A stretch of DNA of 64,000 nucleotides, taken from contig CAMJQA010000004.1 in NCBI GenBank assembly GCA_946407895.1, positions 1-64,000 of the forward strand. The letters are read 5' to 3'. Under the pieces are notes generated by a model. The model was given only the letters and a program-made list of their open reading frames with translations, was not told the origin of the DNA and ran no database searches. The number at the start of each line of letters is the position of its first letter. The first letter of the stretch is position 1. A program made the position numbers and the translations under genes. Positions 1-64,000 of the stretch are shown one piece after another. The DNA comes from an uncultured Prevotellaceae bacterium (GTDB taxonomy: Bacteria; Bacteroidota; Bacteroidia; Bacteroidales; Bacteroidaceae).

Positions 1-3000
1 ATGGTCTCGACGCCGTTAAGGGTGACGTTGCCAGCTTGCAGACTGCCGTTGCAGGCCTGATTGCTGCCGACAACGACATTCAGACAAAGATTGACAATCT
101 GTTTGGTGAGGCCAGCGCACGTATCGCTACCCTGACCGGCACTGTCGGCACCAACGAGGCTGCCATCAAGTCTCTGCAGGATGCTCTCACAGCTCTGCAG
201 AATGGCGACATCAAGTCTCTGCAGGATGCCGTTAAGGGTCTTGAGGGTCAGATTAAGGATGCCCAGGGCGCTGCCACCGAGGAGATTGGCAAGGCTACTG
301 CTGCTGTTAACCAGCTGAAGGGTCAGCTGGGCACCCTGCAGGGTGTTGTTGACGCTCTGACCGCCAGCGCTGTAAGCCAGACCGACATTGACAATGCCGT
401 TAACGCACTGGCTACTACCGTAGGTACCAACTATGACGACCTGAAGGGTCAGATTGAGGCTCTGAAGGGTGGTATTCCCACAGCTGCTGCTATTGCTGCT
501 GCTGCCGAGGCTGCTGCCAAGGCTGCTGCCAATGAAGCTGTTGCTGCAATGGTTAAGGAATATGACCTCAGCGGTATCAACGCTTCTATCGCCGAGCTGA
601 AGACTAACTACTCCAGCATTGACAATACCATCACAGAGAAGGTTGACGTTGCCAAGGAAGAACTCCGGAAGTATATGGAGGACTATGTAAAACAGTTGGT
701 AGGCACAGCCGGCGAAGGCGGCGAATCTGCTGCTGACGGTTCTCTGCAGGCTCAGATTGACGAGCTCGCTACTGTTCTCTATGAGTATCTGTTTGGTGCT
801 GAGGCTGAGGCAGGTGCTAAGCTGAAGGCTGGTGAGGAAGCTGCCGAGAAGGCCAGCGCTATCTCCAAGCTGAAGGATGCCATTGCCAAGGCTACTGGTG
901 CTACCACCAGCGAGACCACGCTGAGCAGCATCACGCTGATTCCCGACCTGTACATCAACGGTATCGAGGCTCTGCAGTTCAAGGCTCTGACCTATCAGCC
1001 ACGCGCATTCGATAAGGCTGTTGAGAACCAAGTTCCTAACTACAAGCGAAGCTTGGTTAATGCACAGGATAAGGACAAGAAGGATCTTCCCGAGAAGAAC
1101 GTTGACAACGGTGGAACCACCGCTTACTATCGCCTGAGCCCCATGACGGTGAAGGAGAATGACATCGTTAAGGATGGCATTAAGTTCTATAGCAAGACTG
1201 CCAAGACTGAGACTCGTGGTCTCGCTGAGGATGCTGGCCTGAAGGAGAATACTCCCATTAAGCCCGCAAGCGTTCAGATTGAGAACGGTATCCTGGCCGT
1301 GAAGATGCAGAAGACCGTTACCGGTAGCCTGAGATTCAAGGGCGAAGGTAATCCTGCTACGCTGGTATCTCTGATGGTTCCCCGTGCTGACGGCAGCGCT
1401 GACATCTACTCTGAGTTCTCTCTGATTGACGAGAACAACTTCAAGGTACACATTGCAGCTGAGAACCTCTACGAGAAGAAGGGCGGCGACGGTAAGGTAA
1501 TCACCGACTGGGCTACCTATCACGAGGATGCTGCTACCATCTATGGCCACTATGCTGGCTATCAGGCTGTTTATGGCACCAACGTTGACGATGCTACCTT
1601 CATTAAGAAGGAGATTGCCTACAACGAGACTTACGACCTGCTCAAGCTGGTTGCCGGTTGCGATGACAATACTCATGCCAGATATTCTGTTGCCGAGCTG
1701 AAGAGCTTCGGTCTGACCTTCGAGTTCAGCATTCCTACTGATGCTTATACCAAGAACGCTGCCAACGGCACCGACCAGCAACAGTTTGCTAAGATTGACG
1801 GCACTATCATCAGTTCTAAACTGCCTGATAATGCGCATAGCGAATCTGCTAACCGTGCTGCCATCGACAAGGCTCCTATCGTACGCGTTGTCCTGAAGAA
1901 TGGTGGTGATATCGTGGACGAGGCTTACTTCAAGATTAAGTGGGTTGCCGAGCCTATACCTGTACTGCCTCCTCTGGATCCTGTTACATTGGACGCTGTT
2001 ACAAAGTTTGGCGATTTGAAGTGCGACCCCGTAACTGTAGGTCTGACATGGAAGGACTTCATCAACAATGTTTACGGTGCAACATTCGAGAGAAATGGCG
2101 AGACCGTTAAGCCCGATCTGAGCTATGACGAGTTCAAGACCATCTATCCTGCTGGTGACATCACCACCAAGCTGGTTACTCCTGGTCTGACCACCGCTCT
2201 GGTTGTTAACACTACTGCTCCCGATGAGGACGCTCAGGTAGCTTCTTGGACCATCAATCCTGATGAGTTCGGTAGGATTCTGCCCGCTCGCTCAAAGACC
2301 GTTGAGGCTCAGATTATTTTCAAGTCTTCTAAGCCCACCCAGTATCCCGACCTGATTCTTCCTTGGAAGTACACTGTGAAATTGCCCGTGGCTCCCGTTG
2401 TTAACGGTTACAACACCAACTACTGGTTCGCTACAGGCGAGAAACTGTATGTCCTGCCCGTTCAGTACAACACTTTGGATGCAAGCGGTACAGTTTGGAA
2501 TACTGAAGTTAAGTATGACTACAACATTATGCAGGCCTTCATAACCAGCACTAAGACTGAGACTGGTACCTTTAAGGATTGGATACTGAAGAACGTGCCC
2601 AGCAACTGCGGAACATGGGATCTCCAGTTTGCTATTAATCAGAGTTATGGTCTTGAGTATCATCCTGCATATATGGCTTGGGACGCTGGTAAGAAAGCAT
2701 GGACTGGTTCTGAACCTCTGAAGGATGAGGGCGTTGCTTTTGCAACCTTTGGTGCATATCAGCTCCAGAGAGATCTTGGTGCTAATTTGGGTGATATACC
2801 TACTACTGGAATCCGTCTGAACTGGCTTAATGGTGGTCACACCTCTTGGCAGAACCGTGAGGATAATCCGTTCGCTGTCCTTAACGCCACTAAGGCTGAT
2901 AAGAATGTTGTCGCTCCTCTGTTGAATGACCTCTCAGATGATAACGAAGCTGACGGCTGGACACCTAAGAAGACTAATGCTGACAAGAAAGCCATTGACC

Positions 3001-3611
3001 TGACTATATGGGCTAAGTACAATGCCTTCAACGAAGAAAAGGTAACAGACTTCAAGGCATATCTGGTTACTCCTATCCGTATTAACCACAGCCTGAATGG
3101 CGCATTCGAGAATGGTCACATCTCTGGTACAGTTGTTGATGCTATGGGTAGTCTGAACATGACTGACTTCCGTGGCTATCTCGTACGCAAGACTGCTCCA
3201 AGTGCAGATGAGGCTAAGGTTGAGCGCACGAAGTACACCGACAAGTTGTACACTTACTATGGTCTAACCGATCCTGCCTTTGACATTCCAAATGCTAAGT
3301 TTGGTTTAAAGATTGAGGGTGGCAACATGGTTGCTGTTAACTCCGCTTCTTTGTCTGCTGATGAAGTTAAGGCTCTTACCGCCGGTGGTATGGCTCCTTC
3401 TCTGGAGGAAGTAGGTGGTAAGTTGGTTTACAAGAACATGGGCGGTCATGAGCCCGACTTTGTTTACAATGTATATGTTCCTGTTACCATCACTCACGCG
3501 TTCGGTGTAAAGACCAGCTACATTGCAATCCCCATCTACCCGAAGGGACAGGCTGCAGCTGACGGTTATAAGTATGGTCAGGATGGTGACTACGTGAAGA
3601 TTGCTAAGTAA
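1..3611 (+). CDS. Coiled-coil surface lipoprotein, copy A (5' end outside window)
   Basis: The reading frame is open from base 3, so the gene starts left of the window; the TTG at 36 is internal. The visible part begins with about 180 residues of Ala/Gln/Asp-rich coiled coil with repeats such as IKSLQDALTALQNGD, AAAIAAAAEAAAKAAANEA and DLKGQIEALKGG. From about residue 300 on it is beta-rich and ends at KYGQDGDYVKIAK. The stalk is almost identical in protein and DNA to the complete paralog at 15494-20152 on the other strand, whereas the heads are only distantly similar, sharing short motifs such as WKxxINNVYG, VLPVQYNT and LYTYYG. By analogy with that copy, the missing N-terminus should carry a lipoprotein signal and the protein should stand on the cell surface; this is inference. 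A strong terminator and a small lipoprotein gene follow. The role is unknown; the shape fits an adhesin or spacer protein. Confidence 0.85.
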   Translation, partial: GLDAVKGDVASLQTAVAGLIAADNDIQTKIDNLFGEASARIATLTGTVGTNEAAIKSLQDALTALQNGDIKSLQDAVKGLEGQIKDAQGAATEEIGKATAAVNQLKGQLGTLQGVVDALTASAVSQTDIDNAVNALATTVGTNYDDLKGQIEALKGGIPTAAAIAAAAEAAAKAAANEAVAAMVKEYDLSGINASIAELKTNYSSIDNTITEKVDVAKEELRKYMEDYVKQLVGTAGEGGESAADGSLQAQIDELATVLYEYLFGAEAEAGAKLKAGEEAAEKASAISKLKDAIAKATGATTSETTLSSITLIPDLYINGIEALQFKALTYQPRAFDKAVENQVPNYKRSLVNAQDKDKKDLPEKNVDNGGTTAYYRLSPMTVKENDIVKDGIKFYSKTAKTETRGLAEDAGLKENTPIKPASVQIENGILAVKMQKTVTGSLRFKGEGNPATLVSLMVPRADGSADIYSEFSLIDENNFKVHIAAENLYEKKGGDGKVITDWATYHEDAATIYGHYAGYQAVYGTNVDDATFIKKEIAYNETYDLLKLVAGCDDNTHARYSVAELKSFGLTFEFSIPTDAYTKNAANGTDQQQFAKIDGTIISSKLPDNAHSESANRAAIDKAPIVRVVLKNGGDIVDEAYFKIKWVAEPIPVLPPLDPVTLDAVTKFGDLKCDPVTVGLTWKDFINNVYGATFERNGETVKPDLSYDEFKTIYPAGDITTKLVTPGLTTALVVNTTAPDEDAQVASWTINPDEFGRILPARSKTVEAQIIFKSSKPTQYPDLILPWKYTVKLPVAPVVNGYNTNYWFATGEKLYVLPVQYNTLDASGTVWNTEVKYDYNIMQAFITSTKTETGTFKDWILKNVPSNCGTWDLQFAINQSYGLEYHPAYMAWDAGKKAWTGSEPLKDEGVAFATFGAYQLQRDLGANLGDIPTTGIRLNWLNGGHTSWQNREDNPFAVLNATKADKNVVAPLLNDLSDDNEADGWTPKKTNADKKAIDLTIWAKYNAFNEEKVTDFKAYLVTPIRINHSLNGAFENGHISGTVVDAMGSLNMTDFRGYLVRKTAPSADEAKVERTKYTDKLYTYYGLTDPAFDIPNAKFGLKIEGGNMVAVNSASLSADEVKALTAGGMAPSLEEVGGKLVYKNMGGHEPDFVYNVYVPVTITHAFGVKTSYIAIPIYPKGQAAADGYKYGQDGDYVKIAK

Positions 3612-3669
3612 GAATTTTGACAAGAAGATTTATTGAAAAGAGTAGTTCAATAGATTAAATTAAACTTGA

Positions 3670-3704
3670 GAGTGCTCTGAGACTGTTCAGGGCACTCTTT
3701 TTTT
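3670..3704 (+). terminator. Intrinsic terminator between copy A and its small lipoprotein
   Basis: An 11-bp stem, GAGTGCTCTGA against TCAGGGCACTC, with a 6-nt loop is followed by seven T. It lies only 18 nt before the ATG of the next co-oriented gene, so that gene depends on read-through or on a promoter inside this stretch. Confidence 0.85.
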
Positions 3705-3722
3705 AAAACAAACAAATCAGCA

Positions 3723-4247
3723 ATGAAGAAAGTATTATATGTTGTCCCAATCTTTTTACTCATCCTTGCGGCTGCTTGCTCTGGCGGGAAGAAGGAAGGT
3801 GTACAGATAGCTCATCCTCGTTTTGACGAGCACATGACGCGTACGGCGCAGGATTCTGCAGACGTACTGAATCTGACCAACCGGTTCCTCGACCTGCTGA
3901 AAGCCGAGCAGTATGACGATGCTTTGAATATGCTCTACACCTTCAACAGTGAAGACAGCATTATTCAACCCATCAGTGATGCGCGCCGTCAGGAAATGCT
4001 CAATACATTCGGCACCTTCCCCGTGCTGAACTACGAGATTGATACCGTACTGATGTATACAGATTATGATACTGAGGTACGCTATATCTACGAGTTCTTC
4101 AAAAAGCCCGAGGGCAGCACGATGCCTAATACGATGAATGGTACGGTCTGCCCTCACCGCCAAGACGGTAAGTGGTATTTGACGGTTCCAACCGAAAAGA
4201 GCGAGCGTGTTTTTGAGAAGAATAGGACACGAGATTCCAGATCATAG
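3723..4247 (+). CDS. Small lipoprotein, partner of copy A
   Basis: 174 residues. The N-terminus is Lys-rich, then hydrophobic, and ends in the lipobox LAAAC, so it is a signal-peptidase-II lipoprotein. The rest is soluble and includes a helical stretch (NLTNRFLDLLKAEQYDDALNM) that recalls domains holding a cystatin- or NTF2-like fold, and a C-terminal part with FFKKPEG and NGTVCPHRQDGKWYL. About half of the residues match the lipoprotein at 14868-15389, which lies in the same position behind the other coiled-coil gene. The pairing has therefore been kept through duplication, and the two proteins probably act together at the outer membrane (inference). I do not recognise a named family. Confidence 0.8.
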   Translation: MKKVLYVVPIFLLILAAACSGGKKEGVQIAHPRFDEHMTRTAQDSADVLNLTNRFLDLLKAEQYDDALNMLYTFNSEDSIIQPISDARRQEMLNTFGTFPVLNYEIDTVLMYTDYDTEVRYIYEFFKKPEGSTMPNTMNGTVCPHRQDGKWYLTVPTEKSERVFEKNRTRDSRS

Positions 4248-4304
4248 ATAATCGTTTTGGGGCGTTTTCGTTAAAACGTCTGTTTTTCGAGTTGTTGTTT
4301 GTGG
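4247..4304 (+). repeat. Inverted repeat arm A (3' UTR of small lipoprotein)
   Basis: About 58 bp, including AACGTCTGTTTTTCGAGTTG, reappear in reverse complement at 14785-14842 with only a few differences. Each arm lies between a lipoprotein stop and its terminator, so they mark the inner edge of the inverted duplication. Confidence 0.85.
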
Positions 4305-4342
4305 AGGGCGTGCTAAGTGCTGGCATGCCCTCTTTGTTTTTT
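4304..4342 (+). terminator. Terminator of small lipoprotein A
   Basis: GAGGGCGTGC pairs with GCATGCCCTC (one G-T wobble) around a 9-nt loop and is followed by TTTGTTTTTT. Confidence 0.85.
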
Positions 4343-4354
4343 CATTCGAGGCAA

Positions 4355-4560
4355 GCGGTTGAATTGTTCAAGTCAAACGCTTGAATTGCCAAATTTAAAC
4401 GCTTGAATTGCCCATAATCAAATGTTAGAATGTCGAAAGTCAATTCTTTCAACGACTCGAGTGAATCGATTGAATGACTCGAGTGAATCGATTGAATGAC
4501 TCGAGTGAATTGATTGAGTGACTCGAGTGAATTGATTGAGTGACTCGAGTGAATTTATGA
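4355..4560. repeat. 22-bp tandem array, about nine units
   Basis: The stretch can be cut into strict 22-bp units from 4355 on. The first five are degenerate around CGCTTGAATTGCC, and the last four are nearly identical around GACTCGAGTGAATCGATTGA. The late units each hold two small palindromes, ACTCGAGT and ATCGAT. The array sits between the convergent lipoprotein A and asnS genes and codes for nothing credible. Confidence 0.9.
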
Positions 4561-4587
4561 GACAATGCCCTAAGGCCGTTTATTCTC

Positions 4588-4619
4588 ATAAAAAACGCTC
4601 CCCTGGGCAGGGAGCGTTT
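4588..4619 (-). terminator. Terminator of asnS
   Basis: On the minus strand ten bases ending in GCTCCC pair with GGGAGC and flanks around a 7-nt loop, and a T run follows. A second small hairpin (CTCCCC/GGGGAG, 4628-4645) lies between it and the asnS stop. Confidence 0.8.
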
Positions 4620-4662
4620 ACTTCTTTCTCCCCGATTCAGGGGAGCTTGATTCTGTTTAATC

Positions 4663-6102
4663 TTAGAACTCGGCATTCTTTGGTGTTCTTGGGAAAGGAA
4701 TGACGTCGCGTATGTTCTGCATTCCCGTCACGAAGAGGATGAGCCGCTCGAATCCGAGTCCAAAACCTGCGTGGGGGCAGCTACCGTAGCGGCGTGTATC
4801 GAGGTACCACCACAGGTGCGTCATATCCATCTGGCGGCGGTTAATCTCGGTCATCAGCTTGTCATAGCTCTCCTCGCGCACGCTGCCACCGATTATCTCG
4901 CCTATTGAGGGGAACAGTACATCGGTGCCCTGCATTGTGGGGCCGGGTGCAACTGCTCCCTTGTATCCGATGGAGCCGCCGTCGGGGGTAGCAGCGTTCT
5001 GCTTCATATAGAACGATTTGAAGGAGCGCGGATAGTCGGTCATGATGACTGGCTTCTTGAAATGCTCCTCCACGAGGTAGCGCTCATGCTCGCTGGCCAG
5101 GTCGTCGCCCCATTCGCAGGGGAATTCGAACTTGTGTCCCTGAGCCTTGGCTTCCTGCAGTATGTGTATTCCCTCGGTGTATGGCAGGCGTACGAAGTCC
5201 TCCTTCAGCACGCCCTCCAGGCGCTCTATCAGGCCCTTATCGACCATTTTGTTGAGGAACTCCAGGTCGTCGCGGCAGTTGTCTAGTGCCCAGCGTACGC
5301 AGTACTTGATGAAGTCTTCCTCCAGGTCCATCAGCTCCTCCTGGTCCATGAAGGCTATTTCTGGCTCAATCATCCAGAACTCTGCCAGGTGGCGCGGCGT
5401 GTTGCTGTTCTCGGCACGGAAGGTGGGGCCAAAGGTGTATATGGCTCCGAGGGCTGTGGCACCGAGTTCGCCCTCGAGCTGACCGGAGACGGTGAGCGAC
5501 GTCTGCTCGCCAAAGAAGTCGTCGCTGTAGATGATCTTGCCCTGCTCGTCCTTCTTCAGGTCGTAGAGGTTCTTTGTAGTCACCTGGAACATATTGCCCG
5601 CTCCCTCGCAGTCGCTGGCGGTGATGAGGGGCGTGTGGAAGTAGAAGTATCCGTGCTGGTGGAAATAGCTGTGGATGGCCATTGCCATATTGTGGCGTAT
5701 GCGGAATACGGCGCCAAACGTGTTGGTGCGCGGGCGCAGGTGAGCCACGGTGCGCAGGTATTCCCAGCTGGCTCCCTTCTTCTGCAGGGGATAGGTGTTG
5801 TCGCAGTCGCCCAGCACCTCTATCTGCGTGGCCTGAATCTCGCTGGCCTGCCCTGCTGCGGGGCTCTCCACGAGCTTCCCGTCCACGCTGAGGCATGCTC
5901 CGGTGGTTACGCGCTTCAGTGTCTCCTCGGGGAAGTTTGCATCATCGCCCACTATTTGTATGTTCTTTATGGTGCTTCCGTCGTTGAGGGCGATAAAGAA
6001 GATGCCCTTGCTGCCGCGCTTGCTGCGCACCCAGCCTTTCACGTTAATTTCGGCGCCGAAGTCAGTACGCTTCAGCGCGTCTATTACCTTTGTACGTTTC
6101 AT
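4663..6102 (-). CDS. asnS: Asparaginyl-tRNA synthetase
   Basis: 479 residues, the usual length for bacterial AsnRS. It charges tRNA-Asn with asparagine in the cytoplasm. The N-terminal about 105 residues form the OB-fold anticodon-binding domain ([23 protein letters not shown]). The class II catalytic core follows, with motif 2 around [21 protein letters not shown] and motif 3 at [15 protein letters not shown], and the protein ends in [10 protein letters not shown]. It is the last gene of a likely purB-rluB-asnS transcription unit and is separated from rluB by 106 bp that hold a C-rich palindromic repeat. The ATG at 6102 gives the expected N-terminus. Confidence 0.97.
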
Positions 6103-6149
6103 GTTATCTTATTCTTTTTAGTTTCTGTTCTTAATGCTCGCGTTTCCGG

Positions 6150-6200
6150 CCCCCTCTCCCCCCCCCTTGTGCAAGGGGAGAGGCGGGTGTCGGAGTGGGT
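6150..6200. repeat. GC-rich imperfect palindromic repeat
   Basis: Between asnS and rluB lies CCCCCTCTCCC...CCTTGTGCAAGGGGAGAGG, an imperfect palindrome followed by GCGGGTGTCGGAGTGGG. Similar C-rich/G-rich stretches occur near 28377-28460 and, less clearly, in the coding linkers of topB and the response regulator. Confidence 0.55.
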
Positions 6201-6208
6201 TGAGCCTG

Positions 6209-7474
6209 CTACTCAAAGGCTCCGCGGCGGAGCATAGCCACCTCGGTCTCGGTGAGAAAGCGCCAGTCGCCCCGGCGCACGTTCTTCTTGGTCAGGCCGG
6301 CGAAATATACGCGGTCGAGCTTGATGACACGGTAGCCCAGGCTCTCGAAGATGCGTCGCACAATGCGGTTGCGGCCCGAGTGAATCTCAATGCCTACCTG
6401 CTTCTTGTCCGTCTCGCTGGCGTACTCAATGGCATCAGCCTTTATGTCGCCGTCCTCCAGCGATATGCCGTCGGCAATCAGTCGCATATCGGCTGCCGTA
6501 AGAGCCTTGTTCAGATATACATGGTATATCTTCTTCTTCAGATACTGCGGGTGTGTGAGTTTTGTGGCCAGGTCGCCGTCGTTGGTGAGCAGCAGCACAC
6601 CGGTGGTATTGCGGTCGAGCCTGCCTACGGGATATATGCGCTCGCGGCATGCATCCTTCACCAGGTCCATCACCGTCTTGCGGTTCTGGGGGTCTTCGCT
6701 GGTGGTTACGTAGTCCTTGGGTTTGTTCAGCAGCACATATACCTTCTTTTCGATGCTTACCGGCTGGTCGTGGAAGACCACCTTGTCTGAGCGCTTCACC
6801 TTCGTGCCCAGCTCAGTCACCACTACGCCGTTCACGCTCACCAGCCCGGCGGATATAAACGTGTCAGCCTCGCGACGGCTGCATACGCCGGCGTTAGCCA
6901 GGAAACGGTTCAGGCGGATGGGCGCCTCGGGGTCGAACTGCACCGATTTGTACTCAATCTGCTTCTTCATGCTGTACTTGGCATGCGGATTGTAGTCGGC
7001 CGTGCGTGGTTTGCGCTGTGCGCCGCCCTTCTTGTATCCGCCCTGCTGACGGGGCTGATAGCCGCCCTCGCGCTTCTGGTAGGCACCCTGCTGGCGCGGA
7101 CGATATCCGCCTTCCTTAGGCTGATATCCGCCTTCGTGGGGCTTGTAACCTTCGCGTGGCTGATAGCCTTCACGGGGTTTGTAGGCCTCGCGCGGCTGAT
7201 ATCCCTCCCTGGGCTTATATCCTTCACGGGGCTGATAGGCGCCTTCGCGGGGCTGGTATCCCTCGCGTGGCTGATAGCTCCGGGTAACGGGACGGCTCAG
7301 TTTGCCGTCAGAACTGGCGCTGAATGCCGAGCGGTTAATACGTGGACGCAGGGGGCGTCCGCTGGCGCTGAAGCGGCCAGCACTTTCACTTCTTTGGGGG
7401 TGAGAACCATCCCGGTTTGTACCCTCATTGCCTTCGGAGAACTTCTCCCTCCAGCTTTCGTCTTCAATGCTCAT
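6209..7474 (-). CDS. rluB: 23S rRNA pseudouridine synthase, RluB/RsuA family, with repeat-rich N-terminus
   Basis: 421 residues. The C-terminal about 240 residues are a standard RluB/RsuA enzyme: an S4 RNA-binding domain (IRLNRFLANAGVCSRREAD) followed by the pseudouridine synthase domain with the catalytic Asp in GRLDRNTTGVLLLTNDGD. It isomerises a uridine in 23S rRNA. The N-terminal about 180 residues are low-complexity and basic, with about a dozen copies of a YQPREG/YKPREG-type unit followed by YQPRQQGG-type units. This looks like a disordered RNA-binding tail and is common in Bacteroidota homologs, although its length varies. The gene lies 26 bp downstream of purB and upstream of asnS on the same strand. 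Which of the rluB-, rluE- or rluF-type sites it modifies cannot be told from sequence alone. Confidence 0.9.
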   Translation of the reverse strand: MSIEDESWREKFSEGNEGTNRDGSHPQRSESAGRFSASGRPLRPRINRSAFSASSDGKLSRPVTRSYQPREGYQPREGAYQPREGYKPREGYQPREAYKPREGYQPREGYKPHEGGYQPKEGGYRPRQQGAYQKREGGYQPRQQGGYKKGGAQRKPRTADYNPHAKYSMKKQIEYKSVQFDPEAPIRLNRFLANAGVCSRREADTFISAGLVSVNGVVVTELGTKVKRSDKVVFHDQPVSIEKKVYVLLNKPKDYVTTSEDPQNRKTVMDLVKDACRERIYPVGRLDRNTTGVLLLTNDGDLATKLTHPQYLKKKIYHVYLNKALTAADMRLIADGISLEDGDIKADAIEYASETDKKQVGIEIHSGRNRIVRRIFESLGYRVIKLDRVYFAGLTKKNVRRGDWRFLTETEVAMLRRGAFE

Positions 7475-7500
7475 AGAAATTGTTTTTAGATAGTGAATTC

Positions 7501-8847
7501 TTAAATGCCTGTATATGTATGAGGAGTTATGGCGCGCAGCTCATCCTTCACAGACTCGCTCACCTCCAGTTCCTCGATGAAGTCTTTTATTGTCTGCCTG
7601 TCTATGCCTTTCCCTGTCCGCGTCAGGGCCTTCAGGGCCTCGTAGGGGTGGGGGTAGGCTTCGCGCCTTAGTATGGTCTGTATGGCCTCGGCCACCACAG
7701 CCCAGCAGTTGTCCAGGTCGCGGTTGATGGCATCCTGGTTCAGCACCAGCTTGCGCAACCCTTTCAGGGTGCTCTGCAGGCTGATGACCATGTGCCCCAT
7801 GGGCACGCCCACGTTTCTGAGCACGGTACTGTCCGTCAGGTCGCGCTGCAAGCGGCTCACGGGCAGTTTCTGGCTCAGGTGCTCCAGCAGGGCATTGGCT
7901 ACGCCCAGGTTGCCCTCGGAGTTCTCAAAGTCAATGGGGTTCACCTTGTGTGGCATAGCGCTGCTGCCCACCTCTCCGGCCTTTATCTTCTGACGGAAAT
8001 ATTCCATCGATACGTATTGCCAGAAGTCGCGGTCCAGGTCGATGATGATGGTGTTGATGCGCTTCATCGTGTCGAAGAGGGCACCCAGGAAGTCGTAGTT
8101 GCTTATCTGTGTGGTGTATTCCTCGCGCTCCAGGCCCAGCTTCTCGGCCACGAAGCGGTTGCCAAACTGTCGCCAGTCATACGTGGGGTAGGCCACGTGG
8201 TGTGCATTGTAGTTGCCCGTTGCCCCGCCAAACTTGGCTGTTATGGGGCATGCCTTCAGCATGGCCAGCTGGCGCTTCAGGCGATATACGAATACCATGA
8301 CCTCCTTGCCCAGGCGGGTAGGGCTGGCGGGCTGTCCGTGCGTCTTGGCCAGCATAGGCACCTCGGCCCACTCTGCGGCATAAGCCTCCAGCTGGCTGAT
8401 GAGTTCCTCAATCTGGGGGTAGTAAACCTCGTTCAGCGCCTCGCGGATGCTCAGGGGCACGCTGGTATTGTTGATGTCCTGCGAGGTCAGGCCAAAGTGG
8501 ATGAATTCCTTGTATGCCTCCAGTCCGCCAATAGCATCGAACTGCTCCTTGATGTAGTATTCCACGGCCTTTACGTCGTGGTTCGTCACTTGCTCTATGT
8601 CCTTCACGCGCTGGGCATCGGCTTCCGTAAAGTTGCCGTATATGGCCCGCAGGCGGGGGAACAGGCTGGCCGGAAAGTCGGTCAGCTGTGGCAGGGGCAG
8701 TTCGCACAGGGCAATGAAGTACTCCACCTCCACCCTTACGCGATAGCGTATGAGTGCATATTCCGAGAAGAATGCAGCCAACGCTTCCGTCTTACTGCGA
8801 TAGCGGCCGTCAACTGGCGATATAGCTGTCAGTAAATCCAATTTCAT
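7501..8847 (-). CDS. purB: Adenylosuccinate lyase
   Basis: 448 residues, full length. It cleaves SAICAR to AICAR and adenylosuccinate to AMP plus fumarate in purine synthesis. The fumarase/aspartase-superfamily signature SSAMPHKVNPIDFENSEGN is present, as are THGQPASPTRLGKE and the TSQDINNT segment that carries active-site residues. It is the first gene of the purB-rluB-asnS cluster. A -7 motif (TACCTTTG on -) lies at 8952-8959, which leaves an untranslated leader of about 100 nt in which I do not recognise a known riboswitch. Confidence 0.97.
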   Translation of the reverse strand: MKLDLLTAISPVDGRYRSKTEALAAFFSEYALIRYRVRVEVEYFIALCELPLPQLTDFPASLFPRLRAIYGNFTEADAQRVKDIEQVTNHDVKAVEYYIKEQFDAIGGLEAYKEFIHFGLTSQDINNTSVPLSIREALNEVYYPQIEELISQLEAYAAEWAEVPMLAKTHGQPASPTRLGKEVMVFVYRLKRQLAMLKACPITAKFGGATGNYNAHHVAYPTYDWRQFGNRFVAEKLGLEREEYTTQISNYDFLGALFDTMKRINTIIIDLDRDFWQYVSMEYFRQKIKAGEVGSSAMPHKVNPIDFENSEGNLGVANALLEHLSQKLPVSRLQRDLTDSTVLRNVGVPMGHMVISLQSTLKGLRKLVLNQDAINRDLDNCWAVVAEAIQTILRREAYPHPYEALKALTRTGKGIDRQTIKDFIEELEVSESVKDELRAITPHTYTGI

Positions 8848-8951
8848 AATAAAAGTTGCGAACTTAAGTATTTTACTCTTTTTCCTATTTCGTTTAGACT
8901 CTTTCGCGGGGTTATCCTTGCTTTAAATCCCCCTTTGTTCGATTCAGGCCA

Positions 8952-8959
8952 CAAAGGTA
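8952..8959 (-). promoter_or_regulatory. Probable purB promoter, -7 element
   Basis: The minus strand reads TACCTTTG, a perfect TAnnTTTG Bacteroidota -7 box. No clear TTTG -33 box is seen at the usual spacing. Confidence 0.6.
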
Positions 8960-9026
8960 CAACATTTTTCTATAATAGGAAGGGAAGAAAGAGTTTTTTT
9001 TGTGAATTTGCTCAAAAAGTGAATTT

Positions 9027-11108
9027 TCAGGGCAGCAGGAAGCCGTCGTCTGCGGCGGAGGCCTCTTCTTCCTCCTCCTTTGTGGCCTCGGTTGGGGTGG
9101 AAGCCTTCTCGTCGGGCTTCATGGTTTCGAAGAGGTGGTAGGTGGTGCGCAGCACCTTGAATTCCGTCCGGCGGTTCAGGGCGTGGCATATTTCCTGCTT
9201 CTCCTCGGTGTCGAGGGCCATGATGAAGGCTTCGCTCAGCGTGTCGCCCTCGTTGAGGAAATCTATTTGCTCGGCCATCTTGCGGGTGACCACCTTAGGC
9301 CGCGTCTCGCCATAGCCCACGGGCGTCAGTCGCTCCTTCTCAATGCCGTGCCCGATAAGGTAGTTCACCACGCTCTCGGCCCTGCGCTGGCTGAGCTTGT
9401 TGTTATACTCGTCTTTTCCGCGGAAGTCGCAGTGGCTGGAGAGCTCGATGGTTACGTTAGGGTTCTGGTTGAGCAGGTCCACCAGGCTGTCCAGCGCCAT
9501 CGTGCTGGATTCGGTCAGCTCGGCGCTGTCGAACTCATAGAACACGTTGCGTATGAGCACGGGGTGGTTCAGGCTGGCAAGCGGAAACTGCAGCACGTAC
9601 TCGCGGCTGACGCTGGTGGTATCCACGCGCAGTTCCTCCTTGTGGTTGAGGAATCCCTTGCAGGTTCCCAGGAATACGTAGTCCACGTTGGGCTTTATCT
9701 CCTGCTCAAACGAACCGTCTCCGCGTACGCTCAGCTTCAGGTTGGTGCCGTCGTTGCCCACCATATATACAAGTGCCTCGGGCAGCTCGTAGCCGTCTTT
9801 TTCATACACCCATCCCTTCACGGTCTGCACTATCTCGGGGCACTCGAATGACATGATGTGGTCCCAGCCGCGCTGGTCGCCGCGGCTGGTGCTGAAGTAG
9901 CCCCGGTTATGGAGCCCTTCGAAGGTCATGCCGAAGTCGTCGCCGCTGGAGTTCATGGGGAACTGCAGGTTCTCCACCTCCCACCGTCCCAGGCTGTCGG
10001 GGCGTGCGCAGAAGAGGTCTAGGCCGCCCATTCCGGGATGCCCGTCGGAGGAGAAGTAGAGGTCTCCGTTGGGGCGGAAGGTGGGAAACATCTCGTTGCC
10101 CGGCGTATTGATGAATATGCCCAGGTTCTCCACCCCGCCCAGCCCGGCATCGGTGAGGGCTATGCGCCAGATGTCGAGCCCGCCCTGCCCGCCGGGCATA
10201 TCGCTTACGAAGTAGAGCCACTTGCCGTCGGGCGAAACAGCTGGATGGGCGTAGCTCGACAGGGTGTCCTTTGTAATCTGCAGGGTCTGCGGCTTGCTCC
10301 AGCTTGCATCAGAGCGCGTGCTGGTGCATATCTCGGCATAGCGGGGATAGTCGGGGTCGAAGGTGCAGCGCGTCAGGTACATCGTCTTTCCGTCGGGCGA
10401 GAAGGCGCAGGCGCCCTCGTCGTAGTCGGAGTTCAGTTCGCCCTCAATGACCTCCGGCTGGCTCCACTTCCCCTTGTCGTCCTTTTTGCTGAAGAAGATG
10501 TCGCCGCTCTTGGTGCCTGTAATGCCGCTTATCTCGTTGCCGGTAGCCTGGGGGCGCGTTGTACTCAGGTAGAGCTGGTCGAAGTCATCGCCGTACAGCA
10601 CGGGCGAGAAGTCGGCGCGCCGGCTGTTGAAGAGGGGCTCCTTCTTCACCTTGTACAGGGTGGGCTTCTCCTTCCACTCCAGGGCCTTCAGGCATCCGCG
10701 CCGCCCGTTGTTGGCCAGCAGGTTCTTGGGGTCCAGCTCCTGGTATGCCTCGTAGTTCTTGATGGCGTTCCTGTAGTCGCCCTGCCGTTGCTGCATCTGT
10801 GCCAGGTAGAGTAGGGCCAGGCTGTCGGGGTACTTGTATCGCACCGCGTTCTGGTAGGCTCCGGCCGCCTTGGCTGCATAGTTGTTGAGCCTGTAGCACT
10901 CAGCCATCTTCCATGCCCGTTCGCCGCGCTTCTCCTTGTCCTTGATGGGCGTTCGTGCATAGGCCTTCTTGTACTCGGCCGCCGCGTTGTAGTATTCGCC
11001 AATGGCCAGGAAGGCATCGCCCTTCTTGACGTACTTGTCAACGCTGCACGACAGGAGGAGCAGGGGCAACAGGAATAATATGAATCTACAACTTTTGGGC
11101 ATCATCAT
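9027..11108 (-). CDS. porE: PorE-like outer-membrane lipoprotein (TPR, PD40 propeller, CRD, OmpA_C)
   Basis: About 693 residues from the first Met of MMMPKSC. A lipoprotein signal ends in LLLSC. Domains in order: TPR-like helices (YVKKGDAFLAIGEYYNAA, about 20-140), a PD40/WD40-like propeller with repeated SPDGKWLYFVSD-type blades (about 170-450), a carboxypeptidase-regulatory-like fold (VKGWVYEKDGYELPEALVY, about 455-530) and an OmpA C-terminal peptidoglycan-binding domain (VFYEFDSAELTE to RLTPVGYGETRPKV, about 545-640), then an acidic tail. This is the architecture and size described for PorE of Porphyromonas gingivalis, which anchors the type IX secretion machinery to peptidoglycan. Other Bacteroidota OmpA/PD40 lipoproteins share parts of it, so the exact role is a good inference, not proof. 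No other T9SS gene is in the window. Confidence 0.75.
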   Translation of the reverse strand: MMMPKSCRFILFLLPLLLLSCSVDKYVKKGDAFLAIGEYYNAAAEYKKAYARTPIKDKEKRGERAWKMAECYRLNNYAAKAAGAYQNAVRYKYPDSLALLYLAQMQQRQGDYRNAIKNYEAYQELDPKNLLANNGRRGCLKALEWKEKPTLYKVKKEPLFNSRRADFSPVLYGDDFDQLYLSTTRPQATGNEISGITGTKSGDIFFSKKDDKGKWSQPEVIEGELNSDYDEGACAFSPDGKTMYLTRCTFDPDYPRYAEICTSTRSDASWSKPQTLQITKDTLSSYAHPAVSPDGKWLYFVSDMPGGQGGLDIWRIALTDAGLGGVENLGIFINTPGNEMFPTFRPNGDLYFSSDGHPGMGGLDLFCARPDSLGRWEVENLQFPMNSSGDDFGMTFEGLHNRGYFSTSRGDQRGWDHIMSFECPEIVQTVKGWVYEKDGYELPEALVYMVGNDGTNLKLSVRGDGSFEQEIKPNVDYVFLGTCKGFLNHKEELRVDTTSVSREYVLQFPLASLNHPVLIRNVFYEFDSAELTESSTMALDSLVDLLNQNPNVTIELSSHCDFRGKDEYNNKLSQRRAESVVNYLIGHGIEKERLTPVGYGETRPKVVTRKMAEQIDFLNEGDTLSEAFIMALDTEEKQEICHALNRRTEFKVLRTTYHLFETMKPDEKASTPTEATKEEEEEASAADDGFLLP

Positions 11109-11242
11109 AGTATAATAACGCAGGCTCACCGTTTTTATTGCGTTAAGTCCTTTTTTTATTCGGGTAAGAATCCTTTTTGGGCATCAAAACGTCTTCAGAA
11201 TGTTAAATAGTAGTATTTTTTATGCAGTTTTCATTAAAATAA

Positions 11243-11273
11243 TTGCTCGTCCGTAGTATTTTTACTACTTTTG
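11243..11273 (+). promoter_or_regulatory. hicAB promoter
   Basis: TTG at 11243-11245 and TACTTTTG (TAnnTTTG) at 11266-11273 with a 20-bp spacer match the Bacteroidota housekeeping promoter. Transcription would start near 11280, about 37 nt before hicA. Confidence 0.75.
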
Positions 11274-11316
11274 CATCCGAGAAGCTGAGATATATAGGGA
11301 ATATGGATTTGGCAAT

Positions 11317-11514
11317 ATGAACAATATCAAAGTATCCAGAATTTTGGAGGCGCTCAATAAGGACGGCTGGGTCTTGACGGCGCAGAAGGGAAGTCATCGC
11401 CAGTTCAAGCACCCGGTTAAGCCCGGTAAGGTAACGGTAAATGGCCATCCAAGTGATGTTGTTTGTGGATTCCTGTTGAAATCTATTGAGTCTCAGTCGG
11501 GGTTAAAGTTCTGA
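11317..11514 (+). CDS. hicA: HicA-type mRNA interferase toxin
   Basis: 65 residues, typical for HicA/YcfA. It folds as a small double-stranded-RNA-binding-like domain that cleaves mRNA and blocks translation when free of its antitoxin. The catalytic His is in QKGSHRQFKHP, and VTVNGHPSDVVCGFLLKSI is the usual C-terminal half. It has its own promoter, and its stop overlaps the next start (TGATG), so toxin and antitoxin are translationally coupled. Confidence 0.92.
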   Translation: MNNIKVSRILEALNKDGWVLTAQKGSHRQFKHPVKPGKVTVNGHPSDVVCGFLLKSIESQSGLKF

Positions 11515-11981
11515 TGGAACCTATATTTAATCCTCAAAGACGAACTTATTTGTTGAACCTAAATTGTAGTCATATGGAAAGAATTATTATGAACACAGGC
11601 CTAACCGAAACAGGATACAGTTGCTCCTGTGACCTCCTGCCCGGATGGATAGTATCTGGTTCTAATGATTTTGAGCAATTCAAAAAAGAGGTAAAGGACA
11701 GCATAGATTTCTATATTGAATGTGCAAAGGCTGACGGAGATGAATATCCCTCCGTCTTCGACTCAGACTATGAAGTCGTTTACAAGTTTGATGTCCGTTC
11801 GCTCCTTGAATATTATCGGGGTATTTTTTCCTTCTCGGCATTGCAGACTATTACGGGAATAAACCAGAAGCAACTGGCTCATTATGCCTCTGGAGTCTCT
11901 AAACCCAGGCCCCAACAGGTACGCAAGATAGCTGATGGCTTGCACTCTTTGGCCTGTGAGCTGCTGACCGTTACTGTTTAG
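11514..11981 (+). CDS. hicB: HicB-type antitoxin
   Basis: 155 residues if read from the ATG that overlaps the hicA stop. The first about 20 residues (MEPIFNPQRR...) lie before the usual HicB start; an internal Met at MERIIMN would give about 135 residues, nearer the family norm. The partly degraded RNase-H-like HicB fold (ETGYSCSCDLLPGWIVSGSN, FKKEVKDSIDFYIECAK) is followed by a C-terminal helix-turn-helix (SALQTITGINQKQLAHYASGVSKPRPQQVRKI) that should bind the hicAB promoter. It ends 12 bp from the convergent topB stop, with no terminator between them. Confidence 0.9.
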   Translation: MEPIFNPQRRTYLLNLNCSHMERIIMNTGLTETGYSCSCDLLPGWIVSGSNDFEQFKKEVKDSIDFYIECAKADGDEYPSVFDSDYEVVYKFDVRSLLEYYRGIFSFSALQTITGINQKQLAHYASGVSKPRPQQVRKIADGLHSLACELLTVTV

Positions 11982-11993
11982 GCTGCATATCCC

Positions 11994-13862
11994 TTACTTC
12001 TTCCCCACTTCTACCGTTACGCGGCGGGGCGCATTGTCTCGGAGCACCGTCATTACGATGTCTGAGACCATCTGCTTCAGTTCGCCCAGGAAGGTGGCGG
12101 GCTCGTACTCGTGGCGCTCTATCTGGCGCAGCTTCTTCTCCCAGATGCCCGTCAGCTCGGCGCTCTTGAGCAGCTCCTCGCGGATGAGCCCTATGAGCTC
12201 CACGCCCGTGGGAGTGGCCCAGAGGGACTTACGCTCCTTGCGTATGTAGTGGCGCTTGAACAGCGTCTCGATGATGGCAGCCCGGGTGCTGGGGCGTCCT
12301 ATGCCGTTCTCCTTCAGCGCATCGCGCAGCTCATCGTCCTCCACCGTCTTTCCGGCCGTCTCCATAGCACGCAGCAGGGTGGCCTCGGTATAGGGTTTGG
12401 GCGGAGTGGTCTGCTTCTCGGCCAGGTCGGGGGTGTGGGGGCCCGACTCGCCCTTGGTGAAGGAGGGCAGCAGGGGGGCATTCTCGCCTTGTCCGCCCTT
12501 TGCCGGCGATGCCGTACCGCCTTCCGCAGCCGGGGCATCGGGCTCATCGCTGTCGGCAGCATTCGCCGCCGCCATCACTACGCGCCATCCTGGGTCGGTT
12601 ATCTCCTTGCCCGTAGCGCGGAACTGCACCTCGGCCACCTGGCCAAGCACGGTTGTCGTGGTGAACAGGCAGTCGGGGTGGAATACGGCAATGAAGCGGC
12701 GGGCCACCAGGTCATATACCTTCATCTCCATATCCGAAAGCCCCTGTGCCACTACGCCCGTAGGGATAATGGCGTGGTGGTCGGTGACCTTAGAGTTGTC
12801 GAACACCTTCTTCGTCTTGGGCAGCGGCTTTCCCTTGATGCGGTCCATCAGGTGGAAGTAGGCCCTCAGCCCGTTCATGATCTGCGGACACTTGGGGTAG
12901 ATGTCGTCGCTCAGGAAGGTGGTGTCAACACGCGGATAGGTGGTGAACTTCTTCTCGTATAGGCTCTGTATGAGCTGCAGGGTGGTGTCGGCGCTGAAGC
13001 CGTACTTCTTGTTGCACTCCACCTGCAGGCTCGTCAGGTCGAACAGCCTGGGCGGCCCCTCGGCCCCCTTCTTCTTCTGCACAGCCGTAACGGTGAAGGG
13101 CAGTTCGCGTATCGAGGCCAGTGCCCGCTCGCCTTCCTCGCGGGTGCGGTATCCGCGGTCGCCCTCCTCCATAACGGCCGAGAAGGTGACGTCGCGATAG
13201 ACCGTAGTCAGCACCCAGTAGGGCACGGGCACGAAGTGCTCAATCTCCTGCTGCCGGCGCACGATGAGGGCCAGCGTAGGCGTCTGCACCCGCCCTATGC
13301 TGAGCACCTGCCGGTTGGCCCCGTACTTCAGCGTGTACAGGCGCGTGGCATTCATGCCCAGCGTCCAGTCGCCAATGGCGCGCATCAGCCCCGCCTCGTA
13401 CAGGCTCTGATACTCGCTCTGGTCCTTCAGGTGCTGGAAGCCCTCGCGTATGGCATCCTCCGTCAGGCTGCTTATCCACAACCGCTTCACGGGGCAGGTG
13501 GCCCGCGCCTTCTGCATCACCCATCGCTGAATGAGCTCGCCCTCCTGCCCGGCATCGCCACAGTTTATAATACCCTGGGCGTTCTGCATCAGCTGCTCAA
13601 TGATGCGGAACTGCTTCTCCACACCCTTGTCAGCCTTCAGCTTTATGCCGTATCGGGCCGGAATCATGGGCAGCTGCCCCAGGCTCCACGTCTTCCAGAG
13701 CGGCGTATATTCGTGAGGCTCCTTCAGCTCACACAGGTGGCCGAAGGTCCACGTCACCTGGTATCCGCCCCCCTCCATATATCCGTCCTTCTGCTGCGTG
13801 GCGCCCAGCACATGCGCAATGTCCCTGGCCACCGACGGTTTCTCTGCTATGCAAACAATCAT
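11994..13862 (-). CDS. topB: DNA topoisomerase III (type IA)
   Basis: 622 residues. A TOPRIM domain at the N-terminus (MIVCIAEKPSVARDIAHVLG, metal-binding acidic residues in CGDAGQEGELI) and the active-site Tyr in FTTYPRVDTTFLS identify a type IA topoisomerase that relaxes negative supercoils and decatenates DNA. GRPSTRAAIIETLFKRHYI is the conserved C-terminal core. There are no zinc fingers. An insertion rich in Pro, Ala and Gly at roughly residues 435-490 (ASPAKGGQGENAPLLPSF) breaks the core and resembles the GC-rich repeat seen between genes. The promoter at 13892-13921 lies in a sequence shared with the response-regulator promoter at 49714-49744. Confidence 0.95.
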   Translation of the reverse strand: MIVCIAEKPSVARDIAHVLGATQQKDGYMEGGGYQVTWTFGHLCELKEPHEYTPLWKTWSLGQLPMIPARYGIKLKADKGVEKQFRIIEQLMQNAQGIINCGDAGQEGELIQRWVMQKARATCPVKRLWISSLTEDAIREGFQHLKDQSEYQSLYEAGLMRAIGDWTLGMNATRLYTLKYGANRQVLSIGRVQTPTLALIVRRQQEIEHFVPVPYWVLTTVYRDVTFSAVMEEGDRGYRTREEGERALASIRELPFTVTAVQKKKGAEGPPRLFDLTSLQVECNKKYGFSADTTLQLIQSLYEKKFTTYPRVDTTFLSDDIYPKCPQIMNGLRAYFHLMDRIKGKPLPKTKKVFDNSKVTDHHAIIPTGVVAQGLSDMEMKVYDLVARRFIAVFHPDCLFTTTTVLGQVAEVQFRATGKEITDPGWRVVMAAANAADSDEPDAPAAEGGTASPAKGGQGENAPLLPSFTKGESGPHTPDLAEKQTTPPKPYTEATLLRAMETAGKTVEDDELRDALKENGIGRPSTRAAIIETLFKRHYIRKERKSLWATPTGVELIGLIREELLKSAELTGIWEKKLRQIERHEYEPATFLGELKQMVSDIVMTVLRDNAPRRVTVEVGKK

Positions 13863-13891
13863 ATACCGAAGTCCAAAACTGTTTCGTGCTG

Positions 13892-13921
13892 CAAAAGTAC
13901 GATTAAGCGAGCGAAATACAA
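13892..13921 (-). promoter_or_regulatory. topB promoter inside a repeated cassette
   Basis: On - the sequence reads TTG, then 19 bp (TATTTCGCTCGCTTAATCG), then TACTTTTG. The same spacer and boxes recur at 49714-49744 before the response regulator. Further upstream both share CTCGGAAATA and TTGACCTGCGGTCGAAAGT. Confidence 0.8.
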
Positions 13922-13992
13922 AATAAATCGGTAATTTTTTTTATTTCCGAGGTGAAGCCTACTTTCGACCGCAGGTCAATGGTACGTTTTAT

Positions 13993-14073
13993 CGTTTGAG
14001 TTAACTCGATCGATGATTTGAGTTAACTCGATCGATGATTTGAGTTAACTCGATCGATGATTTGAGTTAACTC
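13993..14073. repeat. 22-bp tandem array, 3.7 units
   Basis: Unit GATTTGAGTTAACTCGATCG plus AT, repeated at 13993, 14015, 14037 and 14059 (partial). Each unit contains the 10-bp palindrome GAGTTAACTC and overlapping CGATCG/ATCGAT palindromes. Confidence 0.9.
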
Positions 14074-14216
14074 AAGGTTTTTGGGATGACCATTACTTTT
14101 TTGAACACGAATTTCACTAATTTTCACAAATATTCTCTGTTGGGCAAGGTCTCAAGCGAATAGTCGCAAGCGACTGACAAATCGCACGAATGTGGGTCAT
14201 GTGGCATATTCGAAAG
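14074..14216. other. Intergenic stretch without a recognised gene
   Basis: Part of a 1-kb gene-free interval (13863-14867) between topB and the small lipoprotein B. Short inverted sequences such as GTCGCAAGCGAC are present, but no credible reading frame. Confidence 0.5.
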
Positions 14217-14286
14217 TTGACTACCGTCTTCTTCTGTCACGACTCGGCATAGTTCAAACGAGTTTGGCTCTGCGCTCGCTGCTCCA
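14217..14286 (+). repeat. Dispersed hairpin element, copy 1
   Basis: Reads TTGACTACCGTCTTCTTCTG, TCACGACTCG, an imperfect hairpin (GCATAGTTCAAAC against GTTTGGCTCTGC), then GCTCGCTGCTCC. The flanks match four other copies in this window. Confidence 0.85.
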
Positions 14287-14357
14287 TCAGTTAGTTGCAT
14301 CTTCAGATGCATTCATATTGCACGTGCTTAACAAAACTGATTCGTCAGATTCGTTAG

Positions 14358-14427
14358 TTGACTATTGTCTTCTTCTGTCACGACTCGGGAGAGTCGAAGC
14401 AAGCTTCACTCTCCGCTCGCTGCTCCA
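14358..14427 (+). repeat. Dispersed hairpin element, copy 2
   Basis: Same flanks as copy 1 but a different hairpin: GGAGAGTCGAAGC pairs with GCTTCACTCTCC around AA. Both arms have changed together relative to copy 1. Confidence 0.85.
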
Positions 14428-14550
14428 TCAGTTCGTGTTCCTTAATTTACTCCCGAAAGTTGAATTTCTAATACTCGCATTGAACAAGCCTACCCATACC
14501 CTATCCAAGCAGTACACAGTGTCTTCCCAAGGTAATGGCATCCCCTTTTG

Positions 14551-14605
14551 CTTGGCTACACCTTGGCTACACCTTGGCTACACCTTGGGTACACCTTGGG
14601 TAGAG
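14551..14605. repeat. 11-bp tandem array, five units
   Basis: Five perfectly phased 11-bp units: CTTGGCTACAC three times, then CTTGGGTACAC and CTTGGGTAGAG. Period equals one turn of DNA and half that of the 22-bp arrays nearby. Confidence 0.85.
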
Positions 14606-14753
14606 TATGTGAAATCCATGGCAAAGGTATAAGAATTCCATGAAATGGGAAAAGAAAGGGTGATCTTTTATTACTGACAAGTACCTCCTAATTTCCAGTA
14701 TTGCCAACTGGCACGTGCCAACAGGGTGACGCATCGCCGAAGTCGGGAAATAT

Positions 14754-14785
14754 AAAAAAGGAGGGAAAGCCGAAGCTAACCCTCC
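14754..14785 (-). terminator. Terminator of small lipoprotein B
   Basis: On -, GGAGGG...AGC-TTCG-GCT...CCCTCC forms a stem with a TTCG tetraloop and is followed by six T. Confidence 0.85.
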
Positions 14786-14842
14786 ACAAACAACAACTCG
14801 AAAAACAGACGTTTTAACGGAAACGCCCAAAAACGATTATTT
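14785..14842 (-). repeat. Inverted repeat arm B (3' UTR of small lipoprotein B)
   Basis: Reverse complement of 4247-4304 with a handful of mismatches, in the same position relative to the lipoprotein stop. Confidence 0.85.
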
Positions 14843-14867
14843 TATATGAAGCGCGAATTAATTTTCT

Positions 14868-15389
14868 TCAATTAACGTTTGATATATTCTCATTTTTGGC
14901 AAAAGGTATAGTCAAATACCATTCACCATTAACGCGAAGTGGACAAACGGAACCTGAAATAGTGTTAGGAAGAGGACTGTCTGCTGGTTTCTCAAAGAAC
15001 TGGTAACTGTAGCGTACTTCGGTATCTGTTTCTGAATACATTAACAAGGTGTCAATCTTAAAGTCCAGCACAGGAAAGCTCTCATAGCTTGACATAAGCA
15101 TCTTGCAATGCCCTTTATCTATGGGCTGCACTGTACAGTCCTCTTCGTTATATGCGTATAGCATTTTCAAGGCTTCATCATATTGTCCGCCTTTAAGCAA
15201 ATCCAAATATTGAATCGTTAGGTTTCTTATTGTTGTAGAATCCTTACTCGTTCTTGACATTTCAGTCACATATCGAGGATCAGAGGAAGTATTCTCGATT
15301 CCCGAAATTTCCGACTGATTCTTCTTGCCAAGGCATGATGCCAAAATAAGAAGGCTAATCGAGTACAGGACAAATTGAATTTTGCGCAT
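14868..15389 (-). CDS. Small lipoprotein, partner of copy B
   Basis: 173 residues from the ATG at 15389; the frame extends two codons further only through a TTG. The signal peptide ends in the lipobox LILASC. The body aligns over its length with the lipoprotein at 3723-4247 at roughly half identity: YLDLLKGGQYDEALKMLYAYN, FPVLDFKIDTLLMYSETDTEVRYSYQFF and NTISGSVCPLRVNGEWYLT. It follows the coiled-coil gene on the same strand, separated by a hairpin. Function unknown; probably an outer-membrane partner of the coiled-coil protein. Confidence 0.82.
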   Translation of the reverse strand: MRKIQFVLYSISLLILASCLGKKNQSEISGIENTSSDPRYVTEMSRTSKDSTTIRNLTIQYLDLLKGGQYDEALKMLYAYNEEDCTVQPIDKGHCKMLMSSYESFPVLDFKIDTLLMYSETDTEVRYSYQFFEKPADSPLPNTISGSVCPLRVNGEWYLTIPFAKNENISNVN

Positions 15390-15417
15390 TACCAAAATAG
15401 TGTAGATTTAATTTATA

Positions 15418-15450
15418 AGAGGGTGCTCTAATGGACTTAGAGCACCCTCT
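15418..15450 (-). terminator. Hairpin between copy B and its lipoprotein
   Basis: A perfect 14-bp stem, AGAGGGTGCTCTAA against TTAGAGCACCCTCT, with a 5-nt loop. The T tract after it on - is poor, so it may act as a leaky terminator or a processing/stability site. It corresponds in position to the hairpin at 3670-3704. Confidence 0.65.
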
Positions 15451-15493
15451 TCATATCCACTATACTTTAATTACTTATAAAGGAAGTATAGTT

Positions 15494-18400
15494 CTAGAAG
15501 CTTCTTTTCTTTACTGAGTAGCCACGAGGATGAATTACAATCTTCACATAGCGAGTAATGGTACCCAATTCATATGTAACCTTTACAGGTATAAATGCAT
15601 TGTAGTCGAAACCTACATTCTGACCTCCCAGATTCTTGAAGATAAGTTCATTCGTGCCTGGATCATAGGTGACAGAAGGCTCAACACCACCTGAGGTAGT
15701 ACCAGATACGGCTGCTGATGTCATACCCTTGTTTTGTACATTATCAACAGACACCGTTTCGTCTGCAACCAGGTCATTATTAGCTACTTTCAAACCATAC
15801 TTAACATTGTTCGTATCCCACTGAATATTCGTAATGCCATAATACGTATAAAGTTCTGCTGCCCACTGCTTACTTGACTCACGTGTGCCAACCTTCTTTG
15901 CTGCATCAATCTCAGCCTGAGTAAAGGCTGTCTCACGTACGACATAACCAGCGAAGTCGGTCATAGTCAAGCCCTCGGCGCAAGAAATCTTAGAACCACC
16001 AGCAATACCATCAACAAAGTAGTCGGTGAAGTTGGCATCAACACGAATAGGCTCTACAAATGCCAGATAGAAGGGAGAGTTACCTACCTCGTAATAGTTC
16101 CAAGGATTCAGTTCACCCCAGATGTTCATCTTAATCTGCTTCGTATGACTATACTGTGGAGTTACACCATCTTTTTCCATTTCGTCTTTCAACGGATTCA
16201 GAATGGGATAAACCTTAGTGTTATCAGCCTTCAAAGAGGCAGTTGCAGCACCAGCATTTTCAACCCAGCTGTCGGCGGGATGAGAACCACCCCAATCAAT
16301 GTTCAGTACCTGTTGACCAGCCTGATTGTAGAAGACATATGCTTTCTCTGTGGTCTGCTGGGTTGTAGCACCATTTGCTATACTCCAAGTGTAAGGACCA
16401 TTGTTCTTATCAAAGTTACTGGTCATGTTATCACCAGCCCAAGTATAAGGACGAAGAGGCTGATAGTTCAAATCTGGATTATCATAGTGATATTGAACAT
16501 CATACTTGCTCAGAGGCTCGCCAAGACTGTTCAGGACATTCTGGTTGGGCTTTGTTGCGAACTGGAAGTCCCATGCGGGGCAAGCACCCATCATATTGCG
16601 CACTACCCATTCGTTACCAGTGGTAGGACGTGTGAAGCCTGACAACAGGTTGAAGTCATACTTAACCTTTGCACCAGCTGTAGAGGTGTTATACTGAACA
16701 GGAAGAACCCACAAGATATTGGGATCATCTTTGCACCAGTTGATGGTATTCTTACCGACAGTAGAGGTATTTGCAGGCAACGTATACTTCACTGTCCAGT
16801 AGAACCACAAATCGGGGAATGCAGAGGAATCTCCTGATTTGAAGTTAACCTTAATCTTGAAGGTTCGACCGTCATTGGGCAATGTGCCGATTTCATCAAT
16901 TCCAAGCTTCCAGCGAATAAGGATAGCATCACCTTCTGCGTTGGTTGTATTCTCGAAAATGGGAGCGAGACCATCATCGGCACCAGCAAGATTCTTACCA
17001 TCTGCACTGCCATATTCAGCCTTTACGTCGCGTACATACTTCTCATCGCTGAGAACATCCCATGTCATGTTAGCAATAGGATAGTTCTGCTCAAAGCGTG
17101 ACTGACTCATACCTACGATATTACCATTCTCATCCTTAATTTTACCATAGACATTGTTGATAACTTCTTTCCAAGTCATCGAAACTGTCTGGCTGGTGCA
17201 AGAAAGTTTCATATCAAGATTTTCCTTGTCATCAAGATGAATGTCAGCAAGTTTCTTGTTTATCCACTTAATCTTGAAGTAGCGCTGGTCAACCAACTTG
17301 TTGTTTACTGTATCCTCAAGAGTTACACATACGATAGGCTCTTTACCAACTACAGCCTCATTATCATGGCCATAGGCAGGATCATCAGGAAGAACAGGAT
17401 AGATTATATGGTTGGAAGCACCCCTAAGCTTTGCAAATTGCTGCTGATCCGTTCTGTGAGTTACATCGTTGTAAGCATCTTTAGGAATGGAAAAACGGAA
17501 AGCTAAACCGAACTGCTTCAACTCGTCCTTAGTAATCTGGATATGATTACCACCGGTTGAATAGTCACCAGTCACCAATGTGAACAGATTCAGTTGATTT
17601 TCTTCTTTTTCTTTATAGTAAACCTCCTTTGTTACACGATCATTGGCATCAATGAGAGATGCATAAATGTCTGTATAGTCCGAATAGTGAGGTTGCCAAT
17701 CGTATGTTGCATGAGCTGTGTAGGGAAGAGCCGCAATATAGGGCGTAAACTCAGTCTCCACAATGCGAGAATACTCAGAATAAACGTCGGTATAATCCTC
17801 AGCTTCTGCATAATTAGGATTCTTGGGCACCTTCAACGCGATTGTGCGGATTTGATCTGCATTCAAACCATTAGCCAACCTGGTTGTTGCGTCGTTCTTT
17901 TTCAGGTAAACGGTCATAATCTTAGTGCCATCCTTACCAACGCCAACTTCAGCCTTATTAACAGATACCAGAGAGTTTGCCTCAGGGCCAACAGCTGCAC
18001 GTGTATTAGCCACATTTGATACAACACTAACTTGATCAATCAGATAGCTGTTGTCATCAACGCTGTTAGGACTCAGACGATACAGAGCTGTTGTGTTCTT
18101 GTTGTCTACTCTTCTTTGAGCTTCACCAGGAATATTTTCAATGTTGATGTTCGCATTGTTTTCCTGACGCTGTCCGATACGGCCATTTACCATGTAAACT
18201 CGACGTGGGTTATAGATCAAAGTCTTAAACTCAATAGCCTCAATACCGCCAATGTACAGACGGGGAATCAAAGTTACGCTGCTGAGAACCTTATTCTGAA
18301 CAGATACATTATTCATCTTATTCATTTGTTCTTTCAGTTTCTCAGCCAAAGTAGCAGCTTTGCTGTTACCTTCATCAGCGGCGGCGAACAGCTTAACTTC

Positions 18401-20152
18401 TGCCTCTTTATCGTTCAAATCGATACCGAAATACTGAGCCAGAATCTCAGCGAGAACGTCTATATCACTCTGCAATGCCTCGTCACCCTCTTTGATAGTG
18501 CCTTCCAGTTCAGACAAAATAGCAGGCTTCAGCTCATTAATCTTAGCTGTAACCTCACTGGCAATCTTGTCATCAATCTTACCATACTCTTCCTGAAGCG
18601 TGCTAATAGCAGTGTTGATACCAGAAAGATCCTGATTGAATTCACCATTCTCAATCTTGGTGAGCAGTTCGCCTACAGCCTTGTTAACAGCCTCGTCAGC
18701 AGCTGCTTTGGCAGCAGCAGCAATAGCAGCAGCTGTGGGAATACCACCCTTCAGGGCATCAATCTGACCCTTCAGGTCGGCATAGTTGGCACCTACGGTA
18801 GTAGCCAGTGCGTTAACGGCATTGTCAATATCGGTCTGGCTTACAGCGTTGGCGGTCAGAGCGTCAACAACACCCTGCAGAGTAGCCAGCTGGCCCTTCA
18901 GCTCGTTAACAGCAGCAGTAGCCTTGCCAATCTCCTCGGTGGCAGCGCCCTGGGCAGAAGCAATCTGACCCTCAAGACCCTTAACGGCATCCTGCAGAGA
19001 CTTGATGTCACCATTCTGCAGAGCAGTGAGAGCATCCTGCAGAGACTTGATGGCAGCATTGTTGTCAGCCTGGCCGTTGGTCAGGGTAGCAATGCGTGCG
19101 CTTGCCTCACCAAACAGGTTGTCAATCTTTGTCTGAATGTCGTTGTCGGCAGCAATCAGACCTGCAACGGCAGTCTGCAAGCTGGCAACGTCACCCTTAA
19201 CGGCGTCGAGACCATTCTGCAGAACCTCAATCTGCTTCTGATTGTTGGAAATCAGACCCTTCAGAGCCTCAACCTGGTCGTTCACCTTGTTGCCCAGAGC
19301 ATCGATGGCATCCTGAGCCTTCTGGTTGGCGGCCTTCATGTCGGCCAGCTGAGTAGCCTGGCCCTCAATCTTAGCCTTGTTCTCGGCAGCCTGAGCGGCA
19401 GCTGAAGTCACCTGCTGGCCAAATACGTTGATCTGGCTGTTCAGGGTCTCCTGAGCATTCTTCAGGTTTTCAGCGATGGTTGCCAGATTCGTAGCGTTCT
19501 GGGCAGCCTGCAGCTTAGCCTCATCGGCAGTGCCCTGAGCCTTCTCGGCAGCAGCCTGGGCGGCCTTGGCAGCATCCAGAGCCTGGCTGGCCAGGGTGTA
19601 AGCCTCGTTGGCGCGTGCAGTAGCGGTGGTGATACCCTGCTGCAGCTCCTTGTCAGCCTGAAGCAGACCGGTAATGGTCTTGCCCTGCTCGGCGAGAGTT
19701 GCATTGGCGGCATCGATTGAGCCCTTCAATGCATTCTGGGCGTCGGTCACCAGGGTGGTGGCAGCTGCAACGGCAGCGCGCTGAGCCTCGGCAGCCTTCA
19801 CGTCTGCATAGCTGTTGGCAGCCTTCTCGGCAGCCTCAGCCTTGGAGGCAGCCTCGCCGGCAGCAGCGTTCTTGGCATCTGCTACAGCGTTGTTGATGGA
19901 AGTCTGCAGGGCAGCATCGGCATTCTTGTAAGCTGTTTCCAGGCTTGACAGCTGTGCCTGCAGATTGTTGGCCTCAATCTCCAGATTGTGAACCTTGTCA
20001 GCAACCAGAGAATTAAGGTCGGTCGATTGGTTTCTAATCTCGTTGCGCAGCTCGGCGATGTCATCGTCGTAGTCCTTACAAGAGTTCAAACCGCCTATGG
20101 CAGTCACTACCAGTGCTGCCAACAGGATTGAGCGAAATTGATTCTTTCTCAT
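15494..20152 (-). CDS. Coiled-coil surface lipoprotein, copy B (complete)
   Basis: 1552 residues from MRKNQF; the frame extends eight codons upstream, but only this start puts the signal peptide in place. The signal ends in GGLNSC and is followed by KDYDDDI, which fits a lipoprotein with the acidic export signal that directs Bacteroidota lipoproteins to the cell surface. Residues about 25-560 are an almost unbroken Ala/Gln/Asn-rich coiled coil with no Pro for long stretches and internal repeats (SLQDALTALQNGD, KGGIPTAAAIAAAA). From about 600 the protein is beta-rich with aromatic residues and ends at HPRGYSVKKRSF. It resembles the Bacteroidota proteins annotated with a 'PL29 lyase N-terminal' CKDYDDDI region, but I see no catalytic motif. 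The stalk matches copy A closely at the DNA level, while the head is diverged. Likely a surface stalk with a binding head (inference). Confidence 0.88.
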   Translation of the reverse strand: MRKNQFRSILLAALVVTAIGGLNSCKDYDDDIAELRNEIRNQSTDLNSLVADKVHNLEIEANNLQAQLSSLETAYKNADAALQTSINNAVADAKNAAAGEAASKAEAAEKAANSYADVKAAEAQRAAVAAATTLVTDAQNALKGSIDAANATLAEQGKTITGLLQADKELQQGITTATARANEAYTLASQALDAAKAAQAAAEKAQGTADEAKLQAAQNATNLATIAENLKNAQETLNSQINVFGQQVTSAAAQAAENKAKIEGQATQLADMKAANQKAQDAIDALGNKVNDQVEALKGLISNNQKQIEVLQNGLDAVKGDVASLQTAVAGLIAADNDIQTKIDNLFGEASARIATLTNGQADNNAAIKSLQDALTALQNGDIKSLQDAVKGLEGQIASAQGAATEEIGKATAAVNELKGQLATLQGVVDALTANAVSQTDIDNAVNALATTVGANYADLKGQIDALKGGIPTAAAIAAAAKAAADEAVNKAVGELLTKIENGEFNQDLSGINTAISTLQEEYGKIDDKIASEVTAKINELKPAILSELEGTIKEGDEALQSDIDVLAEILAQYFGIDLNDKEAEVKLFAAADEGNSKAATLAEKLKEQMNKMNNVSVQNKVLSSVTLIPRLYIGGIEAIEFKTLIYNPRRVYMVNGRIGQRQENNANINIENIPGEAQRRVDNKNTTALYRLSPNSVDDNSYLIDQVSVVSNVANTRAAVGPEANSLVSVNKAEVGVGKDGTKIMTVYLKKNDATTRLANGLNADQIRTIALKVPKNPNYAEAEDYTDVYSEYSRIVETEFTPYIAALPYTAHATYDWQPHYSDYTDIYASLIDANDRVTKEVYYKEKEENQLNLFTLVTGDYSTGGNHIQITKDELKQFGLAFRFSIPKDAYNDVTHRTDQQQFAKLRGASNHIIYPVLPDDPAYGHDNEAVVGKEPIVCVTLEDTVNNKLVDQRYFKIKWINKKLADIHLDDKENLDMKLSCTSQTVSMTWKEVINNVYGKIKDENGNIVGMSQSRFEQNYPIANMTWDVLSDEKYVRDVKAEYGSADGKNLAGADDGLAPIFENTTNAEGDAILIRWKLGIDEIGTLPNDGRTFKIKVNFKSGDSSAFPDLWFYWTVKYTLPANTSTVGKNTINWCKDDPNILWVLPVQYNTSTAGAKVKYDFNLLSGFTRPTTGNEWVVRNMMGACPAWDFQFATKPNQNVLNSLGEPLSKYDVQYHYDNPDLNYQPLRPYTWAGDNMTSNFDKNNGPYTWSIANGATTQQTTEKAYVFYNQAGQQVLNIDWGGSHPADSWVENAGAATASLKADNTKVYPILNPLKDEMEKDGVTPQYSHTKQIKMNIWGELNPWNYYEVGNSPFYLAFVEPIRVDANFTDYFVDGIAGGSKISCAEGLTMTDFAGYVVRETAFTQAEIDAAKKVGTRESSKQWAAELYTYYGITNIQWDTNNVKYGLKVANNDLVADETVSVDNVQNKGMTSAAVSGTTSGGVEPSVTYDPGTNELIFKNLGGQNVGFDYNAFIPVKVTYELGTITRYVKIVIHPRGYSVKKRSF

Positions 20153-20484
20153 TTGACAAAAAATTAAATTAAACATAAATTTTAATAATTGTTTTTAGTT
20201 CTTTCTTGTTTCTTTACTTCGTTTTGTTGGTTGTTTTCTTAGTCTCTTTTCCTTTCTGTTTCTTGAATTTTCGGTTTATAGTTTTTTTGTTGTTGAACTT
20301 ATATACATTATTTATATTAGCCCCGCCGGGCTTCATCTTACCTTGTTTTTACCGTCTTTTGGCCCACTCTCGCACAGAGAGCGATATAAATTATGTTAAA
20401 ATCCGCGGTGATATAAGTGGTTAGGAATCTGTGGAATGTGTATTTCTTAGAATGGAAATGTGTAAAATATTTTGATAAAATGAA
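20153..20484. other. Long AT-rich leader and promoter region of copy B
   Basis: No gene. On - it is a very A-rich leader before the ATG, as in highly expressed Bacteroidota genes, with a small hairpin AGCCC-CGCC-GGGCT at 20319-20332. I could not pick out a convincing TAnnTTTG box. Confidence 0.45.
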
Positions 20485-20520
20485 AAGAGCGCGTTGAAAA
20501 GATTTTTTCAACGCACTCTT
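20485..20520 (-). terminator. Terminator of the ACT gene
   Basis: AAGAGTGCGTTGAAAA against TTTTCAACGCGCTCTT (one mismatch) with a 4-nt loop, followed by a T-rich stretch on -. It lies 58 bp after the ACT gene stop. Confidence 0.75.
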
Positions 20521-20577
20521 AAATGGTGTGGATAAGGCTGTTTAGCCTTGTCTTTTTGTCAAAAATTAGGACAAATC

Positions 20578-21012
20578 TTAATTCTCGCCTCCTCCGGCCA
20601 GGTCGTTCTCGTCAATGAAACTCAGATGATGCTGAAGAATAACATCGTGTGCCTTTTCTGTCTGGTCGGTGCGGAAGATGAGAATTCCCTTTCCGCCCCA
20701 AAGGAAGGTGTACATGTAGGTTATGCTGATATCTGCATCGCTAATAATGCGAACGGCATCAGCGGCTTTGCCCGGCTCATTGTCCAGCTCCAGGGCAAAG
20801 ACATCAGAAAGGGCTACGGCCACACCGGCATCCTTCAGTTCCTGATAGGCGCGTGAGGGCTCGCTGCAGATGAGGCGGTAGATGCCATACTCAGCCGTAT
20901 CGGCTATGGTGGAAGCAATAATCTGGATGCCAGACTGCTTCAGGATGTCGAGAACCTTGACGAGTGTGCCGGAACGGTTCTCGATGAAAATGGAAAGCTG
21001 ATTGATAGTCAT
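20578..21012 (-). CDS. Tandem ACT-domain amino-acid-binding protein
   Basis: 144 residues forming two ACT domains (about 1-70 and 72-140), beginning TINQLSIFIENRSGTLVKVLDIL. There is no catalytic domain. ACT domains bind amino acids and act as sensors. It follows the second phenylacetate-CoA ligase gene by 33 bp and ends the transcription unit, so it probably senses an aromatic or other amino acid for that pathway. This ligase-ACT pairing recurs in anaerobes (known association). It is not an acetolactate synthase small subunit by context, since no ilv gene is near. Confidence 0.85.
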   Translation of the reverse strand: MTINQLSIFIENRSGTLVKVLDILKQSGIQIIASTIADTAEYGIYRLICSEPSRAYQELKDAGVAVALSDVFALELDNEPGKAADAVRIISDADISITYMYTFLWGGKGILIFRTDQTEKAHDVILQHHLSFIDENDLAGGGEN

Positions 21013-21045
21013 GTGTATAAAGTTTGGAATTTGTTGTTTTGCTGT

Positions 21046-22356
21046 TTATTGATAAACCTTTCGCTTGTCAACGACTCGGACTGCCTTACCCTCGCTAACA
21101 GGGAGGGTGCCACGAGAGACGAGGCGGACAATCGGGGTCAGCAGGATTTCGTCCTTCAGCCGACGGCGGATTTCCTTCTCCAGCTCCTGGAGGGCCTTGT
21201 AGTCATCGGTCCCTTCTGCCAATTCAACTTCTACGGTCATGTTGTCGTTATTGTCGTCGGTAGTCAGGGTGATGAGGTAGTTGTTGCCCAGTTGCGGGAA
21301 CTGCATGAGGATCTTCTCAATCTGGATGGGGAAGATATTGACGCCGCGCAGCACCATCATGTCATCGGAGCGACCGCGCATACGGTCGAGGCGGATATGA
21401 TTGCGGCCGCAGGGGCACGAACGGCCCAGCACGCGGGTGAGGTCGCGGGTGCGATAGCGCAGGAGAGGCATGGCCTGACGGCACAGCGTGGTCAGCACGA
21501 GCTCGCCTATCTCGCCGTCGGGCATTGGCTCCAGCGTTTCGGGGTCGACAATCTCTACGATATAATAGTCTTCCCAGAAGTGTAGTCCGTTCTGCTCGGG
21601 ACACTCGAAGCCTACGCCGGGGCCGCACATCTCACTCATTCCGAAGGAATTGTAGGCCTTCACACCCATCATGTCCTGAATGCGCTGGCGCTGTTCTTCG
21701 GAGTGAGGCTCGGCACCGATGGCCAATACCTTCAGCTTTGTGTCGCGACGCGGATCGACACCCTGCTCCTGCATCACCTCGTAGAGACGCGTTACATAGG
21801 AGGGAACGGCGTGAATGGCGGTTGTGCCAAAGTCGCGGATGAACTTTATCTGGCGCAGGGAATTACCGGCTGCGGCAGGTACGGTGAGCATGCCAAGGCG
21901 CTCAGCCCCGTACTGAAAGCCCAGACCGCCGGTGAACATGCCATAGCCTGATGAGTTCTGGAAGACGTCATCGGGCCGCAGGCCCACCATCCATAGGTTG
22001 CGTGCCACCTGGTTGGCCCATTCGTCGAGGTCTTTCTGCGTATGCAGGATGACTGTTGGGTTGCCAGTTGTGCCTGATGAGGAATGCAAGCGCACACAGT
22101 CGCGCAGGGGTACGCATGACATGCCGAAGGGGTATGTCTCGCGCAAATCTGCCTTTGTGGTGAACGGCAGTTTCCTGACGTCGGCCAACGTTTTGATGTC
22201 GTCGGGTGTGATACCCATTTCCTTGAATTTCTTCTGGTAGAATTCATTTTTCAAACAGTGACGCACGGTCTTCTGTAGGCGCTCCAGCTGGAGTGCCTCT
22301 ATCTGCTGGCGCGTCATTGTTTCCAGCTCGGGATTGAAATAAGGTGAATAAGTCAT
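21046..22356 (-). CDS. paaK: Phenylacetate-CoA ligase family protein (second copy)
   Basis: 436 residues. An adenylate-forming enzyme of the PaaK type that activates phenylacetate or a related aryl acid with ATP and joins it to CoA. The AMP-binding loop is HSSSGTTGNPTV, YNSFGMSEMCGPG is the adenine-binding region and YRTRDLTRVLGR.CPCG and DDMMVLRGVNIFP mark the hinge to the C-terminal lid. It lies 23 bp downstream of a paralog with the same layout; the two differ throughout, so they may prefer different aryl acids. It could instead serve an unrelated acid; the family is broad. Confidence 0.88.
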   Translation of the reverse strand: MTYSPYFNPELETMTRQQIEALQLERLQKTVRHCLKNEFYQKKFKEMGITPDDIKTLADVRKLPFTTKADLRETYPFGMSCVPLRDCVRLHSSSGTTGNPTVILHTQKDLDEWANQVARNLWMVGLRPDDVFQNSSGYGMFTGGLGFQYGAERLGMLTVPAAAGNSLRQIKFIRDFGTTAIHAVPSYVTRLYEVMQEQGVDPRRDTKLKVLAIGAEPHSEEQRQRIQDMMGVKAYNSFGMSEMCGPGVGFECPEQNGLHFWEDYYIVEIVDPETLEPMPDGEIGELVLTTLCRQAMPLLRYRTRDLTRVLGRSCPCGRNHIRLDRMRGRSDDMMVLRGVNIFPIQIEKILMQFPQLGNNYLITLTTDDNNDNMTVEVELAEGTDDYKALQELEKEIRRRLKDEILLTPIVRLVSRGTLPVSEGKAVRVVDKRKVYQ

Positions 22357-22379
22357 ATTTTAATAGTTCAAATGACGGA

Positions 22380-23687
22380 TTATATCTTGCGTTTATCGAT
22401 GACATGAGCACTCTTGCCCTGGCTGCGTTCGATGGTGCCTGGTGCCTTCAGCTGTACTTTTGCGCCAATGCTTAAAACGCTCTTCAGGCGGGCTGCCAGG
22501 CGCTTCTCCAGTTCATCGATGGCTGCAGGCGTATCGAAGGTGCTGGTGAAATACTCTTGGCGCAACTCTACCTGTACCTGCAGGGTGTCCAGGTTGTTCA
22601 CGCGATCCACAATGAGCATATAGCGGGGCGCGAACTCCTTCATGCTGAGCACCACACTCTCCACCTGCGAGGGGAATACATTGATGCCGCGAATGATGAG
22701 CATGTCGTCGCTGCGCCCTTCGATGCGGCTCATGCGGACGCTGGTGCGACCGCAACCGCACTGCCCGTCCATGAGCGAGCACAGGTCGCGCGTACGGTAA
22801 CGCAGTACGGGCATGCCCTCCTTCGTAAGCGTCGTGAACACCAGCTCGCCGGTCTGCCCCTTGGGAAGAGGCTCCAGGGTGACAGGATTGATTACCTCGG
22901 GGTAGAAGTGATCCTCGTTGATATGCGATCCGTGCTGCTCCTGGCACTCATAGCTGACACTGGGACCCATAATCTCGCTGAGGCCGTATAGGTTATAGCC
23001 CTTCAGGCCCAGGCGTTTCTGAATCTCGGCACGCATGTTCTCCGTCCAGGGCTCAGCGCCAAAGGCTCCCACGCGCAGGTGTATCTGATCCTTGGTGATA
23101 CCCATCTTCTCCATTGTCTCGGCCAGATAGAGGGCATAGGAGGGCGTACAGGCGATGCCGGTGATGCCCAGGTCGCGAATGAGGCGTGCATGCTTCTCGG
23201 TGTTGCCCGTAGAGGCAGGTACCACCGCGGCGCCAATCATCTCAACACCATTGTGGGCACCCAGTCCGCCAGTGAACAGGCCATAGCCGTATGATACGGA
23301 GAAAATGTCGTTGCGCCCTACACCGTATGCCGTGAGGCAGCGAGCCATACATTCGGTCCATACCCCAATGTCCTTGCGCGTATAGCCTACGATGGTAGGA
23401 TTGCCCGTAGTGCCGCTGGAGGCATGGATGCGGATTATCTCGCTCTGCGGAGCTGCCTGCAGACCGAAGGGATAGTTGTCGCGCAGGTCCTTCTTCGTGG
23501 TGAAGGGAAGCTTGACGATGTCGTCGATAGTCTGTATGTCATCAGGTGTGATGTCCATAGACTGCAGCTTATGGCGATAGAAGGGCACATTGTGGTAGAC
23601 ATACTCCACAATCTTGTGGAGGCGTTTACCCTGGAGCGCGCTCATCTCGTCGCGGCTCATACATTCTTTGTTTGGATTCCAAATCAT
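22380..23687 (-). CDS. paaK: Phenylacetate-CoA ligase family protein (first copy)
   Basis: 435 residues, same family and motifs as its neighbour: HASSGTTGNPTIVGY, YNLYGLSEIMGPS, YRTRDLCSLMDGQCGCG and DDMLIIRGINVFPSQVE. It is the first gene of a three-gene unit with the second ligase and the ACT protein. A -7 box (TATTTTTG on -) is at 23722-23729. Together with IorAB at 28.8-31.0 kb it could link free arylacetates, arylacetyl-CoA and aryl pyruvates. Confidence 0.9.
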   Translation of the reverse strand: MIWNPNKECMSRDEMSALQGKRLHKIVEYVYHNVPFYRHKLQSMDITPDDIQTIDDIVKLPFTTKKDLRDNYPFGLQAAPQSEIIRIHASSGTTGNPTIVGYTRKDIGVWTECMARCLTAYGVGRNDIFSVSYGYGLFTGGLGAHNGVEMIGAAVVPASTGNTEKHARLIRDLGITGIACTPSYALYLAETMEKMGITKDQIHLRVGAFGAEPWTENMRAEIQKRLGLKGYNLYGLSEIMGPSVSYECQEQHGSHINEDHFYPEVINPVTLEPLPKGQTGELVFTTLTKEGMPVLRYRTRDLCSLMDGQCGCGRTSVRMSRIEGRSDDMLIIRGINVFPSQVESVVLSMKEFAPRYMLIVDRVNNLDTLQVQVELRQEYFTSTFDTPAAIDELEKRLAARLKSVLSIGAKVQLKAPGTIERSQGKSAHVIDKRKI

Positions 23688-23721
23688 ATTGTTTCTGCGT
23701 TGATATTGATGTAATCCGATG

Positions 23722-23729
23722 CAAAAATA
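23722..23729 (-). promoter_or_regulatory. Promoter of the paaK-paaK-ACT unit, -7 element
   Basis: TATTTTTG on -, a perfect TAnnTTTG, 35 bp before the first ligase start. No clear -33 box. Confidence 0.55.
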
Positions 23730-23790
23730 CGATTTTTTCTTTATTTCAGCATCTGTTTACTGATAATTTTTCTTATTGTTATAGCTGTTA

Positions 23791-25305
23791 TTATTTGTAG
23801 CACTCAAACATTCGTTCTACTTTTGCCCGCTCCATCTTAGGTGTGAAGAGGCTGACGAGCCATACCACCGGGAAGCCGCCCAGCATGGCGATAGCACCAC
23901 AATTGATGGGGTTGATGGGATTCCCGAGCAGCATGTTTACAACCGTCAGGCCCACGCCCCAGGCAAAGCAGGCCCACACACTGGCTGTCGTTACGCCGCG
24001 CCAGTAGAGGCCCAGCATGAAGGGAGCCAGGAAGGCTCCGGCCAGAGCGCCCCACGAGATACCCATCAACTGGGCAATGAACGTAGGCGGATTGAGGGCA
24101 ATGAGCAGGGAGATAACGATGAAGAAAACAATAAGTACACGCATGACAACGACCTTACGACGCTCTATGCGTTCGGCCACGATGTCGTCTATAGTGCCTT
24201 CCTCCACCTCGCCGGGCAGCGATTTCTTGTCGCGATAGATGAGGTCGAGCGTCATCGTTGACGAAGAGGTGAGGACCAGGGAAGCCAGAGTGGACATGGA
24301 AGCCGAGAGCACGAGCAGGACCACCAGGGCGATGAGGGCCGGTGAGAGCTGCACCAGCATGGCAGGCACGATGGAGTCGAAGGCAATCTTGCCATTCTCG
24401 GCGATTACAGGGTCGTAGAGACGTCCGAAGCCACCCAGGAAATAGCATCCGCCAGCTACGATAAGCGCAAAGACGGTGCTGATGATGGTTCCGCGGCGGA
24501 TGGCACTCTCGTCAGTGATGCTATAGAACTTACCCACCATCTGGGGCAAGCCCATCGTGCCCAGGGAAGTAAGGATGACCACACCCAGCAGCCCCCAAGG
24601 GTCGGGCCCGAACCAAGAAGAGAATACGCCCACCTGACCGTCGTCGCCCGCCATTGAGCCCAGCTTGCCTACAGCCTCGGCGAGTCCGCCCTGCGATGCC
24701 AGCACGGCAATGATTACGGCCACTATACCGAAGAGCATGATGATGCCCTGGATGAAATCATTCATGGCTGTAGCCTTATAGCCGCCCAGGATGACATAGA
24801 CGGCAGTGAGCAGGGCCATAATGACCACGCAGTACTCATAGGGTATGCCGAAGCCCATCTCGAAGAGCGTGGATATGCCCTTATAGACACCGGCTGTATA
24901 GGGGATGAGGAATACAAAGGCAATGACGGAAGCCACCACGCGCAGGCCCTGGCTGGAGAAACGTGTGCCAAAGAAGTCGGGCATGGTGCGGCTCTCGATG
25001 TGCTGCGTCATCAGCTTCGTGCGCTTGCCCAGGAGGAGCCAGGCCAAGAGGGAGCCTATCACAGCATTGCCTATACCAATCCAAGTGGATGAGAGTCCGT
25101 ACTTCCAGCCGAATTGTCCTGCATATCCCACAAAGACGACGGCCGAGAAGTAACTGGTTCCAAATGCGAAGGCTGTGAGCCACGGCCCTACCGAACGGCC
25201 ACCCAGTACAAAGCCTTCCACACTGCTGGCCTGCTTGCGGGAGTAAATGCCTACTCCAATCATTATGGCCAGGAAAACGACGGTTAAGAATATCTTGATA
25301 AACAT
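23791..25305 (-). CDS. Sodium/solute symporter (SSS family)
   Basis: 504 residues from MFIKIFL at 25305. The longer frame to 25371 overlaps the porin gene and adds a polar tail before the first membrane helix, so I reject it. About 13 hydrophobic helices are visible. SSS-family segments include GRSVGPWLTAFAFGTSYFSA (first core helix) and YVILGGYKATAMNDFIQG. It sits in the inner membrane and takes up a solute with Na+; PutP-like members carry proline and others carry sugars or organic acids, so the substrate is open. It is the last gene of an aminotransferase-porin-symporter unit, which favours an amino acid or 2-oxo acid substrate (inference). Confidence 0.88.
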   Translation of the reverse strand: MFIKIFLTVVFLAIMIGVGIYSRKQASSVEGFVLGGRSVGPWLTAFAFGTSYFSAVVFVGYAGQFGWKYGLSSTWIGIGNAVIGSLLAWLLLGKRTKLMTQHIESRTMPDFFGTRFSSQGLRVVASVIAFVFLIPYTAGVYKGISTLFEMGFGIPYEYCVVIMALLTAVYVILGGYKATAMNDFIQGIIMLFGIVAVIIAVLASQGGLAEAVGKLGSMAGDDGQVGVFSSWFGPDPWGLLGVVILTSLGTMGLPQMVGKFYSITDESAIRRGTIISTVFALIVAGGCYFLGGFGRLYDPVIAENGKIAFDSIVPAMLVQLSPALIALVVLLVLSASMSTLASLVLTSSSTMTLDLIYRDKKSLPGEVEEGTIDDIVAERIERRKVVVMRVLIVFFIVISLLIALNPPTFIAQLMGISWGALAGAFLAPFMLGLYWRGVTTASVWACFAWGVGLTVVNMLLGNPINPINCGAIAMLGGFPVVWLVSLFTPKMERAKVERMFECYK

Positions 25306-25328
25306 GGTGTTTTGATTTTTTTTCTTGA

Positions 25329-26450
25329 TTAGTTGAAACGAACTTGTAACTGACACATTACGGCATGACAATCGTCCTGTATAAACATTGTGCCGGGATT
25401 GTTTGCCCTGCCGGTGAGATAGGCGCTCTTATAGACATATTGTACCTGCAGGCGGCACTTCTTGTAGAACCAGTATTGCAGTCCGGCAATAGCCTTGTGC
25501 TGATCCATGCCGCGCGTGGTATTGAAGTTGAAATAGTCGTAGGAGCCTACAAACTCCAGCTGGGGACATCCCAGGGGCACAGCGCCTGTGAGATAGCCGC
25601 CCCGGCTGGTTACGTCGTCGTCATAGCCTTCGATGTATTCGCCATGAGCCTTGAAGGCCTGGCACTTATAGTCGAAGCCCAGTGTCCAGCGGTTTCGCTT
25701 ATAGTTCTGTCCTTTCTGGATGGCGGGGTTATAGACGGAAGCCTGACCGTCCTCCAGAATGCTATGGCCACGGCCTATCTGGCCCGTAGCCACCAGGTTA
25801 AGTCCCGTTGCGGGACGATATTCCAGACGGGCAATGAAATCCTTGAAGTTATTGCCGTCCTTTCGGTTGATACCCTGTCCGTTCATGACGTCCAGCTCGT
25901 AGCGGAACTTGCCATTGTCCGTCTCGCCAAAGAGAGAGAGACCGAGGTCACGGCCATACTGGACGCCCAGGAGAGGATCGCTGCCGCAACCCGTGAGGTA
26001 CGTCACGCCCTCGCTGTAGACATCGATGGCTTCCATAGAGGTGGGGGAGAGGGGGTTCTCGAGAGACAGACCGTTCTTGAACTGGCCCACCCTGACGGTA
26101 AGCGCCTTGTTGCGGGTGATGCGATAGTCTGTGTAGAATTCCTGTACGACGCTCGAGAAGTCGTGCATGAAAAGAAATGACCAGCGGTCGGTAATTTGGG
26201 CATTAGCCCAGAAGAGCACACGTTTGAGTTCAAATGTGTTGGTGCTTGCGCCATTTTGGCGGGTGAAATTGTAGCCGCCCTGTGCATAGCCGTGCAACTG
26301 GATGCGACTGGCAAGTTCCTTTACCCATTTCCTGTCCGTGAAGGACGTGGAGTCGTTTTTCTGGGATGTTTGTCCCATGGCGGCTGTACTGCTGAATATG
26401 GCCAGTGCCACAGCCAGCGTAGCCTTTACGAAGAATAATCTCTGTTTCAT
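25329..26450 (-). CDS. Outer-membrane porin, OprP/OprO-like
   Basis: 373 residues. A cleavable signal peptide ends near AAMGQ. The rest is a 16-strand-type beta barrel with alternating aromatic strands, the family start HGYAQGGYNF, ELKRVLFWANAQITDRWSFLF, a conserved VRVGQFKNGLSLENPLSPTS and a C-terminal Phe-Asn. The family is named for phosphate-selective porins, but in Bacteroidota it is a general or unknown-substrate porin. Gene order (36 bp after the aminotransferase, 23 bp before the symporter) suggests it passes the same solute through the outer membrane. Confidence 0.85.
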   Translation of the reverse strand: MKQRLFFVKATLAVALAIFSSTAAMGQTSQKNDSTSFTDRKWVKELASRIQLHGYAQGGYNFTRQNGASTNTFELKRVLFWANAQITDRWSFLFMHDFSSVVQEFYTDYRITRNKALTVRVGQFKNGLSLENPLSPTSMEAIDVYSEGVTYLTGCGSDPLLGVQYGRDLGLSLFGETDNGKFRYELDVMNGQGINRKDGNNFKDFIARLEYRPATGLNLVATGQIGRGHSILEDGQASVYNPAIQKGQNYKRNRWTLGFDYKCQAFKAHGEYIEGYDDDVTSRGGYLTGAVPLGCPQLEFVGSYDYFNFNTTRGMDQHKAIAGLQYWFYKKCRLQVQYVYKSAYLTGRANNPGTMFIQDDCHAVMCQLQVRFN

Positions 26451-26486
26451 TACTGTTAATATTAAAGGTTAGTTATATAAAAGGTT

Positions 26487-27794
26487 TTATGCGTTGTTCT
26501 GGGCAAACACGGCCATCCGCTCTTCGAGCTGGGCGTATTGATGATCCTCGATGAAGGAGGTGCATACGCGCAGGCCTTCCTGGTGGGATCCTGTGGTGAT
26601 GAGGCTGATGGCACTGACGCCATAGTACATCAATTCGTGGGCGAGCTGGCCGCTGGTCATGCCCGGATAGCCGATGGTGAAGTAGAAGCCGTCGGCCACG
26701 GGCTGCTCTCCATCGCGGTCATAGACGATATGGAAGCCGTGGCGCAGGAAGATGTCCTTCAGCCTCTTGGCCCGCTGCCCGTATACTTTAACCTCGTCTC
26801 GGAAGCGGTATTCTCCGTCGCTGGCTGCGCGGAACATCTCGGCCAGGGCGTATTGGGCTGAATGGCTGGTGCCGCTGCTTAGGGCGTAGAGCATGCGCGT
26901 GGAGAAGACCAGACCGAAGGGCAGTCCCTCGTAGCGGGCTGACAAATCGGGGTAGTGGCGATGGAACAGCTTGTCGCTGATGCACACCACGCCGATGCGC
27001 TCGCCTGCATAGCTGAAGGCCTTTGAGCCGCTGATGAGCAGCATGTAGTTGTCGGTGTAGCGGGCCACGCTGGGCTGGTAGGGAGGCTGGAACGGCTGGC
27101 TGAGGTCTTGCCGGAAGTCCATGGCGAAGTATGCCAGGTCCTCCATGATTACCGCGTCGTATTGAGTGGCGAGTTGGCCGATGATGGACAGTTCTTCCTC
27201 GGTGAGGCAGACCCACGAGGGATTGTTGGGGTTGGAATAGACAATGGCGCAGATGCGGCCCGTGCTGAGGTATTCCTCGAGCTTGCTGCGCAGTCGTTGG
27301 CCGCGATAGTCGTAAACATCGAACGTTTGGTAGCGTACGCCCTGCACCTGGAGCTGCATCTTCTGCACGGGGAAGCCCGGATCGATGAACAGCACGGTGT
27401 CCTTCCGATGGTCAGCCTGCGAGCAGGTGAGGAAGGAGGCAAACGTGCCCTGCATGGAGCCGCTGACGGGCACGCAGCCCTCGGGGGAGACGTCGACGCC
27501 TACGAAGGCCTTCACAAAGCGCGAGGCCTGCCGTTTGAGCTCGGGGTAGCCCTGTATATCGGGGTACTGCGATGCAATGCCGCCCTGTAGGGCCCGCACC
27601 TGTGCCTCCACGCCCACGCGGGCGGCTGGCAGGCCGGGTATGCCCATCTCCATCTTTATGTACTCCACGCCCGAGGCCTGCTCGGCCATGGCAGCCACCT
27701 GTTTAACCTCTCGTATGGTGGCCTTGGCAAAGTCTTGTATGCCGAGCTGGGCTATCAGCCCGTCGACGATATCTTTCCTTATAGGTGTGTCCAT
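26487..27794 (-). CDS. PLP-dependent aminotransferase, class I/II
   Basis: 435 residues from MDTPIRK at 27794. The frame runs ten codons further, but that extension overlaps the -7 box. It is a fold-type I aminotransferase: SNPNNPSW in the PLP-binding middle domain, the Schiff-base Lys in ISGSKAFSYAGERIG and the C-terminal Arg region GLRVCTSF. It moves amino groups between an amino acid and a 2-oxo acid. The N-terminal GIPGLPAARVGVEAQ is not that of the standard AspC or HisC groups, and I cannot fix the substrate. First gene of a unit with a porin and a Na+ symporter. An aromatic or branched-chain substrate would fit the neighbouring ior and paaK genes (inference). Confidence 0.88.
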   Translation of the reverse strand: MDTPIRKDIVDGLIAQLGIQDFAKATIREVKQVAAMAEQASGVEYIKMEMGIPGLPAARVGVEAQVRALQGGIASQYPDIQGYPELKRQASRFVKAFVGVDVSPEGCVPVSGSMQGTFASFLTCSQADHRKDTVLFIDPGFPVQKMQLQVQGVRYQTFDVYDYRGQRLRSKLEEYLSTGRICAIVYSNPNNPSWVCLTEEELSIIGQLATQYDAVIMEDLAYFAMDFRQDLSQPFQPPYQPSVARYTDNYMLLISGSKAFSYAGERIGVVCISDKLFHRHYPDLSARYEGLPFGLVFSTRMLYALSSGTSHSAQYALAEMFRAASDGEYRFRDEVKVYGQRAKRLKDIFLRHGFHIVYDRDGEQPVADGFYFTIGYPGMTSGQLAHELMYYGVSAISLITTGSHQEGLRVCTSFIEDHQYAQLEERMAVFAQNNA

Positions 27795-27821
27795 AACTTT
27801 CTTTTTGTCAGAAACCGGGCG

Positions 27822-27829
27822 CAAAGATA
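27822..27829 (-). promoter_or_regulatory. Promoter of the aminotransferase unit, -7 element
   Basis: TATCTTTG on -, a perfect TAnnTTTG. A start near 27815 leaves about 20 nt of leader before the ATG at 27794. Confidence 0.7.
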
Positions 27830-27989
27830 AACATTATAATGCAGAAAACCGCACGAAAGCGTGAATTTGTTAGCCTTCGTGCGGTTTTTTTCTCCGGGCA
27901 GCCCGTATCGGCCGTCTCCGTGCCGCCGCCGGGGCCTGTTCCATGCCGGGAGTGGTCCCGCCGCCATCGCCTTATTTATTGCAGTCCGT

Positions 27990-28300
27990 GTAACGGGTAT
28001 TGATCGGAGTCAAAAGCTTCTCGCAGACGCGTAACGGGGTATTGATCGGAGTCAAAAGCTTCTCGCAGACGTGTAACGGGGTATTGATCGGAGTCAAAAT
28101 CTTCTCGCAGACGTGTAACGGGGTATTGATCGGAGTCAAAAGCTTCTCGCAGACGTGTAACGGGTATTGATCGGAGTCAAAAGCTTCTCGCAATCGTGTA
28201 ACGGGGATTGATCGGAGTCAAAAGCTTCTCGCAATCGTGTAACGGGGTATTGATCGGAGTCAAAAGCTTCTCGCAATCGTGTAACGGGGATTGATCGCGA
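27990..28300. repeat. 41-42-bp tandem array, eight units
   Basis: Units begin (GTAAC) at 27990, 28031, 28073, 28115, 28157, 28198, 28239 and 28281. Each reads GTAACGGGGTATTGATCGGA then GTCAAAAGCTTCTCGCAGAC. Single-base length changes in the G run break any reading frame, so it is not coding. There are no unique spacers, so it is not a CRISPR array. Confidence 0.92.
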
Positions 28301-28387
28301 TCAATGTCATTCCAATTTTAACATTTCAACAAAAAAACACACGCCCAAGCCCCGCCCATTTGCTTGCCCCGCCCCCAATCCCTCTCC
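28301..28387. other. GC-rich palindromic stretch after the array
   Basis: No gene. From about 28377 it holds CCCTCTCCTCAGAAGGGAGG and then, in the next frame, CTTCTCCCGTCTTCTCGGGAG, resembling the repeat at 6150-6200. Confidence 0.45.
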
Positions 28388-28666
28388 TCAGAAGGGAGGG
28401 GGAATGCTGGCGCCCTTCTTCTCCCGTCTTCTCGGGAGGGGCTGGGGACGGGCTTTTGGGGACGGGCTTTTCCGTACGCTTAGAATTGTCCCGGGCCGCC
28501 CGGGATAGGGGTGTAGTTCGGTCCCCCGCTCTGTGCCAGCATCCTGCATGGCTGCAGCCTGACGATCCGCATGGCGGGCTCCGGCCGTCGCCGCCGTCAT
28601 CATCGCGAGCAGCAGCGCCGTGGCCGCCCGCCTCGCATAGTCTCTGATTAATGTCTTTCTTCTCAT
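28388..28666 (-). CDS. Possible small secreted hypothetical protein
   Basis: 92 residues. The N-terminus (MRRKTLIRDYARRAATALLLAMMTAATAGA) looks like a signal peptide and an A/T-rich stretch precedes the ATG. The C-terminal third is Pro/Arg-rich and runs into GC-rich repeat DNA, so if the protein is real its tail may be repeat-derived. It follows iorB by 91 bp on the same strand. I recognise no family. It may be a chance frame. Confidence 0.3.
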   Translation of the reverse strand: MRRKTLIRDYARRAATALLLAMMTAATAGARHADRQAAAMQDAGTERGTELHPYPGRPGTILSVRKSPSPKARPQPLPRRREKKGASIPPPF

Positions 28667-28757
28667 AATGCTATGAATTAAAAAGGATAAACAGGAGGGG
28701 GATTGCTCCTATACATTATTATATATATAGGGGGGGCAGGTTCTTCCCGGCGCGGGG

Positions 28758-29330
28758 CTAGCCCTGTGCGGCGCGTCCGAGGGCGAGGGCCTTGATGTTG
28801 GCCTCCACGACGGCCTCGCCCTTGCGGCCGAAGATGCGGCGGATGGCGTCTTCCAGCTTGTGGTACTCGAGGCCCAGGGCCTTCTGGGCTGCGCCGAGCA
28901 GGATGATGTTGGCCGAGCGGGGCACGCCGTTGTCCTTGGCCATCTGTTCGATGTCGATGGCAACCAGGTGGCTTATTTCGGAGAGCTCGGCGCGGATATC
29001 TTCGATTGCCGGATAGTTGGGGATGTTTATGAAGGGTGCGCTGGAGGTTATAATCCATCCGTCGCGCTTCAGGTAGGGCAGGTAGCGCAGGGCCTCCATG
29101 GGCTCCATGCTGATGATGACGTCGGCGCCGCCCAGGGCGATCAGGTCGCTGGCGATGGGCTCGCTGCTCAGGCGCAGGTTGGACTGTACGTCGCCTCCGC
29201 GCTGGCTCATGCCGTGCACCTCGGCCTGCTTGATGTATAGGTTCTCGTTCATGGCGGCCTCGCCAATCACGGTGGCGATTGAGAGGATGCCTTGGCCTCC
29301 CACGCCGCAAAGTATAATGTCGGTCTTCAT
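28758..29330 (-). CDS. iorB: Indolepyruvate:ferredoxin oxidoreductase, beta subunit
   Basis: 190 residues, normal for IorB. It starts with the gamma-domain motif DIILCGVGGQGILSIATVIGE and contains AEVHGMSQRGGDVQSNLR. With IorA it converts aryl pyruvates, CoA and oxidised ferredoxin to arylacetyl-CoA, CO2 and reduced ferredoxin, reversibly, in the cytoplasm. It lies 40 bp after iorA. Another long frame here (28678-29310) is a GC-rich shadow. Confidence 0.95.
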   Translation of the reverse strand: MKTDIILCGVGGQGILSIATVIGEAAMNENLYIKQAEVHGMSQRGGDVQSNLRLSSEPIASDLIALGGADVIISMEPMEALRYLPYLKRDGWIITSSAPFINIPNYPAIEDIRAELSEISHLVAIDIEQMAKDNGVPRSANIILLGAAQKALGLEYHKLEDAIRRIFGRKGEAVVEANIKALALGRAAQG

Positions 29331-29370
29331 AGGGAATTCATAATTCTTGATTCATAATTTGCTGCGGGCG

Positions 29371-30981
29371 TCAGGCGTTCGCGGCTTCCTTCTGCTTCTC
29401 CCTGAGGTGTCTGCGCAGGGTCTGTATGCACTCTCGGCGCGGGATGATTACCGAGACGCCTTCGTACTCGATCTCCTCGCGCAGGATGCGGGTGATCTCC
29501 TCCATGTTCTTCGGCAGCGGCACTACAACGCGCACATGCTCTGGTTCTACGCCCAGTCCCAGGCAGATGGCCTCGAACTTGTTCGTGCCTGCCGAGTCCT
29601 GTCCGCCGGTCATGGCCGTGGTGAGGTTGTCGCTGATGATAATCGTGATGGGGGAGTGGTCGTTTACTGCATCCAGCAGGCCGGTCATGCCCGAATGGGT
29701 GAACGTGGAGTCGCCGATGACGGCTATGGCCGGACGAAGGCCTGCATCGGCTGCTCCCTTGGCCATGGTGATGCTGGCGCCCATGTCCACGCAGCTGGCA
29801 ATGCTCTGGAAGGGCGGCAGGGCCCCCAGCGTGTAGCATCCGATGTCGCCGAAGATGCGGGCACCCGGGTACTGGGCGGCTACCTCGTTCAGTGCAGTAT
29901 AGACATCCCTGTGCCCGCACCCGGGACAGAGCTGTGGGGGCCGCGGGGCCAGGTTCTTGGCCGTGCCGTAGGCCTGCTCCTGCCGACGCCCGAAGGCTGC
30001 CGCCACATTGTCCGGCGTGAGCTCGCCCGTGCGGGGCAGATGGCCAGTGAGGCGTCCCTGGACGGGATAGTCGCGCCCGACCAGACCCTTAACCTCCTGC
30101 TCCACCACGGGCTGGCCGTCCTCCACGACCATGATGGCTTGGCACGTCTGTGCAAGGAGCCTCACCTGCTCCTGCGGCAGGGGATATTGCGATATCTTGA
30201 GCACGCTGACGTCGTGGGGCGCACATTCGCGCACATAATTATATCCGATGCCGCAGGCGATGATGCCCAGCCGCGGCTGGCCGTCCTGCTCCAGGCGGTT
30301 GAAGGACGATTCGGCTGCCGACTGCTCCAACTGAGGCTGTTTGTCGATGAGTGCGGCATACTGGCGGCGCGCAATGGCCGGCAGCAGCACCCAGTTCTTG
30401 CCCTCGGCGGGGTGGAGGGGATTCACGGGGCTTGCCTCCGTGCTGACCTGCACCGAGGCGCGCGAATGGGCCAGGCGCGTTACTACACGCAGCAGCACGG
30501 GCAGTCCGGTCTGCTCGGAAAGTTGGAAGGCCAGCCGCGTCATGTCGTAGGCCTCCTGTTGATCCGATGGCTCCAGCACGGGCACCATGGCGAAGCGTCC
30601 GTAGAAGCGCGAGTCCTGCTCGTTCTGCGAGGAGTGCATCGAGGGGTCGTCGGCTGCCACTACAACGAGCCCGCCGCCTACTCCGGTGATGGCAGCGTTG
30701 ACGAAAGCGTCGGCGCAGACGTTCATGCCCACGTGCTTCATGCACACCAGGGCGCGGCGGCCGGCATAGCTCATGCCCAGGGCGGCCTCCATGGCCGTCT
30801 TCTCGTTTGTGCACCAGCGGCTGTGTATGCCTCGTTCCTGCGAGAGGGGGTTCTGCTGTATGTACTCGGTGATTTCGGTTGAGGGCGTGCCCGGATAGGC
30901 ATATACGCCCGAGAGCCCTGCGTGGAGGGCTCCCAGTGCGATGGCTTCGTCGCCCAATAGGAATTTCTTCTCCGTATTCAT
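29371..30981 (-). CDS. iorA: Indolepyruvate:ferredoxin oxidoreductase, alpha subunit
   Basis: 536 residues. N-terminal pyrimidine-binding domain (LLGDEAIALGALHAGLSGVYAYPGTPSTEI), a middle domain, and the C-terminal TPP-binding domain with CPGCGHRDVYTALNEV and DIGCYTLGALPPF. Longer archaeal IorA proteins add a C-terminal part with Cys clusters for two 4Fe-4S clusters. Here the protein ends about 20 residues after ECIQTLRRH and the clusters are absent, so electrons must pass to an outside ferredoxin directly. It follows an omega-amidase gene by 27 bp and precedes iorB. Confidence 0.95.
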   Translation of the reverse strand: MNTEKKFLLGDEAIALGALHAGLSGVYAYPGTPSTEITEYIQQNPLSQERGIHSRWCTNEKTAMEAALGMSYAGRRALVCMKHVGMNVCADAFVNAAITGVGGGLVVVAADDPSMHSSQNEQDSRFYGRFAMVPVLEPSDQQEAYDMTRLAFQLSEQTGLPVLLRVVTRLAHSRASVQVSTEASPVNPLHPAEGKNWVLLPAIARRQYAALIDKQPQLEQSAAESSFNRLEQDGQPRLGIIACGIGYNYVRECAPHDVSVLKISQYPLPQEQVRLLAQTCQAIMVVEDGQPVVEQEVKGLVGRDYPVQGRLTGHLPRTGELTPDNVAAAFGRRQEQAYGTAKNLAPRPPQLCPGCGHRDVYTALNEVAAQYPGARIFGDIGCYTLGALPPFQSIASCVDMGASITMAKGAADAGLRPAIAVIGDSTFTHSGMTGLLDAVNDHSPITIIISDNLTTAMTGGQDSAGTNKFEAICLGLGVEPEHVRVVVPLPKNMEEITRILREEIEYEGVSVIIPRRECIQTLRRHLREKQKEAANA

Positions 30982-31008
30982 ATTTATGATATAGGTATTT
31001 TGTTGTTT

Positions 31009-31752
31009 CTAATCGTTGCTGAGGACGGGGAACTTGCGGCGGAACTCCCGCAGGGCCTCTATGTCGATGTCGGCCGATGCGCAGTCTTCGTGGCCCGGCT
31101 TGCAGGCCGCCAGCTCGTGCCCGTAGGGGTGGATGATGGCCGAGTCGCCGCTGTAGTGGCACTGCGGGTCGCTGCCCACGCGGTTTGCGCCGGCCACGTA
31201 GCACTGGTTCTCAATGGCGCGGGCCCTGAGCAGCGTTTGCCAGGCCAGGCGGCGCTTGGTTGGCCAGTTTGCCACGTAGAGGATGGCGTCGTAGTCGCCG
31301 CGGCACGCGCTCCACTGCGGGAAGCGCAGGTCGAAGCACGTCATGAGCAGGAACCTTGCGCCGCGGAAGGGGACAACTACGCGCTCCCGTCCCGGCGTGT
31401 AGGCGCGGTCCTCGCCGCCGTACTGGAAGAGGTGGCGCTTGTCGTAGGCGGACACGCTGCCGTCGGGTTGCACGAAGAAGAACCGGTTGTAGAAACGTCC
31501 GTCCTCCTCCACCGCCACGCTGCCGGCCACGGCGGCGTCCATGCGGCGAGCCTTCTGGCGCATCCACTGGAGCGCAGGCCCGTCCACGGGCTGTGCCACA
31601 CACTCGGGCTCGGTGCAGAAGCCTGTGGGGAACATTTCCGTGAGCACGCACACGTCGCAAGGGGCCAGCCGGTCCACGAGGCTGTCCAGGTGGGCCATGC
31701 TCTCCTGCGGCTTCATCCAGGCAATGTCGTGCTGTAGTACGGTTATCCTCAT
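31009..31752 (-). CDS. Nitrilase-superfamily amidase, omega-amidase (YafV/Nit2) type
   Basis: 247 residues from MRITVLQHD at 31752; a ten-codon extension would run into the -7 box. The Glu-Lys-Cys triad is visible: Glu in LTEMFPTGF, Lys in YDKRHLF and Cys in LMTCFDLRFP. Members of this branch hydrolyse alpha-ketoglutaramate, alpha-ketosuccinamate or the deaminated forms of other amides, cleaning up after glutamine-dependent transamination. It is the first gene of a unit with iorA and iorB. That places it beside a pathway producing or using 2-oxo acids, with an aminotransferase 3 kb away. Confidence 0.85.
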   Translation of the reverse strand: MRITVLQHDIAWMKPQESMAHLDSLVDRLAPCDVCVLTEMFPTGFCTEPECVAQPVDGPALQWMRQKARRMDAAVAGSVAVEEDGRFYNRFFFVQPDGSVSAYDKRHLFQYGGEDRAYTPGRERVVVPFRGARFLLMTCFDLRFPQWSACRGDYDAILYVANWPTKRRLAWQTLLRARAIENQCYVAGANRVGSDPQCHYSGDSAIIHPYGHELAACKPGHEDCASADIDIEALREFRRKFPVLSND

Positions 31753-31779
31753 TGCTTCTCTTTTTTGTGATAGCAAGTG

Positions 31780-31787
31780 CAAAGTTA
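31780..31787 (-). promoter_or_regulatory. Promoter of the amidase-iorA-iorB unit, -7 element
   Basis: TAACTTTG on -, a perfect TAnnTTTG, with about 20 nt of leader to the ATG. Confidence 0.65.
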
Positions 31788-31891
31788 CGAATAAATTTCA
31801 ATACCGCGTTGCTTTTTGCAGCATTTTTTATGTGATTTTATCCCGTTGCATGTCATTTTGTTGCCGAAAGGGGCAAAAAACGTCCCGATTG

Positions 31892-31923
31892 TTTGGCCGT
31901 TTCGCCCCTGATTCGTAATTTTG
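31892..31923 (+). promoter_or_regulatory. Promoter of the candidate small RNA
   Basis: TTTG at 31892-31895, a 20-bp spacer and TAATTTTG at 31916-31923: a full match to the Bacteroidota -33/-7 consensus on +, with no protein gene downstream for 2.7 kb. Confidence 0.7.
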
Positions 31924-31929
31924 TAGCGC

Positions 31930-32034
31930 GAACAGGTAGAAGACCCTACGCCAACTATATACACGTTGACTACAGGCTAACAATATGAATAACAAAGCGT
32001 AAATAAGCAGTCGGTCATGGCTGCTTATTTTCTT
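31930..32034 (+). ncRNA. Candidate small RNA, about 105 nt
   Basis: The stretch starts 7 nt after a consensus promoter and ends in a terminator: AATAAGCAG pairs with CTGCTTATT (32002-32029) around a 10-nt loop and is followed by a T-rich run. In between are short stems (GTAG/CTAC, CAAC/GTTG) and a five-codon frame, ATG AAT AAC AAA GCG TAA, at 31985. No + gene follows, so it is not an attenuator of a visible gene. I do not recognise 6S, SRP or RNase P features. Expression and family are untested inference. Confidence 0.5.
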
Positions 32035-32371
32035 GGGCTGTCCTGTCCTTGTCTGCAGGTCCTGACAAGGCAAAAGGGGTGAAAGGCCTATACGGATGGT
32101 ATATGGGCTTTGTACATAAGCGAAAGATGCGTTAAGCCGGATGGAATGCCGTCTCCTGTCGCTTTATGAGGCCTTGCCGGAATGCGCTGGCGATGAGGGA
32201 AGTGGCGGGGCGTCCGCCCATAATCCACGAATGGCCTCCCGCGCAGGGGTCCCGTGCCAGCAGTCCTCTCCTCATTACGTTGGTGAAGCCCGAACGGGCA
32301 GAGTGTGGGCTGGTGGGCTGGTGGGCCCGTGGGTCTGGTGTGTCTGGCGAGTCTGTGGGGGCCTGCCCTCC
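32035..32371. other. Gene-free stretch between small RNA and dsbD
   Basis: No credible gene. It is the region downstream of the dsbD stop, with GC-rich sequence (GCTGGTGGGCTGGTGGGCCC) and no clear terminator. Confidence 0.4.
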
Positions 32372-34441
32372 CTAATGATTGCTCCGGTAACGTCTCAGGC
32401 CCTCGTTGAGGAACTCCAGGTAGGCCGGAATGTCCTCGTCGTATGAATAGGAACGGTTCAGGGGACGGCCTTCGTTGTCGACAAGTACGTAGAAGGGCTG
32501 GGCGTTGGCCCCGAACTTGCTGCGCTGTAGGTAGCTCCATCGGTCTCCCACTGTGCGCAGCTTGCGGTCTGCCCCGTTTTCCTTGACCAGTATGGGTTCG
32601 GGAAGCGGCGTCTTGTCGTCAACATAAAGCGTAATGAGCACGTAACGGTTGTTTATGACCTCGGCAACGCGCGGGTCGGTCCATACGGCCGCCTCCATCT
32701 TGCGGCAGTTGACGCAGCCATAGCCCGTGAAGTCGAGCATGACAGGCAATCCGTTGGCGCCGGCATAGGCCATGCCCTGTTCATAATCGTGGAAGCGGGC
32801 CTCCACCTCGGAATGGGAGAGGTTGAAGTCCTGGGTGTACATTGGCGGGGCGAAGGCACTGACGGCCTTGCACGGTGCACCCCACAGCCCGGGAACCATA
32901 TAGAGGGCGAATGAGAGCGAGAGCAGGGCCAGCAGGAAGCGGGTAACACCTATGCGGGGGCGCTGGATGACGTTGCCCTGCTCGTCAAACTCGTCCTCAT
33001 CGTGCGGAAGGCGTATCCACCCCAGCAGGTAGGCGCCCAGCAGGGCAAAGAGCATAATCCAGAGGCAGAGGAACGTCTCGCGGTCGAGCAAGTGCCAGCC
33101 GTATGCCAGGTCGGCAACCGAAAGGAACTTCAGCGAGAAGGCCAGCTCGACGATGCCCAGCGACACCTTCACCACATTCATCCAGTTGCCGCTGCGCGGC
33201 GCACTCTTCAACCAGGCGGGGAAAAGGGCGAAAAGCGTGAAGGGGAAGGCCAGGGCCAGGGCAAAGCCAAGCATTCCCACCGTGGGGGCCACAAGGCTGC
33301 CCAGAGTGCTCACCTCCACAAGCAGGAACCCGATGATTGGACCCGTACAGGAGAAGCTGACCAGGCTCAGGGTGAAAGCCATCAGGAAGATACTGAGCAG
33401 GCCAGTGGTGCGCTCCGACTTTCGGTCGACGGCGTTAGTCCACGAACTGGGCAGCATTATCTCAAAACCGCCCAGGAAGCTTGCCCCGAAAAGGAATAGC
33501 ATCAGGAAGAAGAAAATATTGAACAGCGCATTCGTGCTGAGCGCATTCAGGGCACTGGCACCGAACAGGAGGGTGACGAACAATCCCAGCAACAGGTATA
33601 TAACTACGATACTCAGCCCATAGGTGACGGCATCCCGAACCCCACGCTTCTTGTCCCGGCTGCGCTTCAGGAAGAAACTGACGGTCATTGGTATGATAGG
33701 CCACACGCAGGGAGTGAGCAAGGCCACAAAGCCACCCAGCAGTCCAAGCAGGAAGATGGCAAGAAGGCTGCGGTCGGCCGGCTGAGATGCTTCGCCAAAT
33801 GCCTGCAGCTCCGAAATGACGGGCTTCCAAATGGAAGAATCCGCAGCTTCTTGGCCAGTCATAACCGCGACATCGCTCTGACTTGCCACGTCTAGGGCAA
33901 TTGCGTGTTCAGCGTTCATGCTGTCGGCAACCGAAGGGGGGTCGGACGGGCCAGGGGCGGGCTTGGTGACTTTGGGGGAAGTGGCAGAAGCCTCTTGCTT
34001 GCCCTTGAAACTGAACTCCACACTGGTGGGTGGCAGGCAGTTTTGGTCGTTGCAGGCTCCGTAGGTGAGATAGCCCGACACCTCATAGTCTGGACCAGTG
34101 AGGGTGAACGTCTGGGCAAAAGAGATGTCGCGCTCCATATAGCTGACATCCATATTGAATATCTCATCGTGGGCACGCACAAGTTTGCCTGTAGCCCGAA
34201 GCTTACCCTTTAAGCGTACGCCGCGGGAAGTCTCCAGGGTCAGTTCGGCACGGGTGGGTCCCCCGTCGGCTATATCTGTTCCATAGACGTGCCAGCCAGG
34301 GTCTGCCCGGCCACTGAAAACAAGCTCAATCTCGGTGTCGGAAATCCGCTTCTGGCTGGCCTCCATCACAACGGGTTGTTCAAACTGCGCACTGACGGTC
34401 TGAGCCAGGCAAAACAGGAATATCGCAAGAACTTGTTTCAT
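32372..34441 (-). CDS. dsbD: Thiol:disulfide interchange protein DsbD
   Basis: About 689 residues from MKQVLAIF at 34441; an ATG eight codons earlier repeats MKQVL and could also serve. A signal peptide ends near VSAQF. An N-terminal DsbD-alpha-like domain (about 20-150, with YGACNDQNCLPP), about eight membrane helices with the paired redox Cys in LLTPCVWPIIPM and SFSCTGPIIGF, and a C-terminal thioredoxin domain with CVNC near residue 577. It carries electrons from cytoplasmic thioredoxin to periplasmic thiol proteins. A single gene with its own -7 box. Confidence 0.93.
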   Translation of the reverse strand: MKQVLAIFLFCLAQTVSAQFEQPVVMEASQKRISDTEIELVFSGRADPGWHVYGTDIADGGPTRAELTLETSRGVRLKGKLRATGKLVRAHDEIFNMDVSYMERDISFAQTFTLTGPDYEVSGYLTYGACNDQNCLPPTSVEFSFKGKQEASATSPKVTKPAPGPSDPPSVADSMNAEHAIALDVASQSDVAVMTGQEAADSSIWKPVISELQAFGEASQPADRSLLAIFLLGLLGGFVALLTPCVWPIIPMTVSFFLKRSRDKKRGVRDAVTYGLSIVVIYLLLGLFVTLLFGASALNALSTNALFNIFFFLMLFLFGASFLGGFEIMLPSSWTNAVDRKSERTTGLLSIFLMAFTLSLVSFSCTGPIIGFLLVEVSTLGSLVAPTVGMLGFALALAFPFTLFALFPAWLKSAPRSGNWMNVVKVSLGIVELAFSLKFLSVADLAYGWHLLDRETFLCLWIMLFALLGAYLLGWIRLPHDEDEFDEQGNVIQRPRIGVTRFLLALLSLSFALYMVPGLWGAPCKAVSAFAPPMYTQDFNLSHSEVEARFHDYEQGMAYAGANGLPVMLDFTGYGCVNCRKMEAAVWTDPRVAEVINNRYVLITLYVDDKTPLPEPILVKENGADRKLRTVGDRWSYLQRSKFGANAQPFYVLVDNEGRPLNRSYSYDEDIPAYLEFLNEGLRRYRSNH

Positions 34442-34509
34442 ACCAATCCTGAGCACTTGTTTCATTTCATTATATATTTATTATTCTTATTTATTATTCT
34501 TAGCATCCG

Positions 34510-34517
34510 CAAAGGTA
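34510..34517 (-). promoter_or_regulatory. dsbD promoter, -7 element
   Basis: TACCTTTG on -, with TTTTGG 22 bp further upstream as a possible -33 box. Confidence 0.65.
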
Positions 34518-34631
34518 TCAAAAAAATACATTCAAGCGCCAAAATCGGATACATTTTTTATGAAGGGACCTCATTTTCTTGCACAAAAACGTACTGAGTG
34601 TGCATTTTTAGCAAGTTTTCACACTTGTTCC

Positions 34632-34662
34632 TTGCATAAGTGAGTAATTTGTCGTTACTTTG
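34632..34662 (+). promoter_or_regulatory. acpP promoter
   Basis: TTG at 34632-34634 and TACTTTG at 34656-34662, spacer 21 bp, with transcription starting about 45 nt before the acpP ATG. The -7 box is one base shorter than consensus. Confidence 0.65.
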
Positions 34663-34714
34663 CACCCCGAAAGAACAAAATCGTTATTTTTAAGTATAAC
34701 TAAATTGAATTATT

Positions 34715-34948
34715 ATGTCTGAAATTGAAGCTAAAGTAAAAGAGATTATCGTAGACAAGTTGGGTGTTGACGAAGCTGACGTAACTCCCGAAGCTAGTTT
34801 TACAAACGACCTGGGTGCAGATTCTCTGGACACCGTTGAACTGATTATGGAGTTCGAGAAGGCCTTCGAGATCACTATTCCTGACGATAAGGCAGAGAAG
34901 ATTGCCACCGTTGCTGACGCTATCGCCTTCATCGAGGCCAACAAGTAG
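34715..34948 (+). CDS. acpP: Acyl carrier protein
   Basis: 77 residues, acidic, four-helix ACP. The phosphopantetheine Ser is in [11 protein letters not shown]. It carries growing acyl chains in fatty-acid synthesis. A terminator and a GC-rich palindrome separate it from fabF, so acpP is probably also made as a short abundant mRNA. Confidence 0.98.
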
Positions 34949-34971
34949 AGCACAGAATTCACACAAGTGGA

Positions 34972-35045
34972 AACGTTGAAGGCTGGGTGAGCAGAGGCGC
35001 AAGAAGCACCGAAAGACATCCAGCGTTCAACGTTCGGCTTTTTTA
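34972..35045 (+). terminator. acpP terminator with a 15-bp stem
   Basis: AACGTTGAAGGCTGG (34972-34986) pairs with CCAGCGTTCAACGTT (35020-35034) with one mismatch around a 33-nt loop, then CGGC and six T. Confidence 0.75.
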
Positions 35046-35052
35046 TTTAACA

Positions 35053-35075
35053 CGCAGGCGCGCGCCTGCGCTTTT
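35053..35075 (+). terminator. Second hairpin in the acpP-fabF gap
   Basis: CGCAGGCG-CG-CGCCTGCG is a perfect palindrome followed by CTTTTCCTT. It is a terminator-like stem or a stability element. TACTTTG at 35079-35085 just after it may be the fabF -7 box. Confidence 0.5.
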
Positions 35076-35177
35076 CCTTACTTTGTCCGCGCGCGTAGAA
35101 GCACGCCCCCGCACACAGGCGACGAGCACGAAGTTCCGGACAAGGGGATAAGACGAAAAAAAATAAGAACTACACAC

Positions 35178-36443
35178 ATGGAACTGAAAAGAGTTGTAGT
35201 GACGGGCATAGGTGCCGTCAGCCCGCTGGGCAATACTGCCGGGGAAACCTGGCAGCGACTGCTGGAGGGCGCGAGCGGTGCTGCTCCCATCACCCATTTC
35301 GATGCAAAGGACTTCAAGGCACAGTTTGCCTGCGAAGTGAAGGACTTTGACGTAACAAAATATGTGGACCGCAAGGAGGCTCGCAAAATGGACCTCTACT
35401 GCCAGTACGCTATGGCATCGGCCACGATGGCCGTTGAAGACAGCGGACTGGACATGGAGACGCTGGACAAGAATCGCGCAGGCGTAGTCTTCGGCGTGGG
35501 TATTGGCGGCATGCACACCTTCGAGGAGGAAGTAAGCAATTATGCCCTCACTGGCGAGAAGCTGGGCCCCAAGTATAGCCCCTTCTTCGTGCCCAAGATG
35601 ATTGCCGACATCTGTAGCGGCCACATCAGCATCAAGTACGGCCTTCACGGCCCCAACTATGTAACCACGAGCGCTTGCGCCAGCAGCACGAATGCCCTGG
35701 CCGACGCCTTCAACCTGATTCGCCTGGGCAAGGCCAAGGTGATGGTAAGCGGCGGTGCAGAGGCTGCCATCTTCCCCGCCGGAGTAGGCGGATTCACCGC
35801 TATGCACGCCCTGAGCACACGCAACGATGATCCGCAGCATGCCAGCCGCCCCTTCAGCGCCAGCCGCGACGGCTTCGTAATGGGTGAAGGCTCGGCCTGC
35901 CTCATTTTGGAGGAGCTTGAGCACGCCAAGGCTCGCGGAGCCAAAATATATGCCGAGATGGCCGGGGCAGGCATGAGTGCCGATGCACACCACATCACAG
36001 CCTCGCATCCCGAAGGACTGGGTGCCAAACTGGTGATGGAGAATGCACTGGAAGATGCCGAAATGAAGCCTGAGGATATCGACTACATCAATGTTCACGG
36101 TACGTCAACGCCAGTTGGCGACATTTCTGAGGTGAAGGCTATTCAGGCCGTATTCGGTGAACACGCCTACAAGCTGAACATCAGTAGCACAAAGTCTATG
36201 ACCGGCCATCTGCTGGGTGCTGCCGGCGCACTGGAAGCTATGGTCAGCGTACTGGCCGTGAAAAACGACATTGTCCCCCCGACCATTAACCATGAGGAGG
36301 AGGACAAGGATCCCGAGATAGACTATAACCTGAACTTCACGTTCAACAAGGCACAGCAGCGCATTGTTCGGGCAGCCCTAAGCAACACATTCGGGTTTGG
36401 CGGACACAACGCCTGCGCTATCTTCAAAAAATACGCTGAATAA
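35178..36443 (+). CDS. fabF: 3-oxoacyl-ACP synthase II
   Basis: 421 residues. Condensing enzyme that adds malonyl-ACP to acyl-ACP. The active-site Cys is in TSACASSTNALADAF (about 164), and the two His are in NVHGTSTPVGD and KSMTGHLLGAAGALEA. The C-terminal SNTFGFGGHNA is typical. It is the second gene of the conserved acpP-fabF-rnc group, and rnc follows after three bases. Confidence 0.98.
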   Translation: MELKRVVVTGIGAVSPLGNTAGETWQRLLEGASGAAPITHFDAKDFKAQFACEVKDFDVTKYVDRKEARKMDLYCQYAMASATMAVEDSGLDMETLDKNRAGVVFGVGIGGMHTFEEEVSNYALTGEKLGPKYSPFFVPKMIADICSGHISIKYGLHGPNYVTTSACASSTNALADAFNLIRLGKAKVMVSGGAEAAIFPAGVGGFTAMHALSTRNDDPQHASRPFSASRDGFVMGEGSACLILEELEHAKARGAKIYAEMAGAGMSADAHHITASHPEGLGAKLVMENALEDAEMKPEDIDYINVHGTSTPVGDISEVKAIQAVFGEHAYKLNISSTKSMTGHLLGAAGALEAMVSVLAVKNDIVPPTINHEEEDKDPEIDYNLNFTFNKAQQRIVRAALSNTFGFGGHNACAIFKKYAE

Positions 36444-36446
36444 ATA

Positions 36447-37235
36447 GTGCAGACATTGAACCTTATAGACGCGATAAGGTTGCCTTTCCGAAAGGACAAG
36501 GCACTTTATCGCTCTTTTTATGCCATGCTGGGCTTTTATCCCCGGCATATTCAGTTCTACCAGGAGGCACTAATGCACAGCTCTATGTCGGCCAAAAGCG
36601 AGAAAGGGCGTCCGCTGAACAACGAGCGGCTGGAGTTTCTGGGCGATGCCGTACTGGACGCAGCGGTAGGAGATATCGTCTTCCGCCACTTCCAGGGCAA
36701 GCGCGAAGGGTTCCTGACAAATGCCCGAAGCAAGATTGTGCAAAGAGAGACACTGGGACGCATTGCTGTGGAGATGGGGCTTGACAAGCTGATTATTCAC
36801 ACGAGCCGAGGACATCAGAACCACAACAGCTACCTGGCAGGCAACGCCTTCGAGGCACTGGTCGGTGCAATCTACCTGGATCGCGGCTACAAGGCCTGCC
36901 TGGATTTCCTTGAGGCACGCATCCTGAGGCGATACATCAACATCGACAAATTGGCCTACAAGGAGATGAATTTCAAGAGCAAGCTGCTGGAATGGTGCCA
37001 GAAGAACCACCTGCACGCCCAGTACCAGCTGGTAGATGAACTGCGGACCAAGGAGGGGTCTCCAATGTTCAGGTCCACAGTGTGGATAGAAGGCATAGAA
37101 TGCGGCACAGGGCAGGGCTTCTCAAAGAAGGAGAGCCAACAGATGGCAAGCAAAAGCGCAATTAAGAAGATTGAAAAGGACCCCGCCCTGAAGGAGAAAC
37201 TCAAAGAGACAGGGCTATCGAAACTGAACGGATGA
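36447..37235 (+). CDS. rnc: Ribonuclease III
   Basis: 262 residues with a GTG start at 36447, three bases after fabF. The RNase III signature NERLEFLGDAVLDAAVGD and NAFEALVGAIYLDRGY carry the metal-binding acidic residues, and a double-stranded-RNA-binding domain fills the C-terminal about 75 residues. It matures rRNA and cuts double-stranded RNA. Its stop overlaps the next start (ATGA). Confidence 0.96.
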   Translation: MQTLNLIDAIRLPFRKDKALYRSFYAMLGFYPRHIQFYQEALMHSSMSAKSEKGRPLNNERLEFLGDAVLDAAVGDIVFRHFQGKREGFLTNARSKIVQRETLGRIAVEMGLDKLIIHTSRGHQNHNSYLAGNAFEALVGAIYLDRGYKACLDFLEARILRRYINIDKLAYKEMNFKSKLLEWCQKNHLHAQYQLVDELRTKEGSPMFRSTVWIEGIECGTGQGFSKKESQQMASKSAIKKIEKDPALKEKLKETGLSKLNG

Positions 37236-38740
37236 GTATAACGCGAATCATACGACCACTCCTGGCTTTACGTCTGCGGCAACTGGAGTTGTACACCAGT
37301 CAGGCACAGGAACTGCAAACAAAGGTCCTGAAGAAGCTGATGGCCAAGGGGGCCCAGACGGAATGGGGGCAGGCACACCAATATAGCGGACGGGAAAGTT
37401 ACGAGGCATTTGCCCGGCAGACACCCGTCAGCACCTATGAAGAGCTGAAGGGGTACATCGACAGGATGCGCCAAGGAGAACGCAACGTGCTCTGGCCTGG
37501 CCAGGTGCGATGGTATGCCAAGTCCAGCGGCACAACGAACGACAAGAGCAAATTCATCCCCGTAAGCCGGGAAGCCCTGCATGACACGCACTACGCCGGC
37601 GGTACAGACGCAGTGGTCTGGTACCTGAGGAACAATCCGCAGAGCCGCATCTTCGACGGGAAGGCCTTGATTCTGGGTGGAAGCCACGCACCCAACTATA
37701 ACCTGAAGAACAGCCTGGTAGGCGACCTGAGCGCCATCCTGATAGAAAACATCAATCCCCTGGTGAACCTGGTTCGCGTACCGAGCAAGGCAACCGCCCT
37801 GCTTAGCGACTTCGAGGTGAAACGCGACCGTATTGCAAAAGAGTCACTGAAACAGAACGTGACAAACCTGAGCGGCGTACCATCCTGGATGCTCTCGGTG
37901 CTGACACGCGTAATGGAAATCTCCGGTGCCAGGCATTTAGAGGAGGTATGGCCCAACCTGGAAGTCTTCTTCCACGGCGGAGTGGCCTTCACCCCCTATC
38001 GGGAACAGTACCAACAACTCATCAAAAGTCCCCGGATGCACTACATGGAGACTTACAACGCCTCGGAGGGCTTTTTCGGTCTGCAAGACGACCCGGGCAA
38101 TCCCGCAATGAGCCTGATGATAGACTATGGCGTTTTCTATGAGTTTATCCCTATGGACGAACTGGAGAGCGAACATCCTTCGGTTGTTCCCCTTTGGGGC
38201 GTAGAGACAGGTCGCAATTACGCTATGGTCATCAGTACGACGAGCGGACTATGGCGATACATGATTGGCGATACAATCCGCTTCACGCAGAAAGACCCCT
38301 ATAAGTTTATTATTACAGGGCGCACGAAGTTCTTCATCAATGCCTTCGGCGAAGAACTGATTGTGGACAATGCCGAGAAGGGACTTGCCGAAGCCTGCCG
38401 CCAGACCGGAGCACAGGTACTGGAATACACGGCTGCCCCCGTCTTCATGGATGAGCACGGGAAGTGCCGTCACCAGTGGATTATCGAGTTCAGCCAGATG
38501 CCCGAGGACCTCAACGCCTTTGCCCGCATACTGGACGAGGCCCTCCAGCGGATAAATTCCGACTACGAAGCCAAGCGCTTCAAGGACATCACCCTGCAAC
38601 CCCTGGAAATCATCGTAGCCAGGAGAGGACTTTTCAATGACTGGCTGAAGGGGAAAGGAAAACTGGGCGGGCAGCACAAAGTGCCGCGCCTGAGCAACAA
38701 ACGAGATTTCATCGAAGAAATACTGAAGCTGAACAAATGA
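37232..38740 (+). CDS. GH3-family acyl-adenylate-forming protein
   Basis: 502 residues, full length for bacterial members of the GH3 (plant auxin-responsive) family. Motifs are AKSSGTTNDKSKFIPVS (nucleotide-binding loop), YNASEGFFGLQDDP and YMIGDTIRFTQKDPYKFIITGRTKFFINAFGEEL. Plant members join amino acids to jasmonate or auxin; the substrate of bacterial members is unknown. The start overlaps rnc by four bases and the end overlaps the next gene by four bases, so translation is coupled. Confidence 0.88.
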   Translation: MSITRIIRPLLALRLRQLELYTSQAQELQTKVLKKLMAKGAQTEWGQAHQYSGRESYEAFARQTPVSTYEELKGYIDRMRQGERNVLWPGQVRWYAKSSGTTNDKSKFIPVSREALHDTHYAGGTDAVVWYLRNNPQSRIFDGKALILGGSHAPNYNLKNSLVGDLSAILIENINPLVNLVRVPSKATALLSDFEVKRDRIAKESLKQNVTNLSGVPSWMLSVLTRVMEISGARHLEEVWPNLEVFFHGGVAFTPYREQYQQLIKSPRMHYMETYNASEGFFGLQDDPGNPAMSLMIDYGVFYEFIPMDELESEHPSVVPLWGVETGRNYAMVISTTSGLWRYMIGDTIRFTQKDPYKFIITGRTKFFINAFGEELIVDNAEKGLAEACRQTGAQVLEYTAAPVFMDEHGKCRHQWIIEFSQMPEDLNAFARILDEALQRINSDYEAKRFKDITLQPLEIIVARRGLFNDWLKGKGKLGGQHKVPRLSNKRDFIEEILKLNK

Positions 38741-40755
38741 GAGGAAAACACCTGGCATACACTATGTTTCTAATGCTGGTAGTCATGGCCTGCGCAAGCA
38801 TTGGAAGCCCTGATGGCGGCATCTATGATGTGAACCCGCCAAAAGTGGTCAGTTCCAATCCAGGCTATCGTTCAGTCTCAAACGCAAAAAAGAAAATCAG
38901 CATCCTCTTCGACGAATTCATCAAGCTGGAAAATGCAAGCGAGAAAGTCATCGTCTCGCCCCCGCAGATTGAGGCGGCCAATATTAGAGCCGAGGGCAAG
39001 AAGGTAAAGATAACCCTCTATGACAGCTTGCAGGCCAACACTACATATACTATCGACTTCAGCGATGCCATCCAGGACAACAACGAGGGCAACCCGATGG
39101 GGAACTACACCTTCTCGTTCAGCACGGGCGAGGAAATAGACACGATGGAAATATCCGGCACTGTGCTTAACGCTCAAGACCTGGAACCCGTCAAAGGCAT
39201 TCTGGTGGGCCTATATCCTGCCGACTCAACCTTTAACGACACCCTGCTCAGCAGTACGCCATTCCTCAGGGTGTCGCGCACAAACAGCAGCGGACGCTTC
39301 TCTATCAAGGGCGTAAAGAACGGCAGCTACCGGGCCTTTGCCCTAAAAGATGCCGACGGAGACTTCCTCTTCAATCAGAAGAGCGAAATGATAGCCTTCG
39401 ACACCACTATCCTGACTACTTCGAGCAAGCCGGACGTAAGAATGGACACTATCTGGCGCGATTCCACGCACTATGATTCCATTCGGGTAATCCCATACAC
39501 CCACTTCCTGCCCGATGATGTAGTGCTTTTGGCTTTCCTCGAGGAAGGGCAAGACCTTCACTTACTGAAAACAGAGCGCCCCGAACCGGACTTCTTCAAA
39601 TTATACTTCACCGCACCGGCCGACTCGTTGCCGACCATTGAAGGTTTAAACTTTGACGCCTCTTGCCTGCTGGCGGAACCGACGGAGAACAATGACACCA
39701 TAACCTACTGGATTACCGATACAACATACTCGCACCAGCAGGACACCCTTTCACTGGTGCTCACCTATCTGGAGACAGACACGCTGGGCAAACTCTCGCC
39801 TCACTCGGATACGCTGGACTTAGTCTCGAAACAGCCCTATGAAAAGATACGCAAGGAGAAACAGAAGCAGATAGACGACTGGAACAAGGAGCGCGAGAAA
39901 AGGCAGAAAAAGTCAAAAGAGCCGCTGCCGCCAGAGGAGAACCCCTACGAAAAGACTTGGCTGGAAATTTCGGCAAAGCCAACCGGCACGCTGGATCCTA
40001 ACCAAAACATGCGCTTTACGGCAAAGGAGCCGCTGGCAAAAGTGGATACCTCGCTTATACATTTCACGATGAAAGAGGATACGACATGGGTAGATGCCCC
40101 CTACCTTTTCCTGCCTGTGGAACACGACTTAAGCTCGTATATGCTATACGCCGAATGGGAGCCCGAAAGGCAATATCGCTTTGAGGCGGACAGCGCTGCA
40201 TTCAGAAGCATAATGGGTAACGAATCCAAGTCCCTAAAGCAGGAATTCAAGATTAAGGGTATGGAAGAATACGGGTCAATATTCGTTAATGTCATCCTGC
40301 CCGACACAGGCGTAGTCGTACAGTTGATGAATAAGAGCGACAAATTAGTAGCCGAGGTGAGAGCCGACTCCACTGGCAGGGCCGATTTCTACTATCTGAA
40401 AGCAGCCGAATACTACATGCGATGCTATATCGACCGAAACGGAAATAACAAATGGGACACCGGCAACTATGCCGAAGGCCTGCAGCCCGAGGAAGTCTTC
40501 TATTTCCCAAAGCCAATGAATCTGAAGGCGCAATGGGATTTGGAACAAGACTGGAACGTAAGGAGCATCGACCGCAGCAAGCAAAAGCCCCTGGCTATTA
40601 CTAAGCAGAAGCCCGACAAGAAGAAATCCACCACCGACCGAAACAAGCAGCGCGAAGAAGAAAGGCGGAATGCGAAGAAAGGCTCCAGCAGCCGGCAAAG
40701 TGGCAGCAGCGGCTTCGGCGGTAGCAGCTTTGGCGGAGGCGGCATGGGCTTCTGA
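38737..40755 (+). CDS. Ig-like domain lipoprotein
   Basis: 672 residues. The signal peptide ends in a lipobox at VVMAC. An N-terminal bacterial Ig-like domain of the Big_5/SbsA type (PPKVVSSNPGYRSVSNAKKKISILFDEFIKLENASEKVIVSPP, in short pieces) is followed by a carboxypeptidase-regulatory-like domain (ISGTVLNAQDLEPVKGILVGL), a Lys/Glu-rich linker near residue 380 and a C-terminal basic region ending in a Gly/Ser/Phe tail. It occurs in this operon in many Bacteroidota with unknown function. Probably an outer-membrane or cell-envelope protein. Confidence 0.8.
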   Translation: MRGKHLAYTMFLMLVVMACASIGSPDGGIYDVNPPKVVSSNPGYRSVSNAKKKISILFDEFIKLENASEKVIVSPPQIEAANIRAEGKKVKITLYDSLQANTTYTIDFSDAIQDNNEGNPMGNYTFSFSTGEEIDTMEISGTVLNAQDLEPVKGILVGLYPADSTFNDTLLSSTPFLRVSRTNSSGRFSIKGVKNGSYRAFALKDADGDFLFNQKSEMIAFDTTILTTSSKPDVRMDTIWRDSTHYDSIRVIPYTHFLPDDVVLLAFLEEGQDLHLLKTERPEPDFFKLYFTAPADSLPTIEGLNFDASCLLAEPTENNDTITYWITDTTYSHQQDTLSLVLTYLETDTLGKLSPHSDTLDLVSKQPYEKIRKEKQKQIDDWNKEREKRQKKSKEPLPPEENPYEKTWLEISAKPTGTLDPNQNMRFTAKEPLAKVDTSLIHFTMKEDTTWVDAPYLFLPVEHDLSSYMLYAEWEPERQYRFEADSAAFRSIMGNESKSLKQEFKIKGMEEYGSIFVNVILPDTGVVVQLMNKSDKLVAEVRADSTGRADFYYLKAAEYYMRCYIDRNGNNKWDTGNYAEGLQPEEVFYFPKPMNLKAQWDLEQDWNVRSIDRSKQKPLAITKQKPDKKKSTTDRNKQREEERRNAKKGSSSRQSGSSGFGGSSFGGGGMGF

Positions 40756-40804
40756 CAGCAATCCGGAAGAAATAGCAATAAAAACATATAAGGCCAATTT
40801 AGAG

Positions 40805-41635
40805 ATGCGACACTATACATTATATATATATATATGCGCAACGCTTTTGCTTTTGTTTTTCCCTCCTCAAAGAATCGGTGCGCAATGCAGCATTGTAAAT
40901 ACAGCCGTACAACCAGGCGAGTCCCTGACCTACCAGCTATACTTCAACTGGAAGTTCGTTTGGATGAAGGCCGGTTCGGCTATATGGTCGACTACAACCA
41001 CAACCTGGAATGGGAAAGAGGCATTTCAAAGCCACCTGTTGACAATGACGAGTGGCAAGGTTGACAAATTCTTCATGATGCGCGACACCCTGCAGAGCAT
41101 CATTTCATACGATATGGTTCCCTGGTACTACAAGAAGGCGGCCAACGAGGGCAACAAGTATTATGTCGACCAGCTTTGGTATTCTTATCCTGAAGGCAAA
41201 ACGGCTTTAAGGCAGGAATACCTGAACAGGCAAGGCGTAAAAACCTATGGCCAGACAACGCGCCCCGACTGCGTCTATGACATGATGAGCATGATGATGA
41301 GGGCTCGCTCTTTTGATGCCAGCAAGTTCAAGGAAGGCGAGAAGATGGAATTTCCGATGGCCGATGGCCACAAAGTGGAAGACATCACGCTGATTTACCG
41401 CGGCAAGCGGAATTTCAAGATGAAAAGTACGGGTGTTACGTACCGCTGCCTGGTCTTTTCCTTTGTTGAATATGACAGGAAAAAGGAGAATGAGATTATC
41501 ACCTTCTATATCTCCGACGACAAGAACCACATACCCGTGCGCCTGGACTTGTTCTTGAAATTCGGAACGGCCAAAGCCTACCTGAGTAAAGCCACTGGTT
41601 TGCGCAATCCAAGCACCTCTATTATCGAAGAGTAA
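40805..41635 (+). CDS. DUF3108-type secreted protein
   Basis: 276 residues from MRHYTLYIYI at 40805; the frame extends into the previous gene, but only this start gives a signal peptide (ending near RIGAQ). The mature part is beta-rich with repeated short strands (PGESLTYQLYFNWKFVWMKAG, FMMRDTLQSIISYDMVPWYYKK) as in DUF3108, which is predicted to be a periplasmic lipid-binding-like fold. It is the last gene of the acpP-to-DUF3108 group. Confidence 0.78.
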   Translation: MRHYTLYIYICATLLLLFFPPQRIGAQCSIVNTAVQPGESLTYQLYFNWKFVWMKAGSAIWSTTTTTWNGKEAFQSHLLTMTSGKVDKFFMMRDTLQSIISYDMVPWYYKKAANEGNKYYVDQLWYSYPEGKTALRQEYLNRQGVKTYGQTTRPDCVYDMMSMMMRARSFDASKFKEGEKMEFPMADGHKVEDITLIYRGKRNFKMKSTGVTYRCLVFSFVEYDRKKENEIITFYISDDKNHIPVRLDLFLKFGTAKAYLSKATGLRNPSTSIIEE

Positions 41636-41812
41636 ATTTCTTATGAAATTCTAGGTCAATCTTAACGAGAAATTCCTAATCGTGCTATATTTTAACGTTG
41701 TAATCCATAGAAAAGAGTACAAAAAAACATTCTACATCACAAAAAAAAGTTAAATAAGGCGTTTTCTCTGTAAATATTACAACAAGAACAAAAACATTAA
41801 GCTCGGTTTTTG

Positions 41813-41820
41813 TAACTTTG
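41813..41820 (+). promoter_or_regulatory. Promoter of the BlaI-type gene, -7 element
   Basis: TAACTTTG, a perfect TAnnTTTG. The TTG that opens the longer frame (41818) lies inside this box, which supports the ATG at 41863. Confidence 0.65.
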
Positions 41821-41862
41821 CAACCAGTTTCATTAATTTACAATCTAAAAGTCACAAGTAAC

Positions 41863-42228
41863 ATGAAAGAAAAGAAATTTTTGACAAAGGCAGAGCATCA
41901 GGTAATGCTTATCCTTTGGAATTTGAAGGAAAAAGGTGGTTTCACGAATGACATTCTCAAAGGTTATGAAGAACCCAAGCCTGCTTACACCACATTGGCT
42001 ACGTTCTTGAAGATTCTTGTAAACAAGGGTTTTGTCAAGTCAAGCAAGGTAGGTTCAATGCTCTATTTCACTCCCAAGGTTTCCAAGATGGATTACTGCA
42101 AGATTGTTATGGAGAAGGCCTGCAACGACTATTTCGACGGCGACATCGTGAAGTTCTTCCAGTTCCTGGCTAAGAACAACGAACTGAACGATGATCAGAA
42201 AGCAGAAGTTTTGGAAGCTTTGAAATAA
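41863..42228 (+). CDS. BlaI/MecI/CopY-family transcriptional repressor
   Basis: 121 residues from MKEKKFLTKAEHQVM. A winged-helix DNA-binding domain (EHQVMLILWNLKEKGGFTNDIL, YTTLATFLKILVNKGFVKSSKVGSMLYFTP) followed by a C-terminal dimer helix. Family members are dimeric repressors that are cut by a BlaR1/MecR1-type membrane protease. No such protease gene lies next to it here, so its signal and targets are unknown. It has its own promoter and terminator. Confidence 0.9.
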   Translation: MKEKKFLTKAEHQVMLILWNLKEKGGFTNDILKGYEEPKPAYTTLATFLKILVNKGFVKSSKVGSMLYFTPKVSKMDYCKIVMEKACNDYFDGDIVKFFQFLAKNNELNDDQKAEVLEALK

Positions 42229-42256
42229 GCACTACAGTTATTAATGAGAGAAAAGG

Positions 42257-42293
42257 TAGAGGCGGTTCCCTGAGGGAATCGCCTCTATTATTT
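42257..42293. terminator. Bidirectional hairpin between the BlaI-type gene and upp
   Basis: TAGAGGCGGTTCCC pairs with GGGAATCGCCTCTA (one G-T) around TGA. T-rich sequence lies on both sides, clearer on -. Confidence 0.75.
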
Positions 42294-42305
42294 ACATCTC
42301 AGCCC

Positions 42306-42428
42306 ATTCTGCGCTTTGGCAGGCAGTTTATTCCGCGTTTTAGCCCTCTATTCCGCGCTTTAGCTCTCTATTCTGCGCTTTTGGTTTCCCTTTTGTGCTT
42401 TTGGTTTCCCTTCCGCGCTTTTGCTCTC
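42306..42428. repeat. Degenerate 20-21-bp tandem array
   Basis: Six units of the type ATTCCGCGCTTTAGCTCTCT begin at 42306, 42330, 42350, 42370, 42391 and 42411. The later ones carry GCTTTTGGTTTCCC. It lies between two convergent genes. Confidence 0.75.
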
Positions 42429-42460
42429 AGCCAAAGCGTTGGCTTGCGGCCGATTGCGGG

Positions 42461-43132
42461 CTATCTGTTGCTTAATTTCTCGCCGAAAGCGAGGTCGCCG
42501 GCGTCGCCCAGGCCTGGCACGATGTATGAGAACTCATTGAGGGTGGGGTCGATAGCTGCACACCAGAGGGTGATGTCATCGCGGTCGGCATAGCGCTGTG
42601 TCAGGTGGTCAACGCCCTGCTGGCTGGCTATGATGCAGGCCAGGTGAATCTGCGAGGGCGTGCCGCGCGTTACGAGGGCCTCGAGGGCGAGTTCCAGGCT
42701 TTCGCCCGTGGCCAGCATGGGGTCGACGAGGAGCAGTATGCGTCCGTTCAGGTCGGGGGTGACGATGTATTCGATGTGAACGTCCACCTGTCGCTGAGCT
42801 TTGTCCTTATAATAACGGAATGCGCTGACGAAGGCATTGTCGGCGCCGTCGAAGACGTTGAGGAATCCCTGGTGATGCGGCAGGCCGGCCCGAAAGACCG
42901 TGCCGACGACCACTTGCTCCCGCGGAAGCACCATATTAGCCTCGCCAAGGGGTGTTTTCACTACGCGCTCGGCATAGGGCAGCTGCTTGCTTATCTCGTA
43001 TGCCTGAATCTCGCCAATGCGCTCGAGGTTGCGACGGAACCGCATGCGATCCTTCTGCACGTTTACGTCGCGCAATTCAGCGACGAACTGGTTCATTACG
43101 CTCGTCGACTGACCCATATTAATTACCTTCAT
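42461..43132 (-). CDS. upp: Uracil phosphoribosyltransferase
   Basis: 223 residues. Makes UMP from uracil and PRPP. The PRPP-binding motif is LLVDPMLATGESLELAL, and the C-terminal IVPGLGDAGDLAFG is the uracil-binding region. The N-terminus (MKVINMGQSTSVMNQFVAELRD) fits other Bacteroidota members. A single gene with its own promoter at 43182-43211. Confidence 0.95.
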   Translation of the reverse strand: MKVINMGQSTSVMNQFVAELRDVNVQKDRMRFRRNLERIGEIQAYEISKQLPYAERVVKTPLGEANMVLPREQVVVGTVFRAGLPHHQGFLNVFDGADNAFVSAFRYYKDKAQRQVDVHIEYIVTPDLNGRILLLVDPMLATGESLELALEALVTRGTPSQIHLACIIASQQGVDHLTQRYADRDDITLWCAAIDPTLNEFSYIVPGLGDAGDLAFGEKLSNR

Positions 43133-43181
43133 TTGATTTATTTGCTTTTAGTGTTGGTTATATATTCACATTTTCAGCATG

Positions 43182-43213
43182 CAAAAATAGCAAAAAGTTT
43201 TCTTAATTGCCAA
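43182..43213 (-). promoter_or_regulatory. upp promoter
   Basis: On -, TTG, a 21-bp spacer, then TATTTTTG at 43189-43182. Confidence 0.7.
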
Positions 43214-43306
43214 CTCGGCTTCGCAAAATTAGCATTAAAAAGAAAATATGTATTGCGAGGGGGCAAAAAAAGTGCCTGACCGTTTCGTTAGTTCAAAAGA
43301 AAAGCG

Positions 43307-43314
43307 TACCTTTG
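43307..43314 (+). promoter_or_regulatory. pckA promoter, -7 element
   Basis: TACCTTTG, perfect TAnnTTTG, with TTTCG 19 bp upstream as a weak -33 box. Confidence 0.65.
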
Positions 43315-43433
43315 TGCCGCTTTTGCGACCGAATTGGTTTTACTGGATTAAAATCGGGCCGGAAGCAGATGTTTTTGAGGTAGAATAAGGTAGAAGATAT
43401 TATATTTAACTATAAATAATTTAAGGTAAAAGT

Positions 43434-45047
43434 ATGGCAACATTAGATCTTACAAAGTATGGCATCACGGGGTCCACCGTGATTGCCCACAACCCTTCCT
43501 ACGAATTCCTCTTCAAGGAGGAGATGAAATCCGAGCTTACCGGCTATGACAAGGGCCAGCTCACTGAGTTGGACGCCGTGAACGTGATGACAGGCATCTT
43601 CACGGGCCGTTCGCCTAAGGACAAGTACATCGTGAAGGACGCCCAGAGCGCCGACAAGGTGTGGTGGACGACAGAGGACTACCCCAACGACAACCACCCC
43701 ATGTCGGAGGAAGTATGGGCCAAGGTGAAGGAGATAGCCGTAAAGGAGCTGTGCAACAAGGAGCTCTATGTGGTCGACGCCTTCTGCGGCGCCAACGAGG
43801 CCACCCGTCTGCGCGTGCGCTTCATCGTAGAGGTGGCATGGCAGGCACACTTCGTGAAGAACATGTTCATCCAGCCCACAGCCGAGGAACTGGAGAAGTT
43901 CGAGCCCAACTTCGTCATCTACAACGCCTCGAAGGCAAAGGTTGAGAACTACAAGGAGCTGGGCATGCGCTCGGAAACGTGCGCTGCGTTCAATACCACC
44001 ACGCGCGAGCAGGTAATCATCAACACCTGGTACGGCGGCGAGATGAAGAAGGGCATGTTCTCGATGATGAACTACTACCTGCCCCTGCAGGGCATCGCAT
44101 CCATGCACTGCTCGGCCAATACCGATATGGAGGGCAAGAACACCGCCATCTTCTTCGGTCTTTCCGGCACGGGTAAGACTACCCTCTCCACCGACCCCAA
44201 GCGTCTGCTCATCGGCGACGATGAACACGGCTGGGACGACGAGGGCGTGTTCAACTTCGAGGGCGGATGCTACGCCAAGGTCATCAACCTCGACAAGGAG
44301 AGCGAGCCCGACATCTACAATGCCATCCGCCGCGATGCACTGCTGGAGAACGTTACGGTGGACGCCCAGGGCAAGATTGACTTCGCCGACAAGAGCGTGA
44401 CGGAGAACACGCGCGTGAGCTACCCCATCAACCACATCGAGAAGATTGCCCAGAAGGTGAACGGCAAGAGCGCCGGCCCCGATGCAAAGAACGTCATCTT
44501 CCTCTCGGCCGACGCATTCGGCGTGCTGCCTCCCGTCAGCATACTGACGCCCGAGCAGACGAAGTACTACTTCCTCAGCGGCTTCACAGCCAAGCTGGCA
44601 GGCACCGAGCGCGGCATCACCGAGCCCACGCCCACCTTCAGCGCCTGCTTCGGACAGGCCTTCCTGGAGCTGCACCCCACCAAATATGCCGAGGAGCTGG
44701 TCAAGAAGATGGAGAAGAGCGGCGCAAAGGCCTACCTGGTGAATACCGGCTGGAACGGCACGGGCAAGCGCATCAGCATACGCGATACGCGCGGCATCAT
44801 CGATGCCATCCTGGGCGGGGCCATACTGAAGGCTCCCACCAAGAAGATTCCCTACTTCGACCTGGAGGTTCCCACACAGCTCGACGGCGTGGCATGGGGC
44901 ATCCTGGACCCCCGCGACACGTACCAGAACCGTGCCGAGTGGGAGGAGAAGGCTAAGGACCTGGCAGCCCGCTTCATCAAGAACTTCAAGAAGTACGAGG
45001 GCAACGAGGCCGGCAAGGCACTGGTAGCAGCCGGTCCGAAGCTGTAA
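43434..45047 (+). CDS. pckA: Phosphoenolpyruvate carboxykinase (ATP)
   Basis: 537 residues. The P-loop [11 protein letters not shown], the metal-binding [21 protein letters not shown] in short form DDEHGW, and [12 protein letters not shown] are those of the ATP-dependent enzyme. In Bacteroidota it commonly runs toward oxaloacetate, fixing CO2 and making ATP on the way to succinate. Strong promoter and AT-rich leader suggest high expression. A reverse-strand open frame of 661 codons covers it and is only a shadow. Confidence 0.98.
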
Positions 45048-45109
45048 CAGGGAGACGTCGCGGCCAAGCGCCCCGCGCCGTTTGCGGCCGGGGGGCGAGG
45101 CTGTAACGC

Positions 45110-45190
45110 AGCCGGAAACAGCGTGTCTCACACGCGCTGTTAGCTGCCGGCCCCGAAAGGGGACTGGCTCGCAAAGATTTTTTTTTTCAT
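45110..45190 (+). terminator. Probable pckA terminator region
   Basis: Two stems in a row (AACAGCG with CGCTGTT, and CCCC-GAAA-GGGG at 45151-45162), then ten T at 45178-45187. The T run is 15 nt away from the last stem, so which stem acts is unclear. Confidence 0.55.
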
Positions 45191-45273
45191 TTTTGGAAGG
45201 GGCAGTCGCCGTGATGGCGGCCGCCTCTTTTTTCTTGTGTGTGTGGGGGAGCAAACGCAGAATGAAGTTCACT

Positions 45274-46965
45274 TCAATCCTGCTTATAATCTTTCGCGTA
45301 GTTGAGCGTTGTGTCGGCCTGCAGGTCATAGAACTCTGTCGTTGGCAGCTCCACCCTCTCCGGGCTGCATCCCACGCCCACGTAGCCCAGCGGGTGGTAT
45401 CCGCCCTGCAGGTAGTTGGTGTTGGCAAACCTCAGGGTGGGGCGGTTGCATGCCGGGTCCAGTATGCCAACGGCCAGTATATACGTGCCGCTCTTCACCT
45501 CTTGTGGCAATCTGAACGACCCACAGAGCCGGTTTCCCGCTGGCTGTAGCCTGTATGCCCCAGTCCTGCTGTCCCAATCCTCTCCGGGCATCCAGGCCGA
45601 GATGTGTGCCCTGCTGAACCTCTTCTTCCAAACCGGCTGGCGGCTTCTGGCGTCGAGCAGCGCCAGCTCTACAGGCCAGTCATAATAGAAGGGCGACGAG
45701 CCCCGGTTCTCCACTTCTATGCCGACTCTGAACCTGCGCCCCCGTTTAAGCTGCCGGGGGAATGTGGCTTGCGTCATGACGAACCTGTAGCCCATAGCCT
45801 TCTGCAGTTCGCCGGCCCGCGCCATGAAGAGCGAGTCGGAGAAGTCGGCCCATGTGACGCCGCCCAGGTGGTTGCAGTGAAGGTTGCGCACCTGCTCCAT
45901 CGTCCTGCTGAACGTCAGGCTGTCCTTCAGGCAGTCCTCCAGGCTGCGGAAACCATTCAGTTGCAGGGTGCCCCAGTTCCATGTAATCTCGCCTCCCACA
46001 GGGCAGTTGCGCCAGTAGTCGCCCCGGTGGAGCATCTCCCTGTATCCGCGCCCCTCTTCCTCGGGCTGTGCCCACGAGTCCCAGTAAATGCCGAAGTCGT
46101 AGTCGTTGAACTCATATGCATATCTCACCATGACCTTCTTGTTGCGGAATGCCTCCCTGAACGCATCGCCCAGCACCTTCTGCATACCCGGAATCCACGT
46201 TCTGCCCGCCACATGGCGAGGCTCGTCGTGCGGCGGATAGACGGTTGACAGGTCGGGGTCATGATGCTCTCCCCATTCCCCTATGATTCCCATCTCCACG
46301 TATGCCACGCGCGGATCGTTGTCCCATGCCTGTCCCAGCTTGCGCACCAGTGCCCGCACCCTGTCGGGGAACCTCGGGTCGAAGTATCCGCCGCTGATGC
46401 AAGCAAGCGAGTCGGCCTCCTCCACGTATGCTCCTGGCGACCCCGGTCTCTGCCTGTACGGGCCTGTTTCGCCAGGCATGTCGGCGGGCCAGTGCCATCC
46501 GTTCAGGTCGTAGGGGTTATGCGGATTCTTGGCTTGCCCGCCGTGCCAGGGTTCCATCCATACGATGAATACGCGGGGTATGACCTTCACGTTCTGCTCC
46601 TCTACGCCCGCCCATAGTCGGTTTGAGCAGGCAACGACGGTAGCCACGCTGTCCCCCGCATCCCGCTCCAGCATGTTCCAGGGCATATACTCCTTTATCA
46701 TCGAGCCGAAGGGGTAGGGGTAGTCAGGCCTGCGGCGGTCGCTCCCCCTCATGAAGAACTCGCGGAATCCCTTCATGGGGTTGCGCATAGCCCCGGGGTA
46801 TTCAGCCATGCTGACCATAACCCTGTTCTTGTCGGCAATCGCGCAGTACGAACTGCCGCCAGCCGTCGCACGCGCCCCGCCAGCGTTTTGTGATGATGCC
46901 TCTATGCTTATTGTGGCCAGTGCCAGGGCACAGAGGCCAGCCCTTCTCAGAAGTGTCTTGTTCAT
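45274..46965 (-). CDS. Secreted DUF4832/DUF4874-type protein
   Basis: 563 residues from MNKTLLRRAGL at 46965; the longer frame overlaps the kinase gene. The signal peptide ends near EASSQ. The body resembles a TIM-barrel glycosidase-like protein: NPMKGFREFFMRG, RVFIVWMEPW, YVEMGIIGEWGEHHDP and ITWNWGTLQLNG, then a C-terminal beta-sandwich from about 430 (RFRVGIEVENRGSSPFYYDWP). It matches what I know of DUF4874 plus DUF4832 proteins, of unknown substrate. The start codon overlaps the kinase stop by four bases (ATGA), so it is translated with the two-component genes, an unusual neighbour for an enzyme. Confidence 0.82.
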   Translation of the reverse strand: MNKTLLRRAGLCALALATISIEASSQNAGGARATAGGSSYCAIADKNRVMVSMAEYPGAMRNPMKGFREFFMRGSDRRRPDYPYPFGSMIKEYMPWNMLERDAGDSVATVVACSNRLWAGVEEQNVKVIPRVFIVWMEPWHGGQAKNPHNPYDLNGWHWPADMPGETGPYRQRPGSPGAYVEEADSLACISGGYFDPRFPDRVRALVRKLGQAWDNDPRVAYVEMGIIGEWGEHHDPDLSTVYPPHDEPRHVAGRTWIPGMQKVLGDAFREAFRNKKVMVRYAYEFNDYDFGIYWDSWAQPEEEGRGYREMLHRGDYWRNCPVGGEITWNWGTLQLNGFRSLEDCLKDSLTFSRTMEQVRNLHCNHLGGVTWADFSDSLFMARAGELQKAMGYRFVMTQATFPRQLKRGRRFRVGIEVENRGSSPFYYDWPVELALLDARSRQPVWKKRFSRAHISAWMPGEDWDSRTGAYRLQPAGNRLCGSFRLPQEVKSGTYILAVGILDPACNRPTLRFANTNYLQGGYHPLGYVGVGCSPERVELPTTEFYDLQADTTLNYAKDYKQD

Positions 46966-48317
46966 AGCGTCCCCGAGCTCCTCATTCCCTTCCCCGCCTC
47001 CCTGAGCCAGATGCGGAAGCGGGTTAGCCCGTCGGCATCTGTGCGGAGCGAGAAGCGGCACTGGTGGCGGCGCAATACCTCGCGCACCAGCAGCAGGCCC
47101 AGCCCGCTGCCCCTGGGCTTGGTCGTGAAGAAGGGGGTGAAGAGGCTTCGCTCCACCTTCTCCGTTATACCCGAGCCATTGTCGGCAATGATGATGCAGG
47201 CGGGGCTGGCCTGTGTCTCTATCCATATCTGTCGGGGATTCGATCCCTCGCTCTCCACGGCGTTCTTCAGTATGTTCACCAGCGCCTGCATCATCAGCTC
47301 TGCGTCGCACATCACCCTGGGGTTCTCGTTGCAGAGAGAGAAATGCAGCTTGGCCTGGCTACGCGAGCAGAGCGACTCCAGGAAAAGGCGGTTCGACTCT
47401 ACCAGGTCGTTCAGTCCTACGGGCATCAGGTTGGCTTCGGGCACCTTTACCACACTGGCAAACCTGGTGATAAAGGCCGAAAGGGCATCGCAGCGTTCGG
47501 CACAGGCTTCCAGTGCCCCGGCTGCCTCCTGGTGCTGCGGTTCGGAAGATAGTTCCTGATGTGTCATGTCCAGGATGGAACGGGCCGTAGCCATACTGTT
47601 GTTCACCTCGTGCGCTATCATGCGAATGACCCGTTCGTATGCCTCGCGCTGTGCATTCATCACTTCTTCCGTCAGGCTCTCTACGAGCAGGAAGGGATGC
47701 GAGAAACCCCTGTCGGGGAACGCGGAGCGCGTAAGCCTGTAGATATGAGCATCGTTTGTTCCGGTGGTCAGCGACTCTCCCTCCTTCAGTTCCGCCAGGC
47801 GGGTGGCCAGCGGACTGTCCAGTTCGGCAGGCATCTTGCCCTCTGCCGTCCCGCTCACTGCCAGCAGACGTACGGCAGCCGGATTCATACTCTGTACCCT
47901 CCCGTCCAGGTCGAGCATGACTACGCCCATGGGCGATACGCTCACCAGCAGGTCGAGCAGTCGTTCCTGCTCCCGCACATGGAGTCTCTCCTCCCTGAGT
48001 CGCCCCATCATACTATTGAAGACCTCTACCACCCGGTCCGCCTCGGGTTGCCCTACGGGACTTAACCTGCTGGAGAAGTCCTGCTCCCGCAGCAGCGACA
48101 TGCCGTCGGTCAGCGCCCTCATGGGCCGCATCATACGGCGATGCAGGATGGGCAATAGGACGAGGAGGCACAGAGCCAGGTAGAAGGCCCACCCCCACAG
48201 ACCCCCTCTGCCCATTAGGGCCTCCTGCGGACCGAGGGAGGGGAGCAGGCTGTATAGCAGCAGTAGCAAGAGGGCATATACTGCTATCATTATTATATAT
48301 GTGCTTTTTCCCTTCAT
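46962..48317 (-). CDS. Membrane histidine kinase (NtrB-like)
   Basis: 451 residues from MKGKSTYIIM at 48317; the frame is open 171 codons further, but that part lies antisense-frame over the regulator. Two membrane helices (about 6-26 and 41-60) enclose only about 15 periplasmic residues, so it probably senses inside the membrane or cytoplasm. A HAMP-like segment, a PAS-like domain (LLVSVSPMGVVMLDLDGRVQSMN), the H-box with His236 in RMIAHEVNNSM, then N-box LKNAVESEG and G-boxes IADNGSGI and GSGLGLLLVREVL. It should phosphorylate the response regulator whose stop overlaps its start by four bases. Confidence 0.92.
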   Translation of the reverse strand: MKGKSTYIIMIAVYALLLLLLYSLLPSLGPQEALMGRGGLWGWAFYLALCLLVLLPILHRRMMRPMRALTDGMSLLREQDFSSRLSPVGQPEADRVVEVFNSMMGRLREERLHVREQERLLDLLVSVSPMGVVMLDLDGRVQSMNPAAVRLLAVSGTAEGKMPAELDSPLATRLAELKEGESLTTGTNDAHIYRLTRSAFPDRGFSHPFLLVESLTEEVMNAQREAYERVIRMIAHEVNNSMATARSILDMTHQELSSEPQHQEAAGALEACAERCDALSAFITRFASVVKVPEANLMPVGLNDLVESNRLFLESLCSRSQAKLHFSLCNENPRVMCDAELMMQALVNILKNAVESEGSNPRQIWIETQASPACIIIADNGSGITEKVERSLFTPFFTTKPRGSGLGLLLVREVLRRHQCRFSLRTDADGLTRFRIWLREAGKGMRSSGTL

Positions 48318-49708
48318 TTTATCCCGTATCTTTCCATTCTGCGATAGAGGGCCCCGCGGCTGAGTCCCAGTGTCTGGGCTACACGGCTTACGTTTCCATC
48401 GCACTGCCTCAGGGCTTCTATAATGGCCTGGCGCTCCTGGTCTTCCAGTGTGAGCAAACCTTCCCCGGCCCTGTTCTCCACTTCTGCCCTTGGTTCCTGC
48501 TCCACCTGCCGCTCGAAGTCTTCCCGTCCCAGCCAGCTCTTCTGGCTGACCAGCAATGTACGCTCCACCACATTCTTCAGCTGCCGTATGTTTCCGGGCC
48601 AGGGCAGGCTGCTCAGGTACTGCTCTGCCTCGGGCAGCAGCTGGGCCGTGTAGGGTATAGCCTGGGTGCGCCCTGCCTGGCTGATGAAGTGGCGAGCCAG
48701 CAGCGGAACGTCCTGGCGCCGCTCCCTGAGTGCCGGCAGCCGCAGGGTGATGAGGTTGATGCGGTAGTAGAGGTCCTCGCGGAAACGTCGCTCCCGGATG
48801 AGCCCCGGCAGGTCGGCATTCGTGGCGCATACCACACGCACATCCACCTGGCGCGGCCGGGTGTCGCCCAGTGGCTCGAATGTGTGGTCTTGAAGTACCC
48901 TGAGCAGCTTTACCTGGCTGCCCATATCGAGGTCGCCTATCTCGTCCAGGAAGATGGTGCCGCCGTCGGCTACGGCGAAACGTCCCTCGCGGTCTGTGTT
49001 GGCTCCTGTGAAGGCTCCCTGCCGATAGCCGAACATCTCGCTCTCGAAGAGGGACTGCGACATGCCGCCCAGGTTCACCTTCACGAATCGCTTGCCGCTG
49101 CGCCGACTTAGGCGGTGCACGGCTTCGGCTATCAGTTCCTTGCCCGTCCCGCTCTCGCCGGTGATGAGCACACTGGCATTCGTGGGTGCTATGCGGCGCA
49201 CGGTATCGAGCACCTGCAACAGGGCCGGCGAGCGTCCCACGATGGTGGGGGATCCGTCGGGCAGTCCATCTCCCTGCCCCTCGGCGGCGGAGTGGGGATT
49301 GGGCCGCCCCCCCTTCCTGTCTTTTGCGGGAGGCGGGTTTTCTGTAATCTCCAGGGCATTCTCTATCTGTTGCATCAGCGCGGCATTGTTCCAGGGCTTC
49401 GTCACAAAGTCGAAGGCTCCCGCCCGCATACCTTTCACCGCCAGCTGGATGCTGCCCCAGGCCGTCATCAGTATAACGGGTACGTCGGGCTGGAAGAGCT
49501 TCACCTGCTGCAGCAGCACGAGCCCCTCGTCGCCCGAGGTGGTCAGCGAGTAGTTCATATCCATCAGGATGAGGCGCGGTTTCTGCTGCTTCACTATGGC
49601 TATGGCCTCCCTTGGCGAGGCCACCGCATGTGGCTCGTATCCGGCACGGCGGAGCATCATTGTCAGTGATGTACGGATGCCTATGTCATCGTCTATTATC
49701 AGTATCAT
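48314..49708 (-). CDS. Sigma54-dependent response regulator (NtrC family)
   Basis: 464 residues from MILIIDDD at 49708. Receiver domain with the phospho-acceptor Asp50 in LILMDMNY, a Pro/Gly-rich linker (about 125-165), an AAA+ domain with Walker A GESGTGKE, the sigma54-contact loop GAFTGA and Walker B TIFLDEIGDLD, and a Fis-type helix-turn-helix at the end (DGNVSRVAQTLGLSRGALYRRM). It activates transcription from -24/-12 promoters. Just such a promoter with two palindromes lies before the efflux genes upstream. The -7 box at 49714-49721 is so close to the ATG that the mRNA may be leaderless. Confidence 0.95.
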   Translation of the reverse strand: MILIIDDDIGIRTSLTMMLRRAGYEPHAVASPREAIAIVKQQKPRLILMDMNYSLTTSGDEGLVLLQQVKLFQPDVPVILMTAWGSIQLAVKGMRAGAFDFVTKPWNNAALMQQIENALEITENPPPAKDRKGGRPNPHSAAEGQGDGLPDGSPTIVGRSPALLQVLDTVRRIAPTNASVLITGESGTGKELIAEAVHRLSRRSGKRFVKVNLGGMSQSLFESEMFGYRQGAFTGANTDREGRFAVADGGTIFLDEIGDLDMGSQVKLLRVLQDHTFEPLGDTRPRQVDVRVVCATNADLPGLIRERRFREDLYYRINLITLRLPALRERRQDVPLLARHFISQAGRTQAIPYTAQLLPEAEQYLSSLPWPGNIRQLKNVVERTLLVSQKSWLGREDFERQVEQEPRAEVENRAGEGLLTLEDQERQAIIEALRQCDGNVSRVAQTLGLSRGALYRRMERYGIK

Positions 49709-49713
49709 GGTTG

Positions 49714-49744
49714 CAAAGGTACGATTAAGCGAGCGAAATACCAA
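49714..49744 (-). promoter_or_regulatory. Response-regulator promoter inside a repeated cassette
   Basis: On -, TTG, a 20-bp spacer ending TTTCGCTCGCTTAATCG, then TACCTTTG. The spacer matches that of topB. The predicted start falls on or next to the ATG at 49708. Confidence 0.78.
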
Positions 49745-49749
49745 ATTTT

Positions 49750-49817
49750 GGAGCAGCGAGAGCAAACAAAACACGTTTTGTTATGCCGAGTCGTGACAAA
49801 ATAAGACCATAGGTCAA
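49750..49817 (-). repeat. Dispersed hairpin element, copy 5
   Basis: On -, TTGACCTATGGTC, TGTCACGACTCG, hairpin (GCATAACAAAAC against GTTTTGTTTGC), then TCTCGCTGCTCC. It directly abuts the promoter cassette of the response regulator. Confidence 0.85.
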
Positions 49818-49898
49818 ATTTATTTGGATATTTCCGAGCGAAAGGATCACGAACTATGTTCGCTTGGCTCGTCCAAGACTTTCGACCGCAGGTCAAAG
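49818..49898 (-). repeat. Outer part of the composite repeat
   Basis: On -, TTGACCTGCGGTCGAAAGT at the TolC-gene side, then a hairpin-like stretch and CTCGGAAATA. The first and last pieces also occur upstream of topB (13922-13980). Confidence 0.65.
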
Positions 49899-51386
49899 TT
49901 ACGATTCCTCATCCTTCACAATTGCCTCGATATCCGCATTGATACTCTCGTTCCTGTCGAAGTCCCATAGGGTGATGCTGCGCAGTTGGTAGTATCGGTA
50001 CCAGTATTGGTGGAGCTGCTCTATGCGCCGCTGGCGGGCCTGGTCCTTGCTCTGCTGGGCGTCGTTGAGCTCCAGGGTGCTTATGCTGCCCGCCAGATAG
50101 GTGGCTATGTTTGTCTCATACCTGCGCTGTGCGATGCTGTCGGACTCCTGGGCGATGAGTAGCTGGCGGCTCTGGTTGTTCAGTTCCTCCACCAGTATGT
50201 ACAGGTTCTGCTCGAAGGACTGCCGCTCCTGTCGGGCCAGGCTCTGCACCATCTCGCGGTTGCTCTCGGCCACCCGCACCCGTCCGCGCCGCTTACCCCA
50301 GTCCAGCAGGGGTATGCTCAGGCCCACCTCCACCGTCTGGTAGTCGCGCAGGGGAGCATAGGCCCTCCGCATCGCATCGCCCTGCCCCGTATAGCCCACG
50401 CTGGCATAGAGGCTCATACTGCGCTGGTTGCCCCGGGCGGTAGCCACGCTGTAGTCGGCCTCCAGCGTCCTGCGCTCCAGGTTCAGCACGATGGGGTTGT
50501 TCTCCATGGCCCGTTCCAGCGCCTCCTCGTAGTTTACGGGGCGTGGCCGCATGTCGGCCGCGAGGTCTTCGTACCCGATGTCTATAGAGTCGGGCAGGTC
50601 CAGGTAGGTTGCCAGACGGAAGCGACTGCTGTTGAGCTGTGTCTGCGAGTTGGTGAGGGTGCTCTCTGCCTGCAGCATAGAGAGGCGCATTTGTCTGAGG
50701 TCGTTCTCGCTGATGGAGCCCATTTGCCTCTTCACCTTGGCTACCTCGTATAGCTTCTGCGCATTCTCGTAGTTTTGGCATGCCGTCTTCAGGTTCTCCC
50801 GTGCCAGTAGCAGGTTGAAGTAGTAGGTCACAGCCCTCATCGTCACCTCTTCCGTATCGGCCAGGAAGTTGGCCTTTGCCTCCCTGTATCGCAGGGGCTC
50901 TATGCGCCGCCGCCACTTCACCTCGTTGGCTGCAAAGAGTTGTTGCTGCAGGGTAATGCCCACCGGGACGGACATGAAGCGGTGCTCTCCGCCCGTGCCG
51001 AACTGCCGCAGGAAGTCTATGCTGGTGCTCAGGGAGAGTGTGCCGCCTGTAGGCCATATCTTCTGCACGGCCTTCAGCGTGCCGCCTGCCTCCAGGTAGT
51101 TACTGCGCACGTAGGTATAGCTGCCCTCGTCGGTCTGGTAGGCATTGTATCGCTTGTTGTACGTAGGCAGGTCGGCGCCGAGCGTCACCTCGGGCAGCAA
51201 GTCGGCGCGGAAGGAGCGGTATTCCCAGTAGGCAGCCTTCAGCTCGTTCAGCGCTACGGCTGCATCGGCACTTTGCTGCCGTGCCAGCCTTACCGTCTCT
51301 TCCAGCGTAAGCATACGCGCGGCCATGACAGGCTGTAGGGAGAGGCAGGTGAATAATATATATATAATAATGTATAGCCTATTCAT
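49899..51386 (-). CDS. TolC-family outer-membrane efflux protein
   Basis: 495 residues. Signal peptide ending near VMAAR, then the two OEP repeats with long amphipathic helices (LTLEETVRLARQQSADAAVALNELK; GLSIPLLDWGKRRGRVRVAESNREMV). It forms the trimeric outer-membrane channel for the ABC pump encoded just upstream. Its start overlaps the preceding permease gene by eight bases. Confidence 0.93.
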   Translation of the reverse strand: MNRLYIIIYILFTCLSLQPVMAARMLTLEETVRLARQQSADAAVALNELKAAYWEYRSFRADLLPEVTLGADLPTYNKRYNAYQTDEGSYTYVRSNYLEAGGTLKAVQKIWPTGGTLSLSTSIDFLRQFGTGGEHRFMSVPVGITLQQQLFAANEVKWRRRIEPLRYREAKANFLADTEEVTMRAVTYYFNLLLARENLKTACQNYENAQKLYEVAKVKRQMGSISENDLRQMRLSMLQAESTLTNSQTQLNSSRFRLATYLDLPDSIDIGYEDLAADMRPRPVNYEEALERAMENNPIVLNLERRTLEADYSVATARGNQRSMSLYASVGYTGQGDAMRRAYAPLRDYQTVEVGLSIPLLDWGKRRGRVRVAESNREMVQSLARQERQSFEQNLYILVEELNNQSRQLLIAQESDSIAQRRYETNIATYLAGSISTLELNDAQQSKDQARQRRIEQLHQYWYRYYQLRSITLWDFDRNESINADIEAIVKDEES

Positions 51387-52626
51387 TCCTCAGTACGTCG
51401 ATGGGGTTGGTGCGTGCTGCCTGCCGGGTGGGGAACCAGATGCCGGCTATGATGATAAGCAGCAGGATGAGGTAGGTGAGGCCCAGGTTGATGAAGAAGC
51501 GTCCGCCCTCGAAGGTCAGGCCGTTGTAGAGTTGTGTCACGCCCTTAACAGCCAGGTTATAGTCGATGAGTACGGAGGGCAGGAAGGCTATCGAGAGTAG
51601 GAGTACGGCCTCGCACATCAGGCGCAGGGCCACGTCGCCGGGCGTGGCGCCCATAGCCTTTTGCAGTCCTATCTCGGGGAACCGTTGCTGGGTGCGGAAC
51701 CAGAAGGTGCCCAGCAGGCCCAGGAAGACGTTGAAGAGCAGGAAACCGCCTATCATCATGGGCAGCTGCAGTGTCTGACGGTCTCGTGCCACGGCCTCCT
51801 CGCGCAGGGTCTCGAAGCGCGTTATGCCGCTTATGAAGAGGTTGCCCACGCGCAGCTGCCTGTCCCTGATCTGGCGGCGTATGCGCTCCTCGAACTGGCG
51901 CTCGCGCCCGGCCTTCACCCGCACGGAGAAGTCCAGCCATCCGTTCTCTATGCCACCGCGCTCAAGTAGGAATATGTATTCCTTGGAGCACTCGTTGTCC
52001 AGCCCCTCGCGCTCTATTCGCTTGATGGGTTGCACCAGGCCTGCCACGCGGAGGAGCCCGCTATAGTCGGTGAGCATCCTGCCCACCAGGTGGCGGGCGG
52101 AGTCGCCTTCCATGAGGTTCGACGAGATGAGCACTTCGTTCTTCTCCAGGGCATCGGCCATCTGCTGCGCCGTCATACCGCTCTGGCTCTGCAGGCGGAA
52201 GACGTGTACGAAGTCGGGCTGGACTACCATGACCCGGGCGCTGATGAACGTGGAATCTATGGCGTAGCCACTAAGCATGGCCGAGAGGTTGTAGGGCGCG
52301 CAGCTCATCGAGTAGGCGGCATATTCCACGTCCTCGTCATTCTGCATCATGCCGAGCAGGTTCATCCGTGTCTCGTACTTCAGCGTCTCATCGTCGTAGG
52401 AGGCGTCGTACGAGGGCGAGCCCTTGCTGAACCATTTGGTCTGTATCTGATAGCAGTGGCTGATGTCTGTGCCCATAGGCTCGCTGTAGAGCAGATGCAG
52501 GCACCACGCGGCATCGACGATGACGAACATGATGCAGGCTATGATGAACAGTTCCAGCAGGAGCGCTATGTTGGAACGCCGCTCGTTCCATATCTGTGTG
52601 ATGAGGTAACGATATATCTGTTTCAT
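51379..52626 (-). CDS. ABC transporter permease, FtsX/MacB type (second)
   Basis: 415 residues. An N-terminal membrane helix, a periplasmic domain of about 240 residues, then three helices with the FtsX signature (GTFWFRTQQRFPEIGLQKAMGATPGDVALRLM). It pairs with the other permease to form a heterodimer in the inner membrane. It differs greatly from that partner, so the two halves are specialised. Confidence 0.9.
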   Translation of the reverse strand: MKQIYRYLITQIWNERRSNIALLLELFIIACIMFVIVDAAWCLHLLYSEPMGTDISHCYQIQTKWFSKGSPSYDASYDDETLKYETRMNLLGMMQNDEDVEYAAYSMSCAPYNLSAMLSGYAIDSTFISARVMVVQPDFVHVFRLQSQSGMTAQQMADALEKNEVLISSNLMEGDSARHLVGRMLTDYSGLLRVAGLVQPIKRIEREGLDNECSKEYIFLLERGGIENGWLDFSVRVKAGRERQFEERIRRQIRDRQLRVGNLFISGITRFETLREEAVARDRQTLQLPMMIGGFLLFNVFLGLLGTFWFRTQQRFPEIGLQKAMGATPGDVALRLMCEAVLLLSIAFLPSVLIDYNLAVKGVTQLYNGLTFEGGRFFINLGLTYLILLLIIIAGIWFPTRQAARTNPIDVLRNE

Positions 52627-52648
52627 AAGGCTATACTTTTATGGAGGT

Positions 52649-53911
52649 TCATTTCAAGGATTCCACTATGTTGCAGCGGCTGGCCCGCCAGGTGGGGACA
52701 AGGCTGCTGATGGCATTCAGTATGAGGCAGAAGAGAAGGGTCCACAGCCATACTGCGGGCTGGAAGAGGATGCTCAGGTCGAGCGTCCAAGCGAAGCCGA
52801 AGGTGGGCCCCATACTTTGGTTCAAGACACCCTGCGTGATGCTGCCTCCGAAGCAGGCGAGCAGCAGGAAGCAAAGCCCCAGGCCCAGCAGGCCGGCCAG
52901 CAGCGTCTGCACCATCGACTCCATGAAGGTCTGCACCAGGATGGCCCGCCGCGTGGCTCCGAAGGCCCGTCGCACGCCTATCTCGGCCTCGCGCTGGCGG
53001 AGCCGGCTCCGCGTCATGCTGGCGATGTTCAGGGCGGGGATGACGAGCAGCACCAGGTAGATGATGTAGAACTCCCTGCGTATGTTCTTCAGCCCAGGTA
53101 TGCGGTTGGCGGAGTTGCGGTAGAAGTAATCCTCCTGGCTAGCGGGCTGCCCCAGGAGGTCGAGCGTGTCGGGCAGCACCGTCTGGTTGTGTACGCGCAA
53201 TCGCTGCTCCACCTCGTCGCGTATGGCCGCCAGGCCGGCCTCGCTCTCGCCCAGCATGGCCACCTGATAGGGCCCATTCCGCCCGAAGTCCTCCTCAACC
53301 GAGCAGGGTATCCAGGCCTGGGCGTATGCGGCCTTCATGATGGAGGCCACGTCGCGCACCACGGCCTTCACCACGTAGCTGTCTTCGTTGATGCTCACCT
53401 CCTGGCCCACAGCCTCGGCCGGATGGCTGAAGTAGTGGGCGGCCACGCTCTCCGAGAGGATGACCAGCCGACTGCCCTCGTGGCACTCCTCGGGCGTGAA
53501 GGTCTGGCCGGCCAGCAGGTCGAAGCGGAAGATGCGGAAGTAGTCGGCATTGGCGGCCCTGACGTAAATCTCCTGCGACTCCAGGCCCGTCAGCGCTACC
53601 TCCTGCTTGCTGATGCCCTTGAAAACGGCTATCGCCTGGGGCGTCTTCAGGGGCAGGAAGACTTCGTTCACCAGCCTGCCACCCATCCAGGAACTCTCGG
53701 TGCCCCCCTTCGCCCGCTTGAATACCTGGGCACAGCAGTATAGGGTGCGCGAGCGGTTGGGTTCGTTACCGTAGTCGGCCAGGCTTGCCTGGCGGACGAT
53801 GAAGACCATCATGACCAGGCAGATGCTTACGGCCGAGCCGATGACGGTGAGTGCAGCCAGCAGGGGCTGCGTGCGCATGTTGATTAGCGCCAGTCGGAAT
53901 ATCTCTTTCAT
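52649..53911 (-). CDS. ABC transporter permease, FtsX/MacB type (first)
   Basis: 420 residues, same fold: one helix, a large periplasmic domain, then three helices with MTRSRLRQREAEIGVRRAFGATRRAILVQTF. It lies 73 bp after the ATPase gene and 22 bp before its partner. These permeases are mechanotransmitters that push substrate from periplasm to the TolC channel. Substrates in this group range from antibiotics to peptides and lipids; none is indicated here. Confidence 0.9.
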   Translation of the reverse strand: MKEIFRLALINMRTQPLLAALTVIGSAVSICLVMMVFIVRQASLADYGNEPNRSRTLYCCAQVFKRAKGGTESSWMGGRLVNEVFLPLKTPQAIAVFKGISKQEVALTGLESQEIYVRAANADYFRIFRFDLLAGQTFTPEECHEGSRLVILSESVAAHYFSHPAEAVGQEVSINEDSYVVKAVVRDVASIMKAAYAQAWIPCSVEEDFGRNGPYQVAMLGESEAGLAAIRDEVEQRLRVHNQTVLPDTLDLLGQPASQEDYFYRNSANRIPGLKNIRREFYIIYLVLLVIPALNIASMTRSRLRQREAEIGVRRAFGATRRAILVQTFMESMVQTLLAGLLGLGLCFLLLACFGGSITQGVLNQSMGPTFGFAWTLDLSILFQPAVWLWTLLFCLILNAISSLVPTWRASRCNIVESLK

Positions 53912-53984
53912 TCTTTTTTATTTGATGTCGTTATATCGAAACATCGGAATATCGAAACATCGAAATCTCGGAATCTCGGAAAAA

Positions 53985-54656
53985 TCACTCTACTTGCCGC
54001 CCGTCGAAGAAGCGGATGATGCGGTCGGCCTGATGGGCCTGCTCCTCGTTGTGAGTCACCATAACGATGGTGCGCCCCTCCTTTTGGTTCAGTTGGAGCA
54101 GCAGTTGCATAATCTCGGCACTCATGTGCGAGTCCAGGTTGCCCGTAGGCTCGTCGGCCAGCAGGATGTCGGGGTTGCAGGCCATGGCGCGGGCTATGGC
54201 TACGCGCTGGCTCTGTCCGCCCGAGAGCTGGCTGGGCAGGTGGCGCAGGCGGTGGCTCATGCCCACCTGCTCCAGCAACTGGCGTGCCCGCTCGTGCCGC
54301 TTGCCCTCGCTCATGCCGCAGTATAGCAGGGGCATCTCCACGTTCTGCAGCACGTTGAGCGAGGGAATCAGGTGAAAACTCTGGAAGACGAAGCCCACCG
54401 TCCGGTTGCGGAAGGCTGCTGCCCGCCGGTCGCTGAGGCTGCCCGTGGGCGTTCCCTTCAGGATGACTTCTCCCTCGGTAGGCCGGTCCAGCAGGCCCAT
54501 GATGTTCAGCAGGGTCGATTTGCCGCATCCGCTTGGCCCCATTATGGCCACGAACTCCCCCTTCTCGATACTGATGTTTACATTCTCCAGGGCTATGGTC
54601 TCCACCTCGCTGGTGCGGAAGACGCGGCCCACTTTCTTCAATTCTATCATACTCAT
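53985..54656 (-). CDS. ABC transporter ATP-binding protein (MacB/LolD-like)
   Basis: 223 residues. Walker A GPSGCGKST, Q-loop FVFQSFHLIPSLNV, signature LSGGQSQRVAIARAM, Walker B ILLADEPTGNLD and H-loop VMVTHNEE are intact. It drives the FtsX-type permease pair. The 73-bp gap to the next gene contains an AT-rich direct repeat around CATCGAAATCTCGG. Confidence 0.95.
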   Translation of the reverse strand: MSMIELKKVGRVFRTSEVETIALENVNISIEKGEFVAIMGPSGCGKSTLLNIMGLLDRPTEGEVILKGTPTGSLSDRRAAAFRNRTVGFVFQSFHLIPSLNVLQNVEMPLLYCGMSEGKRHERARQLLEQVGMSHRLRHLPSQLSGGQSQRVAIARAMACNPDILLADEPTGNLDSHMSAEIMQLLLQLNQKEGRTIVMVTHNEEQAHQADRIIRFFDGRQVE

Positions 54657-54695
54657 ATCTTTTTGTTTTGTTTTATATCTGTTGAACCCTGAACC

Positions 54696-55967
54696 TTACT
54701 TCACCCTGATTTCCCTGTGGTCGGCGAAGTCCTGCATATCGCTCACGACCACCTGCTCGCCAGGTTTCAGGCCCGAGAGCACTTCTACATAGTCATACCC
54801 GCCCAGTCCCAGTCGGACATCGCGTCGGCGCAGGACGTTGCCCTCCCTGACGAACAGGGAGTATATGCGAGGTTCCTCGTAGAAGGAGCCGTTCCTGATG
54901 CGCAGTACGCTGTCCCTGAGCGCAGTAAGTATGCGTGCCTCCACCCTGAGCCCCGGTCGCAGGGCGGGATGGTTGGGCTCCGCAAGGCTGACCAGGAAGG
55001 AGATGTTGCCCTGCTGCGACAGGGGGTTCACGTTGCTCACCACACCGTTCAGCTCGGCCTGCCCGGCGCGAATCCTCACCTGAGCGCCCGGCACGATGCG
55101 GTCGGCATACCGCTCGGGTGCCTCACCCTTCAGTCGGTAGCTGCTCAAGTCGCTGATTACGGCCAGCTTTTCGCCGGGCGATACCTGTGCGCCTACCGAG
55201 CTATGCAGGAAGGTGAGCGTGCCAGAGCGCGGAGCCCGCACCTGAGCCTGCTCCAGGGTGCGGCCCAGGGCGGCGAGGTCGGCGCGGAAGACCTGCAGTT
55301 CCAGTTGCTGCACCTCCCTCTCGGCCTGTGCCGAGGTCTGCTCGCCGCGCAGTTGCTGGCGCAGCTGCTCCAGTTCCAGGCGGGCCGTCTCGTAGTCGGC
55401 CTGAGCCTGCCGCACCCTCTCTGTGGTGCCCGAGCCTATGCTGTCCAGCTGTTGCTCGCCGCGCAGCTGGCGCTGGCGGCTGCTGAGCGTCGTCTCCGCC
55501 ACCTTTATTCTCATCCCCAGGTCGGCCAGCCTTGTCTGCTGGTTGGCCTCCAGCTGTACGAGCTTCAGTCGGCGCATCTTCTCCTCCTCCACCGCCTTCT
55601 GGTAGCTGTCGCTTGCCTGCTGCAGGTCCAGGCTGAGCAGCGGTGTGCCCGCCTCCACCTCTTCGCCCGTCCTGTGATGGACGGCCATGATATGGCTGCT
55701 GATGGGCGAGGTCACTATCTGCTGCACCTCGGCCTCCACCAGGGCACTGGTGCCAACGCCTGCCTCCACGCTGCCGTATTCTGCGGCCGAAAGGGTGAAC
55801 TCTGCTATATCGTAGCGGCGCTCTATCAGGCGCACAGCCCCATAGACCGCTATCAGGGCCGTTCCCAATACTATTGCCGGCCGCAGCCAACTGCGCAGGC
55901 GCATCGTCAGCCGTTCGCGGCGGCTCAGTGTCCTGTCCATTGTGCTTTGTTCTCTTCTGCTTTGCAT
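54696..55967 (-). CDS. HlyD/MacA-family periplasmic adaptor
   Basis: 423 residues from the ATG at 55967; an ATG at 55940 (MDRTLSRRE) would also do. One N-terminal membrane helix (IVLGTALIAVYGAVRLI), a lipoyl/barrel-sandwich domain split by a coiled-coil hairpin (about 100-230), and a beta-barrel with GLRVEARILTALRDSVLRIRNGSF, ending in GEQVVVSDMQDFADHREIRVK. It bridges the ABC pump and the TolC channel. First gene of the efflux block, just after a sigma54-type promoter. Confidence 0.92.
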   Translation of the reverse strand: MQSRREQSTMDRTLSRRERLTMRLRSWLRPAIVLGTALIAVYGAVRLIERRYDIAEFTLSAAEYGSVEAGVGTSALVEAEVQQIVTSPISSHIMAVHHRTGEEVEAGTPLLSLDLQQASDSYQKAVEEEKMRRLKLVQLEANQQTRLADLGMRIKVAETTLSSRQRQLRGEQQLDSIGSGTTERVRQAQADYETARLELEQLRQQLRGEQTSAQAEREVQQLELQVFRADLAALGRTLEQAQVRAPRSGTLTFLHSSVGAQVSPGEKLAVISDLSSYRLKGEAPERYADRIVPGAQVRIRAGQAELNGVVSNVNPLSQQGNISFLVSLAEPNHPALRPGLRVEARILTALRDSVLRIRNGSFYEEPRIYSLFVREGNVLRRRDVRLGLGGYDYVEVLSGLKPGEQVVVSDMQDFADHREIRVK

Positions 55968-55996
55968 ACTTTCTTGTCCGTTATGCCAAACTATGT

Positions 55997-56014
55997 AACA
56001 AAAAGCGTGCCAAA
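55997..56014 (-). promoter_or_regulatory. Sigma54 (-24/-12) promoter of the efflux block
   Basis: On - the sequence is TTGGCACGCTTTTTGTT. Against the consensus TGGCACG-N4-TTGCW it has the full -24 part and correct spacing; only the C of -12 is changed to T. The predicted start is near 55985, about 18 nt before the first gene. Confidence 0.72.
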
Positions 56015-56056
56015 CTCGTAAGTGCCTGTCTTTCTGGTGACTATGAGTTTTTACCG

Positions 56057-56092
56057 CTGTCCGTCTGCGGACAGTGTGTCCGTAAACGGACA
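56057..56092. promoter_or_regulatory. Two tandem palindromic operators (enhancer sites)
   Basis: CTGTCCG-TCTG-CGGACAG (56057-56074) and TGTCCG-TAAA-CGGACA (56077-56092) share the half-site TGTCCG and are 19 bp apart centre to centre. They lie 50-90 bp upstream of the -24/-12 promoter, as expected for an NtrC-type activator. Confidence 0.75.
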
Positions 56093-56160
56093 GTCGGGCG
56101 GGCAGACAGGTGAGTTGAAAGGATGGACAACTACCAGTACTTACACGGCCCTATACAAGA

Positions 56161-56217
56161 ACAACGGCGTTGTTTTGACAGTTCTATACCGATGTTTTGT
56201 CGAAACAACGCCGTTGT
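56161..56217. repeat. Long inverted repeat of AACAACG sites
   Basis: ACAACGGCGTTGTTTTGACA (56161-56180) and its near-perfect reverse complement (56198-56217). Each arm is itself a palindrome around CAACGGCGTTG. It could be a terminator stem for the gene at 56275-58206 or an operator. Confidence 0.6.
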
Positions 56218-56229
56218 TTTTATGTTTCC

Positions 56230-56261
56230 GAGGCGGGTGTAGAATTTGCTAAACCCGCCTC
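56230..56261 (-). terminator. Weak hairpin after the GH71/99-like gene
   Basis: GAGGCGGGT pairs with ACCCGCCTC around a 14-nt loop, 14 bp after the stop. No T run follows on -, so it is a weak terminator candidate. Confidence 0.45.
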
Positions 56262-56274
56262 TTGCAAAATTTCC

Positions 56275-58206
56275 TCACTTCTTCCACACGAACCGGTAGT
56301 TGAATCGTCGGTTTGGTGCGGTGTCGCCGTGGGTGCAGAGCGATATGGGGTCGCGGAGCTCCCCGGGGTTGTCGGCCCACTTGAAGTCGAAGGTGGCCTG
56401 GCGGCCCTGTATGCCCAGCCACTGGGCGGGTAGGGACAGCTCCAGCTCGCAGCCGCTGACGGCCAGGGGCGCGGTGCCCAGGGCGGTCCACTGGCCATCC
56501 TGGTAGCGCTTGACTACGGTGGTGTGCGCATCGGGCACCTCCTGGTTCACCAGCAGGTCGTAGCCGTACCAGCCGGTCTGGGCGTCCTGGTCGGCATCGA
56601 TGAGCAGCAGCATCCAGGCGGGGTCGGTATGGGGCGTAATGGGCGCGCCGCAGCGTACGTAGAAGGCCACCTGCCCCCTGCGGGTAATGGCTACGCGGGC
56701 CTCCTGCAGGTCGTTGCGGCCCGTGCGGTCGGTGTAGTGCAGGCCGGCGTAGCCGTCGGCATCGCGGTGGGTGACGTCGCCCCGCGTATCGCGGTAGGTG
56801 ACCTCCACAGACTCCCAGTCGGCGAAGCGGCCGTCGATGCTGATGCGCCTGCGCCCCCTGTTCTCGGGTATGGGGCGCACGCCCTTGTAGCGCCGTATGT
56901 TCTGGGCCATCTGCATGTAGTAGTTGTCGGTGTAGCCCCCCTTCATGGGCTGTATGGTGCGGTTGAACTCGGCATTGTACTGGTCGATGAAGGCGAAGGG
57001 CGGGTTCTTGCGGCCCATGAAGGGTGCCCACCAGCCCCACTTGCCGGCCGTCCACTCGTTCCAGTCGTTCAGGTAGAGGAACTGGGGGTTGGCCGCCAGG
57101 GCGTCCTCCCACCGCTCCTGGAAGTAGATGCCGTAGCCCTCGGGGTGGTCTACCTGGCGCCCCAGCCAAGGCACGTAGGCCCGGCGGGGCAGGTCGTACT
57201 CGTTGAGCTCGGGCTCCAGGGTGTGGCGCGACCACGACTTGCCCACGCCCATGGGCTCGCCCTCCAGTCCCACTGGATGCTGCGCGGGGGTTACGGCGGC
57301 CTGCTCGGGCTTCCCCTCGTGGCGCGAAACGAGCTCCGAGGGCTTCATGCGGATGATGTCGAAGTTGTTCATCTGGTAGCCGAAGCTCCAGTTGTCCTCG
57401 GTGCCGACGTACCGCTTGCCCTTGTTGCGATAGGAACCCCACCACATGTTGCGCAGGGTGAAGAAATCGCGTATCTCCTGGGGATAGTCGGAGGCGTGCC
57501 GGTCGGGGTGCTCGCCGGTGGCATCGCTGGAGGGGTCGGCATTGTAGAGGAGCAGCGGGCGGCCGTCCCACTGGAACCAGAGGTCGCGGTACAGCCCGGC
57601 CTTGTAGTATCGCTGGTAGATTTGCCTGACTACCTCAACGGGGTTGCCGTTGTACGACCAGAAGGCGAACTGCGGCGTGCGGTTGCCCTCCTGGCGCATC
57701 TTGGTCATGGTGGCGAAGAGGAGGTCCCACTGGTCCCAGTAGCAGATGCCGTTCGTGGCATCCAGGATGAGGACGTCGACGCCTGCATCCTGCAGCATGG
57801 AGAGGTCGCGGCGTATGACCCACTCGTCCTGGCTAAGGAAGTAGCCCACCTCGGGCTCGCCCCAGTGGTACATGCCGAAGCGCCATGCCTTGGGGTCGTT
57901 CTGCATGCGTGCCATCGGGTTGTCCTGCAGGATTTCCGTAACGTTGGCATAGGGCCCCTGGGTGTTGTGGTTCTCGGGCGTGTGCCAGGTAACGTAGAAG
58001 ATGCCTACTACGCGGCGCTGGTCGTGCCTGACTACGCCTACGGAGTCTACGCCGGGCATGGTGCGGCCCAGGGCATCGGTGGCCACCCAGGTGTCGCTCA
58101 TCAGGTCGGTGGGGTCGTCGCCCTCGGCGTTCGGTTCCGGCGTCCCCTGCGCATACAGGCTCAGGCTGCTGAGCAGCAGGGCTGCGGATAATATATTCTT
58201 TCTCAT
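56275..58206 (-). CDS. Secreted GH71/GH99-like protein
   Basis: 643 residues with a signal peptide ending at LYAQG. The central part is a TIM-barrel-like fold of the GH71/99 superfamily: VVGIFYVTWH near the start, FGMYHWGEPEVGYF, DVLILDATNGICYWDQWD, and FLYLNDWNEWTAGKWGWW near the end of the barrel (about residue 380). A beta-sandwich follows from about 460 (ISIDGRFADWESVEVTYRD), which resembles CBM9/DOMON-type domains. It probably acts on a glycan in the periplasm or outside; the exact substrate cannot be told. It lies downstream of the GH2 gene with two hairpin elements between them. Confidence 0.75.
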   Translation of the reverse strand: MRKNILSAALLLSSLSLYAQGTPEPNAEGDDPTDLMSDTWVATDALGRTMPGVDSVGVVRHDQRRVVGIFYVTWHTPENHNTQGPYANVTEILQDNPMARMQNDPKAWRFGMYHWGEPEVGYFLSQDEWVIRRDLSMLQDAGVDVLILDATNGICYWDQWDLLFATMTKMRQEGNRTPQFAFWSYNGNPVEVVRQIYQRYYKAGLYRDLWFQWDGRPLLLYNADPSSDATGEHPDRHASDYPQEIRDFFTLRNMWWGSYRNKGKRYVGTEDNWSFGYQMNNFDIIRMKPSELVSRHEGKPEQAAVTPAQHPVGLEGEPMGVGKSWSRHTLEPELNEYDLPRRAYVPWLGRQVDHPEGYGIYFQERWEDALAANPQFLYLNDWNEWTAGKWGWWAPFMGRKNPPFAFIDQYNAEFNRTIQPMKGGYTDNYYMQMAQNIRRYKGVRPIPENRGRRRISIDGRFADWESVEVTYRDTRGDVTHRDADGYAGLHYTDRTGRNDLQEARVAITRRGQVAFYVRCGAPITPHTDPAWMLLLIDADQDAQTGWYGYDLLVNQEVPDAHTTVVKRYQDGQWTALGTAPLAVSGCELELSLPAQWLGIQGRQATFDFKWADNPGELRDPISLCTHGDTAPNRRFNYRFVWKK

Positions 58207-58239
58207 GATGTTCTATAGGCCCTTCGGGCGTTTAAAAGG

Positions 58240-58309
58240 TTGACCTACGGTCTTCGTCTGTCACGACTCGGCAGAATCCAAGCGAGCTTGGTTCTGCTCT
58301 CGCTGCTCC
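58240..58309 (+). repeat. Dispersed hairpin element, copy 3
   Basis: TTGACCTACGGTCTTCGTCTG, TCACGACTCG, hairpin GCAGAATCCAAGC against GCTTGGTTCTGC, then TCTCGCTGCTCC. Confidence 0.88.
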
Positions 58310-58354
58310 AGACGTTCAATTATCAATTAGTCTGCGGCCTGACGCTAAGCTTCG

Positions 58355-58414
58355 CTTTTCGTCTGTCGCGACTTGGCCAAATGAAAGCAAGCTTTCAATG
58401 GCTCTCGCTGCTCC
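58355..58414 (+). repeat. Dispersed hairpin element, copy 4, overlapping the GH2 stop
   Basis: TTTTCGTCTGTCGCGACTTG, hairpin GCCAAATGAAAGC against GCTTTCAATGGC, then TCTCGCTGCTCC. The TGA stop and last six codons of the GH2 gene lie in its 3' part. Confidence 0.85.
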
Positions 58415-61400
58415 TGACGTTGAAGCCGTCGAGGCGGAGGAGGGGAGAGGTGCCGTCCTCTTCGCACCAACGGATACTGACGGTTATCTCCTCGCCCGGC
58501 ATCAGGTGGAAGTAGTTCTCGGAGTACTCAACGGGCAGGATCTGCTCGTTCCTGTCCGCATCGTACAGGTTGAGATGCAGCATCAGGGCTGGGGTGGTGC
58601 CGGAAGGATTGGATATGACGTACTCGCCCGGCCGGTCAGCTCCTGCCGGCCGTATCTCTACGTCCACTTCGGGCAGCTGCCAGAGGTCCTGATGCGAACC
58701 ATCTGTGGAGAGCGTATAGACGTTCTTGGATGGCAGCTGAGGCAGGGCATCGGTCTGGAGCGTCAGGGAGAGGAAGTATGTGCCACGGTAGGCGGCGGGT
58801 GACTCGGCAAAGAAGCAGTCGATGGTAGTGTCGGTCAGCGACTCCACCCGCGCCGTACGCTGCCACAGGGGGCGTCCCTGCAGGTCGAAGACGGTGGCCG
58901 TTATGCCCACTTCGCAGGTGGGTACGGACATGTTGACGAGCTGCACCATTCCCGTCAGCGCATTGTACTGGACATGGAGGGGCTCGCAGGCCTTCTTGAC
59001 GCCAAAGTAGGCGGCTGTCGGGTCGAAGTAGTAGTCGTAGGTCTGCCACACCATCGAGGGCCAGCAGCTGTGGCTCATCCAGATGAGCAGTCCCTGCCGT
59101 TCGGTCTGAGATGCCTCGTACATGGCGCGGTATCCGTCGTAGTTAATCCACTGGGCCAGACGGGAATAGGCAGCCAGCGTATCCATTTGTTCCGGAACGC
59201 GCAGAGGGCCGAAGCGCTCCTCGAGCATGCGGTTGAACGAGGCCCCGCCCTGTGCACCCTGCTGGGTGAAGTCGTGGCGGCCCCATTGGTCGTCCTGCGG
59301 CCAGTAGTGGCGGCCGTCGAGCATGCGTCGCAGGCTCCCTGCGTTGGGAATATTGGGCATGCCGCGCTCGCTGTGCAGCTTGCCCGTCTGCTTCTCGAAA
59401 TACTCCTTGTAGGGACGTGCCTGGTAGGGTCCGTGTCCGCTCACTCCGTCGTCGGCCGAGCTGGGGATGTAGAGCGAACCGGGCACGAGCTGTTCGGTCA
59501 TCTCGTCGAGTTGCTTGTTGAGCGTCTCGGGCGGATAACCCTCGTTTCGTCCGCAGTAGAGGGCTATGCTGGCGTGCTGGCGGATGCGGCGCACGAAATC
59601 CCTGGCATTGGCCATAAACATAGGCTCATCGTCGGGATTGGGACCGTCCACGGGGTTGGCCAGCCAGAAGTCCTGCCACACCATCACGCCGTAGCGGTCG
59701 CAGGCCTCGAAGAATTCCTCGTCGCCTGTCTGGCCTACCCAGTTGCGAATCATGTTGCAGTTCATCTGCTGGTGGTAGCGGACGGCTATGTCGTACTCCC
59801 GTCCCCGATAGTTCAGGTGGTTCTCCGGGAAACCCCAGTTACCGCCCAGGGGTACAAGTCGCTTCCCGTTGACGTATAGCTGCAGCTTCTGCATCTCGTC
59901 TGCGTAGGTCACCTCGCGAATGCCTGCCTTGTAGTTGTACTCGACGATACCCTTCTTGTCACCGTCCGAGGGATAGAAGGTGTAGCCCGCCTCATAGAGG
60001 TTCGGTTCGCCGTAGCCCGCCGGCCACCAGAGCTTCATCTCCTGGTTGGCAAGCTGCTTGAAGCTATTGGGGCTGAAGCTGATTTCCTCCTCGCTCTCGG
60101 GCGCCAGGATGACGTTCTTCTCGAACCGTATGTCACCGATGTGTCCGGCCAGTATGCCGGCCACCGTCTCGCGGCTGTGGTTGCGCAGGAAGACGCGGGG
60201 GGTCATCGTGGCCTTCCCGTCCTTCAGGGTAGTGGAAACGAGCGGGTCGGAGATGGTGAGGGCATTGGTGGCCGAGAGATAGACATCGTTCCAGATGCCG
60301 ATGTCGCGACCCGGGATGGTGGTTATCCAGTCCCAGCCGATGGTGGCGTGAAAGGTGGGGTTGTCGGCTCCCAGCACACCGCCGTTGAAGCTGGTGCTCT
60401 CGCGCGTCTTGGTCTTTCGCGAACCGGGATGGGCCGTCTGCCGGATGAGCACTTCCAGCTGGTTCTCTCCCTTGTTCAGGTATTCCGATATATCGAACTG
60501 TCCGCGTATGAATGCGCCGTCTATACGACCTATCGCATGGCCGTTAAGCTTGACTTCGGCCTTCCAGTTGATGCCGTCGAAGTTCAGCAGCACCTGCTTG
60601 CCCTTCATCTCGGACGGAACGTGGAAGGTGCGGGTATAGAGGAAGTCGCGGTGGAAGAACGACTCGGAAATGAAGTTCAGGTTGTCGCCGGTATTCGGGT
60701 CGGGTAGGGCGCCGGCATTATGGTAGGACGACAGGATGGTGGCGGGAACGGTAGCCGTAATGCTTGGCGCTTCATCTTCGCCCAGCGGCTTCAGCGTCCA
60801 GGGACCTCCGTTCAGATAATATTTCCCGTCGTGCCACCCCTGTTCCGGCTGAGGCTGAGCTGTAACGCCTCCCCGGCCGATAACCTCAAGTTCCGAAATG
60901 AAGAGTGGGGTATCCTTCTCAGCCTCTGCATCCAACTGCACATATCGGGCCTTGGCACCTACGGCCAGGGTGGGCGACTTCTTCGACCGCAAGTCCAGGC
61001 GCCCCAACTTTGTCCAAGTGCTTCCGTCGCTGGAAATAGATACATCGATGCTGCCCTGCGGCAAAGCCGGGTGGATGCGCACTTCCTGTATGTCGGCCAT
61101 AGCACCCAGGTCAACCCACGCTGCACATTGTCTGCGTGTCATCCAAACGCTCCGGAAATGGTCGGCAGGCAGGACGGCGATGCGTTTTCCCTTGTGCATC
61201 AGGGTGACCTCCTTCACCGACCAGTAGAGGGCGTTCTGCTGGTCGAAGGTGAACAGGAGAGACCCCAGTCGGACTCCTCCCTTCATGCGGAAGGACTGCT
61301 TCAGGGCGCATGCCGAAACATCTGCACCTCCCGTCTGCTTGTTGGGGTCGCTGCTCACCTTGCGCTTATATGGCTCGCCCGGCAAACTGTGTCCCTGCAT

Positions 61401-61943
61401 CTTCATGCTTCTGCTCTTGCCTCCGGGTTCGGTCAGCTGGCATGTTATCTCATAGCCGTTGAACGATTTCGATTCGTCGTAGGCCACAAAACCCTCGATA
61501 AGAATCTCGTCGGGCTCCACAATCATGCCGTGCCAAGTATAGGAGATGGTGGCGTGACTGCCCTCAGTAACGGTACTCGACCATTCGCTGATATTCAGCG
61601 TCTTTTCGCGGTCGGCAGTATTCAGGGGCTTGTCGTTGCAGCGCACTTCCAGCCAGGCCGGCTCGCCCTGACTTACGATGCCGTCGGTGAGCAACTGAGC
61701 CGTCAGGTTGTTGTCGTAAGAGGCATTTGCCGAATACTGATAGACGGCGCGGTGAAGTGCCAGGTTGCGCAACTCGTTATCCTTAACTATCTTCGGCCCG
61801 AAGTATTCACTGGGGCGTCCGGGATAGATGCCGATTCCGCGGTTCTGCTGGGCCATAGCCAGCGTTGCGGTCATCGTCAGGCAACACATCAGGGCTGTCC
61901 TACAATATCCGTTCCGGAGTATTGAAAAAATGAGACGTGTCAT
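58395..61943 (-). CDS. Glycoside hydrolase family 2 with discoidin-like module
   Basis: 1182 residues from MTRLIFS at 61943 (upstream codons in frame start only at a TTG). Signal peptide ending near LAMAQ. A region at about 60-350 with discoidin/F5-8C-like sequence (WVDLGAMADIQEVRIHP, SISSDGSTWTKLG), then the GH2 sugar-binding, Ig-like and TIM-barrel domains. Candidate acid/base Glu is in YCGRNEGYPP (about 800) and nucleophile Glu in HSERGMPNIP (about 857). The subgroup looks nearest to beta-mannosidase or exo-beta-glucosaminidase enzymes. The last residues RSSESH come from a dispersed repeat. Confidence 0.85.
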   Translation of the reverse strand: MTRLIFSILRNGYCRTALMCCLTMTATLAMAQQNRGIGIYPGRPSEYFGPKIVKDNELRNLALHRAVYQYSANASYDNNLTAQLLTDGIVSQGEPAWLEVRCNDKPLNTADREKTLNISEWSSTVTEGSHATISYTWHGMIVEPDEILIEGFVAYDESKSFNGYEITCQLTEPGGKSRSMKMQGHSLPGEPYKRKVSSDPNKQTGGADVSACALKQSFRMKGGVRLGSLLFTFDQQNALYWSVKEVTLMHKGKRIAVLPADHFRSVWMTRRQCAAWVDLGAMADIQEVRIHPALPQGSIDVSISSDGSTWTKLGRLDLRSKKSPTLAVGAKARYVQLDAEAEKDTPLFISELEVIGRGGVTAQPQPEQGWHDGKYYLNGGPWTLKPLGEDEAPSITATVPATILSSYHNAGALPDPNTGDNLNFISESFFHRDFLYTRTFHVPSEMKGKQVLLNFDGINWKAEVKLNGHAIGRIDGAFIRGQFDISEYLNKGENQLEVLIRQTAHPGSRKTKTRESTSFNGGVLGADNPTFHATIGWDWITTIPGRDIGIWNDVYLSATNALTISDPLVSTTLKDGKATMTPRVFLRNHSRETVAGILAGHIGDIRFEKNVILAPESEEEISFSPNSFKQLANQEMKLWWPAGYGEPNLYEAGYTFYPSDGDKKGIVEYNYKAGIREVTYADEMQKLQLYVNGKRLVPLGGNWGFPENHLNYRGREYDIAVRYHQQMNCNMIRNWVGQTGDEEFFEACDRYGVMVWQDFWLANPVDGPNPDDEPMFMANARDFVRRIRQHASIALYCGRNEGYPPETLNKQLDEMTEQLVPGSLYIPSSADDGVSGHGPYQARPYKEYFEKQTGKLHSERGMPNIPNAGSLRRMLDGRHYWPQDDQWGRHDFTQQGAQGGASFNRMLEERFGPLRVPEQMDTLAAYSRLAQWINYDGYRAMYEASQTERQGLLIWMSHSCWPSMVWQTYDYYFDPTAAYFGVKKACEPLHVQYNALTGMVQLVNMSVPTCEVGITATVFDLQGRPLWQRTARVESLTDTTIDCFFAESPAAYRGTYFLSLTLQTDALPQLPSKNVYTLSTDGSHQDLWQLPEVDVEIRPAGADRPGEYVISNPSGTTPALMLHLNLYDADRNEQILPVEYSENYFHLMPGEEITVSIRWCEEDGTSPLLRLDGFNVRSSESH

Positions 61944-61993
61944 TGGGGAAAGGCACAAAGGTGCACGGTTTGATAAGTCTTAGCGTAAAGGTA

Positions 61994-62032
61994 AAAAGAA
62001 TCCCCCTCCACCGAAAGGGAAAGAGGGGGATT
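61994..62032 (-). terminator. Terminator of the V-ATPase genes
   Basis: AATCCCCCTC pairs with GAGGGGGATT around a 14-nt loop on -, followed by CTTTTT, 15 bp after the subunit K stop. Confidence 0.85.
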
Positions 62033-62046
62033 GTAAGGGGAACTGA

Positions 62047-62514
<468 letters not shown>

Positions 62515-62576
62515 TTAAATTTATTGTTTCTGTTATATATATATAAATAAATGTGTAATTATGCAGGCCCCGGCCG

Positions 62577-64000
62577 CTATTTCTTGAACGGTACGTAGGC
62601 CTTGCCGCCTCCGCTGAAGTCGGCATTCTTGAAGAACTCCACGAACGTCAGTCGCATCGGGTGGACGAAGGCGCTGATCATGCTCAGGGCGAACGTCAGG
62701 CTGTGGCCGAAGAGCAGGATGATGGCGAAGAGTATCCAGCGGGGAGCAAAGGGCATATCCTTCGTAAGGTCCCAGGCGAGCGAGTTGAACACGAAGCCCA
62801 GGATGCCGCCCGTCAGGCCAAGGGCAAAGAGGCGGATGTAGCTGAGCAGGTCGCCCAGCAGGCCCGTTGCCATGCCGTAGGTGCCCCACAGACCGCCGCC
62901 GATGTTCATCAGGGGGCCCAGGATGGGGTTCTTGTAGGCCGAGGGGTTGTTGTAGAGGAAGATGCCCAGCGCGCCGATACCGATAAGGCCATAGAGCGCG
63001 TACCGGACGGGCGAACCCTCGGGCACGGCCAGCAGGGCAATGCCGCTAAGCAGCACGACTACCCAGGAGAAGGTGCCGATGGCATAGCCGAAGCCATAGT
63101 TCTTCCATGCCTTGCACCCCTTGAGCACCATGCCCAGCAGCACCTGGATGAAGCCGATGATAACGGAAAGCACCATCATCGGGCTGTAGCCGAAGATGGG
63201 GCCGCAACCGCTGTCGCTGAGGAAGTATTTCTTCACGGGAGCCAGGAAGGCCCAGTCCTGCTCCGTCAGGTTGATGCCGAAGACGGTGCCTGTGGCAACA
63301 CCGCAGATGATGGTCATCAGGCCCAGCCAGCAGGCCAGCTTGCCATAGTCCCTTACGCCCTTGCTGCCGCGCAGCGTCAGGTAGATGCCTGCCAGCAGAA
63401 TCAGCAGGCCGTAGCCGCCGTCGCCCATGCAGAGCCCGAAGAAGAGCATGAAGAAGGGGGCAAAGAAATTGCTGGGGTCGATATCGTGATAGTTGGGCAG
63501 GGAGTACATCTTCAGGATGGGCTCGAAGAGGCGGCTGAAGCTGTTGTTGCGGAGCTGGACGGGCACTTCGTCCTCGAAGGCGGGGTCCTCCAGTTCGTAG
63601 AAGATGTGCTTGTCGTCGAGCCAGCGGGAGAGCGATTCGGCCTTCTCGGCCAGCGTCCAGCCTACCATCAGGCGTACGGCTCCGTCGGCCAGGCTCTCGT
63701 CGGAGAGCTGCACCTCGCGCAGCTGGATGTCGGAAAGAGCCTTCTGCAGGCCTTCCTTCAGCCTGGGCAGGCACAGCCTGTTCATGTCGCACAGTTCAAT
63801 GTGGCACTGCTCCAGCCTCTGCCGGGCATCTCTGAGCTGATTGTTGTATTCGTTCAGTGACTCTGCGGGCAGTTCCATCAGCTCGGCCTTTATGTCGGGC
63901 CGCTCTGCACTGAAGGCCAGGAAGTAGGTGCGCTTCTGCAATTCGTTGACGGGCAGGGCATAGTAGGTGCTGTCCCACTCCCTTTGAACCATCTTGGTGG
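62577..64000 (-). CDS. ntpI: V-type ATP synthase subunit I (5' end outside window)
   Basis: At least 474 codons; family members are 600 residues or longer and start with a different N-terminal segment, so the ATG at 63992 is internal and the gene runs off the window. The visible part has the end of the cytoplasmic stator arm (with a coiled coil around NEYNNQLRDARQRLEQCH) and the membrane part with about seven helices starting at FFAPFFMLFFGLCMGDGGYGLL. It is the stator that conducts ions against the K ring. 77 bp of AT-rich DNA separate it from ntpK. Confidence 0.93.
   Translation of the reverse strand, partial: TKMVQREWDSTYYALPVNELQKRTYFLAFSAERPDIKAELMELPAESLNEYNNQLRDARQRLEQCHIELCDMNRLCLPRLKEGLQKALSDIQLREVQLSDESLADGAVRLMVGWTLAEKAESLSRWLDDKHIFYELEDPAFEDEVPVQLRNNSFSRLFEPILKMYSLPNYHDIDPSNFFAPFFMLFFGLCMGDGGYGLLILLAGIYLTLRGSKGVRDYGKLACWLGLMTIICGVATGTVFGINLTEQDWAFLAPVKKYFLSDSGCGPIFGYSPMMVLSVIIGFIQVLLGMVLKGCKAWKNYGFGYAIGTFSWVVVLLSGIALLAVPEGSPVRYALYGLIGIGALGIFLYNNPSAYKNPILGPLMNIGGGLWGTYGMATGLLGDLLSYIRLFALGLTGGILGFVFNSLAWDLTKDMPFAPRWILFAIILLFGHSLTFALSMISAFVHPMRLTFVEFFKNADFSGGGKAYVPFKK

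Follow-up and report, generated by a model that had tools for sequence, protein, structure and literature searches.

The window, a 64,000-nucleotide stretch (G000:C4:1-64000) of an 80,227-base contig, contains an inverted pair of operons, A and B, each made up of a gene for a stalk-head surface lipoprotein and a gene for a small lipoprotein. Our best reading, which is tentative, is that the pair is a dispersed relative of a promoter switch found in congeners, in which A is on, B is silent and the stalks are exchanged by homologous recombination. The genome (G000) is a draft assembly of 121 contigs and is 91.6% complete.

Both modules have the same order of parts in mirror image: the stalk-head gene is followed by a hairpin, the lipoprotein gene and a structured 61-bp element. 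In module A, on the plus strand, gene A (3..3611, with head A from about 900) precedes a hairpin with a T run (3669..3706, identified by eye), the open reading frame of lipoprotein A (3723..4247), which is predicted to have an NTF2-like fold, and the 3' element (4248..4308), which is predicted to fold and is followed by a terminator-like stem. Module B runs on the minus strand and consists of the complete gene B (15494..20152; matching the 1552-residue protein P0027), a hairpin also found by eye (15416..15450), lipoprotein B (14868..15389) and the second foldable copy of the element (14780..14840). The original prediction began module A at base 1; the module is indeed there, but the draft contig itself begins at base 1, so that the 5' part of gene A is absent. 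The missing part is supplied by P0001 (1515 residues), which matches head A at 100% and, at full length, carries SCKDYDDDI near its N terminus.

Two repeats join the modules. The shared stalk of gene A (1..525, plus strand, cut at the contig end) matches that of gene B (18688..19215, minus strand; 19215-18688 as reverse complement) at 92.5% identity in an alignment of 531 columns with an E value given as 0.0, and the 3' elements (4248-4308 against 14840-14780) match at 96.7% over 61 columns. A second comparison of the window returned the same arms, with 1-137 at 96%, 152-541 at 92% and 4248-4308 at 97%. Both matches and the mirrored gene order bear out the inverted pair and the near-identical stalk DNA that had been predicted, and the spans given for it, ~11 kb from element to element and ~19 kb from stalk to stalk, are correct. 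The arms stand as well, but the true repeat is longer than was claimed, since the 3' half of the leader is also 96% alike between A and B. The heads and lipoproteins have diverged, as had been noted, and their synonymous sites are saturated. The complete protein alignment of A with B, stalk included, gives 40% identity and the head alone gives 36%; the lipoproteins are 45% identical. Head A yields a mostly β structure model (pLDDT 87.7), and no curated family scored above its cut-off here for these surface lipoproteins.

Between the modules (4663..13862) are open reading frames that we take to be asnS, rluB, purB, a PorE-like gene, hicAB and topB; these names, like those of ACT, paaK and cmk below, come from the earlier finding or were presumptively recognized from sequence. 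Congeners hold parts of this block, asnS included. Short tandem arrays flank the carried genes (13995-14073 and 4448-4561), and the latter type recurs on contig C78 at 262-320. A sequence of ~70-90 nt, possibly a small interspersed repeat, occurs at 14205-14292, 14346-14433, 58235-58310 and 49749-49817 with 80-86% identity, and a tandem repeat with a period of ~42 nt and copies 90-95% alike lies at 27987-28304.

The two operons differ in their upstream regions. The leader of gene B (20153..20390, minus strand) resembles the leader of an A-type gene in which contig C78 ends, beside cmk; the A and B leaders are 83% identical over 220 columns, with a 3' half at 96% and a 5' half at 77%. Upstream of A, next to the leader palindrome CCACCTCTGTGCGAGAGTG, is a match to the Bacteroidota promoter motif TTTG-N19..21-TACATTTG, which chance would give at 0.1-2% per 420 nt; the available text of one study gives TAnnTTTG as the Bacteroides -7 consensus (PMC4747536). 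Gene B has no TTTG/TAnnTTTG promoter match within 420 nt upstream of its start codon, and a terminator-like hairpin with a 16-pair stem and a T-rich tail (20485..20520, minus strand) lies ahead of it, in the interval to the ACT-domain gene. From this asymmetry and the terminator, A is predicted to be on and B silent, and the same asymmetry would make a swap of heads matter. The step to a silent B is weakened by a count among single congener genes, because of nine scanned for the promoter, six had the full motif, two had the -7 part only and one had neither. The absence of the motif therefore does not prove that B is silent.

A possible model for such an arrangement is found in three congeners (G019, G044 and G154), where a gene for a 297-residue tyrosine recombinase separates two back-to-back stalk-head genes, with PF13102 and PF00589 above cut-off in all three. 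A lipoprotein partner accompanies each gene of the pair in G019 and G044 and one of the two in G154, where the other gave no match at E 0.01. In every pair leader homology starts at a palindrome (CCATCTCTCCCGAAGAGGTGG or CCATCTCTGCCGGAGAGATGG), and each locus has two exact 21-nt palindromes in opposite orientation within repeats of 305-346 columns. The motif TTTG-N19-TACATTTG, a predicted promoter, stands just upstream of exactly one gene per pair, and no promoter motif was found upstream of the other (3/3). Recombinase and promoter share a ~2.2-kb segment between identical leader palindromes (recombinase-promoter segments between the paired genes, L070:7256-10059, L071:8349-11282 and L080:1719-4489). 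Each locus thus has three features of an inverton: the inverted repeats, the one-sided promoter motif and the site-specific recombinase gene.

In one comparison, G019 against G154, the orientations are opposite. The flanks are collinear (G019 5039-25571 and 39733-52191 against G154 39483-19189 and 12790-365, minus orientation); most of their length is 66-86% identical, and a single stretch of 6.3 kb reaches 96%. The central 2.8 kb is 95-98% identical and in plus orientation, opposite to both flanks. The promoter-recombinase segment thus appears to be inverted between these genomes, although a misassembly across the ~320-nt repeat may be responsible. The recombinase itself is a 100% match between the two, despite flanks of mostly 66-86%. 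When G044 is compared with G016, the promoter region is likewise joined to different genes. The inversion between G019 and G154 is the closest to the window flip that was found, but it involves a different segment, the 2.8-kb promoter-recombinase unit, and not the ~20-kb block. In another congener, G091 (L073:3976-10484), a stalk-head gene and its lipoprotein are followed by a 356-residue recombinase 37% identical to the switch recombinase.

The window pair departs from this arrangement in several ways. Its promoter motif lies outside the ~20-kb segment, on the cmk side, and no recombinase was found near A or B, though one could act from a distance. Its end repeats match in part: the palindromes have a common core and differing arms, and the long homology lies in the stalk.

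Codon divergence argues for recombination in that stalk. The shared stalks of A and B have a dS of 0.126 (167 codons), whereas the same stalk gives 0.42 between A and its orthologue in the genome RUI210, which we take to be G100 and not a further genome, and 0.44 between B and that orthologue. The two stalks of G000 are thus more alike than either is to RUI210 A, to which each is 82% identical in protein. Beyond the shared tract, dS between A and B rises to 2.83 in the distal stalk and 1.86 in the head, and the lipoproteins are saturated; head A is 90% identical to that of RUI210 (293 columns), against 36% to head B. Since the A-B value is well below that of the orthologues, and selection at the protein level alone would not push paralogues under orthologues, the stalks of A and B recombined after the split from RUI210.

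Possible traces of such exchange are also seen in individual stalks. The 35 columns that distinguish A from B served to score ten A-type stalks; P0005 and P0012, with stalks partial or missing, were left out. In P0004, P0007 and P0011, long B-type stretches are enclosed by A-type ones (p < 5e-5, 3e-4 and 5e-5 in runs tests), P0002 is borderline (0.04) and the remaining six show no clustering (0.60-0.96), in tests that are not independent because the ten stalks are related sequences. The tracts sit in the stalk and their donor may be other than gene B; as each has two switch points, gene conversion, a double crossover or exchange between strains would explain them without inversion. The predicted exchange between the stalks is therefore upheld as far as recombination since the RUI210 split goes (dS, and three of ten stalks mosaic), and not as an inversion of the segment.

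The most serious alternative, in our view only somewhat less probable than the best reading, is that A and B are ordinary paralogues at fixed positions whose stalks were equalized once, with no switching and with an incidental inverted geometry. Either gene conversion or a recent duplication that placed the proximal stalk and leader on an older head could have brought this about. Several observations favor it. Stalks and heads seem to reassort in any case: P0089 and P0090, whose stalks are related (identities of 71% and 56% across the stalk query), have a different head, 36-38% identical to head A and absent among the B-head matches, and P0037, with a head resembling that of B (59%), did not come up in the stalk search, both searches having scored only the candidates with most shared words. 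Gene A has matches in 4 of 139 genus genomes, with strong ones only in G000 and G100. The promoter count fits as well, since three of nine single genes likewise lack the full motif. What speaks against fixed paralogues is the single motif per pair and the palindrome at a similar leader position to that in the pairs with a recombinase, which hint at a common regulatory design.

The neighborhoods of A and B in other genomes are also relevant to this alternative and to a stronger claim, that the segment between the stalks inverts. Head A is beside cmk on one contig in RUI210 and, by contig ends, in G000, whose assembly joins gene B to its own flank without a break. The G100 contig that carries asnS runs on from that gene to an end with 19 nt of the 61-bp element plus a terminator stem like that of A. 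The surroundings of A, with cmk on one side and asnS on the other, therefore appear common to G000 and G100, since head A is near cmk in both and the asnS contig end has the remnant of the element. The RUI210 draft yielded no gene B, and its ACT/paaK flank occurs without it; both this and the constant cmk-head A linkage are as expected of fixed paralogues. Direct repeats of ~140 nt, seen by eye, lie beside the ACT gene in G100 (L044:386-811), at the site of gene B in G000.

No inversion across the stalks was seen in the two readable genomes (G000 and RUI210). The original prediction, that a crossover in the stalks inverts the segment, is so far unsupported, and the search of related assemblies for both orientations, proposed as its check, returned one, with head A at cmk in both. 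A different rearrangement was considered and rejected as support. In G100 (L043:1-9911 against window 4665-13865) the porE-hicAB-topB part (window 9099-13865) is inverted relative to purB-rluB-asnS, but its breakpoints are away from the stalks and elements; one end of the L043 contig coincides with a breakpoint and the other lies in the 61-bp element. We consider it unlikely that recombination between the stalk genes turns over the whole ~20-kb block (asnS, rluB, purB, PorE-like, hicAB and topB) at once, placing heads A and B alternately at the cmk promoter, as a switch derived from the recombinase-driven one intact in sister species. If it did, the flip would be a head-swapping surface switch working by plain homologous recombination, with housekeeping genes carried along.

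The leader palindromes raise the question of a site-specific event instead. The palindrome of the B leader (CGCTCTCTGTGCGAGAGTGGG; 20363..20383, minus strand) is positioned like those of the congeners. It shares with the A palindrome an identical 15-nt core, CTCTGTGCGAGAGTG, within the leader half that is only 77% alike, and this core occurs once in each leader in the G000 sequence examined (the window, C78, pieces of C10, C22 and C32, and the rest of C4). The central spacer is the same within each pair and differs between G000, G044 and G019/G154. These features are consistent with a distant, trans-acting tyrosine recombinase that still recombines the palindromes and inverts the ~20-kb segment, much as PMC4747536 reports for Tsr19 of Bacteroides fragilis and a promoter far from its gene. 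We nevertheless regard such a recombinase as quite improbable. The outer arms of the palindromes differ between A and B, and the G000 matches to the switch recombinase, on C32 and C22, are only 36-43% identical, with no stalk-head gene seen in the stretches fetched around them. The palindrome also precedes single genes without an adjacent recombinase (G130 and G060, with a variant in G016), so it may simply be a hairpin at the 5' end of the mRNA.

Leader homology between A and B starts within 8 nt of the palindrome, and the homogenized tract, formed by the 3' leader half and the proximal stalk, stops short of it; recent exchange was therefore by homology and not at the palindrome, an end point that also suits fixed paralogues. 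Through the promoter and palindrome, the A leader is 91% identical to that of RUI210.

An assembly artefact, in which a collapsed or mis-joined repeat produced the contig break and the mirror arrangement, is very improbable: contig C4 starts within the stalk and C78 ends in the leader, in an assembly of 121 contigs, yet a single copy cannot have given rise to heads, lipoproteins and flanks that have diverged, P0001 and P0027 are two distinct proteins, each of full length, and the same A locus is present in RUI210.

We therefore return to the dispersed promoter switch as our preferred reading. In this model, A and B are two operons of one family, each encoding a stalk-head surface lipoprotein and a small NTF2-like lipoprotein. 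In several congeners one promoter would serve two such genes, and a flip of the segment would activate one of them and silence its partner. The window pair would be a dispersed descendant or cousin of that switch, made up of two convergent operons whose leaders lie outermost, ~20 kb apart, with degenerate palindromes and no adjacent recombinase. A would have kept the promoter and B, with no promoter match, would be silent, while homologous recombination, presumably continuing today, would keep the shared stalks alike. Conversion tracts could vary the A stalk, and exchange between strains is another possible source of the mosaic stalks. With a crossover, the ~20-kb block would be inverted and head B would come to lie behind the A promoter; such a conjectured inversion would swap A and B. 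Weighing against the model are the lack of a recombinase near the pair, the differing palindrome arms, the palindromes at single genes, the six of ten stalks without clustering, the 5' leader half, which is not homogenized (77% between A and B, 94% between A and RUI210), head A at cmk in both readable genomes, and the failure to find B in the RUI210 draft.

The model would tie a group of Bacteroidota surface lipoproteins, with a coiled-coil-type stalk, a multi-domain β head and an NTF2-like partner, to on/off switching. The recombinase, site and promoter of the congeners are testable, and set beside the window pair they would let a switch driven by a recombinase be compared, in nature, with a pair that has none next to it and is joined only by homology. 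No title or abstract opening among the open-licence papers listed by literature searches on terms other than the family name mentions the stalk-head family; this is weak evidence of absence.

Tsr19 is reportedly the subject of studies by Roche-Hakansson (2007) and Nakayama-Imaohji (2016). Promoter inversion by recombinases is known in Bacteroidales for surface components, as the available parts of four papers describe (PMC12632263, PMC4747536, PMC11892184, PMC5903667). As far as the accessible text on Tsr19-type promoters goes (PMC4747536), these combine a TAnnTTTG promoter, inverted repeats, a tyrosine recombinase, surface lipoproteins and outer-membrane proteins, and the pairs in G019, G044 and G154 fit that description. 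The window pair differs in having degenerate palindromes, a promoter outside the 20-kb segment and no recombinase beside it, and its homology continues through the long stalk. Like site-specific shuffling systems, a switch in the window would exchange the gene joined to a promoter, but the process supported here is homologous recombination in the stalk. The vmp expression site of Borrelia hermsii, as described in the available part of PMC6011951, is similar in having a promoter-bearing copy, a promoterless copy with upstream homology, and a surface protein as product. Where that system has about 60 silent copies, the window would have a single one, lying in inverted orientation next to the expressed copy on the same contig, and the tracts observed are in the stalk and not in the head.
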